The notes beneath the pieces were generated by a model, which did not search any database, was not told where the DNA came from, and was given only the letters and a program-made list of their open reading frames with translations. Below are positions 1 through 64,000 of a DNA stretch of 64,000 nt, in pieces; within the stretch, counting starts at the first letter, position 1; every line of letters begins with the position of its first letter. The DNA lies in contig OX459107.1 in NCBI GenBank assembly GCA_949775045.1, positions 15,865,679 through 15,929,678 of the forward strand, given 5' to 3'. The DNA comes from Metridium senile. Lineage: Eukaryota; Cnidaria; Anthozoa; Actiniaria; Metridiidae. A program made the position numbers and the translations under genes.

Positions 1-187
1 AGGTACGTACATAACGTTTGGTATAATCTTAGTAATTATCAGAGCCATTATCATCATCATCATCATTACCATGATAATCCCCATCATCATCTTTATTACC
101 ATCATAATCACCATCATCATCATCACCCTTATCATCACTATTTTCTTCATCATCTTTATTACCATCATAATCACCATCATCATCATC
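1..187. repeat. TCA/ATC-rich host flank left of the Polinton
   Basis: Low-complexity DNA built from TCA, ATC and ACC trinucleotides. The same composition resumes at 16027 just beyond the right TIR, so the Polinton looks inserted into one host microsatellite-like tract. No gene is seen. The minus-strand reading frame crossing this tract is mostly Asp/Gly/Asn and reflects the repeat. Confidence 0.8.
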
Positions 188-329
188 AGTAGTAGGGAAT
201 GGTATGTTCTGGCGCATTTTGCCGTGATTACCAAAAGCTGGATTTCGTGACATGATTTCATTGCGTGACACCACGGCAGGATCTACCAGAAGAATAATTT
301 CCCTATCAATCAAATCTTGGTTATACAAC

Positions 330-404
330 CCTAGGTTAAAAACATCCTAGGTTCCAACGCTAGGTATCCGACCCTAGGTTCCGATGCTAGGTCAAAATCC
401 TAGG
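330..404 (+). repeat. CCTAGG/GCTAGG array in the left TIR
   Basis: Six CTAGG-core motifs start at 330, 346, 359, 373, 386 and 399, so the spacing is 16, 13, 14, 13 and 13 bp. Most continue into TT. The mirrored array lies at 15810-15884. Regular spacing of a palindromic core suggests a multi-site protein-binding region, for example for replication initiation, the integrase or a regulator. The function is inferred. Confidence 0.75.
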
Positions 405-615
405 TTTCAATGCGATTAAAGATTTTTTATTCCTAAACATGACGTAAGTAGACGGGTATTCCCCTGTTACTAATGTACATGTTTGAACTTGCCCAAGGAT
501 GGGGGATTTCCCGATGACATCACCGAGGCAAGCCTAGACATGACTAATGGTTGGGGATTACCCTATGACTAATGGCTGGGGATTTCCCATTAAACAAAAT
601 TATATTAAAAATAGA

Positions 616-623
616 CTTAAAGA
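616..623 (+). promoter_or_regulatory. Class A (putative early) promoter motif, polymerase gene
   Basis: CTTAAAGA, 35 nt upstream of the polymerase ATG at 651, at the inner end of the left TIR. The same octamer at the same spacing precedes the three minus-strand genes at the right end. Confidence 0.75.
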
Positions 624-650
624 AATAACCCTTTAATATATTATAAAGAA

Positions 651-3600
651 ATGAGTGAAACAAAATCACATAAATCACACTCACGTTATACCAGTAATAG
701 TATGGCAACCAATAATATTATGGATCAGGCAGTGCCTGAGATCAACGTACCTATTATGAAACCGACAAAAGTATCGACGAAGGATGTAAACCAAAACCAG
801 GTTATATCTACCACGGATACTATACAAAAGAAATTAAATGAATTCGCAGACTGGATTCTATCTTATATTCCACCAGAAGTTAAGAAGTCAGTAAATGAAC
901 GTGTGGAAGCATTGAAGAAAACAGTAAACGATATTTATAACAGACCCAAGAAGCCAGAGGCTGTACAAAAGAAAGAGTCAGCAATGAAGGGTTTTCTAAC
1001 ATCGTATAGAATAAAAGGAGAGGTTAAGATGGATCCTAAAGTCTTCCTCCAAAAGAATAAGAACAATATCATAGAGACAGTTAACAAACAACAAAAGCCA
1101 ATCAAAATGAAGTTGCTACTAGAGTGTGAATTTTACAAAAAGCAGCCTAACAAAGAAGTGGAGTATACGTTTTGGCATTTCCATAGTAATATAATGATAA
1201 TTACACAAGCAACGGATATGGATGATGTTTACAAAATGTTGACTGAAAGTATATTAGAAAAGGTTAGTAATTTCCAAGATAGCGGGTCAGGCTGGATATT
1301 TAGTAGGGTGGTAAACTTGGATCTTCATATAGATAAGTACCAGCCTATAGCGGCAAAATCTTGGATTGAACTCCCACAGAAGCTCAAGTTGAAAAAAGCT
1401 ATTGTTAACCCAGAAAACGAGGATAATCAATGTTTCAAGTGGGCAGTTACAACAGCTATTTATCCAGCAAAGAGAGATTTAGAAAGGATTTCAAAAGCTG
1501 TGAAATCAAACGCTGAAAAATTCAACTGGGAGAATATCGAGTTTCCCGTACGAGTGGATGAAATAGGTAAATTTGAAATGAATAATCCAGAATATGGAAT
1601 AAACGTATACGGATATGTAAATGATCAAGTATATCCGGTTAGAATAAGTGAAAATAAAAGCAGGGAACAAACGATTAATCTACTCATGATCTCGAATGAT
1701 AAGACGAACCACTATTGTTGGATAAAAAATATTAGTAGACTATTAACCTCACAGATTACAAAACATACGGAAAAGAGGTATTATTGTGAAAGATGTCTTA
1801 ACTCGTTTAAAACAGAAAAGACCCTCAGTAAACATTCGGAATATTGTAAGAATCATGATGCGGTTAAAATAACGTTACCAAAACAAGGTACAACACTATC
1901 ATTTAAAAACTATAACCACTCTATGCGAGTACCCTTTGTAATATATGCAGACTTTGAATGCTTCACTGAGAGTATAGATACGAGTCAACCAGATGATGAA
2001 AAATCATATACTCAACAGTATCAAAAGCATAAGCCCTCTGGTTATTGTTATATGGTAAAATGCTATGATGATAATCTATATGAACCAAAAATATTCAGAT
2101 ATACTGCTAAGTCAGAGGATGAGGATATAGGACAAAACTTTGTGGAATCAATAGAAAAGACAGTTAGAAGTATATATACAAAATATCATTGCAACAAGAA
2201 GGTAAGAATGACTGACAAGGATAACAAAAACTATAATAAGGCTACCCACTGTCATATCTGTGAGGAGAAGTTAGATGGTGATAAAGTATTAGATCATGAC
2301 CATTTTACCGGGAAATATCGAGGGGCAGCACATAACGACTGTAATTTGAATTACAAGATACCGAAGCATATACCGGTGATATTTCATAATTTAGCAGGAT
2401 ATGATGCGCATTTATTTATCAAAAATCTAGGTGTTACACAAGGTAAAATAGATTGTATTCCAAACAATGAGGAGAAATATATCAGTTTCAAGAAAGAGAT
2501 AGTTGTAGATACTTTTGAAAACAAGGAAGGTAAAGTGTGTAATGTGAAAAGAGAAATACGATTCATTGACAGTTTAAAATTTATGGCTTCATCACTGGAT
2601 TCACTAGTTGGTAATATTACAGATTGTGGAAAATGTAAGACTTGCCTATGTGTAAAAGAGGATAAAAAATGTGGAAAGTGTAACCTATGTTTATTTGATA
2701 ATAAGCATTGTGAAAATCCATCTGCTGGAATGGCTACAAATCTAAGAAGGTTTTATAGAGATAAAAAGCTGAGACTATTATTGAGAAAAGGTGTTTATCC
2801 ATATGATTATGTCAACTCACCAGATAAATTAAATGAAACATCTCTACCTACAAAAGATGAATTTTATAGTAAGTTGAATAGTTGTGATATTTCAGATGAT
2901 GCCTACAAACATGCACAGGAAGTATGGAAAACATTCAAAATTAAGTCAATGCGTGATTATCATAATTTGTATCTTAAGAGTGACGTCATACTTTTAGCTG
3001 ATGTGTTTGAGACATTCAGAGATGTATGTATGGGAAATTATAAATTAGATCCATGTTGGTATTATACAGCTCCGGGATTATCTTGGGATGCTATGTTGAA
3101 AATGACAGGGGTTAATTTAGAACTACTAACAGATTCTGATATGCTACTTATGATAGAAAAAGGTATCCGTGGTGGAATTAGCATGATTAGCAAACGGTAT
3201 GCAAAAGCTAATAACAGATATATGAAATCATTTGATAAGAAGCAAAGATCAGTATACATCAAATATCTAGATGCTAATAATTTATACGGCTGGGCTATGT
3301 CCGAGAAACTACCAACTCATGGATTTAGATGGATGAAAAATAGTGAACTCAAACATTGGAAAAAGCATCCATGTATCTTAGAGGTTGATTTAGAGTATCC
3401 CGTTGAATTGCATAATCTTCATAATGAATATACTCTTGCACCTGAGAGAATAATGGTTAATAAAGTTGAAAAATTAATACCTAACCTAGAAAATAAGACT
3501 AAATATGTGGTTCATCATAAGACTCTGCAATTATATGAAAAACTAGGAATGAAAATAACGAAAATTCATAGAGGGATAACATTTCAGGAGTCTAAATGGT

Positions 3601-4505
3601 TGGAAAAATATATTGGTCTTAATACAGAACTTCGTACGAAGGCAAAAAATGATTTCGAAAAAGACTTTTTCAAACTTATGAACAACAGTGTATTTGGTAA
3701 GACTATGGAAAACATACGTAACAGACAAGACATTAGATTAGTAACAGATGAATCACAAACAGCAAAATTAATCAATCGACCTAATTATAAGAAACGCACG
3801 ATATTTTCAGAAAATCTAGCAGCCATTCATATGGGTAAAACAGAATTAATATTTAATAAGCCTATATACGTTGGGATGTCAATCTTAGATCTTTCAAAGA
3901 ATCTAATGTATGACTTTCACTATAATTATATCAAACCAAAATATGGAAACAAAGCAAATCTCTTATTTACAGATACCGATAGCCTTATGTATAATATAGA
4001 GACGGACGATTTTTATAAAGATATTGAGAAAGATATTGAGGATAAATTCGATACAAGCAATTATCCAGCAGATCATAATGGAATTAAAAATAGGATTAAC
4101 AAGAAGGTTATTGGAATGATGAAAGATGAAACAGCTGGTGTAGAGATAACAGAATTTGTAGGATTAAGATCTAAACTATATGCGTATAAGACAGATGATG
4201 AAAAAGTTGGAAAACGATGTAAAGGTGTTAAGAAATCGGTTGTTAAAAAGGATATAACATTCGAAGATTATAAAAATTGTTTATTCGAAGGGCAACAAAC
4301 ATTGAGAAAAATGAACGTTATTAGAAGTCATAAGCATCAAATATATACAGAAACGGTTAATAAAGTAGCTTTATCAAGAGATGATGACAAAAGAAATATT
4401 CAAGCAGATGGTATTCACACGCTTGCATACGGTTATAAAAATATTAATGAAAAAGTAATACATTCAAAAGATGTAAACAAAAAAATTGTAAACAAAAAAT
4501 TGTAA
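651..4505 (+). CDS. polB: Protein-primed family B DNA polymerase (pPolB)
   Basis: 1284 aa replicative polymerase of the element. Exonuclease motifs visible are DFECF near residue 433 (Exo I), HNLAGYDAHL near 578 (Exo II) and YHNLYLKSDVILLADVFE near 770 (Exo III). Polymerase motifs are YLDANNLYGW near 872 (motif A), KLMNNSVFGKTMEN near 1008 (motif B) and FTDTDSL near 1106 (motif C, with the two catalytic Asp). N-terminal of Exo I is a C2H2-like finger (YYCERC...H...C, about 374-396). Between Exo I and Exo II is a Cys/His treble-clef-like segment (HCHICEE...LDHDHFTG, about 533-560). Residues 659-687 form an extra Cys-rich insert (CGKCKTC...CGKCNLC). The first 350 residues are not recognisable and may hold the terminal protein. 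Full length and intact. The ATG is set by the CTTAAAGA box 35 nt upstream. Confidence 0.97.
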   Translation: MSETKSHKSHSRYTSNSMATNNIMDQAVPEINVPIMKPTKVSTKDVNQNQVISTTDTIQKKLNEFADWILSYIPPEVKKSVNERVEALKKTVNDIYNRPKKPEAVQKKESAMKGFLTSYRIKGEVKMDPKVFLQKNKNNIIETVNKQQKPIKMKLLLECEFYKKQPNKEVEYTFWHFHSNIMIITQATDMDDVYKMLTESILEKVSNFQDSGSGWIFSRVVNLDLHIDKYQPIAAKSWIELPQKLKLKKAIVNPENEDNQCFKWAVTTAIYPAKRDLERISKAVKSNAEKFNWENIEFPVRVDEIGKFEMNNPEYGINVYGYVNDQVYPVRISENKSREQTINLLMISNDKTNHYCWIKNISRLLTSQITKHTEKRYYCERCLNSFKTEKTLSKHSEYCKNHDAVKITLPKQGTTLSFKNYNHSMRVPFVIYADFECFTESIDTSQPDDEKSYTQQYQKHKPSGYCYMVKCYDDNLYEPKIFRYTAKSEDEDIGQNFVESIEKTVRSIYTKYHCNKKVRMTDKDNKNYNKATHCHICEEKLDGDKVLDHDHFTGKYRGAAHNDCNLNYKIPKHIPVIFHNLAGYDAHLFIKNLGVTQGKIDCIPNNEEKYISFKKEIVVDTFENKEGKVCNVKREIRFIDSLKFMASSLDSLVGNITDCGKCKTCLCVKEDKKCGKCNLCLFDNKHCENPSAGMATNLRRFYRDKKLRLLLRKGVYPYDYVNSPDKLNETSLPTKDEFYSKLNSCDISDDAYKHAQEVWKTFKIKSMRDYHNLYLKSDVILLADVFETFRDVCMGNYKLDPCWYYTAPGLSWDAMLKMTGVNLELLTDSDMLLMIEKGIRGGISMISKRYAKANNRYMKSFDKKQRSVYIKYLDANNLYGWAMSEKLPTHGFRWMKNSELKHWKKHPCILEVDLEYPVELHNLHNEYTLAPERIMVNKVEKLIPNLENKTKYVVHHKTLQLYEKLGMKITKIHRGITFQESKWLEKYIGLNTELRTKAKNDFEKDFFKLMNNSVFGKTMENIRNRQDIRLVTDESQTAKLINRPNYKKRTIFSENLAAIHMGKTELIFNKPIYVGMSILDLSKNLMYDFHYNYIKPKYGNKANLLFTDTDSLMYNIETDDFYKDIEKDIEDKFDTSNYPADHNGIKNRINKKVIGMMKDETAGVEITEFVGLRSKLYAYKTDDEKVGKRCKGVKKSVVKKDITFEDYKNCLFEGQQTLRKMNVIRSHKHQIYTETVNKVALSRDDDKRNIQADGIHTLAYGYKNINEKVIHSKDVNKKIVNKKL

Positions 4506-4529
4506 ACAAAAAAAGTAGTAAACAAAAAT

Positions 4530-5519
4530 TTAATTCAAAACACTATCAGGTGGTAGCTGTGTATCTTCTGGAACCGTTTGTAATTCCTCTCTAACAAAAG
4601 AACGTTTAGGGGCCCCTTCAGAAAGGAAATATAATACAGGTTGATCAGATGATACTATAGATCGAGATATATCATACATCTCCAACGACCAAATAGGGTC
4701 AGTAGCACGATGTTTATCACCACCTTCCTCCTCACCAGGAGCGTATAAATATCTAACTTTCACGCCAGCTGGTAATCTTTCTTCTTTCATACCAACAGGC
4801 CTCTTATATTTGAAATCTTTATGCTGCAGTTCTTTCATTTTTATCGATTCTGCAGGTTCTTTTCCAGTAATTCTTTTCACTTCACTATTAATAGATTTTA
4901 CTACATCAGGTAGTCTATTAACCCATTCACGAGATCTTTCATCTTCCATAAGCATTTCTTGAGCGTACTGATGACTAAAAAGCTTTTCAGCAATAGTTCT
5001 ATTAGCACGCTCTACCAAAGATTGTGCTTTATGATTTCCAGCTTCTCCTCGTTGAATTTTAATATTTTTATTTTTTAATACTTTTGTTAATTCACCCATA
5101 AATTCTGTACCTGGATCAACCATCATTGTTTTCGGCCAATTCAATCGACGGGAATAGATCCTTGTGAAAGCTTTAGTAACTTCTGTTGAGTACTTAGACG
5201 TCAAAGGCTCAGCATCAATATATCTACTAGCTATATCAACAACCACCAAAGCATATTTGTAGGTTTTTCTTTTCACAGTATCATGTGGTAAGAATAATAG
5301 ATCTGCTTGATGAATTTTGTTTGGTGTGAAAATATCCCAATGAGGTTTAGGAATATATTCGGGTTTTGATAAATATATCTGCCATAATGCTTGTTTTTCA
5401 AGCCATTTTTTTACAACATCTTTTTTGATATCTGCTGCATTTGATAGTTTGGAAATAGCAGAATATCCTTTCCAATAACCTTGTGGGCTATAATAATATT
5501 CTGATAATGTTTTGTTCAT
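4530..5519 (-). CDS. int: Retroviral-type DDE integrase
   Basis: 329 aa, counted from the ATG at 5519; the open frame extends 15 codons upstream but has no ATG there. The N-terminal ~60 residues end in a basic helical stretch. The RVE catalytic core follows: D73 in HQADLLFL, D135 in VDPGTEF and E170 in SLVERANRT, with 34 residues between the last two, close to the classic D,D-35-E spacing. The C-terminal 130 residues form a basic, beta-rich tail of the kind that binds DNA in this family. It would cut and join the TIR ends. It reads opposite to its neighbours. The 36-bp gap to the capsid gene holds both promoters, and the integrase side has only a degraded CTTATAAAAGA sequence about 30 nt upstream. 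Confidence 0.95.
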   Translation of the reverse strand: MNKTLSEYYYSPQGYWKGYSAISKLSNAADIKKDVVKKWLEKQALWQIYLSKPEYIPKPHWDIFTPNKIHQADLLFLPHDTVKRKTYKYALVVVDIASRYIDAEPLTSKYSTEVTKAFTRIYSRRLNWPKTMMVDPGTEFMGELTKVLKNKNIKIQRGEAGNHKAQSLVERANRTIAEKLFSHQYAQEMLMEDERSREWVNRLPDVVKSINSEVKRITGKEPAESIKMKELQHKDFKYKRPVGMKEERLPAGVKVRYLYAPGEEEGGDKHRATDPIWSLEMYDISRSIVSSDQPVLYFLSEGAPKRSFVREELQTVPEDTQLPPDSVLN

Positions 5520-5524
5520 AATAG

Positions 5525-5531
5525 GTATAAA
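5525..5531 (+). promoter_or_regulatory. Class B (putative late) promoter, major capsid gene
   Basis: GTATAAA, 31 nt upstream of the capsid ATG. Member of the series preceding every gene of the structural block. Confidence 0.75.
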
Positions 5532-5555
5532 TATATAATCTTTTATAAGATTATA

Positions 5556-6800
5556 ATGACACAATCAATTTCAGATAAGTTAGATGTAAATCGTGTTTAC
5601 AAACAAGCTTTTGGATTAAAAGCAGAGAAAACAGTAAATCGTGTAACATTCAACCCAAGCTCAGCAAATCCTGGTGAAACGTTGTATGTTCATATACCAA
5701 AGCTATCGGATAATGTTGTATTAGTTCCTGGTAGTGTAGGTCTTATTTTTAAATTAAACAAAGAAACTGGAGCTCATGCTAACAATACAGTTGTAAATAA
5801 TCTAGGACGAGCTCTTATTTCAAGAATGAGAGTTTTATACGGAGGTGAGATTTTACAAGATACACAACGTATTGATCTATATAACACATATTCCGATTTG
5901 TTTTTATTGAAAAACGAACGTGAAAATATGCTAAGAGAAGGTGTTTCATCGTCTAATATGCGAAAATTACGAACAGCTGCAGGTGATAAAGTAACGGCAG
6001 ATGCATCAGAAGTAGGGCTAGCAGCAGTTTATAGTGATAAATATAGAATACCTATTAATCATCCAATTCTTGATTCACATGGTGTGTTTTATCCAAAATC
6101 GTTAAGAAATACCCTATCCTTTGAAATTACACTTCCTGGAAGTTCGGAGATTACTATTACCAGCGATTCATCAAAATCATACGTGTATAGTCTATCAAAT
6201 ATTGAGCTTGAATATGAGTGTATTGTTAGTGATTTTCTAGCACGTGAAGCTCAAGCAGCTTATCAAGTTGGTAGAGGGTTCTATTATGAAAATATTCTTC
6301 TCCACAAGACATTCACAATTAATAAAGCCACAACATCGGTAATAAATGAGCATGTTAATATACCAAGACGATCTATGACAGGTATTTTGTGTTTGTTTAC
6401 TGAAGCATATGTTCTAGGTACAAGAGACTCAGAAAAATTTGTTAACCCAGATATTACTCAAGTAGATGTTAACGTGGATGGTATGCCAAATAAATTATAT
6501 TCGAAAGGAATGCTACCAACCGATTTTTGGAATTCTATTAGAGGTAGATTTGGTAAAACTGATAATTTAACCCAAAAAGATTTCTATTCTAATAAATTTG
6601 CTCTATGGGTTGATTTGAGAACATATCCTACTAATGATATTCATGGTAATGGGATGTTATTGAATAGCACAAAAGATGGAGTTAAACTAGAAATTAGAAG
6701 AAAAGTAGGTGGTGCTGGTAATATAACATGTTATATGTATGTTGTTGCTGATGCTCTTATGGAAGTTGAAAATAGTGATTTAAAATCAATTATGTATTAA
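5556..6800 (+). CDS. mcp: Major capsid protein, double jelly-roll type
   Basis: 414 aa, the size of Polinton major capsid proteins. The N-terminal region (TFNPSSANPGETLYVHIPKL, residues 29-48) and the strand-rich body with FVNPDITQVDVNVDG and a DGVKLEIRRKVGG segment near the C-terminus match the pattern of Polinton hexon-like proteins. These form pseudo-hexameric trimers of two jelly rolls and line the icosahedral shell. It sits next to the packaging ATPase, the usual morphogenesis neighbour. The frame is intact. The call rests on recognition of the family and on context; a structure prediction should show two stacked eight-strand barrels. Confidence 0.85.
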   Translation: MTQSISDKLDVNRVYKQAFGLKAEKTVNRVTFNPSSANPGETLYVHIPKLSDNVVLVPGSVGLIFKLNKETGAHANNTVVNNLGRALISRMRVLYGGEILQDTQRIDLYNTYSDLFLLKNERENMLREGVSSSNMRKLRTAAGDKVTADASEVGLAAVYSDKYRIPINHPILDSHGVFYPKSLRNTLSFEITLPGSSEITITSDSSKSYVYSLSNIELEYECIVSDFLAREAQAAYQVGRGFYYENILLHKTFTINKATTSVINEHVNIPRRSMTGILCLFTEAYVLGTRDSEKFVNPDITQVDVNVDGMPNKLYSKGMLPTDFWNSIRGRFGKTDNLTQKDFYSNKFALWVDLRTYPTNDIHGNGMLLNSTKDGVKLEIRRKVGGAGNITCYMYVVADALMEVENSDLKSIMY

Positions 6801-6801
6801 A
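6794..6801 (+). promoter_or_regulatory. Class B-like promoter, packaging ATPase gene
   Basis: GTATTAAA, 37 nt upstream of the ATG at 6831. It has one extra T compared with the consensus and overlaps the capsid stop codon. Confidence 0.45.
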
Positions 6802-6830
6802 AAGATTTTTAGTATTATAAAATATAATAA

Positions 6831-7457
6831 ATGGAAGAATTAAAAAGCGAAACACCATTTCACAGTATTATAACCGGTCCAACAAATTCAGGTAAAACAA
6901 AATATTTAGTCGATTTATTAAGAAGTTCATATCGGTATGTATTTGAATATATTGTATTAATATGCCCAACGTATTCAAGAAACTCAACGTACAAAGGCTT
7001 TGCTAATAACGATCCAAGATTTATTGTTTTATCACCTGATGCTGATAGTGTTGATGAGATCAATGAATTATTATCATGTTGTAAGGAATTGTTTTCAGGT
7101 CAGAACACATTAATAATTCTAGACGACTGTGCTTTTTCAAAGGAATTAAAACAACGGTCTAATAAGTTTATAAATTTAGCATTTTCAGGTAGACATGATA
7201 AGATATCAGTATGGGTATTAACACAACAGCTAACAGCCATAGCGAAACCGTTTCGTGATAATGTTAGTTGTATTATATCATTTTATAACCCAAATAAAAT
7301 ATCCAATCAGATTCTTTTTGACGAGTTTGGTGGTGATTTAGGTTTAGAAAATAAAAAACATTTTTTAGAAATACTAAAATCGGAAAAATATTCTAGAGTA
7401 TGCTTTTGTTTACGACATCCATATATATCATATGTAGAAATACCTGGAATGATATAA
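6831..7457 (+). CDS. A32-like genome-packaging ATPase
   Basis: 208 aa P-loop ATPase of the FtsK-HerA type that pumps genomes into capsids. Walker A is GPTNSGKT at residues 16-23. Walker B is LIILDD at 94-99, followed by the helix that begins CAFSKELKQRS. A sensor-like segment reads SVWVLTQQL near 130-138. The length is typical of Polinton and virophage ATPases. It lies 30 bp downstream of the capsid gene, same strand, and is intact. Confidence 0.93.
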   Translation: MEELKSETPFHSIITGPTNSGKTKYLVDLLRSSYRYVFEYIVLICPTYSRNSTYKGFANNDPRFIVLSPDADSVDEINELLSCCKELFSGQNTLIILDDCAFSKELKQRSNKFINLAFSGRHDKISVWVLTQQLTAIAKPFRDNVSCIISFYNPNKISNQILFDEFGGDLGLENKKHFLEILKSEKYSRVCFCLRHPYISYVEIPGMI

Positions 7458-7458
7458 A
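7452..7458 (+). promoter_or_regulatory. Class B promoter, 196-aa gene
   Basis: ATATAAA (within GATATAAAT), 30 nt upstream of the ATG at 7482, overlapping the ATPase stop codon. Confidence 0.55.
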
Positions 7459-7481
7459 TAAATAAAACTATATACTATTAT

Positions 7482-8072
7482 ATGACATCAATTCTCGATC
7501 AATATATGGATGATAATAAAATAGAAAAAGTGGAAAATGATGAGGTAATAGAAAAGAAACCAAAAAAGAAGCCGGATGTTAAAAAAGCCGATACAGAAAT
7601 TGAAGAAAAAAGAGAACAATTATCTATTCTTGCTGTTCTTGGAACTATTAAAACTTATACAGGAGTAAATATGAATTTGGGTGATGTTAAAAAGTTGTCT
7701 CAAAAAGATGTGGATAAATATTATAATAGATATCAAATTTTAATGGGTAATAAAGTAACAAACGGATTAGTTGATACTGCTATAGAAACAGCTGCCGAAT
7801 TAGTTTCATATGTAATAACTATTGATAATAAAAAGGAGCTTTGTAAAGATTTACAGAAAAATGAATTGGTAAAACAAGAGCTAAATAACCTTGCTGGATT
7901 TGTTATTTTGAAAGGTGGAAGAACTGTTGCTTTAGCAAGTGGTTTACTTCAAATAGCAAAACATATTAAAATTAGTAATAATGATAATTTTGAGAAGAAT
8001 ATTCATAAAACTATTGAGCAATCTCTTGAGCAGACTGTTGAAACTGTTGAGCAGACTCTTGAGCACTCTTGA
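7482..8072 (+). CDS. Polinton protein of unknown function, C-terminus cut by repeat slippage
   Basis: 196 aa, family not recognised. Residues 1-50 are charged (runs of Lys/Glu), followed by a mixed helical body with a semi-hydrophobic stretch (NLAGFVILKGGRTVALASG) near 140-160. The tail is a Glu/Gln/Thr/Val repeat (LEQTVETVEQTLEHS) encoded by tandem repeats that continue to about 8155, beyond the stop. A 10-bp unit (CTCTTGAGCA) is duplicated at the stop and shifts the frame. The position in the structural block and a class B promoter suggest a virion or assembly role, which is an inference. Confidence 0.75.
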   Translation: MTSILDQYMDDNKIEKVENDEVIEKKPKKKPDVKKADTEIEEKREQLSILAVLGTIKTYTGVNMNLGDVKKLSQKDVDKYYNRYQILMGNKVTNGLVDTAIETAAELVSYVITIDNKKELCKDLQKNELVKQELNNLAGFVILKGGRTVALASGLLQIAKHIKISNNDNFEKNIHKTIEQSLEQTVETVEQTLEHS

Positions 8073-8158
8073 GCAGACTGTTGAAACTGTTGAGCAGACT
8101 ATTGAGCACTCTTAAGCAGACTCTTGAGCAGACAATAGAAACTCTTGAGCATAAATAA
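8008..8158 (+). repeat. Short tandem repeats at the end of the 196-aa gene
   Basis: Imperfect units around GAGCAGACTGTTGAAACT, interrupted by 10-bp duplications. The first part is coding and the rest (8073-8158) is downstream of the stop, so the array has slipped out of frame. Confidence 0.8.
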
Positions 8159-8183
8159 TAATATTATTAAATATTAATAAATC

Positions 8184-8190
8184 GTATAAG
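8184..8190 (+). promoter_or_regulatory. Class B promoter, 129-aa gene
   Basis: GTATAAG, 34 nt upstream of the ATG at 8218. Confidence 0.6.
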
Positions 8191-8217
8191 AATTTATTAA
8201 TATACTTGTATTATAAG

Positions 8218-8607
8218 ATGACAGAAAACAATGATAAATTAGTTGATGAACAAATAACTAAGGAACCTGAAAAAGTTCAAAAACAAAAAGATCCAAAAAA
8301 AGTTGCTGCTGGTAGAAAACTGGCTGAATATCATAAGAAAGCTAAAAAAGCTCTTGAACTAGAGAATAATCCTGATGATGACGAACAATCTAGTTCAAAC
8401 TGGATGCCTGAGATATCACTAACAACAGGATTGTCATTAGTAGGAATAACATTGACAGCTGTAGATTTATATTTCAGATGGAGGAAAACTAACAATAGAA
8501 ATATTACTCCAACAAAACCTAAAATAGAACACAATAAAGAAAACGATGATGAAGTAAAACCTGTTGTTAAATCAAAAATCCCTGCTCCAATAATAGGTAT
8601 GGAATAA
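8218..8607 (+). CDS. Small single-membrane-span Polinton protein
   Basis: 129 aa from the ATG at 8218; the frame is open four codons further up but without an ATG. The N-terminal half is basic and helical, with KDPKKVAAGRKLAEYHKKAKKA, a Lys/Ala-rich stretch that I recall from proteins of this element group. After an acidic linker comes one hydrophobic span (ISLTTGLSLVGITLTAVDLYF, about 66-85), then a charged tail. Probably a minor virion or membrane-associated protein. The biochemical role is unknown. Confidence 0.75.
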   Translation: MTENNDKLVDEQITKEPEKVQKQKDPKKVAAGRKLAEYHKKAKKALELENNPDDDEQSSSNWMPEISLTTGLSLVGITLTAVDLYFRWRKTNNRNITPTKPKIEHNKENDDEVKPVVKSKIPAPIIGME

Positions 8608-8611
8608 AATG

Positions 8612-8618
8612 GTATAAA
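8612..8618 (+). promoter_or_regulatory. Class B promoter, 76-aa gene
   Basis: GTATAAA, 35 nt upstream of the ATG at 8647. Confidence 0.7.
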
Positions 8619-8646
8619 TAATAAATACTTATAATATATTATAACA

Positions 8647-8877
8647 ATGTCTAATACAACAGAAAACAAATTAGTTAAAATAGCAACTGATGCCAGCGTA
8701 GTAATTGGAATAGCTTCCCTTATTGGCTATGTTGGTAAAAAAACTATGAAAGAATCATTTATTAGTGATCCTAGTTCAAGTTTGTCAAATTATGGTAAGT
8801 GGGTTCTTGTTCTTGGAGGATCTATGTATCTGAAGGAATATCTTGAAGATAAAAAAATTCTACCAAAACCTTTTTAA
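8647..8877 (+). CDS. 76-aa protein with two hydrophobic segments
   Basis: Small protein, family not recognised. Two hydrophobic stretches (about 16-29, SVVIGIASLIGYVG, and 50-61, KWVLVLGGSMYL) are separated by a polar loop, and the tail is charged. It has its own upstream class B box and lies between two other small membrane-type genes, so I infer a small virion membrane or assembly component. Confidence 0.65.
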   Translation: MSNTTENKLVKIATDASVVIGIASLIGYVGKKTMKESFISDPSSSLSNYGKWVLVLGGSMYLKEYLEDKKILPKPF

Positions 8878-8882
8878 AACAG

Positions 8883-8889
8883 GTATAAA
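8883..8889 (+). promoter_or_regulatory. Class B promoter, 140-aa gene
   Basis: GTATAAA, 29 nt upstream of the ATG at 8912 and just after the preceding stop codon. Confidence 0.7.
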
Positions 8890-8911
8890 AAATAATGAAT
8901 ATATATAACAT

Positions 8912-9334
8912 ATGGCAACGATTGCAGTAATGATAGCAGGCGCTGTTTTAAATGCAACAGCTTTTGTTGGGGGTAGTTATCTAGCTAAATCCTTATCATC
9001 TAATGGTTCTCATTCTGATGAAGAAAAAATAAGACATGACAAAGCTCTTGAAAAATATCAACATGATATGGGAGAATTTGAAAAGAAAAGACAACAATAC
9101 CAGGATTGGCTTCAATCACAATATGAAAAAAAGAAATTGGCGGATAGTAATTTGAATGATACTGATTATGCGTTTAAACTATACTCTAAAGCTCATCCTG
9201 ATTTGAGTTTTGATAATAAACAACCGCAATTTTCAAATTATTATAAACCTAGTAATAAACAAAAGCAATATGAGATGATTTATGTTGGTGGGGGTATGAT
9301 GACTGTAGGTTATTTGGCATCTAAATTTTTATAA
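8912..9334 (+). CDS. 140-aa Polinton protein with N-terminal membrane segment
   Basis: The N-terminus is a hydrophobic, Ala-rich segment (ATIAVMIAGAVLNATAFVGG, residues 2-21). A charged coiled-coil-like region (about 35-75, many Lys/Glu/Gln) follows, then a conserved-looking FSNYYKP motif near 110, and a second hydrophobic C-terminus (MIYVGGGMMTVGYLASKFL). I recall the same layout from other animal Polinton-type elements, with no assigned function. Confidence 0.7.
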   Translation: MATIAVMIAGAVLNATAFVGGSYLAKSLSSNGSHSDEEKIRHDKALEKYQHDMGEFEKKRQQYQDWLQSQYEKKKLADSNLNDTDYAFKLYSKAHPDLSFDNKQPQFSNYYKPSNKQKQYEMIYVGGGMMTVGYLASKFL

Positions 9335-9363
9335 GAAACTATTTAAATTCTAAATATAAAATC

Positions 9364-9370
9364 GTATAAA
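9364..9370 (+). promoter_or_regulatory. Class B promoter, 451-aa gene
   Basis: GTATAAA, 39 nt upstream of the ATG at 9403, the longest spacing in the series. Confidence 0.65.
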
Positions 9371-9402
9371 AAACTATTTAGTATATATAAATTATAAACT
9401 AA

Positions 9403-10758
9403 ATGGAAGGTGAAGATTTTAATCCAATAGATGAAGGTTCTGTTGATATTAATGAACCAATTACTGATGATGATTTAGCCGAACTAATACCAAAGCAAAA
9501 AGAAACAGAGCAAACATGGTGGGAAAGAACTAAAGAAAGGTTTAATAAAAGAGGTATAACAAGAGAACGTGGGTATAGATTATTTGAAAATGCTAATGAA
9601 AGTAATGAAGATTGGAATAAAAGTATAAGAGAGGAACTAGAAATGGAGGATTTATCCAAACATAAATTAACAATAATAGAAGAAGCAAAAAATATTATAA
9701 AAGAAAAATATCCTGAATGGAATGAAAATAATTCTAAATTTATATATAATATTGATAAGGATGGTAATGTATTACTTAGAATCAATAAACTCGGATCAAA
9801 GGAATACTATCTCAATGATTTAAGTGAAGCTCCAAAAACAATTACTGATAATATAGGTTGGTCTCAGGATCATATTGATATGTATAATAATGCTAAAGAC
9901 AATCTCGATAAATATTACCCAGAAAACACGATTAGTAGAGAAAATGGATTTGATATTAGAGAAGATGAATCCGGTATTATTGAAGTTTATGATAATGATA
10001 AACGTAGATGGTATAAAATATCAACAAAAGTTGGGAATGAAACTTCTTCTCTTATTGGGAGACAAACTAATAAAATCAAGGAATCCCTAGGTAGGTCAGC
10101 AAGGGTAATTTTAAAAGATACTATAAGAATTATGGATGAAACTGATAAAAAATTAACCACAATATACCCAGAAGTAGAAGTTATTAATGAAAAAATAGAA
10201 TCAGAAACAGAGAGCATAAATTCTAATAAAGATGAAATTGATGATTTAGAATCAGAATTTGAATTATATACTGGTTCGCAAAGGAAAAAAGATGCTATTA
10301 AATTAAAAAGAGATAATCTTTTAGAAACAAATAATCAGCTAATTGATGAGAGAGAAGCGTTAATCTCTAAAAGAAAGAGTTTAGAAGAAAAAATACATGA
10401 ACTAGAAAATAAAAACGAACTAATAGAGGAAAAACTACCTTTGAAAGAACGTGTAAAACTTATTTTAAAAAAGTACGGTCTAACAGTAACAGGTATTGCT
10501 CTAGCAGTTGGTACTATTATAGGAGTAATCGTATCTAATTTAAAATCAGGTCTTACATCTGTTGCTAAGGGTGTTGGTAACGGTTTGAAAACACTTGGGA
10601 AAAAATTGGGTGAAATATTACCAGGTATGGTTGGTGCTATAGCATCTTTTATTTTCAGAACTGCAGGTGAAGTGGTAGGTTTCCTTGCTAAAAACGCATG
10701 GCTTCTTATTATTGGTGTGGTTTTGTATGTGGTGGAGAGGTATAAAAACAAAAAATGA
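9403..10758 (+). CDS. Coiled-coil protein with Gly/Ala-rich hydrophobic C-terminus
   Basis: 451 aa. The acidic N-terminus is followed by a Trp-containing charged region (WWERTKERF, about 39-47), a globular middle, and a long coiled coil (about 255-345) with regularly spaced Leu/Ile in Lys/Glu-rich sequence. Residues ~355-445 are strikingly different: Gly/Ala/Leu/Ile-rich amphipathic and hydrophobic helices ending in a probable transmembrane helix (WLLIIGVVLYVVE) and a basic tail. I recall this C-terminal module from animal Polinton-type elements. It could anchor to or disrupt membranes, or be an internal virion protein; this is inferred. Intact. Confidence 0.75.
   Translation: MEGEDFNPIDEGSVDINEPITDDDLAELIPKQKETEQTWWERTKERFNKRGITRERGYRLFENANESNEDWNKSIREELEMEDLSKHKLTIIEEAKNIIKEKYPEWNENNSKFIYNIDKDGNVLLRINKLGSKEYYLNDLSEAPKTITDNIGWSQDHIDMYNNAKDNLDKYYPENTISRENGFDIREDESGIIEVYDNDKRRWYKISTKVGNETSSLIGRQTNKIKESLGRSARVILKDTIRIMDETDKKLTTIYPEVEVINEKIESETESINSNKDEIDDLESEFELYTGSQRKKDAIKLKRDNLLETNNQLIDEREALISKRKSLEEKIHELENKNELIEEKLPLKERVKLILKKYGLTVTGIALAVGTIIGVIVSNLKSGLTSVAKGVGNGLKTLGKKLGEILPGMVGAIASFIFRTAGEVVGFLAKNAWLLIIGVVLYVVERYKNKK
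10740..10746 (+). promoter_or_regulatory. Class B promoter, minor capsid gene
   Basis: GTATAAA, 31 nt upstream of the ATG at 10771. It lies inside the last codons of the upstream gene, so the spacing appears to be kept despite the overlap. Confidence 0.7.
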
Positions 10759-10770
10759 TTATATATTATA

Positions 10771-11403
10771 ATGGTAATCTTGTATATTGAAAAAACAAAA
10801 GCTGATGAAACGATTTGGTTGAAAAATCCTATAACAAATAGTACAAAAATGTCACTAATTTATTGTAATTTTGTTAATCAATTATACAACCTTGAAAAAG
10901 AAGGGACGATTTCAGATGGAGAAGGTAATGTTTTACTTCGTATTCCAAAGGGAAATTATACAACAAGCTCTTTTAATAGTGTGATTGATAAAGCTGTTTT
11001 TCTTGGTGAGAAACCAGTTTCCATAAGCAAATCCATTCTTACCCCAAAGGTAAATATTAAATTAAATGATAGTTTAGCAAAATTATTAAAACTTGAAACA
11101 AGTCTTAAAAAAGATTCTAAAAATGTTATAAATATTGATAAAATTCTTGAATCAGTATACGTACATTGTAATCTGGTTGATTCTACACAAGTTTTATTCA
11201 AAAATAATTATTCACAAATATTGGCATATGTTAATGTGGACAATGTTGGGGAGAAAATAGCTTATGAACCTCTTAATAGTTTGTATACACAAATAAAAAA
11301 CGATGATTATATCAGTAGTATTCGGTTATGGGTAGCTGATTATAATAATAATATTATTCTTTCTGGGGTATATCCAATGAAAATGGTAATAGAAATCGTT
11401 TAA
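10771..11403 (+). CDS. Candidate minor capsid (penton-type jelly-roll) protein
   Basis: 210 aa, rich in predicted beta strands. The C-terminal part with VYVHCNLVDSTQVLFKN, a Val/Asp-rich strand and the ending SGVYPMKMVIEIV resembles the penton-like minor capsid proteins of Polintons, which plug the five-fold vertices. The length fits a single jelly roll. Context supports it: same strand, structural block, class B promoter. I recognise the pattern but cannot run a structure comparison here. Confidence 0.65.
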   Translation: MVILYIEKTKADETIWLKNPITNSTKMSLIYCNFVNQLYNLEKEGTISDGEGNVLLRIPKGNYTTSSFNSVIDKAVFLGEKPVSISKSILTPKVNIKLNDSLAKLLKLETSLKKDSKNVINIDKILESVYVHCNLVDSTQVLFKNNYSQILAYVNVDNVGEKIAYEPLNSLYTQIKNDDYISSIRLWVADYNNNIILSGVYPMKMVIEIV

Positions 11404-11404
11404 A
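11398..11404 (+). promoter_or_regulatory. Class B-like promoter, 205-aa gene
   Basis: GTTTAAA, 31 nt upstream of the ATG at 11429; one base off the consensus. It overlaps the stop of the preceding gene. Confidence 0.5.
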
Positions 11405-11428
11405 AATAAAATTATTTGGTATAGTATA

Positions 11429-12046
11429 ATGGAAAATCATGACGTATTGTATCCTGAGCTGCCAAATTATAGTGATGGTGAAAACTTCAGATTACGCAAG
11501 GTAAATGAGGTTATGTCTAAGCTAGAAGCTGAAGTCAAACATTATGAAAACGTTAGGAAAAAATATGCTAAGACACGTGGAATATTTCATAAAACAGCAG
11601 TCGTAAGTGGAATCTTTTCTGTACTTTTTACTGGTTCTGGTGTAACTACAAGCTTAACAGGTGCTGGAGCTGTCATAGGAGTCCCTTTAGCGGGGGTTGG
11701 TGGTATCCTCGGTTTAGTAGCATCTAGTTGTACAATTATAACGAAAAAACTTACTAAGAAGGTAGCAAAACATGAAAATACTATTCAGCTCGCAAAAGCA
11801 AAACAAAATAGTATATATGACCTGGTGTCAAAAGCCTTGTCTGATAACAAGATTGATGAAAGAGAATTTGAACTAATTATGGGTGAGCTACAAAAGTATC
11901 AAACGTTGAAGAGTGATATTAGATCTGTACGGAATAATGAGTTTTTAAAAAAGGGTCCAGACCTCGATATAAAAAAAATAAGAGAGGAGATGAGAGTGGA
12001 GATGAGAAAGGAAATTGTGGATCAGCTCATAAATCAAAAGAAGTAA
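11429..12046 (+). CDS. 205-aa Polinton protein with Gly-rich hydrophobic hairpin
   Basis: The N-terminal tail has LYPELPNYSD. Next comes a helical region with RKVNEVMSKLEAEVKHYENV (about 23-42), then two hydrophobic Gly/Ala/Val/Ser-rich segments (about 56-95, e.g. GAGAVIGVPLAGVGGILGLV), then KKLTKKVAKHENTIQLAKAK and a charged helical C-terminus. I recall this as a very common uncharacterised family in animal Polinton-type elements. The hairpin suggests membrane insertion. A slippery heptamer (TTTAAAA, 11944-11950) lies in the last fifth, and the -1 frame after it is open to 12117. I cannot tell whether that frame is used. Confidence 0.75.
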   Translation: MENHDVLYPELPNYSDGENFRLRKVNEVMSKLEAEVKHYENVRKKYAKTRGIFHKTAVVSGIFSVLFTGSGVTTSLTGAGAVIGVPLAGVGGILGLVASSCTIITKKLTKKVAKHENTIQLAKAKQNSIYDLVSKALSDNKIDEREFELIMGELQKYQTLKSDIRSVRNNEFLKKGPDLDIKKIREEMRVEMRKEIVDQLINQKK

Positions 12047-12133
12047 GTATTTCGTTTGAAACAACTCCTATGGGTGGATTTACGTATAAATTACGATATG
12101 ACAAAAATAAATATTAACACTAATCTTATAAAC

Positions 12134-12140
12134 GTATAAA
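12134..12140 (+). promoter_or_regulatory. Class B promoter, 476-aa gene
   Basis: GTATAAA, 35 nt upstream of the ATG at 12169. Confidence 0.7.
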
Positions 12141-12168
12141 AGTTAATCTCATCTTATAATTATATAAG

Positions 12169-13599
12169 ATGAAATTTATAGATTTCGAACAAAAGTATCC
12201 AAACTATAACACCAATCGTTTTACCAATGTAAATGGTAAAGTTCGATTTATTTTCAATGGAGACGAGTATGATCCTTTTGATGAAAATGGTAATTTGGTA
12301 AAAAAAGTTTACACATTTCCTAGTTGGAATGGTCACACATATACACCAGAAAATATAGCCGACTTTCTTGAATCTAAATCTAAGTTTCCAAAAGCTGTTA
12401 TGCTTACAAATACAAAATATCCAATTCCAGCTGTAGGTCTTAGTGATAACCCGTCTGATATTAAAAGATTATTAACCACATTAAAAATATTTGTAACTCC
12501 AGGTGAAAGTTTTTCTTTTACTATTAAAAATATTTTCGAATTAACACCTCCAACTATAAAAAATACATCTGATTGGACTATTTGGATGGAAGATCCAAAT
12601 TTTAAAAATTGGTCTCAACAGTTGAATTTTGCTGTCTGGTGTGCTACCTCTGGTTGTGGTGTTTCTTTTAACCTTATTGAACCTGATACACAAATAGCAT
12701 CTATATTAAGGTTCCATGTTATTTTCACGATAAGATCTATTTTAAACACTCTACAGGTTATACTACCATGGGATAATAACTTTGTTTGGAATGGTACTCG
12801 ATATAATAAAGGCGCTTTAGTAAAGTTGTGTAACGAGTTTGGTATTGATTCAACAAACCCTGATTTTAGATTCAAGGGTACATCTACAAACTCTGATGTA
12901 TTTGGATTTCATTATACTAGTCCGTACAAGGATTCACTAACCGGATATTACAAGTCAACTCACAAGGATAGAAGCCAATATAATTGGTTTATACCACAAA
13001 ACGGTGTTGGTATAACAAAAGCAGGATTGTCACGATTAAATCAAAGTATAGAAGCGTTTGTTTATTGTGTTTTAGGCGCTCAAGTACAAACACGATCATC
13101 AATTATAGGCGATTCAGGGGCTAATACAGAAACACAAGAAGTATTCTTAAAATTATTTGAAAGTTCAGTAATTGAGAGGGATATTTCGAAAAGTATACAA
13201 CGATATCAGTTTGCAATTCAAAATGCAAAAGTAAGGCTTGATTTAGCAATATCACCGGGTTGTTGGTTACTGCCATCTATGTTAATTATAAATACAGAAT
13301 CAACTATTGGTTATAACAATAAGCTTCAGAGAGCAACAGCTGATATGAAATTTGGTGTCAATAATATTAATAATGAAACTAAATCTACTGGTTCAAAACA
13401 TAATATGGGTGATTCAAAAGTTAACCTACCACATAAAACAGATGATAAATCTAAAAAAGAAATCAATAATAAAAAAGATATTACAAACTCCTTTACTAAA
13501 CCAAGTGTAAAACCTTCACCAACATCTAATCGACATGATACTAATCTAGCAGTCGTTACGGTTGGTGTCGCGGGTATTGTTTGGTATATGTTTCGATAG
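12169..13599 (+). CDS. Conserved 476-aa Polinton structural-type protein
   Basis: No known domain, but I recognise the sequence type from animal Polinton-type elements. The N-terminal half contains NRFTNVNGKVRFIFNGDEYDPF and the short motif YPIPAVGL. The centre has WSQQLNFAVWCATSGCG (near 147-163) and GLSRLNQSIEAFVYCVLGAQ, both hydrophobic with conserved-looking Cys/Trp. Residues ~400-455 are a polar Lys/Asn/Ser/Thr linker, and the last 20 residues form one transmembrane helix (AVVTVGVAGIVWYMF). It is thus a C-terminally anchored protein, last gene of the rightward structural block. Virion surface or assembly roles are possible. Intact. Confidence 0.75.
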   Translation: MKFIDFEQKYPNYNTNRFTNVNGKVRFIFNGDEYDPFDENGNLVKKVYTFPSWNGHTYTPENIADFLESKSKFPKAVMLTNTKYPIPAVGLSDNPSDIKRLLTTLKIFVTPGESFSFTIKNIFELTPPTIKNTSDWTIWMEDPNFKNWSQQLNFAVWCATSGCGVSFNLIEPDTQIASILRFHVIFTIRSILNTLQVILPWDNNFVWNGTRYNKGALVKLCNEFGIDSTNPDFRFKGTSTNSDVFGFHYTSPYKDSLTGYYKSTHKDRSQYNWFIPQNGVGITKAGLSRLNQSIEAFVYCVLGAQVQTRSSIIGDSGANTETQEVFLKLFESSVIERDISKSIQRYQFAIQNAKVRLDLAISPGCWLLPSMLIINTESTIGYNNKLQRATADMKFGVNNINNETKSTGSKHNMGDSKVNLPHKTDDKSKKEINNKKDITNSFTKPSVKPSPTSNRHDTNLAVVTVGVAGIVWYMFR

Positions 13600-13822
13600 A
13601 TACAACCGGCACAGCTGTGCCGTGACGTCATAATAAAAATATCTGAAGGTCGTCACGGTTGACACAAAAGGGAAACCCCCTTCTAATTACATCAAAATTA
13701 AATATCATAATATGGTATAAACAAATGAAGCTATATATAATTGTACCACACGGATAGCTTATATTAATATATTAGTAATCTGTTTTTGCTTATAAAAAGC
13801 CAAGATAATTATTATCCTAGCT
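13600..13822. other. Intergenic gap at the end of the structural block
   Basis: Two oppositely oriented gene blocks converge here. It contains an orphan GTATAAA at 13715-13721 followed by an AT-rich leader and an ATG with only ten codons before a stop. Short GTCACGG-type inverted repeats near 13610-13665 may be 3'-end structure. Confidence 0.5.
13715..13721 (+). promoter_or_regulatory. Orphan class B promoter motif
   Basis: GTATAAA identical to those before the structural genes, but no reading frame of useful length begins in the next 60 nt. It may be a relic of a lost gene or drive a noncoding transcript antisense to the NUMOD-like gene. Confidence 0.4.
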
Positions 13823-14137
13823 TTACTCAAGTTTTTTATTAGCCCTAAGGCTTTTAGCTGTAATAGCGTCTTCTGGAAGCTCGTTATTAGGTATAAATGT
13901 AAATTTGTATCTATTACCATCCTTTTTAGATATACCGCTTTTGCAATTGTTTTTACCTTCAGAACACATCTTTATAATACCAGCATTAATATTTAAATGC
14001 TGTTGACATGCGTACATACTGTTATAATACAAGACTTCATTGGTGTTAACATTTACCGCTTTTACACATTTCCTATTTTGATGATTAAATTTTGAAAATG
14101 AATAATCCCTAGTCTTAGCTGATTTTTTATTTTCCAT
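13823..14137 (-). CDS. NUMOD1-like DNA-binding protein
   Basis: 104 aa. Residues ~24-85 (KCVKAVNVNTNEVLYYNSMYA, then CQQHLNINAGIIKMCSEGKN and YKFTFI) show the pattern of nuclease-associated modular DNA-binding domains (NUMOD1): a beta hairpin on 'V-x-N-x-x-T', a Ser/Ala helix, then a helix-turn-helix recognition segment. No GIY-YIG or HNH nuclease motif is attached, so it is probably a stand-alone DNA-binding regulator. It has a class A promoter and lies next to the TBP-like gene, hence the suggestion of an early regulatory role. Family assignment is by pattern only. Confidence 0.6.
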   Translation of the reverse strand: MENKKSAKTRDYSFSKFNHQNRKCVKAVNVNTNEVLYYNSMYACQQHLNINAGIIKMCSEGKNNCKSGISKKDGNRYKFTFIPNNELPEDAITAKSLRANKKLE

Positions 14138-14164
14138 TTGGTTATAATTTATTATATAACCATG

Positions 14165-14172
14165 TCTTTAAG
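14165..14172 (-). promoter_or_regulatory. Class A promoter, NUMOD1-like gene
   Basis: CTTAAAGA on the minus strand, 35 nt upstream of the ATG at 14137. Confidence 0.7.
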
Positions 14173-14187
14173 CCTTAATGATTTTTA

Positions 14188-15012
14188 CTATATTTTTTTA
14201 AAATCATTTAAAATTTCCTTAATTTCATTATCAACATTCTTAATTTTACTATAGTTATTATATATAATATCAATAATGTAATTATATGCTGATCTAATTT
14301 GTTTAAAGTTATTAGCACCAGTAATCATAACACAACCACGCTCAAAAACGAAAATTGATATATCCTTTTCATCCTTGTAATTATATTTAATATCTACTGA
14401 TGCATGTATAACTGGATCATAAAAACAGTTGGCATTTTTATCTAATAAAACCTGGTATAGTTCATTTCTATCAAGTAAAAAATTAAGATTAAAATTACTA
14501 TTAATCATTACAATATTAAAATTATATATTTGATCAATAGTTAATTTACTTGCATCGCTTATAAATAACATATCTATTATTTTTTTTGTTTTTGGATTAT
14601 AAACAGCGATTACCTTTATTAACTCATGACATAAAATATTAATAGCTTCATAAAAATCTTTAATTTGGCGACACCCAGTAAGTTGAATAGCACCATTCCT
14701 AAAAAGTTTAATATTAATATTTTTATCTTCTGATACCTGTACTATAATACTGGCTTGGTTATAGAAGGAAACTTGTCCTTTATTTTTCTTGTTTTTACTA
14801 TTTTTAATATTCTTTATTGGTTTAATAATAGTTCTATTAATAACAGTATGTTTAACACCAACAATCCTATTTTTAAAAAGTTTTAAATACTTACCAATGT
14901 TTTCTAAATTAAAAAATATATCAAATTTGCCTGTTATTGTCATAGTTGATATTTTTAATTCCTCTGGAAGAATTGTTGTATCAAACTTTTGAATTTGTAT
15001 TTTATTATTCAT
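14188..15012 (-). CDS. TATA-binding-protein-like transcription factor
   Basis: 274 aa with two TBP-type repeats. Lobe 1 covers about residues 20-135: STMTITGKFDIFFNLENI, a lysine-rich loop at 62-78, then SIIVQV and IKLFRNGAIQLTGCR (101-115), the counterpart of the TBP 'lIFsSGKmvvTGAk' strand pair, then a helix. Lobe 2 covers about 164-255: FNIVMINSNFNLNFLLDR, YDPVIHASVDIKY and ISIFVFERGCVMITGANN (218-235), then the closing helix. TBP bends TATA boxes and nucleates transcription complexes. Large nucleocytoplasmic DNA viruses encode similar proteins, but TBP is not part of the usual Polinton gene set as I know it. It carries a class A promoter and could act on the element's own TATA-like boxes; this is inferred. 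The DNA-intercalating Phe residues cannot be assigned with certainty by eye. Confidence 0.85.
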   Translation of the reverse strand: MNNKIQIQKFDTTILPEELKISTMTITGKFDIFFNLENIGKYLKLFKNRIVGVKHTVINRTIIKPIKNIKNSKNKKNKGQVSFYNQASIIVQVSEDKNINIKLFRNGAIQLTGCRQIKDFYEAINILCHELIKVIAVYNPKTKKIIDMLFISDASKLTIDQIYNFNIVMINSNFNLNFLLDRNELYQVLLDKNANCFYDPVIHASVDIKYNYKDEKDISIFVFERGCVMITGANNFKQIRSAYNYIIDIIYNNYSKIKNVDNEIKEILNDFKKI

Positions 15013-15039
15013 ATTATATAATTATACTATATTATTATT

Positions 15040-15047
15040 TCTTTAAG
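15040..15047 (-). promoter_or_regulatory. Class A promoter, TBP-like gene
   Basis: CTTAAAGA on the minus strand, 35 nt upstream of the ATG at 15012. Confidence 0.75.
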
Positions 15048-15106
15048 TGTATTTAGTTTCGTTTATTTAAATTTTATAAACATCATCATCACTACAACTA
15101 GAAAAA

Positions 15107-15562
15107 TTAAATAACTAGTGTTAAAAAAGAATCATCACTAGTATCATTACTAACAACATCATTGGCCCTAAAAAAATAATTACCACTAACAACATCATTA
15201 CCATTAACAACCTCATTACTACTATCAGAATAATCAATATATTTAAAAGAATCTTGTTTAATTTTGAAATAAATCATATATATATGATTGTTATCATATA
15301 ATTTATACTTTAGATCAAAATTAACTTTACTAACAGTACAAGATTTACAATTTACTATACTTTTCTTAAGTACTTTTACATATTTAATACCAATAATTTT
15401 TTTAGGACTATACTCTAACAAAAAAGGTGATTGTGGTAACCATTCTATTAGGCATACGCTTTTTAATTCTTTTAATAAAACTGATTTTTCATTTATCACC
15501 AGAATTGAAAAAAACTCATATATTCCACATCCTTTACAAACTACAACATCACCAATATTCAT
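15107..15562 (-). CDS. Unknown 151-aa protein, first gene at the right end
   Basis: Not recognised. The N-terminal half (IGDVVVCKGCGIYEFFSILVI then KSVLLKELKS and KIIGIKYVKVLKK) alternates short hydrophobic strands with charged turns, like a small SH3-like barrel; this is a guess. Four Cys (CKGC and CKSC pairs) could bind metal. The C-terminal 40 residues are low-complexity Asn/Asp/Ser/Val. It is transcribed inward from the class A motif at the right TIR edge, the mirror of the polymerase gene, so it is probably expressed early. Confidence 0.7.
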   Translation of the reverse strand: MNIGDVVVCKGCGIYEFFSILVINEKSVLLKELKSVCLIEWLPQSPFLLEYSPKKIIGIKYVKVLKKSIVNCKSCTVSKVNFDLKYKLYDNNHIYMIYFKIKQDSFKYIDYSDSSNEVVNGNDVVSGNYFFRANDVVSNDTSDDSFLTLVI

Positions 15563-15590
15563 TTCTATATACTTATACTATATATTTATA

Positions 15591-15598
15591 TCTTTAAG
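15591..15598 (-). promoter_or_regulatory. Class A promoter at the inner edge of the right TIR
   Basis: CTTAAAGA on the minus strand, 36 nt upstream of the ATG at 15562; the TIR-borne twin of 616-623. Confidence 0.75.
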
Positions 15599-16026
15599 TC
15601 TATTTTTAATATAATTTTGTTTAATGGGAAATCCCCAGCCATTAGTCATAGGGTAATCCCCAACCATTAGTCATGTCTAGGCTTGCCTCGGTGATGTCAT
15701 CGGGAAATCCCCCATCCTTGGGCAAGTTCAAACATGTACATTAGTAACAGGGGAATACCCGTCTACTTACGTCATGTTTAGGAATAAAAAATCTTTAATC
15801 GCATTGAAACCTAGGATTTTGACCTAGCATCGGAACCTAGGGTCGGATACCTAGCGTTGGAACCTAGGATGTTTTTAACCTAGGGTTGTATAACCAAGAT
15901 TTGATTGATAGCGAAATTATTCTTCTGGTAGATCCTGCCGTGGTGTCACGCAATGAAATCATGTCACGAAATCCAGCTTTTGGTAATCACGGCAAAATGC
16001 GCCAGAACATACCATTCCCTACTACT
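15591..16026 (-). repeat. Right terminal inverted repeat (436 bp)
   Basis: Reverse-complement partner of 188-623. Its inner edge at 15591-15598 carries CTTAAAGA on the minus strand, 36 nt upstream of the 151-aa gene. Both ends of the element therefore fire inward from identical sequence. Confidence 0.97.
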
Positions 16027-17024
16027 TCATCACCCTTATCATTACCATCATCCTTAACATCATAATCATAATCACAAGTGTTAAGTATAATTAAACAAGT
16101 ATAAGTATTAAGCCAACTTTTTCCACCCTCATCGTTATTTATAGTGCCACCAAACTCAGGCACGAGCATCACAACCACTTCCACTACGTCAACGATCAAC
16201 CACCAACAGATGGTAAGGGATAAGGAAGGCGGGAACGAAGATATACATCTTTCATGACAATTTGATTCATTTCTTGTGTGTTTCAGATAATAAAATAACC
16301 AGCAACCTTCCAACGACTCCGGAAAAGAATAAAGTTGAGGACATTAATACTGGCTTCGCACTTAGTGCGTTTATTCAGGCTACGTAATAGAGTAGTAATT
16401 GATAGGTGGTTTACCTGTGGCATTACGTCATGTATAATCTCGACACAACGATAGACCCATAGATAGAAAAGGTAAACCTAGACTCAGGCTCTCGAGTAAA
16501 AAGCCCAAGTAACAAAATTCATGATTAACAAAGGGTTGTAAGAACCTGACGACGACGACACCGAAACGTAGTTTAGACATATTCAGTGATATTACCATAT
16601 ATTCTTCTAGTAAAATATATGGTTTGTTTGTTAGTTTGTAGTTTGCTTATCATATTATTGAAAACTTTATTATGAATTGTTGTTTGACATTCGAAGAAAC
16701 TGTATTAATGTATAACTTTATAATTAGTGTAATAACAATAAAGGTTATAATCATCACTACAATAGATTTATCTTCTTTCACTTTAACCTGCATGGATGAG
16801 ACGCAGCGCAATGAGTAAAATAGCACTCAACAAAAAGGCATGCCTACATATATACCAGCGTATCAAAACCACTATTTTTAATATCATTGCAACGCGCACA
16901 TTCGAGTTCAAAACCTGACCAAACTCAGGAAAGTACTTTATATCGCATAAAGAATATATAATAATATTAATGATAAGCTGGTGTGAGATGTAACTGCATT
17001 AGTTCATGGTTTGTCAATTTACCA
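16027..17024. other. Host flank between the Polinton and the minisatellite
   Basis: The first 45 bp continue the TCA/ATC tract. A dispersed repeat lies at about 16355-16490. The rest is AT-rich with no gene seen. Confidence 0.6.
16355..16490 (+). repeat. Dispersed repeat, copy 1
   Basis: Matches 25260-25385 in inverted orientation. Shared blocks include GATAGGTGGTTTAC, GACGTAATGCC-type sequence and ATAGATAGAAAAGGTAAAC. Probably a small nonautonomous transposon family. Confidence 0.7.
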
Positions 17025-17735
17025 CAAGGTCTAACCAGATTTCCCAAAAAATAATATCCTAGCATGCCAGTTAAATAGGAGTAGTTTATCGAGACACTTT
17101 TCCTGTAAAACTATCCCGCTTGTGAATTCTAAATCACCAGATTTCCAAGAAAACGATTTCTTGGTATGTCAGTTAAATATAGAAGTAGGTCTAATTAAGG
17201 AGTCTCTTTTCGTGGAAAACAATACCCGTTTATGAATTCTAAGTCACTTTTTGATGCTAACCAGATTTCCCAGAAAACAATTTCCTGGTATGCTAGTTAA
17301 ATAGGAGTAGTTTATGGAGTGACCTTTCTTGGAAAACAATCCCCGTGATGAATTCTTAGACACTGTTTGATGCTAACCAGATTTCCCAGAAAACAATTTC
17401 CTGGTATGCTAGTTAAATAGGAGTAGTTTATAGAGTGACCTTTCTTGGAAAACAATCCCCGTGATGAATTCTTAGACACTGTTTGATGCTAACCAGAATC
17501 CCCAGAAAACAATTTCCTGGTATGCCAGTTAAATAGGAGTAGTTTATGGAGTGACCTTTCGTGGAAAACAATCCCCGTGATGAATTCTAAGTCACTGTTC
17601 GATGCTAACCAGATTTCCCAGAAAACAATTTCCTGGTATGCCAGTTAAATAGGAGTAGTTTATGGAGTGACATTTTCTGGAAAAAAATCCCGTGATGAGT
17701 TCTAAGACACTGTTTGACACTGGTTACCAGATTTT
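17025..17735 (+). repeat. Minisatellite, 116-bp unit
   Basis: About six units. The GCTAACCAGATTTCCC block starts at 17256, 17372, 17488 and 17604, giving an exact 116-bp period; two more diverged units precede them (from about 17030 and 17135). It ends about 90 bp before the DDX41 stop codon. Confidence 0.85.
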
Positions 17736-17825
17736 CTAGGATAGATAACCAGGTTTCCTTAAATGACTCCAACCAGGGACCATCTACATAGTACCTTTTA
17801 TTTACAAATCGTCTAGTATCATCAT

Positions 17826-32195
<14,370 letters not shown>

Positions 32196-32406
32196 CTTTT
32201 AGACAAAAAGTGGACAAAGTAACCAGCCAACAAATAATGTTCAAGAAATCAGTAAAAAGATAAGCTTTTTGGTCCTCTTTTATGCGAAGTATAAATCTCG
32301 TTTGTCGTCCGCCATGTTTTGATCGAATAGGCCGGGTCGCAAAGTACAAGGCCTGGCAGTAAAGCCACAGGAAGCCCAAATTTCTCTCGTGAAAGTCCAG
32401 GTCAAG
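32196..32406. promoter_or_regulatory. Shared divergent promoter of DDX41 and vezatin
   Basis: Only 211 bp separate the two start codons, which face away from each other. This space must contain both 5' leaders and presumably a bidirectional promoter. CpGs are more frequent here than in the surrounding AT-rich DNA. No TATA box is evident. Confidence 0.6.
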
Positions 32407-34527
32407 ATGGCCGACGAAGAAGATGAAGAAGTCATCTTCGTAAATTCTCCTTTAGAAAAGTATTTAAAAGATGCGGGATTTGTTGGATTTGAACCAGAAT
32501 TCACTACAAATCAAACCAGTTATCATGAAAACGACAACAGAAACAGTGGGACTGTGAAAAGCAGCGGATCGAACTTGTTGAAACATCGCCTCCTGTCATT
32601 TGTAAACAACCTCTTTTCGTGTAATTATGATGTTGACAAAGCGCTCACAATGCGTAAGAAGTACGCATCTGTTATATTTTCGTCTAGGATTATGAGTGAA
32701 GATGATATTGGATTCCTGCAGCAGTTTGATCCAGAACTGTTTGACCAGCTGTCAGATAATGCTGATGTAAAGCGGCATGATTTCATGAGAAGACTTCCGA
32801 AATGTGGCTGGCTTTTGAATAATATAATGCCTGTTCTAGTGCTTTTATTGGCCATGGTGTTATCTACTCACTATTATGAATATTTCAATGGAGTTATAAT
32901 AGCAGGAATAATTCTAACCGTTGCTTGTATTTGCTACTATATGTGGAGAAGACAAAGATTAACCCAGATGCATAATCAGAATGTCAAGATATTGAGTGGC
33001 TATGTGAATGACTTGAAATCTTTTCTTACAGTCTTTAGAAAGTCTGTACTATTGATTCAAGAGCTTGAGTTGATTTCTAAAGGTTATACCCTTGTAGGAT
33101 TGGGGTTACACTTGGGAAGCCAACACAGTGATAATTATCAGACTGATATATATCCCATGTTAAGGAAATGTTTGCTTGAGAATGGAATGAATCTTCTTAC
33201 ACCATCGTGTTCATTTGTACAGAACATTGTGTTGTCAAATCCTCTTGCTACAGAAGTAAACAGTGTTTTTACTTACATTTCAGCCAATCCATTAAAGGAG
33301 TTTGGTTTGGATAAATATAGTGATAATGAAAAGCTCTCTTTGCAGTATTTAAAAGATCTACTATCTGTTATTGCATCACAGCAATCAGAATTATTAAGCC
33401 GCTATCTATTGTGTTTATCCGAGAATGCAAAGAGTCAATCAAAATATTGTGCTTTTACCTTTGAAGAACTTGAAATTCTTCATGAAGGATTTTGCAATCA
33501 ATTGATCATAACCAATACTGTTTTGAAGTCTTTACAATTAAGTTATCATGTCCATAAAAGCTCTTTGACATTTATAGGAAATGATGAAATGAAACATGGT
33601 ACTCACGAAGTAACACAAAAAACTCAGTCTAAATGGAACAAGTACTATACAGCCATTCATAGTCTTGAGTTGCACTTGAAAGCTTGTTTAACAAGGACAC
33701 AATCAGTGACAGATTTCTTAATTTCTGAAATGGAAGCAGAAAATAATCCAGTGGTATGTAAAAAGGATGTGTCCTCAAAAGAAAATGAAATGTTATGTAA
33801 AGATGGGATGGAGCAGGAAACTGTGGCAGTGCTTGAGTCTGCAAATGTAAGTTTAAAAATGGAACTTGGTAGCACTGTGAGCTGCTTGGAAGAGTGTGTT
33901 AGTAGTTTGAAAATATTGTACGGAGCAAATGAGAAAAATAGTACATATATAGAGCAAGAAAGTTCAGATGAAGCTCAAGTAGAAAATTCAACTCAAAAGT
34001 CTTCTGATTACCCTAATGAAGAAAGGCAGGAGACACTAGAGGATTGTGTTTTTGAAGCCTACACTGATCTTTTTGATGATGATGATGATATACACAGTCC
34101 TTTACTTACAAGAGAAGAATTAGAGAAAGAAAGCAGAAGTAGAGAAGAGAGTAAACATCTGTTAGTTGAACTAAAGAATGTTTTGCTCACAAAGACAAAA
34201 GATCCATTGATTTCTGAAGCTGGTTTTGTGGAGCCTCTCAAAAAGCAGAGTATAAAAACAGAATCAGTAGAAAATCTATGTGTAACAAGTGAAAAATATA
34301 AAATCAAATTTGATGATGAGAATAAGGATTCCAAGGAAACTAATTTACAGTTACCAAAGCCACAACAATACAAGAATGACAATACTACAAAGAATAGATC
34401 AGATGTGATTGCACCTTTTCCAAGCAGAGCATTTTCTTCAGCTATTCAAGCTGCAGCATTATCCAGAGGACTGGTGATGGAAGAAAGCTATGGGTCTAGT
34501 GACTCTAGTGACTCTGAGTATAGTTAA
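32407..34527 (+). CDS. VEZT: Vezatin ortholog, single exon
   Basis: 706 aa from the ATG at 32407 (context AAGATGG); the frame opens 18 bp earlier without an ATG. Family features: the start MADEEDEEVIFVNSPLEKYL, two membrane segments near residues 132-170 (NNIMPVLVLLLAMVLSTHYY and FNGVIIAGIILTVACICYYM), then the vezatin signature FRKSVLLIQELELISKGYTLV, a helical middle, and the conserved acidic end CVFEAYTDLFDDDD ... EESKHLLVELKNVL. A short Ser/Asp tail follows. Vezatin is a transmembrane adherens-junction protein that links to myosin and dynein. Vertebrate VEZT has many introns; here the whole coding region is uninterrupted although the neighbours are intron-rich. Confidence 0.88.
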   Translation: MADEEDEEVIFVNSPLEKYLKDAGFVGFEPEFTTNQTSYHENDNRNSGTVKSSGSNLLKHRLLSFVNNLFSCNYDVDKALTMRKKYASVIFSSRIMSEDDIGFLQQFDPELFDQLSDNADVKRHDFMRRLPKCGWLLNNIMPVLVLLLAMVLSTHYYEYFNGVIIAGIILTVACICYYMWRRQRLTQMHNQNVKILSGYVNDLKSFLTVFRKSVLLIQELELISKGYTLVGLGLHLGSQHSDNYQTDIYPMLRKCLLENGMNLLTPSCSFVQNIVLSNPLATEVNSVFTYISANPLKEFGLDKYSDNEKLSLQYLKDLLSVIASQQSELLSRYLLCLSENAKSQSKYCAFTFEELEILHEGFCNQLIITNTVLKSLQLSYHVHKSSLTFIGNDEMKHGTHEVTQKTQSKWNKYYTAIHSLELHLKACLTRTQSVTDFLISEMEAENNPVVCKKDVSSKENEMLCKDGMEQETVAVLESANVSLKMELGSTVSCLEECVSSLKILYGANEKNSTYIEQESSDEAQVENSTQKSSDYPNEERQETLEDCVFEAYTDLFDDDDDIHSPLLTREELEKESRSREESKHLLVELKNVLLTKTKDPLISEAGFVEPLKKQSIKTESVENLCVTSEKYKIKFDDENKDSKETNLQLPKPQQYKNDNTTKNRSDVIAPFPSRAFSSAIQAAALSRGLVMEESYGSSDSSDSEYS

Positions 34528-34803
34528 TAATACCTTTTTGAATACCTTTGTCTCTGTGTCAGATGGCTCTGGCTGTAAATGACCTGGACACAAAAGAAAC
34601 TAAGTATGAATGTCTATTGTAAAATAGCATTAAATATATTTTAAAACTTAGTCTAGTACAAATTGTGTAAGTGTCAAAACATGGTATTTGGAATGTTACG
34701 GAGAAAAGACAAAACATTTTCTTTACCTGTAGTTACTTATTATAACTATTAATAGAATATTTTACTATAAATTATTGCATGTTCACATCACAGATACCCA
34801 CCA

Positions 34804-34941
34804 GGGGCCGGTTGTACGAAGCCTGAATAGCGCTATCCACCGGATAAATCCTTATCCAGCGGATAAAATCTATAAAAAACCTATGCAGTGGATAACTTTT
34901 ATCCGCAGATAACTTTATCCACCCTTCGTACAACTGGCCCC
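34804..34941. mobile_element. MITE family M1, copy 1
   Basis: TIRs GGGGCCGGTTGTACGAAG / CTTCGTACAACTGGCCCC with internal GGATAAATC-type repeats. Sister copy at 48285-48423. Confidence 0.85.
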
Positions 34942-35391
34942 AGTACTATAGGCACATGAGAGTAAACAAAAATTCAAACATCTGTATCTTGGTCACAATA
35001 AAAAATGTCAAGTGTTACGGAAGGGAACAGAGAAACCAAAATACCATGTTTTGACCCGTAATGTAGTCTTATACATCAATAAAAAAAATATTTTTTTATG
35101 GATATATGGTGTGTACTAGTATAACAAGAGTAATCATAATAATCATGATAAAGGAAATAATAAAATATAATAATGATAATGATAAAAATAGAACAAACAC
35201 ACTAAAACCATGAAATAGAAACAAAATAGTTACTAACTAATAGTTTCTATTTAGTGACTATTTAGTCATTTTCACTCAACTAGAAACATCAAATACAAAA
35301 GGAAACAATACCTCATTTCAACTTTACTGTTTTTTTTTATAGTGACTAATAGTCACTAAATAAGATTACACAGTAGCAATTTTATTTTATT

Positions 35392-38300
35392 TCATGGATA
35401 TAGTGTTAGCGCTCTAGTATGTTTCTTGAATTGCTTTACCTTGCCATGTTGCTTCTGTTGTAAACACTTTTGTTTTTGAAGTTCTTTTTTCAGATATATT
35501 TGTTGAAGTTCTTTCAGTTCCTGCTTTAAGGCCTCACATATACCTTCCATACTGCCATCTTTAGCTGCTTCAAGCTCTGCATTCAATCTACAGTAGTTCA
35601 CCAGACATTATTGATCATTAAAGTGCAAATCAAAAAACCTTGGGCACCTAGAAATATTTTAGAAATCGTTTATTTTTAGTTGAACAACTCAGAAACAACA
35701 ATATCACCACAAGAAGTTGGACTGATGTGTAGTATGATAAACTTTTTGTAGTTAGAGTTATTTGTGAGTTGTTCAACGAACAAAAAACGATTTCTAAAAT
35801 ATTTCTTGGTGCCCACAGTTTTTTGATTCGCACTGTAAAGTGTCAATCAGCATGATCAGTTGGCTGTCAGTTGAACAGTCAATTGAACTTTTGTTTATGT
35901 ACACACATATTGATACATATTTACATATAAAGATGTTTATCATAATTATAAAAAAGCCAGTTATTTACAAATAGAAGGTATATATATAGAAAGGATGAGA
36001 ACACGTGTGTGTGGTTGTCAAAATAGTTAAAACTTTCTGGTTGACAATCGCTTATGGATAATTGGTTGGCTGTATTAAAGAAGTCAATCACATAAAGTCG
36101 ACTAAGGACAAACAAGCATGCATATTCTCAGTGTTTCTGGAAAATATTTGGAGCAACAAAGGACCAGTTACTTGTTCGAATTAGCTTTAAAATTCTAATT
36201 ATATTTTTATGTTATATTATTCTGCTCTGACTTAGAACATGCTTGAATATCCGCTTTGTAAGCAAACTATCATTTATTACTGGTATTATATAATTGGCGA
36301 TGTTGAGAGTGTTACCTTCTGAATTCTGGATCATTTTGTGGCTTTTTAGACATGGTTTCTTTTTCTTGTTCGAGGTAGCTTGTCTTTTGTTTGGACTCTT
36401 CATATGCAGTACTAATATCTGTTGATACAAATATTAATGGATGTGCTACACCTTTTCATATATTTGTTTCACTCTTTCAATGTACTAATATGCAGCTATT
36501 TCAAAAAAAACATTGAATACTGAACACTGCACCTGAATAGTGCATTCCAAGACCGAAATGCATTCTGGGGCATTTAATATTGTTTAAAGTAAAATGAATA
36601 ATATTAGTTATTTTATTCTTAGGGAGCGGTCATTATTTGTGGTGGGGAAGGTGATTGTGAGGAAGGGTTATGGAATTTTCAAGGCTTCTGAATGAGAGAT
36701 TATTAATTTTCCTAGGCAACTGAAGGGGGAACACAGTTTTGGCAAACATCAGAAAGAAGGGTCATGACTGGGACATGTTTATGGCAAGGGAGGGGCTGTG
36801 ACAATTTGTAAATTTGAATCAAAAAATCATCCACCCCCTACCCCACCATAAATAGTGACTGCTCCCATAGTGCATTCCATTCAAAACAATATACAAGCTA
36901 GTTATGGGGAGTAAACATCCCAAATGCCCTTTGGTCTTGGAATACACTATTCAGTATTCAATGTTTTTTGAAATAGCTGTAGAAAATAATAATAGAAAAA
37001 TAATATAGAAAATTATAGATGTATTTGGATTCTTACCTTTGAGATTTCTGTTGAACTCCTTTTCTTTTTCAATGAGTCTTTCTCTTTTTTCTCTTAAAAC
37101 AATAATTTCCTTCTCTTTGACCCGCAAAGTTTCGATTTCTGTGAAATATGTTGTTCATGGCTATAACAATTTATTAATTACATGACAGTGGATGAAAACG
37201 TACATTAGACACATAATTTCTAGCCATCAAAAACAGTAGTACCTCTATTAAGCGGTCATCCATAAAGTGGTCACCCTCTATTAGGTGGCTATCCTATACC
37301 TATTCTATACCTCTATTCAGCGACCAACCTCTATCAAGCAGCCACCTTGGAAAGTCCTGAGGATGACTGCTTAATAGAGGTACCACTGTACATCTAACTG
37401 TGAACATGAAGTTTTACCATTTTCTAGTTCTAGTTTCTTTGTGTTTAGATGTTCCAGTTTAGCCCTTGCAAGTTCTTCTCTTTTCTTTGGTCCACTTCCA
37501 GAAAGATCATGACAAACCATGAACTCTTTCACAACATTTGTAAATTTATTTCTGTTGGGAGAAATAATATTTTTTCATCATAATTCTCAAATTAAAAGTT
37601 TAGTTAAAAGGGAGTGTTCATTATTTATGGTTGTGTGTGTGGGGGAGGGGGGGGGGGGTAAAAGTTTTTAGATTTTTCGTGGGGGGGGGGAGGTCTTTCA
37701 AATTTAGACTATGATAGCATAGTCATAGAAAATGCCCCCCCCCCCCCCCCCCCCCCCCCAAACATAAATAATGAGCACTCCCTAATAATTTGATTTAGGA
37801 GATTTTGAGTTCTGCCCAGTTTAACCTGGAGTCAGCTGACCCATTTCGCATACCTTTCACTCTCAGCTGCTTCTTTAAGTCTTTCCTAAAAAAAATAGAA
37901 AGTCGACATTTTTATGTATAACATTTATTAAAAAAGTTATTTTAGAGATTTAATACTGCTTTGCTAAAGTTAAAGTTAAAAACTTTTCATTTCTTTAATC
38001 ATTTAGCACGCGCAACTTTATTTTTTGCGCAAAATAAAAGAAGGCCCACAGGTACAGAATGAAAATAATTTGAAAGTAGTTTTAATTTAATTCTTGTTTT
38101 ACTTTGGTTGTCGCATTTTTTACTTTTAAGCGCTTGAACCTTTTATTTTTCCTCTAGTTTTCCTCTTTTTTTGGTTATCAGTTGTTTTATAGGGAACAAA
38201 AACACAACATTTGATGTGCTTTAATTAAGCAACCGAGCGTAAAAGCGAAAAACGATTGAAACAAAATATGAAAAGTGGAAATGTTTAGATAACAAAATAA

Positions 38301-38766
38301 AAAATTATAATTATTTATAATAATCATAAACATCTTTGTAATTTTGTATATATGTATCAATATGTGCGTAAATATACAAAAGTTCAAAAAGATGAATTTA
38401 AAAATGCGCTTACACTTTCCAAATTCTGCTCTTTGTTGGTTTTCTCTAGTTCTAGTCGAAGGTCGTGAAGAATAGCTTGCCGAATCTGTAGCGACCTCAA
38501 TTTTTCCTCCTCTTCGGCCAAACGCTGGTTCTTAACAACTAGACTGCCTTGTTCGGATTCAAGTTCACCTTTTGCCTCTTGTATCTGCATCTGAACGCTC
38601 TGAATCTCTTTGTTCACTGCGCAAAAGCGAGAAAGAATAGAAAAACAAGTTTTCAAAATTTCAATTTTCTTCGCTTTTTCTTACCTGAACGAATTCTTGA
38701 AAAACGCTCACGAACACGCTCCTCTGAATGAAGAATTTGTTGAAATAAGTCGTTTAAGACACTCAT
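35392..38766 (-). CDS. CCDC172: Coiled-coil protein CCDC172 ortholog, seven exons
   Basis: Exons: 38685-38766, 38414-38616, 37854-37885, 37418-37551, 37037-37138, 36316-36418, 35392-35587 (read through to the stop). All GT/AG and in frame. The protein is almost entirely coiled coil, rich in Glu/Lys/Gln. It starts MSVLNDLFQQILHSEE and ends with KKPQNDPEFRRLNAELEAAK and GICEALKQELKELQ, which match the end of vertebrate CCDC172, a sperm-tail/tektin-associated protein. A good donor exists at 35440 (AAG|gtaaag), with a possible short last exon at 34524-34583 overlapping the vezatin stop; I cannot decide between the two endings. Confidence 0.8.
35615..35838. mobile_element. MITE in a CCDC172 intron
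   Basis: TIRs AGTGCAAATCAAAAAACC and GTTTTTTGATTCGCACT, extended by GGGCACC...AGAAATATTTTAGAAATCG on both sides. Confidence 0.8.
36493..36979. mobile_element. MITE family R2, copy 2, split by another MITE
   Basis: Ends CAGCTATTTCAAAAAA and TTTTTTGAAATAGCTG. Interrupted at 36622-36866 by a different MITE. The uninterrupted sequence is preserved in the copy at 52735-53128. Confidence 0.85.
36622..36866. mobile_element. MITE family M2 nested in R2
   Basis: TIRs GGGAGCGGTCATTATTTGTG and reverse-complement end GACTGCTCCC. Same family as 37609-37782. Flanked by TA. Confidence 0.85.
37234..37388. mobile_element. pogo-like MITE in a CCDC172 intron
   Basis: Starts CAGTAGTACCTCTATTAAGC and ends TAATAGAGGTACCACTG, with TA on the right; typical pogo-type ends. 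Confidence 0.75.
37609..37782. mobile_element. MITE family M2, copy 2
   Basis: GGGAGTGTTCATTATTTATG and ATAAATAATGAGCACTCCC ends, with long G and C homopolymers inside. Confidence 0.8.
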
Positions 38767-39940
38767 TTTGAAGTTTCTGAATTTTCGTGAAATAAAAATA
38801 AGAAAAATGGGTAAAATTTATCGTAAAGTTGTCCACCCTCCGACTCACACTCTCCAACTAAAGAAGTTAGGTAACCAATGCTACTCAGTTTTGACGAAGC
38901 GCATTTTAGACGCGCGCGCGCGCCTTTCTTGCTTTTGGCGCGAAAATTATTCAACCGGAAGTCGTTCTGTTGAAAAGCGCGTGACAGTCATGCGTGGCCG
39001 GAAGTAAGCTAATTTGAAAATATCAGAAAAGGGAAAAAGAGGCATAAAAAATGACAAAACTATTTTGTCCATTTTATAATCCAAAAAGAATATTAAACTT
39101 CATGTCAAACAGAATTTCAAAGGGTTTATTTTCCACAAATATACAGAAATTACTTTAAATTAATGAAAACCTTCCCCAAAAAATACACATACAAAAACAT
39201 TTGGTGATTTTTTATTTTATTCTTTGTTATTAAAAACTAAATACACGATTGATCAACATTTTCATAATTATTTATACAGTGTATTTCAACCTTGATTTTA
39301 AACTATCTAAAACCTGCACATTTCAATATGGAATCACATCGTGCAATTTTTCTGAAATGTTCATTTTTTAGAAAACAGAATTACATTTTTGCTGAGAAAG
39401 ATTTTCCCAATTAATTAGCACTATTCAAACAGTCCAGTGCTTAAAATATCATTTACAAGCAAATATGATGCTTTATTTGTTCCAAGCTTCAATACACTAA
39501 AAATAATTGCCATAAAAGCTCAGAGCAATGCACAATCAAGGTGTATTTTGAACACATTTATTTGTGTAGTAAATCACTTTTAATTTGCTATGGAATTCAA
39601 TTAAAAAAATTACCAAATCAGTAATATTTTACAAACCAAGACATTTACAATTTGGCTATGCTTTGTAAGTGCAATATTCAAACATCATCAATGTGACGAA
39701 TGTTGTAAATCTTGATACAGTATTGTCCTTATTTGCATAAGTTTTAACTGGGATTTTCTTTGCCAGATTTACCTTAGGGCCTAGCTAGATAATAATTACT
39801 TTTATAGCTCTAGTTACCCTATTGCAATTACATGCTTTATTATTTTTATTATTTACTTTTATCTTGAAAATTTAAAACATGAAATAACTTATCTCAGAGT
39901 TTTATAAAATACAATATTCCCGTACAGAATGCATGCTTAA

Positions 39941-40151
39941 GGCCCGGGCAAACGGTTTCAACATTTGCTTCAACAATCATTCGTTTTTTGTTGAATGGCA
40001 ATCTTTAAATGCTTTGTACTCTCTTTCAACATCAATAAAACATCGATTCAACACGTTTTAACAATGTTGAAAGAGATTAAAAGTATTTAACAATGCCATT
40101 CGACAAGATCGAATGGATGTTGAAGCAATTGTTGAAACCGTTTGCCCGGGC
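39941..40151. mobile_element. MITE with GGCCCGGGCAAACGG ends
   Basis: GGCCCGGGCAAACGGTTTCA at the left pairs with TGAAACCGTTTGCCCGGGCT at the right; internal GTTGAA/TTCAAC repeats. Confidence 0.85.
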
Positions 40152-40519
40152 TTTTATATTATATTTACCAGTATCACATAAAATTTGATATTTCTAAAAA
40201 TACCTCTCCAATTCATTTCTATATACGTTAAAATACACCAAGACCTTATATTAATCCTACCAGATACATATATTTCTATTGTACTAAATAAATCATTTTG
40301 AAATATAATTATTAACATAATCAGTATTATGACTTTCTATACTATATGTTATGAATATTCAAAGAATTCATATAAGAATTACACAAATCAAAAAATGCAA
40401 TAAATACTGACAATTTTGATGATCAATATGCATTCATTGGCTTACATTAAGTCAATACTATTAATAGAACTATATCTAAGGTGCTGTAAATGAAAACTAT
40501 TATGTCATAGTTACAATAG

Positions 40520-40800
40520 ACCTTATTCACCTGCCCAAATGTTTTCCCGATACAATCCTTTTGAGAGATACACATTTATTTGCCAGTTTCCATTTATGTA
40601 AACTTTATTTTACTTGCCCCAATATTTTTCTAAGACAGCCCTTATTTGCTTGCCTACATACTTTCCCAATACATACAATCATCTTGGGAGATAGAGCATT
40701 CACTTGCCCCGATGTTTTCCTAACACAATCTTTTGAGAAGATACATGTTGTAAGCTACTTTCCTCGATGTGAAATTTCCTCATGCTTTCCCAAATAAAAT
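40520..40800 (+). repeat. Degenerate ~60-bp tandem repeat
   Basis: Recurring CTTGCC/CCCGATACAATC/TTTTGAGAGATAC phrases. Similar phrases (TATTGGGAAAACAT) appear near 47590-47830 and 48060 in reverse sense. Confidence 0.5.
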
Positions 40801-41771
40801 ATCTCAAATGACAAGAAATGGCTCACAGGAGGTAGATTGTTATGGAAAAACATAAAGATGAGCAAATAAAGTGTATTGCTTCACGCTAAAGTGCTTTCAA
40901 AATCCCTAAAGTAATTTGAAAAAAAAAAATATTCAAAATAGAAAACACTACATTAACTCCTAAAGAAATATTTTGAATGAGTATAAGCAAAAGAATGTGC
41001 TTTCCATAATCTTCAGACAGATAATACAGAGCCTTAAGGAAGTCTACTGTATCACAATAAAATAGGAATTCATTAGTTGTTGTTAATGGTCAATCTTGAA
41101 GAAAAATTAACACATTTGGAAAAGTCCACTGTCTTTACTCAGTGTCACAAGCTGGAAATATTTACTGAAAATAATCTAGACTTTGTCAAACTTGACAATC
41201 TCAAATACAGCAAGCTTTGTGTTATTGAATTCATAGTGATATCGTTTGTTTGTTTTTTAATTTCAGGGTCAGTTCAATTTTTTTATCATTTCTTGTAATA
41301 ATAATACCTCAGGGCTTTTAAAGCTGTAGCAGTAATTTAACCTTAGTTGAATTCATCAGACAAAGCTGTAAAGGACAGATGTTTTCTATGAAAATTCACA
41401 GCTAAAAATTCATTATTTGTCACCTATCTAATGAGAAAAAATAATTTTATGCTGTTATGTTAGTTTCAAGCTGGCATTGGTTTGATCAGTTTACATTATG
41501 AATAAAATGGTAACTGCATAAAAACAGATTAGACATCGCTGATGTCCTGGATGTCAACTTTGTTTTACTTTTAGAAAGGATCAATGTTAGAAGCAATAAT
41601 AATCCAAATTAACTTTTCACTTATTTGGCACAAAATAACGAGAATACAATCAAATGGACATCGTAAAGTACCAATCTATTTTTACAATGTAATCGTCACC
41701 ATTTTCTAATAAACCCTAGCATAGCGGACAAATTGCAGATAATCATCATGTACTAGCTAGATACAGTTGAG

Positions 41772-43184
41772 TTACAGCTGTAAATATGTGGCGTCCATGG
41801 TTTTGGCCAGCAAAGCAAATGGAACTACATATGACAGTTGGTTAGTCACCCAGTAGATAGTTTCTTTCTTAAAAAACGGATCTATCTCCTCCTTTGAGCC
41901 TGCCCTACCCATCGACCTATACGAATATGGCTGGATATAAACTTGTAGGACAACCTGTCCTGCTCTGCGCTCCTCCGTCTCAGGATCTGTATATCTTGTT
42001 ACAGGAGAATCCAAATCGGCACATATAATTGAGGGGGTGAATTTTGTAAGCGGTTTTGGCATTTCATTACCACCATCGTTGGCATCTTCATTAAACTTCT
42101 CTAGCACTTCAGCGATATTCTGTGCACTAAGCGACATGAACGCCATATTTAGCTTAGATTGTGATTCCGCAGAGACCTTGTCAGCGGAAGTGAACTGAAA
42201 TCGGCACCATCCTAGGGGTATTGAGTATTCATGCGGTGGATCGCCTTGGCGGTAGAGAGGGATTTCAACCTCTTGGCAACAGTGATCGCAATAGCATGGA
42301 TTAAGTGCATTTGCATTAAAGAGAGTGGCTGGAATGTTCAGATGGTGCAGGAATCTTACACATCCTTCTTGGTAATCACATTGAGTTCTGAAGCTTTCAG
42401 TAGTAATGCTATTTCTTGAAGTAATTTCAGGGTGACTCAATTTCTTGCACGATTTAGTCTTAACTTCTACCAGGGGCTGTTTGCATTCTTTTTTCATTGC
42501 ATCCTTGATGCACTTCTGATGAACATTTGTTCCGCAAACATCACATCTCATGCCCTGCCCTTTAAGCCCCCACATAAATTTACCGCAAATGTCACACCAT
42601 TTAGGTTGTTTATAATGATGTAGTTTAAAAACATGAGACTTGACTTTCTCTGACACTTTTTGCTCAGTTTTTTCGGCAACGTGTGCCCCTTCGACATAGC
42701 GTAACATTTCCAAAATATCAATCACAAGTTCAACAAGCTTCTCGTACTTTTTCTCGCTGGCATCTTTGCTTGTCGAATACTTTCCATTCGAGTAAAACAA
42801 TCGATAATGTGTGATTTTACCACCATAAGTTAAAGATAAGCTATAATCACCGGGTGCCGATAGACTCTCTCGAACTAGAAATCTGCCATTTGCGGGCTCA
42901 CTTGATCCGCCAAGTAACAGTTCATTTACTTCTTCTCGTGTAAGTTTCCCATGAAATTCTTCCTCGAAGAAGTATGGTTTACTCGGGACGGGACTCATAC
43001 AAGCTAAACGAATCGGTTCTGGCGGGGCTGAGTCTTTAAGAGCCGCAAGTACCTTTGCGGGCCAATTTTCTTCTGGTCCAATTTTGGACGGGCTAAACAC
43101 AGAAGTGTCACAGTAATTGGGTTGCTCATTCTTTTGAAGCTTATTGTCGGCCATGTTCATTGGTGAAACCCGCACATTCAGCAT
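41772..43184 (-). CDS. SH2-C1 protein with NEURL4-like C-terminal domain, intronless
   Basis: 470 aa from the ATG at 43184 (the frame is open five codons further without ATG). Residues ~77-165 are an SH2 domain (FHGKLTREEVNELLLGG, then GRFLVRES with the phosphotyrosine Arg, SLSLTYGGKITHYRLFY). Residues ~184-236 are a C1 zinc domain (H-x12-C-x2-C-x13-C-x2-C-x4-H-x2-C-x8-C). SH2 followed by C1 recalls chimaerins, but there is no RhoGAP domain. Instead residues ~270-470 (CDYQEGCVRFLHHL, PCYCDHCC, EYSIPLGWCRF, TRYTDPETEERRAGQVVLQV) resemble the C-terminal region of neuralized-like protein 4, by recollection. Likely a phosphotyrosine- and lipid-responsive signalling adaptor. A 5' non-coding exon is possible. 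Confidence 0.75.
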   Translation of the reverse strand: MLNVRVSPMNMADNKLQKNEQPNYCDTSVFSPSKIGPEENWPAKVLAALKDSAPPEPIRLACMSPVPSKPYFFEEEFHGKLTREEVNELLLGGSSEPANGRFLVRESLSAPGDYSLSLTYGGKITHYRLFYSNGKYSTSKDASEKKYEKLVELVIDILEMLRYVEGAHVAEKTEQKVSEKVKSHVFKLHHYKQPKWCDICGKFMWGLKGQGMRCDVCGTNVHQKCIKDAMKKECKQPLVEVKTKSCKKLSHPEITSRNSITTESFRTQCDYQEGCVRFLHHLNIPATLFNANALNPCYCDHCCQEVEIPLYRQGDPPHEYSIPLGWCRFQFTSADKVSAESQSKLNMAFMSLSAQNIAEVLEKFNEDANDGGNEMPKPLTKFTPSIICADLDSPVTRYTDPETEERRAGQVVLQVYIQPYSYRSMGRAGSKEEIDPFFKKETIYWVTNQLSYVVPFALLAKTMDATYLQL

Positions 43185-44953
43185 TTGTACGTCTTCCACA
43201 GAACTAGAAACGAGCTACAATTAACTGGACAAAACATCAATACTCTTTCTGTATTAAACTACTGTCTGAGTACGAGATCTTGGGGTCTTTACGAGGTTAT
43301 ATTTAATGCCTGCTCTTAATAATGATGATCATCAACACCAGAGGTCCTTTGCGAGCTTGAGAACTTTTTCCCAAGTCTTTCAACCTAACTTGACTCTGCA
43401 AAAATTACAGATATATAACTTGCTCCAATGAAGACTGTTTACGTGAAGTTTGGCGTTAAATTGATAGATTATAACATCATATTTTCGTACGTAAAGCCTA
43501 ACTTCCGTACGTTCGTCCACAGGAAGAAACGAAGTGAGCGAGCAACGCGTAGAGAGGCGTGTCAATGTGTTTGCGTAGCATACTTTGACGAGGCCTGTCA
43601 AATCAAACCAATAAGGCTTGAGTACTATGTATATACCTCGAGCATAACAATTTTGGATTCAGATAAATCAACTCTTAATGATTTCCTTTTTGTAGTTTTT
43701 AGTGCCTTTTGATGAGGTTATGGCTTTTCAAAAACAACAACAAGGAAAAAAATTGCCTCATATGACGCTGACGTAGATGTGATGATAATGGTGGTGATGA
43801 TGATGGAAATGATGATGATGATGCAGATGATTATGGAAATGTTTTTTTTCTAAAACAACAATAAAAAACTTTTTTGCTATGATATGTATCTATTTTTAGG
43901 TAGGCAGCTGCTAATGTTGATGATGATAATTATATTAATGATGATGATTATGATTATATATAATGAAGATGATGATATGATAATGATGGTGATAGTGATG
44001 GTGAAGATGCTGATTATGATGTAAACGAATCGGGTGATGAAAATGATAAAAATAATTGAACTCAACTAATGATGCTAATGACAACAAACATGGTTGCAGT
44101 TAGATATATATTTTCTTCTTTTTTAATAAAAAAAAATATATCATTTCCATCACACATCATATCATCTGTGCAATAACTATTCAGAGTAATATCACAGAGT
44201 TCCAGTATTACAACTGCAATAAGTATTTTCATGCTTTCTTGGTTATAGCAAATTTTAATCAATCTTCTCATTTGCATATATATAGGTATTTTTTTTTTTT
44301 CATTTCGCCTCTAATAATAGTGGGGTGCACTTGACCAAAGAAATCTATAGAATTAATCAACAGCCATTCAAAATCCTCTTGCTTGTATGAATAGGACCTT
44401 TTTATATCCCTACCATTCTTTTATCCGCTTTAAGCTAATTTTGTTTTCTTTGATAGATATTAAAGTGAAAGAAAAAACATGTGGAGCTAGAACAACAAAT
44501 TCAGTTCTCATTATCTCTTGGTAAAAAAAAGTTTATAACTTAAAAAGACAGCATGAACAGCTGTGAAGAAAATTGCTATGCCATAAGAAGACTGTTGTCT
44601 GTCTTTCTTTCTTTTATCTCTTTTCTCTGTTTTGTGGAACAGCTGTTCAAACAAATTTTAAAAAAATAGCTATTCCTCCGTAGTTTTGTTTTTTCCTCGT
44701 TACTCTCTTTCTGTTTTGATGGATTGGGTTGCCTGTGTGCTCTAAAACTGAGAGGGACTACTGCCTAGCCGTTTCCATAAACGATAAACTTGAAAAGATC
44801 ATTGTTTTTTTTTCTAGCAAAAACAAAAGATAAACATTATAAAATCATGCCTTTTGATCGGAATTTCAAGCTTTACGTGTAGCAAGTGCACTACTTTTTA
44901 TTTGAGCGTTCAAATATTGTGGAAAATTAAACCAAAGATTGCTTTTTGCAAAG
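43185..44953. other. Divergent intergenic region, SH2-C1 gene to WD-repeat gene
   Basis: AT-rich with a GAT/ATG microsatellite at about 43780-44050. Both flanking genes start at its edges and point away, so promoters are expected. No coding region is supported. Confidence 0.6.
43780..44050 (+). repeat. GAT-type microsatellite
   Basis: Impure GATGAT/GATTAT tract. Confidence 0.8.
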
Positions 44954-47900
44954 ATGTCTGCAGGACGTAAACGACTTGAAGATGCGTTGTTGGCAGGGAA
45001 AAGCAGCGATGATCAAGTTGAAAAAAGGTATACAAACTCCTCTTAATTACAAATAAAACATCATCAACACCTATTCATGGATATATTTGCATTAGAATAG
45101 CTGGCCACTCATTGCAAATCTTGAAACTAGATAGGGCTTTAATTAATAATTATATTTTTCCAGCACCTTTGCAAAATTGGAATTCACAGCTTAATTGCGA
45201 AAGGTTATAATAATTTGAATAGCAAAAGAAAAACGATTACTACAAGTTTTTTCTATAGTCCATCTGGGACAACACGAATGTAAAACCTACACAGTAGACA
45301 AAATAAACTTATTCAGTGGCTTATGTCGCTAGTGTGAACCAGGCTTATAGCAAAGCCCAACTGAGTCTGTGTATATATTGCTTATGCTTATGTCGCTAGT
45401 GTGAAGCAGGCTTTAGATAAGGGCTATATAAGGGAAGGGAAACACACATTCAAATACCCTTTTTCCTTTTTTTTTCATAGTCTGCTTGTTTCTCCCATTG
45501 ACCAAATTATTTTAGACATTTCTACTTTCTCCCATTTCTTCTAGGGGTGGCGAATGGTTACCCCTAAAAATTAAAAGTCTCGGAATCTCACCCTGTGTAT
45601 GCTTATTCTCGGAGTCTCGTTTTTCATTCGCTTTTTTGAGTCCCAGAGTTTTTTGGTTTTTGTTTTCGATTTTGAGAAACGAAAATCTCGGTCTTGAATT
45701 TTTTAAATCAACTGAGTCTCGGTCTCGGAATCCAAAACCTACGACTCGGCGTTTTGGATTTACCATTTGCCACCCCTTCTTCTCTAGTTACTTCGACCGG
45801 CCATCTCCCAGTATATTATAGGTCTTTTGAACTGTGTTTATCCCACTTCTCTGACCCATTCCTCTCTCCTCTAATACTATAAGTAATTGTTCTGATATAG
45901 ATATTTGTCTCAAATTCCAGTTCAGCTCCATCAGTGATGATTCCTGAGGTGTCGTCAATAAAAGAGTTGGACTTTGGTGACATTATGGGTGTTTTCAGCA
46001 TCCACTTTTCAGGAAACTCTGAGTTCATGGCTGCTGGTTGTGGGAATGGTTCAGTCCAGGTACATACACCACACCCTTTCCGAGAAACTTTGTCACCTGT
46101 GAACTGAAAAGCTTATACAAGCTAGTAGTTCAGGCAACTATGGGTAACCTATGTATACTTTATTAGAACGCAGGGATTTCATGGCCACATTGCTACACTT
46201 GTCAACATGTTATTGAGAAATGTCCATTTTGACTTATCAAACAACAAGAAATTCATTCCAAATGCACATAACAGGTTCCCATTTAAATCTGTACTTTCCC
46301 ATTTAAATCTGTACTTATGCAAATTTTGTTGGTGTGTGCTAAACACACAGATCAACCAATCAGAGTATATTATTTCTAAAGTGAACTTCTCTGATTGGTT
46401 GATCTGTGTGTTTAGCACACATCAACAAAATTTGCATATAAGTACAGATTTAAATGGGAACCTGTTACATTTAGTTTCTGAACTGATCCATGATCCTTTG
46501 CGCCACTAGCTTGTGTGCTTTTCACGAGTGACAAACTTTCTCGGAAAGGGTGTATTTGTACAGATATTAGATGTTAAAACATTTGAGCTATGATTATTCC
46601 CTAGAGGAATTTCATATAAAACATAAACAATTGATTCAGTTCATGCAATAGTCACAGTTCTGTTCAGTGTCCACAAATAATAGTTCCAAGTCGAGGTTCG
46701 CATTGTTGCATATTATTAGCAAAACTATAATTTATCATGTGCAACAACCTGAACCTCTACTTGGAACTATCATTCGTGGCATCCTCGGTAACCTAGGGGT
46801 AATCTTCTGTCACTCATTTCTCGCTCCCAGAAGAAATACCCCTGGGAACGTAAAATGTTGGAGCTTGTTCCGGAAGTCAAAATTCAGCTCTTTCCTGATT
46901 GGTCGACCCGCTGAAGTCAACCAATGAAAATCAAGCTAACCATTCAAAGGAAGTCGTTAAATAATTTTGAATTTTGGCTTCCGGAACAAGCTCCAACAGA
47001 CTACGTTCCCAGGGTTATTTTTTGGGGAGCGAGAAAGGAGCGACAGAAGATTACCCCTGGGTTCCTGAGGATGCATTTGTGGTCACTGTATGGAACTGTG
47101 AAAAGGACTATTGTGCAGTGCATGTTTTCCTCTTCTAATAATGTATTCTTGTTCTAGGTTTATTCCATTGATACAGGAAGAAAGAGAAGGCCTTTAAAAC
47201 ATGGATCATTGTATGGCCTTCCTGTGACTTCTGTAAAGTTTCTGCCCTACAAAGATGATAGGCTTATGTCTACAAGTAATATTTCCTAATTGTTTAGTTA
47301 TAATTATGCACCTATCAATGTCTTGCTCCAACTGGGGGAGTGTGGGCATACCCAGGGGCTATTGACATTTTTCATATCTTTTTGTCAATAGCCCATATCC
47401 TTGGGATGTCAAATTCATATACAAGTTTACTCATATATTTACTGTTGTGGACCAGAATTATTGTCAAAAAACATCGAGCAGCCCCAGGTACGGGCAAAGT
47501 TTATGTTTAGTAGCCCGTCTTTGCCTGCACTCCCCCTGTTGGGGCAAAACATTGATAGGTGCATTATACAACTTTTTCAAAAATGTTGAATACTGAATAG
47601 TGGATAAGGTTAAGTGAGTAAGGTCTATCTACATGTATCAAGAGGGTTGTATTGGAAAAACATTCAGGCATGAGAAATAATGTATATATTCAAGACAATT
47701 GTATTTGGGAAAACATTTCTCACAGAAGGATCGTAGTGGGGGGGAAATTAAATTAGTGAATAAGGTCTATCTATTAATCTCCCAAGAGGATCGATTGTAT
47801 TGGGAAAACATTGACGCAATTAACTGAATTAATTTATAATATACTACATACAAAATTACTAGATTCTGATTAAATCGTTAATTGTACTCTGCAGAGTACC

Positions 47901-50900
47901 AATTAGTTTTTCAGTATATTATTATATATTTTTATTATAAATAAAAAATCGCCTAAAAGGCTCATCCAACTTTGAAAACCTTCAAAACATCACTGTCTCG
48001 TACCTATTAATTACGAATTGTACTCAATATCGTGCGATTTCCTATACTAATTAATGTCTGTATTGGGAAAACACTGAGTCTATCCAATGTTGTTTGTTTT
48101 TCTGTAGCATCTGATGGTACTATTACTTGCTGGGACCTAGATGGATGGTGTGCTATAAAATCTGTTGATGAGATGCAAAATGAAATCAGTGCACTGGATT
48201 TCTCTCATGATGGAAAAACATTTGCTACTACTGGAAAGGTATAAACTTTTAGATTATCATGGTGTTGTTTTAAATAATGGTCTAGGGCCAGTTGTACGAA
48301 GCCTGAATAGCACTATCAACCAGATAAATCCATATGCAACAGATAAATCCGAAACAAATTCTATACACTGGATAACTCTTATCCAATGTATAACTTTTAT
48401 CCAGGCTTCGTACAACTAGCCCCTGTATTAGAGTTGCTGTTTCAATATATTTGGATATATTTGATTAAATAGATGCTATTTATGGTTTCTCTGATGATCA
48501 TTTTCATAATAATAAAATGTGTAATAGACAGGGACACTAGCTAATGTATATGAGATGAAGATGATGATAGTTATGATGATGATGATGATGATGGTAATTA
48601 TTATGATGGTGATGATGGAGATGATGATGATAGTTGGTTATGATGATGATGATGGTGGTGGTGGTGGTGGTGTTTCTTGGGTATTATTATTATTATGATG
48701 ATGATGATAGAGATGATGATGATGGTTGTGTATGATGATGAGGAGGATAGTGGTGATAGAGATGATGATTGATAGACATGATGATAGTTATGATGATAAT
48801 GATTATTATTATTATGATGGAGATGATGATGATGGTGGCAGTGGTGGTACTTGGGTAAGATGATGATGATAGCTAGAGATGATGATGATAGTTGGGTATG
48901 ATGATAAAGATGATGATAGTGATCAAGACAATGATAATATCTCATTCCAGGACCATAAAATCAGGGTTTATGATAGTGATACCATGCAGCTAAAGTTGGT
49001 CTTTGCTGGCAGTGATTACATTGAAAAATCAAAGTGAGTTAACAAATATTTCAACCAAAATTTGACATAATATTTATGAAGAGACATAGTCACATCAAGG
49101 GCACTAGAACGCTACCTTTATGTTCAAATTAATGTGTACTTATCGTCGATATTCAGCTGTTTTGAGCATCAGTTTGACCTCTTGCCCGGAGCGCCCCCGT
49201 AAGGAAAGCTTTGGAAAAAGTCATGTGATGGGGTCCGTACGGCTTTTTTCACCTGGTTCAAACATGTACAGACCCGCTACTCGAAATGGCTTCTTCAATC
49301 AATCAAACTAAATTAAAAAGAGTGGGTCATATGATAAAAAACTTATTGACTGAGTTAGGTCGGGCCATACAGGAAAATATTTGGCTCTTGGTCACAACGT
49401 ACCGAGCCAAATAATTTCCTGTACGGCCCTGCCATTCAGTCAATAAGTACTTAATATTTTGGAAATGATGATAAGTTCATTTCGTTTTCAGTGATTTGAA
49501 TGTTGTTGCACCAGAAATGGGCCATGGTAGGAAAGTGTTCAGTTTAAAGTTTCACCCTTTTGATGACAATGTGTTCATGACTGGTGGATGGGATAGATGC
49601 TTGAAGGTAAACTAAAATAATAATACATTAAATAAATAAATAAATATAAGAGTTTCAAGTTTACTTTAGAGAAGATTTTGTATGACTGAAAATTTCAGTA
49701 AAATATGAAAGAGCTTACATTGGACTTTCATAAGTACTGTATAATACTCATGTCTGATCTGTATGTAATATATACAATGAGTGGCTGATCTGTATGACGA
49801 GCCATTGTATATCTCATATAGATCGGACATGAATATTGTATAGTACTTATGAAACTCCAACATAAGTTCTTTAATATTTGACTAAAATTGTCAAGAAAAA
49901 AGTAAATCTGGCCGAGAAAATTCAAGTTAAAACTTATGCAAATCAGGACAAACCTGTATCAGATATACAACCTCCGTCACGGACTTGAATTCTTTTGTCA
50001 ATTGCTCATTAATTATTCATGGATTTTATAAGAGATATACAACGGTTGTCTTTGACTTGTCATTGTATATCCCATACAGATGATCAGCCGCTCATATTGT
50101 ATATATTTCTTGTAGATCTGGGATATAAGAGTTGATCAAGTAGTGCGCTCTATAGCTGGTCCATATATATGTGGTGATGGCATTGATATATCTGAGGATG
50201 AAATACTGACGGCATCATGGCTGGCCCAGAATTCTTTGCAGGTATGATGTTGCAGTATTTTCCGTATTTTGACATCATCACTACTGTCAATCATCATTGA
50301 TCATTATCATCACCCACTTCTTTAGTGTATGCTGTCTTGTGGCATATCCACAGAGTTCCAATACAAAGGCTTGCCATACCACCCCACTTCTTCATTATAA
50401 AATATTTGATTTTAATCGCGTGCTCTGATTGGCTGAGAAGCATTCTCTATAACTCAACAGTGCACTGAGCATCGATTTGTTTGAATTAACTACTGAGTAT
50501 CATGGGAATTTTAAGAAGACCCGAGAAGCGCTGAGGAGCACTCAGCTACATGTCATCCTTCTCCTAACGCTTCTCTTGACTTCTTAAAATTCTTGCGTCC
50601 TATTTAAACAATAGAGTAGTTGAATCAAGGGCATTATGCTGTGATAGTGCCTGCGGAAAATGGATGTTTAGAAAAACAAATAGTCGCCCGTTTGAGGGCG
50701 ACTATGAAGTTTCGAACAATATCCAGTTTCCAAGGTAAGGGCAACTATCACAGTATTATGCCCGAGATTTTAACTGCTCTATTGTTTTTATTATTCAACA
50801 ACAAAATTTTCCGAAGCTGACGAAAGGCTCAGCGGGCACTAGATGCCCTGATAGTGGCAGACACTAACACATCTTTTAATGTGTACATTACAGGTTTGGG

Positions 50901-52111
50901 ACTATGGAAGTGGATCATTAATAGAGAACATTCCTTTCCCTTCAAATAATGAAGGTCAATTTCTCTATGTGTGTCGATTTCTTTCCCGTGAGATGGTTGT
51001 GGCAGGTGGTAGTGGAACTAAAGACACAAAACTGATTGTGCGGAAGCCTTATAAGGTATGATGTGTTATTTGTTTAGTTGATTATCTAATTTATGATGTG
51101 AACTTAGCCAGTAAACTAGTATTAGGCAGCGATACAAACTAAATACAATAAATGACATTTGATTTGTAGCACTGTAAAATAGGATACCCAACTTTTCTGT
51201 TTCAAGCTATTGTCCTATGTCAGAGCAGGTATCATGTTTTACAGTGTTTCCTCATCACCACAATCATCATCACCATCATCATCACCATTATCATTATCAT
51301 CATTACAAACATCATCATCATCACTATCATCATCATCATCAAAACAATCATCATCACCATTACCACCATCACAATCACCATCCCCATTATCACAACCATC
51401 ATCACATCATCACTATCATCATCACCCCTATCATCACAATCATCATAGTCATCACCATCATCATCATCACAATCATCATCACCACAATCTTCATCATCAT
51501 TATCATCATCACAATCATCATCATCATCATCACTATCATCATCACCCCTATCATCACAATCATCATAGTCATCACTATCTCTACACCAATGCCATCATCA
51601 GCAGCGAGAATTTGACCTTAATATAAAGACACGCCGAGTGTCAAATGGTAAACACTTTGAAATGTTCAAAGCGAAGACAAGAGTGAAGTTTATAAGTGTC
51701 TGAAAAACCTCCCAGGATGTTTAAATTTGAAAAGGTGTAGCAAATAATTTGAAAAGAGGAACTTTTGAACGCTAAGCTAACTTGTATATAACTTTAATTG
51801 GGTGGCCACGGTAAGGCACGTTATGCTGTAACATCATCACCACCACCATTATCATCACTATCATCATCACCTCTATCATGACAATGGTCATCACCATATC
51901 GTTATCATCAACACATCATCATCATCATCGCCCCCATCATTATTGTCACAATATTGTCAATCTATTTCATGCCTACATGTTTATGTTCAAGATCATTCAT
52001 ACATTTGAGGAAGAAGGGAAGCCTATCCAAGCACTGGATGTCCATTTAACGCCAAACCTTATTGCACTAGGAGGAACAGGAACCCATGTAAAACTTGTCA
52101 GTCTTGTGTAA
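44954..52111 (+). CDS. WD-repeat protein, nine exons
   Basis: Exons: 44954-45027, 45921-46059, 47158-47275, 48108-48238, 48951-49033, 49492-49606, 50116-50241, 50894-51055, 51992-52111; all GT/AG, in frame, 355 aa. About six WD-type blades are visible: SIHFSGNSEFMAAGCGNGSV / VYSID; VTSVKFLPY ... TSDGTITCWDLDG; ISALDFSHDGKTFATTGKDH / IRVYD; VFSLKFHPF ... TGGWDRCLKIWDI; ISEDEILTASW ... LQVWDYGSG; and a terminal IQALDVHLTPNLIALGGTG. It is therefore a single beta-propeller scaffold. The N-terminal 45 residues are polar. I do not recognise a specific ortholog and give no symbol. Confidence 0.9.
45543..45777. mobile_element. MITE with AGGGGTGGCGAATGGT ends
   Basis: AGGGGTGGCGAATGGT at the left pairs with ACCATTTGCCACCCCT at the right; in the first WD-gene intron. 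Confidence 0.85.
46068..46553. mobile_element. Nested inverted repeats in a WD-gene intron
   Basis: Outer ends ACACCCTTTCCGAGAAA and TTTCTCGGAAAGGGTGT. Inside, 46272-46372 and 46388-46468 form a second palindrome (GATTGGTTGATCTGTGTGTT and complement). Two elements of different age or a composite fold-back. Confidence 0.75.
46660..47100. mobile_element. Nested TIR elements in a WD-gene intron
   Basis: TCAGTGTCCACAAATAATAG pairs loosely with the right end near 47090. A palindrome (GTTCCAAGTCGAGGTTCG / GAACCTCTACTTGGAAC) lies at 46680-46775. A larger TIR element at about 46782-47070 has CTAGGGGTAATCTTCTGTC and GACAGAAGATTACCCCTGGG ends. Confidence 0.7.
47307..47563. mobile_element. MITE with ~40-bp TIRs, TTA duplication
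   Basis: TGCACCTATCAATGT / ACATTGATAGGTGCA ends, continuing with CTGGGGGAGTG / CACTCCCCCTG. TTA stands on both sides. Confidence 0.8.
48285..48423. mobile_element. MITE family M1, copy 2
   Basis: GGGCCAGTTGTACGAAGCCT and AGGCTTCGTACAACTAGCCC ends; sister of 34804-34941. Confidence 0.85.
48550..48945 (+). repeat. GAT/GGT microsatellite
   Basis: Impure GATGATGATAGT/GGTGGT tract ending just before WD-gene exon 5. Confidence 0.85.
49185..49455 (+). repeat. Dispersed repeat family R4, copy 2
   Basis: Matches 30170-30555, with the palindromic AAAATATTTGGCTC...GAGCCAAATAATTT core and the AGTCAATAAGTAC end. Confidence 0.75.
49707..49873. mobile_element. Fold-back element in a WD-gene intron
   Basis: CATAAGTACTGTATAATACT and its near complement at 49830-49855. 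The arms continue through ATGTCTGATCTGTATG / CATATAGATCGGACAT. Related pieces recur at about 50025-50105. Confidence 0.75.
50600..50872 (+). repeat. Dispersed repeat family R1, copy 3
   Basis: Full-length-looking copy with the AATAGAGTAGTTGAATCAAGG start and GCGGGCACTAGATGCCCTGA end; compare 21640-21838. Confidence 0.75.
51240..51590 (+). repeat. ATC/CAC microsatellite with higher-order repeat
   Basis: (ATC)n with CACCCCTATCATCACAATCA occurring twice (about 51422 and 51542). A second short tract lies at 51835-51945. Confidence 0.85.
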
Positions 52112-52734
52112 TCCATATTCAGCAAACAAACAAAGTTCTGTCTTCATATACAGTCAATGCCCTTAACATCGTCCCTTGTGGGGGTGTACCGCCAAGTCCT
52201 CAAAACCCTGATCCTATCCCAGACCTAGAATTTTGATTTCACATACCCTACCCTAGACTTAATCGTTTTTTTGTACTGGTAGAAAACATAGCCTAGCAGG
52301 CTAAAACAACTAAAACATAACGCTATCCCAGACAAAATGTCAAAAAGATACCCTATCCCAGACAAAAACCTTACCCTACCCTACTCCAGATCTAAAAGCT
52401 GAAAAACCATACCCTATCGGGCGGCGCATACCCGTACAGCAAATATAGTGGAGTAACCCCCTCCCACCCCCCCTTCCCCAGGCAGTGGAGAAAGCAAAAG
52501 CAAAATTCACAGACTCAGTGAAGCATTTCTCGACTGGGTGTGAGAACTCAAAAGACAACCACGGCTAGTGAGCAAAGCCCAAATCATTGAGTCTGCGTAT
52601 AAGTGACACATGATTCTTTGTTTATTTGATTTCAGCAGTTGAAATTACAATTTTTAACTGTGATTTTTAACTAATATGTTGTCATGTGACATGCTGGACA
52701 ATGTTGATGACATTGACTGTATATAGAAACATAT

Positions 52735-53128
52735 AGCTATTTCAAAAAACGTTGAATACTGAATAGTGCATTCCAAGACCAAAGGGCATTGTGGGGAACT
52801 CTCATTAATTTGAAGAAGAAGAAAACAATAAATATACGGGGCGATATTCACTCCCCATAACTAGGTTCTATTATGTTTTGAATGGAATGCACTAAGAATA
52901 GAATAACTAATCTTGCAATGCACTATTCAGTATATTACGTTGAATACTGAATAGTTCATTCCAAGACCAAAGAACATTGTGGGTCCCATTAATTTGGAAA
53001 AAACAGTAAATATTCAGCGATATTCACTCCCCATAACTAGCCCGTATTATGTTTTGAATGGAATGCACTAAGAATAAAATAACTAATATTGCAGTACTCA
53101 GTATATTACGTTTTTTGAAATAGCTGTA
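52735..53128. mobile_element. MITE family R2, copies 3 and 4 in tandem
   Basis: GCTATTTCAAAAAACGTTGA start, TTTTTTGAAATAGCTG end. The body (GCATTCCAAGACCAAAGGGC ... TTTTGAATGGAATGCACTAA) is present twice. Confidence 0.8.
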
Positions 53129-53186
53129 TATTTGAAAGTTGATTCTGCTTTAGCTTCCAATGACAATGTTCTAGGCTTGTCACTAA

Positions 53187-53491
53187 AGCCTAGTTTTCAC
53201 TAGCGACGCAAGCACAAGCGCAAACACAAGCGCAAGCGCAAGAGACCTTATTTCGTCGTGAAAACCGCTTGACGCAGTGATAACGCAAGCGCAAGATATC
53301 AAACATTTCCCTTTTTTCTTGCGTTTGCGCTTGTGCTTGCGCGTGGCACTAGTGTGTTTGCGCTTGCGCTTATTCACGTCTCGTTTTCACATGCTTGTGC
53401 TTGCGTTTGCGCTTGCGTTTGCGCTTGCGCTTGCGCTTGCGTTTGCGCTTGCGTTTACGCATGCGTTGCGTCGCTAGTGAAAATCAGGCTT
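53187..53491. mobile_element. MITE with GCTTGCG hexamer interior
   Basis: Ends AAGCCTAGTTTTCACTAGCG and CGCTAGTGAAAATCAGGCTT. The interior consists of GCGCTTGCGTTTGC-type repeats in both orientations. Confidence 0.85.
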
Positions 53492-53793
53492 AAAGCGTTA
53501 AATGACGACCCTTAAAGAATGTCTGTACAGGAGACTATACCTATTTTTAAGTGAAAAACTCCATCGAAACAAGTTTAAAATGTTTTGCTGAAGATAACAG
53601 CTTTGAGGTTGTCCAGCGATTGTTTACAAAAACAAGCTAAAAGGTTGTATATTTGTGTATAAAGTTTGTACATGATATTGTTATGGCATTAAACATATAT
53701 TTTATTAGAATAAATATTTAATTTTGAATGTTTCCTTTTTTATCCCATCTCATTCCATGTTCTTACAATTTTCATGTATGCATATTTGACCAT

Positions 53794-54412
53794 CACATTG
53801 ATGATACCGTCACCACTCCTTATAAGGAAAGTTGTTAATGTGATCATGCGCAGTTTGCTTCAATAAAAATAGATCAGAACTGTGAAAATCAATCACATTG
53901 ATGATACCGTCACCACTCCTTATAAGGAAAGTTGTTAATGTGATCATGCGCAGTTTGCTTCAATAAAAATAGATCAGAACTGTGAAAATCAATCACATTG
54001 ATGATACCGTCACCACTCCTTATAAGGAAAGTTGTTAATGTGATCATGCGCAGTTTGCTTCAATAACAATAGATCAGAACTGTGAAAATCAATCACATTG
54101 ATGATACCGTCACCACTCCTTATAAGGAAAGTTGTTAATGTGATCATGCGCAGTTTGCTTCAATAACAATAGATCAGAACTGTGAAAATCAATCACATTG
54201 ATATTACCGTCACCACTCCTTATAAGGAAAGTTGTTAATGTGGTCATGCGCAGTTTTCTTCAATAAAAATAGATCAGACTGTCAAAATCAATCACATTGA
54301 TATTACCGTCACCACTCCTTATAAGGAAAGTTGTTAATGTGATCATGCGCAGTTTGCTTCAATAAAAATAGATCAAAACTGTGAAAATCAATCACATTGA
54401 TATTACAGTCAC
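53794..54412 (+). repeat. 100-bp satellite array, ~6.2 units
   Basis: CACATTGATGATACCGTCAC starts at 53794, 53894, 53994, 54094 and 54194, then (one base deleted) 54293 and 54393. Units are nearly identical and include the palindrome CCTTATAAGG. Recent amplification is likely. Confidence 0.9.
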
Positions 54413-54426
54413 TCGATATGCATATA

Positions 54427-54647
54427 TTTTGAGGCGGTCAAATCAAATTCTAAACTTGGGTACATTTGCCTTCGCTTTGCAGCGGCAGTTTTGTTTTTAT
54501 ATAAAACGAGACCCTGATGGCAGGGTTGACCTGTGACATTGATCAAGGGCTCGTCTAAAACGCGACATTGAAGTAGTGGAGAAACTCGTTGCATTTTAAG
54601 ACCTGTGGGCCGCTTCAAGTTCAGAATTTTATTTAACCGCCTCAAAA
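54427..54647. mobile_element. MITE with TTTTGAGGCGGT ends
   Basis: TTTTGAGGCGGTCAAATCAA and the near complement ending CCGCCTCAAAA, about 32-bp arms, directly after the satellite. The minus-strand frame inside is not a gene. Confidence 0.75.
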
Positions 54648-55384
54648 AAATTTCAATTGCTTTAAAATTTAGCTACAGGTGTACTAGTCTGCGTAGCGGC
54701 CCGGGAGGGGAAGAGCTAGCTATGCAGGCAAGAGGTGTACTTGAAAATATGATGAAGGTTTGATAGCGAAAAAATAAAAAAATTCTATGACTCAGATTTT
54801 TGAAATCGTGACAGAAAACGCGGAGAAAGTTATTATAATACTGACGCGCGCAAAAAAGCCCTTTATAAAAAAATAGAAATATCGGTGTTTTAAAAAGCTG
54901 ATTGAGCTCACATTTTCAAGGTTACACGAGTATAAAATAATCTAAAATTTGATGTAAAAATTATTTCCCTACGGCCGGCTTTTTAAGTCCGAGTTTTGAA
55001 ATTTGGAATGGCAGCTAAAAAATATATATTTTTTTTTTTATTGAAAATTTTACTTCGCTACAGAACAAATACTCTCAATTTGATTTTGTTTAAACTTTGT
55101 AAAGTTGAGGCACTAGGCCTAATCTACATGCACAAGCGTGGGTTTTATTAGAACTTGCTTTATACGAGAGATAAATGGGGGAAAAAAAAAAATTTCCTTG
55201 CAGGGGTAGGCTGAGGAGAGAGAAATGTTCCACAACATCTTTTAAAATACCATGTATTTTTTTAATATAAAAATGGTTCTTACTTTTACAAGAACGTTGG
55301 AAATAGAGTTAATTTGGATATTTGTGTATGTATATTAATATTAAGTACAAAATGCATTAAGCAATTTCAATACAGAGAATGTAT

Positions 55385-55965
55385 AAATGCATAGGAAACT
55401 CTATAATGCAGTACTCTCTCGACCCGCAGAGACTATCTGACTCTAGTTGAATGTTATAAAATAGTTTTCAGTTTAGATATTCTTAATTTTGATGATTTTT
55501 TTGAATTTACTAAAGTTAGGTCTACTAGAGCTAATCATTCCTATAAGCTTTATGTTAAAGCAGCTAGAGTTACAGCAGTTCTCAGTCACACGTGCACCGT
55601 AATCTGGCTGAATTCCCACAACAACCTCTTCGTCGGATTCAGACATGTTTCGCAGCCCGACTGAAGTAAAAACACCATGCGTCTTGTAAACACAGTTTGA
55701 TTGACGTCCACCAACTTCACGTTTTACAGCGGTGCTTTTTATGCGAGCGGTGCACGTGTGACTGAGAACTGCTGTAACTGCTACAAATTTTTCTTTTTTG
55801 TCAGAGTTGTTAACATGTGGAACAACCTACCTAAAGAAATTGTTGAAGCCGATAGGTTTAGATCTTTTGCAAAAATTGAAGTCCCACTTATGTGTTTAGT
55901 GTTTACTTTATCTTTTTCTATCAGTATATACTTATATTACATAGGGTTCACCTCATAACTTCCTT
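55385..55965 (+). mobile_element. LINE ORF2 3' remnant, interrupted by a MITE
   Basis: Translates before the MITE to STRANHSYKLYVKAARV and after it to NCYKFFFFVRVVNMWNNLPK followed by F-R-S-F, the standard tail of CR1/RTE-like LINE reverse transcriptase ORFs. Upstream stop codons show decay. Confidence 0.65.
55573..55774. mobile_element. MITE inside the LINE remnant, TA duplication
   Basis: CAGCAGTTCTCAGTCACACG and exact complement end CGTGTGACTGAGAACTGCTG; TA on both sides. Ignoring it and one TA rejoins the LINE frame. Confidence 0.9.
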
Positions 55966-56084
55966 TCAAGTCGCCAATTATTTTCATTTGTTGTTCAATT
56001 TGTATCGCTTTTGCTTGTATTTGCTCTTATTTTTACTAGTTGTAATATTTCATTTGCGATTTGAATAAACTATGTATGTACCTA

Positions 56085-56262
56085 CTTGCAAGAACGTTGT
56101 CATTAACATTTGAACATTTGTAATTTAGTGGATTAGGAATAAATTAAAAGTACAAAAGAAAGAGTTCTGCTTCAATGATCTTCTTTTGTACTTTTAATTT
56201 ATTCCTAATCCACTAAATTACAAATGTTCAAATGTTGTATGACAACGTTCTTGCAAGTAGGT
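56085..56262. mobile_element. Fold-back MITE, family F1 copy 2
   Basis: CTACTTGCAAGAACGTTGTCA and complement, arms ~75 bp with TTTGTAATTTAGTGGATTAG and TAAAAGTACAAAAGA; compare 23300-23515. Confidence 0.85.
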
Positions 56263-56519
56263 GTATATGTATGTATGTATATTAAATTTATGCAACGACT
56301 TTCAAAGCCATTTTGTCACTTTCTCTTTGGATATTCAAATCCTATTCAACACCCTATATTCCAATCCCTTTATATATCTACAAAATAATATTGGATGGCA
56401 GTGTAAAAATATTTCATTTGCCATCTATAATTTGTTTGTTTTTATCTATTTCCAAAATGGTTGTCAACGGCGATTATAGACACGAAGGAATTATTGACAG
56501 TCACCCAGCAGATTTCTAA

Positions 56520-57045
56520 AAGGTTGCCCAAAGAAGATTGGACAATTCAAAGCAAAAAGGAATTATAGGCATACACCTATTTTGAAAAAGTTGACAAAGA
56601 CGAAATGGAGTGAGACGTAGATTGCAAAAACATTTTGCAAAGTAATACATATTTCTTTAGAAAACGACGAACGATGTCTGAATTACTTTGAATAAGTTTC
56701 TGCAGCCTGCACCTTCGATGTTTGCCTATAATTCCTAACTGTAATGACCTATTGCCTTGGACAACCTTTTTGAAATAGGTGTATGCCTATAATTCCTAAC
56801 TGTAATGACCTATTGCCTTGGACAACCTTTTTGAAATAGGTGTATGCCTATAATTCCTTTCCATGGATGACCTATCGCCTTGGACAACCTTTTTGAAATA
56901 GGTGTATGCCTATAATTCCTTTCCGTCTTGGAATGACCTATCGCCTTGGACAACCTTTTTGAAATAGGTGTATGCCTATAATTCCTTTCTATCTGGAATG
57001 TGCTATCGCCTTGGACAACCTTTTTGAAATAGGTGTATTCCAAGA
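56520..57045 (-). repeat. ~60-bp tandem array with one inverted unit
   Basis: Units of TTGGACAACCTTTTTGAAATAGGTGTATGCCTATAATTCCT-type sequence, five times from 56705 to 57045. A diverged inverted unit lies at about 56520-56600, so the whole may be an expanded fold-back element. It abuts the SH3BP2-like stop codon. Confidence 0.8.
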
Positions 57046-57063
57046 TATTTGAATTCACTTCAA

Positions 57064-57237
57064 TCATGTGTACGGTATTCGAAGTAGTGCGGTACTGGCT
57101 TGGTTGGGCAGCGGTTTCTCGAAGTAGTGTTGGAGCATGATCTCTACGGTTGTGAAATAAGGTCCATCGGGAATCAGCGAATATTGGTCCTCCTGAAAAA
57201 ATGATTGTATAGACCGTTAAATAATGTACGTAACAGT

Positions 57238-57287
<50 letters not shown>

Positions 57288-59442
57288 TATCATCATCATC
57301 ATCATCATCATCATCATTATCATCGTTACAATTATCATCATCATCATCCTCACCATCGTCGTCATCATTATCAACATTATCATCTTTACTATCAACATCA
57401 TCCTCACCAACATCGTCGTTATCATCATCATTACTACAATCATCATCATCAACAAATCATAATCACCAACATCATCATTATCAAGAGCAGCCACAAGAGA
57501 AGTCATGATGAACACGAAGGCGTACCGAGTAACGATCCCAGACGCCTTTGCGTACTTCACTCGTCCCAGGCCCCAAACTCGATAGGAAAGTGGCTAATGA
57601 CAGTATACTTACATCTTTCTTACAGAATATAATAAAGTGTTTGATTCTGTCTCTAACACAGACGGACAACACCTGGCCATCTCCTTTCCTACTACTATGG
57701 ATCATGTAGGCACCATCGTATCCACTAAGCAGCCTGGGCAAATGGAAAACATATATAAGACATTGATAAAAAATGTTCTGCTGGGTCATAAACTGATAGA
57801 CTGAATAGTGATATCCACTAATATGACAAAAAAGTACATATGCAAAATAAGTATCCATTAGAGTACAAACACAAAAAGTGTGCAATACTTTGTACTATTT
57901 ACCACTAAATAGTGTTGATTAAACAATAGGGAACAAAGGAATTTGCATAATTTAGCAGTATTTAGTGGTATTTATGTTGCACACTTTTAGTGTTTGTACT
58001 CTAGTGTACAAACACTAAAAGCATGCAAAACTTATCACTATTTACTAGAACTAAATAGTACTAATTAAACAACAGAAACAAATAGAATAAGCATACTAAA
58101 ATATCATGGACAATGCATATTTATTTTTGTTCTCACTGTTCTGTTTCGACTTACGGAATTGCATGGCTCTTGTTTAAATCCAAACGTAGAGCTGATTGTG
58201 GAAGAACTCTGCTCTCTGGTCTCGCCTCCTGCACCTAAACAACAAATAAAGTGAACTTTAATTGATACCATGTTGTTGCTAGACTGTGATTCGTACACGG
58301 GGAGGTAGCACAGTCAGTGGTTATGAGAGCGTTGGTCTCGGGGAGGGGAGGGGGAGTTTTGCTTCATATTATAGTAGACATAATGGCAATAACTAGTTTC
58401 GTGTACTTACATTATTGTCTTTAGACTTAAAGCTGTTACCATCTGGACGATTTCTAAATGGGACAATTGAACACTACGTTAGTTACGTGTAACCTTGCTT
58501 TTTCCACGATTCCATAGTAAATGGAAACTAGCGAGTAAACTAGTATAGGCTGCGTCGGTGTTTGATATAAACGATAGGTAATAGAATGAAATTTGTAACA
58601 CCGTAAAAAATAGAAATAGAAACTAGCGAGTAAACTAGTATAGGCTGCGTCGGTGTTTGATATAAACGATAGGTAATAGAATGAAATTTGTAACACCGTA
58701 AAAAATAGAAATAGAAACTAGCGAGTAAACTAGTATAGGCTGCGTCGGTGTTTGATATAAACGATAGGTAATAGAATGAAAGTTGTAACACCGTAAAAAA
58801 TGTTGTTAATACGGCCACTTTAGGCTGTCCCTTTGGTGGCCGGATTAACGGGGTTTACACTGTATGTAGTGATATAAAGAGAGTCTAACAACTATACCTC
58901 TGCATTGTGGGCAGTCTTTGCATTTCTGCATCTTCATTATTTAGTTCTAAATACATGTCCTCTGAGTTGATAGAATCTAGAATTAAACAAACACACATGC
59001 AAACTTTAAATGACAGGAACAGTGCTTATATGGAACCTACTAACAAACAAAATTGAGGTTGCTGTCAATTGTTTTATAATATGGTTTATATAAATATTTT
59101 AAGATATATTTACAATGAAACATTTACATGTCAAATGGTGGTACCCTGCAACGCTTAAGCTTACGTAAGGCATAAAGTTAATTCAGGTCCTAGCACATTT
59201 TTAGCTATTTAGTTATTTGCTAGGGCCAGTAGAGTACAAACACTAAAAGTGTGCAATACTTTGCACTATTTACCACTAAATAGTGTTGATTAAACAATAG
59301 AGAACAATAGAATTAGCATAATTTAGCAGTATTTAGTGGTATTTATGTTGCACACTTTTAGTGTTTGTACTCTACCTACTGTACTTGTAATTTTGTATTT
59401 GTGAATTGTAATCTCTTCTAAATTCTAGGTGCAATAAAAACG

Positions 59443-59474
<32 letters not shown>

Positions 59475-62400
59475 CAGTACATAATTTATCTAACAATCTT
59501 ACCCAAAGATGATAATGATGATGATGCTGATGATGTTGCCTTCCTTGGTTTTGGTTTGGGTTGTGGTTTAGGTGCTGGCCTGTGGTTAACCTGTGGCGAG
59601 CTTGAGCCTGTACTATGATCATCAGGCCTATTCCTTTGCGGAACCTTTGGCAGCGGTGAAGACTTGGTAAGAATCGTGGATAGATTTAATGCGGCTTGAT
59701 TACCTATCACATTTCCACTCCCAACTGGGCCTTTTCCAAGAAGTTTTGATATATCTACACTACTCTGTCCAGGAGAGACGCCTAGAATCTTTGAAGGGAG
59801 TTTACTGGGAGTACTGTTAAACCCTGCATGAGGTCTGGGTGGTGTAGCGATGGGCGTAGCACTTGACGAAACATTAAATAATTCTTCTGCTGGGCTATAC
59901 GTTGCATCAGTGGAGAATGGAATGGGCGAACCCTTTGTTTTAGATTCTTTTATGATTCTTTCTTTCAATTTGTCCATTTCTTCTTGGATGACTAAAGGGT
60001 AGTCGTATTTTTCATCGTTTTCTTCACTACTATTATTGCTTTCGCCAGTATTAGCATGAGGTCTACAAAGAGCAATCAATACACAAGTGAATTAAAGAAA
60101 CTTTAAATTGTCATAAATCCTGCCATAGTCCCCTTAATGGTTTCCTGCGCCATCTTGAAAGGTAGCTGGGCCTTTGCATTGATAGAGACCTTTAACACCA
60201 ATAATTAATGCACGTGTCTCTATCATTGCAAGCTCAACGTTCGTCTCGCTTCAATGCAAAGGCCTGGAAACCTTTCGAGATGGCGCAGGGAACTATGAAG
60301 GGCACTATTCGCTGTTGGCTTCATTTTGACTGGTGATAGTTTTGAAATAATTATTCGTTTACCTTCTGATTTCACAATATTCCACCATATCTTCCTGGAT
60401 TTTGTCCATCCATTCCTAAGAAGAAGGAAAACATGCATACTTCAAGTTAGTCAGCTGATCGATAAAAAAACAATATGTATAGGAAATCATATGATTTTGA
60501 GTGCAATTTGGAATAAATGTGAACGAGTGAGTTTTCGAAAAGTTCTTTGAAAACCCACGAGTTCAAATTCATTCCAAATTGCATGAGGAAATCATATGAT
60601 TTCCATTTAATATTTAATATACATGAAAAAATCTATCGATTCTGAAGGAAGTGACGTTGAACATGTGACAAGATAATTTATTCAACAAACCATAATTTTA
60701 CATTTGTGAACGTTTAGAAATTCGGCTGGAAAGGCATTATATTTTATCTATTATATTTTATTTCATTTTTATTATTATTATTATTTTTTTTTTTTTTTTT
60801 TTTTTTTTCATTATTTTCTATTTTATTTTTTTACTGATTTCCTTTTTTCTGCACTGTATTTCCTTAAAATAACACTGCTATTAGCCAATCAGAATTGAGA
60901 AATTTTTTCATGTATGTTATTAGTCTAAAAAACTAATTACGTGAACTGTAAACAACGGTCGATGTAAACATAAAACAGGTACAAATGTTATTTTAAAGAG
61001 AAAATTGAGCCAAAAATACAATTGTCTTATGAAAGACATGATACTTATTTAGTTTGAACAGTCTGATACCTAAAATATATCTTTAGGTCCGGGGAAAAAA
61101 TGATTTTTCATTGAACTGTCGTTGACGACTTGTTTGTAAAATGTCTAGACAAATTGTTTTTGATTGACGGAAGAGAATCGCCAACTCCCTTCACAAACTC
61201 TAGCTGTTGGGCGCGTAGTAATAAAATCGGTGGTAAGCACTAATATTTTTATCTTACGTTGAGTTCTCTTGCTGAATGGGCCGCGAAGTGGTAAGCTCTT
61301 TTCTCTGGTTGAATATGTGTTAATTTGAATGTCCAGTCATGTTTCGTTTTCTCAGGTGCTTTGTTCATTCTGGAAATAAATTTATAATTGGTTGGTTAAT
61401 TAATTTGAGTAAATTACTAAATAAATCCAATGATTGGCTATTATCTATGTTAGGATGACTGACTGACTCATTTTCTGAAAGACGGACTGATGGATTGACT
61501 AACTGACTGAGTGATTGATTGACTTGTTGACTGACTGATTGCATGGTGGACTGACTGACAGACAGACTAACTAACTGACTCAATGATTGACAGACTAACA
61601 GACTGAAAGACAAAATGACTAATTAACTGAATGCTTAACTAATTGATTGAATTGGTTGATTGATTGATTGAGTGTTTGATTCATTCATTCATTTATTTAT
61701 TGACTGACCCACAGATAGAATGACAGCAATTTGATAAACTACATAAATTAGCATCACAGTATCATGTAATATATTCCTAACAATTTGATTACACATTGTT
61801 TTTTAATTATAATGGTGTGCATTCCTAACATAACAGTAACCATGTGCTGTAGTCAAATTATAAAAAAGGTTGAAAACAAAAATGAAAACAAAAAATTTAA
61901 AATTTAAAAAAACATGAATTAAAAATTTAAATAATAAAATCAAAATCAAATTAAAATTAAAAAATTTAAACATTTTAGGATAAAATTTTGAATCGACTAT
62001 TACCTGTATCCACTAAGAGAGAATTGACCTTGAGCTTTTTTATCATTGGAATCTTTATAATAGTACAGACATCCCTTGTGTAAAATTAAATATCTATCTT
62101 GCCCTGAAAGCATAGAACGCCACAGTGAACTCTTAATATCTTTCCACTCCGACGAAGGGCTAAAGTAAACATTTTTTTACGGTGTTACAAATTCCATTCT
62201 ATCACCAATCGTTTAACTCAAACACAGACGCAGCCTACACTTGTTTACTCACTAGTTTCCATTCTTAATATCTTTTTTATACCCAGATTGTCAAAGTAAC
62301 AGATATTGCTAATTTCTCAGAGTCTATTACATACACTGCCACTACTACATTTGAATATTGTATACAGTCGCACAACTCTGATCTCTGATTACACACTGAA

Positions 62401-62816
62401 TTTTGTGGAGGGAGGAAAACCATAGTTCCCTGCGCCATCTTGAAAGGTAGCTGGGTATTTGCATCAAAGCGAGACAAACGTTGAGCTTGCAATGATAATT
62501 TTCTCGCGAGGTGTTAAAAGGTCTCTATCATTGCAAGCTCAACATTCGTCTCGCCTGGATTGGCGCATGGAACTATTGAACTCACATAGTGGTAAAGAAA
62601 ACACATTAACAGTGTCACCCACTCTTAGTTTTATGGATGGAAATAAAACTTACATTTTTTAATTTTGTTTTCTTTTCGGACCATCCCACAATGGACATGG
62701 CAGTGGTCTTGTACTAAAGCCTGGGCGGCAATTGATATGTAAGGCTCTGGATGCTTCGACGTCATCACCATGGAAACCCCAGTGTCATTTCGTGGCAGGC
62801 TACCACCTTGGAACAT
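57064..62816 (-). CDS. SH3BP2: SH3BP2-like adaptor (PH, proline-rich, SH2), ten exons
   Basis: Exons 5' to 3': 62654-62816, 62004-62103, 61258-61369, 60363-60415, 59503-60062, 58898-58976, 58411-58453, 58155-58234, 57613-57733, 57064-57192; GT/AG and in frame, 479 aa. The PH domain spans about residues 40-145 (CGMVRKENKIKKWQDRYLIL, LYYYKDSN, GQFSLSGYR, WTFKLTHI, and the closing helix EWMDKIQEDM). A Ser/Pro-rich linker includes a PAPKPQPKPKPRK stretch suited to SH3 binding. The C-terminal SH2 (DGAYMIHSSRKGDGQVLSV ... YFTTVEIMLQHYFEKPLP) aligns with 3BP2, but the invariant betaB5 Arg is His. 3BP2 links tyrosine kinases and phosphoinositides to Rac/NFAT signalling in vertebrates. The start at 62816 is the first ATG of the exon; an acceptor-like TTCCAAG just after it leaves open an upstream exon. 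Confidence 0.82.
57238..57480 (+). repeat. (ATC)n microsatellite in an SH3BP2-like intron
   Basis: Pure ATC run from 57238 to about 57315, then imperfect to 57480. Confidence 0.9.
57859..58003. mobile_element. Fold-back MITE family F2, copy 1
   Basis: TAGAGTACAAACAC...GTGTTTGTACTCTA ends with ACTATTTACCACTAAATAGT inside. A diverged half copy follows to about 58075. Sister copy at 59230-59374. Confidence 0.85.
58523..58862 (-). repeat. Three 95-bp tandem units plus half a pogo-like MITE
   Basis: GAAACTAGCGAGTAAACTAG starts at 58523, 58619 and 58714. 58805-58862 then matches the end of the 20300-20474 MITE. Single R3 units lie at 21950-22057 and 62150-62262. Confidence 0.85.
59230..59374. mobile_element. 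Fold-back MITE family F2, copy 2
   Basis: Near-identical to 57859-58003, in the next intron upstream of the same gene. Confidence 0.85.
59445..59474 (+). repeat. (GTT)n microsatellite
   Basis: Ten GTT units just downstream (in + coordinates upstream) of the large SH3BP2-like exon. Confidence 0.9.
60141..60291. mobile_element. MITE family F3, copy 1
   Basis: CCTGCGCCATCTTGAAAGGT and reverse-complement end CGAGATGGCGCAGG; inner TCTCTATCATTGCAAGCTCA. Sister copy at 62428-62575. Confidence 0.8.
61440..61720 (+). repeat. GACT/GATT low-complexity tract
   Basis: Degenerate GACTGACTGA and GATTGATTGA repeats in the intron between SH3BP2-like exons 2 and 3. Confidence 0.8.
62428..62575. mobile_element. 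MITE family F3, copy 2
   Basis: CCCTGCGCCATCTTGAAAGG start, internal TCTCTATCATTGCAAGCTCA shared with copy 1; the right end is degraded. Confidence 0.75.
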
Positions 62817-64000
62817 TCTTATATATTATTGATTTATAAAAACAATTGCTGGTTGGTACATCTATGAGTTCATGCCTTGAGTTTTTTTATATCTAGTAAG
62901 AAAAAAATACTATATTAATGTTTGAATAATTGTAGTTTTTGTTAGAGTTTTCACAATAAATATTAATGTAAGTGCGATTCCACCGGCTTTGACGCATCAA
63001 GCCTCATTTTCAAGACAGAAAATGCAAAGCTAGTTTAAGATCCCTTGGGACATTGTTGACTGTCTTAATTTATATTCACACTCACTCTTTTATAATATTT
63101 CCATTTTCTGTCCTGAAAATGACCCTTGATGTGTTGATGACTTGATGACTCACACTTATATTAATATATTTATTGTGAATATTAATTTAATGTTAATTTA
63201 AAAAAGTAATTATTTTAAAATTGTATATATTTATTATTTATTACAGTTTTAAACTTTTAAGAGAACTCAGACATATTCCAATTGCTAGTTGTGAAACATG
63301 TTTTCAGCTGCTGCCAATCAAAACTAATTAGCCAGTATCTTTTTAAATCCTTGATTGACGGCAGCGAAATACGTATTTTACAACCAATGATTATATTTAT
63401 ATTGTATATATTTATGATGTTGACAATTATAATTATGATGGTGATGATTATGATGGTGATGATTATGATGGTGATGATTATGATTGTGATAACTATGATG
63501 GCATTGAAAATGTTAAAAAACGAAAATGAGTTAACAAACTCACAAAAAAAAAAAAAAGAACGAGCCATAGTTAAGGAGATATTGGCTAAGATCAAACAAA
63601 TAACTGCAGTACCAGGCACTGTCAACGCGGTGCTTCAAGTTGACCTCAAGGGTTGGATTATGCAAGAACAAACTGTTCGCTTTGCATGGGCTGGTCCTGA
63701 TAATACCAACAAGTCTCATGATCATATAGTTTCATGGTCGATTGCCAGACTTGTACTATAAATATCTATGTCCTAGTCGGAAGCATATAACAATATAGTG
63801 ATAGACAAAAAATTGCTTTAAGCTTACATCTAGATCAAAGTTGAAATCAAACCGACAATTTCCGGCATAGATATGCATGTCGCTGCAATGTTCTGAATCG
63901 AAACATGATTGATGAATGATTCTATGTTGATTTCATACACTTGAATGGTTTTAGGAATTTCATCAATTAAAGAATATAATATATTTCGATTGTATTTAGC
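62817..64000. other. Upstream of the SH3BP2-like gene, no gene recognised
   Basis: AT-rich with imperfect inverted repeats around 62960-63180 and a GATTATGATGGT microsatellite at 63420-63505. A plus-strand frame at 63282-63761 begins in the microsatellite; its end (about 63560-63761) looks somewhat protein-like but matches no family I know. The promoter and any 5' exon of the SH3BP2-like gene would lie here. Confidence 0.5.

Follow-up and report, generated by a model that had tools for sequence, protein, structure and literature searches.

In a 64,000-nt stretch of the Metridium senile genome (the window), we identified a virus-like Polinton-type element, integrated in the host genome, in which each of 15 genes is preceded by a TATA-like box 29-39 nt before its start codon. 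The letters of this box follow gene type, with CTTAAAGA before the polB-like, TBP-like, NUMOD-like and right terminal genes and GTATAAA or a close variant before the capsid block. The boxes, their spacing and this division hold in the window's family of elements, and the capsid box differs in a coordinated manner between families of the same genome. These patterns favor a genuine core-promoter code whose reader changes, and we put a probability of roughly 0.6 on the two boxes being the early and late core promoters of the element, split by gene type.

Polintons are widespread virus-like elements of animals. The element in the window spans 15,839 bp (188..16026, unstranded), is recognized by its inverted repeats, end motif and length, and is about 70% AT. 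Its terminal inverted repeats (TIRs; left arm 188..640, + strand; right arm 15574..16026, - strand) are 98% identical, with the outer ends AGTAGT...ACTACT, and, one mismatch apart, the left arm stays identical to the right as far as the end of the CTTAAAGA box. Examination for a 6-bp target site duplication gave ATCATC and TCATCA as flanks, the left one being a TCA repeat. The AGTAGT end motif is Polinton-like, as in passages of PMC8097293.

The capsid block includes a major capsid protein gene (MCP, 414 aa; 5556..6800, +), whose product is predicted to fold as a double jelly roll with an NCLDV capsid protein as its nearest neighbor, an A32-type packaging ATPase gene (208 aa; 6831..7457, +; Pfam Pox_A32 2.1e-13, over cut-off) and, as its last member, g476 (12169..13599, +; family not found). 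For g133, we shifted the start from TTG 8206 to ATG 8218. On the opposite strand lie an integrase gene (4530..5519, -, start ATG 5519; Pfam rve 5.6e-09, over cut-off), which was absent from the gene list of the earlier note; a NUMOD-like gene (104 aa; 13823..14137, -) with a weak Pfam match under cut-off and an HNH_3 match in a longer relative; a TBP-like gene (274 aa; 14188..15012, -); and the right terminal gene g151 (151 aa; 15107..15562, -; family not found). The TBP-like product is of giant-virus type, with two TBP repeats and a complete saddle in its predicted fold, and may bind promoter DNA. Among the 15 proteins scanned, neither a capsid protease nor a penton protein was matched by Pfam. 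The 1284-aa polB-like protein (651..4505, +) is a putative polymerase by its motifs; it contains an Endonuclease_7-like stretch, and sequence searches of Pfam, PHROG, NCBIfam and PDB returned no polymerase match. PF03175 matched other loci of the genome and not this one (90 of 226 candidates scored), and our box comparison covers elements other than these PF03175-type Polintons. Like Polintons/Mavericks and MELD viruses, as described in passages of PMC8097293 and PMC11071296, the element combines AGTAGT-ended TIRs, an rve integrase, an A32 ATPase, a double jelly-roll MCP and a length of about 16 kb; unlike Polintons/Mavericks, it has a giant-virus-type TBP-like gene, an NCLDV-nearest MCP fold and a polB-like protein unmatched by PF03175.

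Exact copies of CTTAAAGA lie 35 nt before polB (616..623, +, within the left TIR), 36 nt before g151 (15591..15598, -, within the right TIR), 35 nt before the TBP-like gene (15040..15047, -) and 35 nt before the NUMOD-like gene (14165..14172, -), confirming this assignment of the earlier note for all four genes. In dinucleotide shuffles of the 60-nt upstream regions, the box occurs in a mean of 0.003 of 4 genes (maximum 1). These are not four independent sites, however: the polB and g151 boxes are both offset by 428 from the outer ends and represent one site copied in the TIRs, so only three are independent. A shared 8-mer at one offset arose among three such sites in 2 of 3000 shuffles. Across the whole 64-kb window, CTTAAAGA shows a mild excess (9 occurrences vs 4.0 expected, a count attained in 8 of 100 shuffles).

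GTATAAA or a one-base variant stands 29-39 nt before all ten capsid-block genes, as had been claimed, with six exact copies: at -31 of MCP (5525..5531), -35 of g76 (8612..8618), -29 of g140 (8883..8889), -39 of g451 (9364..9370), -31 of g210 (10740..10746, within the last part of the g451 open reading frame) and -35 of g476 (12134..12140), all on the + strand. The four variants, also on the + strand, are GTATTAA at -37 of the ATPase gene (6794..6800, overlapping the MCP stop), ATATAAA at -30 of g196 (7452..7458, overlapping the ATPase stop), GTATAAG at -34 of g133 (8184..8190) and GTTTAAA at -31 of g205 (11398..11404, overlapping the g210 stop). Three of these four (ATPase, g196, g205) thus overlap the stop codon of the preceding gene, so that the TAA of the box comes free. 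Back to back with the MCP box, the integrase gene carries TTATAAA at -29 (5542..5548, -). Dinucleotide shuffles of the same 60-nt upstreams yielded GTATAAA with at most one mismatch in a mean of 1.8 of 10 genes (maximum 6 in 2000) and exact copies in a mean of 0.13 of 10 (maximum 3). Over the whole window its excess is mild (32 vs 20.7 expected; 1 of 100 shuffles); inside the element it occurs 11 times on the + strand, six of them at capsid-gene box places, and four times on the - strand.

An unbiased, shuffle-controlled k-mer scan across the window's 14 genes gave moderate support, recovering CTTAAAGA 4 times (shuffle maximum 4) and GTATAAA 6 times (maximum 7; 200 shuffles). For the ten capsid genes alone, 0 of 100 shuffles had TATAAA at 7 of 10 genes, and 1 of 100 had GTATAAA at 6 of 10. 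The same scan was borderline for L003 alone (5 of 100 shuffles), weak for L001 alone (7-10 of 100) and not significant for the L002 family alone (33-37 of 100).

We compared the boxes with those of other copies in the same genome, where at least 138 loci, some of them broken, match the MCP (101, plus 37 new ones among 44 family-B entries). The capsid box changes as a set from family to family: the window's family has GTATAAA, a second one ATATAAA and a third ATTTAAA. The early box, CTTAAAG(A/G), is largely kept across the other families, and its CTTAAAG core before the TBP, NUMOD and polB genes is retained through subfamily divergence. At -27 to -44, CTTAAAG was found before none of 53 capsid-block starts outside family B; capsid counts cover the starts present in the fetched pieces, with the extra gene x270 (L001, L002, L007) outside the 83 and L008 (MCP 89%) excluded for its broken genes. 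Exceptions on the early side include the left pieces L010 and L018, in which CTTAAAG was not found, the terminal gene of L081/L083, which is without it, that of L027/L028, whose box is two bases off, and another terminal-gene type with the box TATAAAGA. L010 and L017 yielded no polB start, and L080 and L082 no terminal gene. In elements of the L002/L007 type, the NUMOD and polB genes had appeared to be without CTTAAAGA, a reading that we dropped when the first ATG was judged to be the wrong start; taking the start as in other polB proteins (MSNNIM/MANNIM) places the box at -36, though this depends on a start-codon choice made after the box was seen. Three scans of IMG/VR (TBP, MCP and TBP alignment) returned no relatives, so the comparison rests on one genome.

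Comparison with related copies adds modest support. Box letters were more conserved than their flanks at 7/9 genes (p = 0.09) and at 8/10 (p = 0.055). With the box moved by one base, a post hoc choice made from the profile, this held at 8/9 (p = 0.020) and at 9/10 (p = 0.011); as the copies are related, the pair counts are not independent. Together, the shuffles and the family-wise change of box rule out a chance motif in an AT-rich element, with conservation against flanks contributing modestly.

The claim that motif class divides exactly by gene type stands in the window's family (4/4 vs 10/10) and fails in family B. There, the capsid-block gene g205 has CTTAAAGA, some terminal genes have TTTAAAGA, which is near that family's capsid box, and some genes have an irregular box, with the ATPase box exact in 0 of 4 further copies with a plain start. 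Alternatively, there would be one class only, in which host TBP reads an unspecialized TATA-like core box before every gene, and CTTAAAGA, GTATAAA, ATATAAA and TTTAAAG would be drifted or gene-wise variants with no bearing on timing. In favor of this, in the third family/family B the early and capsid boxes are one letter apart, or merged or nearly so; mixed forms such as TATAAAGA and GTATAAAGA occur, and all boxes lie at about equal distance from their genes. Against a single class stand the clean split in the window's family, the lack of CTTAAAG before capsid-block genes outside family B and the persistence of its core before regulatory genes despite subfamily divergence. We consider a single class a serious but unlikely account, and favor two promoter classes.

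A typical TATA-type box lies some 25-31 nt ahead of the transcription start site. If the two classes are core promoters, each box would place host RNA polymerase II, within a TATA-type initiation complex, at this distance, so that transcription would start no more than about 10 nt from the start codon. As the TBP-like gene is one of those behind CTTAAAGA, this box would be read first, by host factors, and its copy in each TIR would drive the two terminal genes inward, polB being the one at one end. A family-specific reader may then act on the capsid boxes in a second phase.

The best candidate helper of this second phase, in the copies that carry its gene, would be the TBP-like protein. Its gene is found near 36 of 76 close-family MCPs and near none of 25 others checked, a count that does not include the 37 further family-B copies. 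On this count we reject, as a general rule, the idea that the capsid box requires TBP to be read: families without the gene keep their boxes, indicating that the boxes need no TBP in cis and that the protein is optional. A distant TBP copy (48%; L068, L070, L071) has no intact capsid gene around it, no CTTAAAGA within one base, and a NUMOD-like neighbor with the box GTATAAAGA. The earlier suggestion of an autonomous program with a self-encoded TBP is accordingly weakened, both by this absence near most capsid genes and by the lack of any RNA polymerase family in the Pfam scan of the element's 15 proteins. More tentatively, and with considerable doubt, we envisage a two-stage code in which host factors would read CTTAAAGA in the TIRs and before regulators, after which a captured giant-virus TBP, or in other families another element-encoded DNA-binding protein such as the Rho_N/SAP + zinc-ribbon-like terminal protein, would open the capsid genes, the whole capsid box set having been rewritten at least twice as the reader changed.

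NCLDVs encode their own RNA polymerase, whereas the Pfam scan of the element's 15 proteins showed none. As in NCLDV early and late promoters (passages of PMC5294985), motif classes follow gene type, though the sequences differ. Another parallel is offered by the late promoters of beta- and gammaherpesviruses, in which, according to passages of PMC4893493 and PMC12529657, a core TATT box, together with a viral TBP, marks late genes, structural genes among them. There as here, the core box marks the structural-gene class and a TBP-like protein is encoded. Unlike in herpesviruses, the box is TATAAA or TTTAAA rather than TATT (TATTWAA occurs in 4 of 15 upstreams vs a shuffle mean of 3.3), we identified no other late factors, and the TBP-like gene lies behind the early box and is missing near most capsid genes checked. 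At most, then, the element might work like a herpesvirus-type viral pre-initiation complex.

The boxes could instead be modeled on those of a giant DNA virus in the same host, which would then transcribe the element in the manner of a virophage; we know of no giant virus of this host. Passages of PMC8547959 describe a TCTA late motif that Mavirus and type-4 EMALEs have in common with their helper, and the element resembles these integrated small double jelly-roll-capsid viruses in having type-specific promoter motifs. Unlike them, it has two boxes of other sequence and no known helper, and of two known giant-virus motifs neither TCTA (2 of 15 upstreams; shuffle mean 3.2) nor AAAATTGA (0 of 15) is enriched, which makes borrowed promoters improbable. 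We dismiss as very improbable the idea that stop codons (TAA) and AT-rich spacers between packed genes yield TATAAA-like words without promoter function: although three of ten capsid-block boxes overlap a preceding stop codon, one lies within coding sequence, the element is AT-rich and box conservation only modestly exceeds that of the flanks, exact GTATAAA makes up six of the seven boxes free of stop codons, shuffling the same letters does not yield boxes, and box letters shift together between families even where they overlap reading-frame ends.

Searches of the open-licence literature found no description of how Polintons switch on their capsid genes, and passages of and term searches in PMC8097293, PMC11071296 and PMC4028283 yielded no promoter classes in Polintons or MELD viruses. 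The presence in one genome of at least 138 MCP loci with differing capsid boxes, with and without a giant-virus-type TBP, constitutes a natural experiment in which the same genes keep the same spacing while the letters of the box vary in concert. Should the boxes be in use, transcription would be expected to begin practically at the start codon, which makes for a clear-cut and inexpensive prediction. Furthermore, a giant-virus-type TBP in a 16-kb element suggests that genes have moved between giant viruses and Polintons.

Each of the 15 genes of this Polinton-type element (188-16026; 15,839 bp, with terminal inverted repeats and AGTAGT ends) is preceded by a TATA-like box, which begins 29-39 nt upstream of the start codon (mean 33.5, sd 3.0). 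As an earlier note had claimed, two classes of box are found here. The early box, CTTAAAGA, stands unaltered before all four genes named for it (polB-like, g151 with its 151-aa product, TBP-like and NUMOD-like), where 0.003 of 4 would be expected in shuffles of the same upstream sequences. The capsid box, GTATAAA, lies upstream of all ten genes of the capsid block (six exact, four one base off), against a shuffle mean of 1.8 and a maximum of 6 in 2000. The integrase gene, which was absent from the earlier set, has TTATAAA at -29; this box and that of MCP stand back to back within 36 bp that the two genes share. Among the four capsid boxes that are one base off, three overlap the preceding gene's stop codon; six of the seven boxes free of such overlap are exact, and one exact box sits within the preceding reading frame. 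Because an unbiased scan restricted to this window was less decisive than the shuffle test of the named boxes, and both box words are in only mild excess across the whole 64 kb, other copies of the element matter.

Between the outer end and the final base of CTTAAAGA, which occupies offsets 428-435, the arms of the terminal inverted repeat (TIR; 188-640 and 15574-16026) differ at one position only; they diverge from the base right after the box, identity stopping at offset 435 of both arms. The polB and g151 early sites are thus one site and count once, leaving three independent early sites; an 8-mer shared by these at one offset arose in 2 of 3000 shuffles. Judging from sequence, the TIR seems to end with a promoter box, giving both terminal genes the same one, as if the putative promoter box defined the inner end of the repeat. 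In the L002/L007 type of copy (L011, L012 and L016 with L020, L021 and L025), polB and the right terminal gene begin with the same codons and have the putative promoter in common, which looks as though the TIR extended into coding sequence.

The same genome holds at least 138 MCP-matching loci, some broken: 101 came from a first MCP search, and a second added 37 from its 44 family-B rows, each search scoring 101 of 177 candidates. We compared the capsid blocks of nine loci (L001-L009), pieces from the left and the right, the upstreams of 20 polB genes and 20 stretches where TBP matched, adding nine right ends and six MCP regions for family B. Eight of these nine capsid blocks and the window gave 83 capsid-block starts, a set that excludes the broken L008, starts missing from a piece and the extra gene of three loci.

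Across these starts, the capsid box varies with family, not with gene. GTATAAA precedes 16 of 28 starts in the window's family (the window, L009 and L001), 2 of 25 in a second family (L002, L003 and L007), which has ATATAAA at 14 of 25, and 0 of 30 in family B (L004-L006), which has ATTTAAA at 15 of 30. Further family-B MCP genes carry ATTTAAA at -35 or -36 in six of six cases; elsewhere in these copies the boxes follow the pattern less strictly (ATTTAAA at 0 of 4 ATPase genes with a plain start). Unbiased discovery with shuffled controls bore out the boxes of family B, where their level was reached in 0 of 100 shuffles at each of three loci, but was borderline at L003 (5 of 100), mixed at L007 (0 of 100 for six letters, with TATATA near the start codon ranking first; 9 of 100 for seven), weak at L001 (7-10 of 100) and not significant at L002 (33-37 of 100). 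In alignments to the window, likeness was higher in the box than in its flanks for 7 of 9 second-group genes (sign test p 0.09) and 8 of 10 family-B genes (p 0.055); with the box shifted by one base, a shift chosen after the profile was seen, these became 8 of 9 (p 0.020) and 9 of 10 (p 0.011). The letter change between families is also seen at boxes that lie within the preceding reading frame or at its end. Boxes that differ jointly, as a set, would be expected if a common reader had changed. Separately, L007 combines an MCP of a distant type (65%) with L002-type capsid genes around it, suggesting an exchange of MCP between families; MCPs of the same 65% identity occur in 13 other loci among the matches listed.

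Motif conservation in related elements is divided by class: whereas the capsid letters differ family by family, the early boxes are largely kept. Counting distinct upstream sequences only, exact CTTAAAGA is present in 6/6 and 3/3 polB upstreams of two types, before 6 of 7 TBP genes and before both NUMOD genes of the L002/L007 type, the TBP count reaching 7/7 when one base off is allowed. First-type NUMOD genes have it within one base in 5/6 (exact in 1/6), as do 9 of 10 family-B polB and terminal starts (exact in five). The polB box-to-start spacer changed between subfamilies; the box and its distance of 35 did not. CTTAAAG was not found in left pieces L010 and L018, nor before the terminal gene of L081 and L083. 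Two copies without TBP carry a 177-aa terminal gene whose box, TATAAAGA, departs from the early box at two bases (0/2 within one base), and a distant NUMOD gene carries GTATAAAGA.

The further claim that box class divides exactly by gene type stands for the window's and ATATAAA families (CTTAAAG at 0 of 53 capsid-block starts) but not for family B, whose classes are one letter apart or identical. There, CTTAAAGA or TTTAAAGA stands near -27 of the polB and terminal genes, ATTTAAA, often followed by G, precedes many capsid genes, and one capsid-block gene, g205, is itself preceded by CTTAAAGA. In family B, polB and the right terminal protein have a common Rho_N/SAP-like start (L013-L015 with L022-L024; L075-L079, L081, L083), followed in the terminal protein of L022-L024 by CPHG/CxxC repeats, which we take to be zinc-ribbon-like. 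This terminal protein may be a regulator and another candidate reader.

The products of the window's element comprise polB-like, rve integrase, A32 ATPase, TBP-like and NUMOD-like proteins, a predicted double jelly-roll capsid protein and several unknowns. We assume the polymerase identity of the polB-like protein (window 651-4505) from sequence motifs; no match to it was found in profile searches or among sequences of solved structures. Its residues 531-565 form an endonuclease VII-like stretch (phrog_423, 8e-07). Elsewhere in the genome, the matches listed include PF03175-type polymerase loci whose open frames span about 1100-1470 aa; these may be further Polintons. A longer NUMOD relative (L029, 326-964 as oriented) has an HNH_3 endonuclease domain (2.4e-14), a match absent from the window's 104-aa NUMOD-like protein, which may be a remnant. 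The 389 Mb host genome has its own TBP gene in four exon-like pieces, presumably resembling animal TBP, and the host is therefore probably an animal. The capsid relative P0099, named after the sea anemone Actinostola, shows 77% identity over 78% of the query.

In beta- and gammaherpesviruses, a viral TBP reads a TATT box marking late genes (PMC4893493, PMC12529657), a similar logic of box-marked gene class and TBP. Unlike in those viruses, TATTWAA is not enriched upstream of this element's genes and the TBP-like gene is not general among copies. The element carries a TBP-like gene of its own, but TBP-less copies exist. Mavirus and type-4 EMALEs have TCTA in common with their helper virus and other EMALE types have other motifs (PMC8547959); TCTA, by contrast, is not enriched upstream of the genes here. 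MELD viruses are described as animal elements in which polB and integrase genes occur together with virion proteins like those of poxviruses or megaviruses (PMC11071296), and TATA-binding proteins are noted for an alga's mirusvirus-like elements (PMC10675990). Polinton promoter classes did not emerge from searches of the full texts of PMC11071308, PMC4028283 and PMC10120064 (no 'promoter', 'TATA' or 'TBP'), PMC10328495 ('promoter' in other contexts only, 'TBP' absent) or PMC8097293 and PMC11071296 (no 'TATA').

Taking the sequence evidence as a whole, the boxes are most likely TATA-type core promoters that host RNA polymerase II would use, giving nearly leaderless transcripts. Since an early box precedes the TBP-like gene itself, the early class would be the first to be read; the capsid class would follow in a second phase, its reader being a factor that differs between families.
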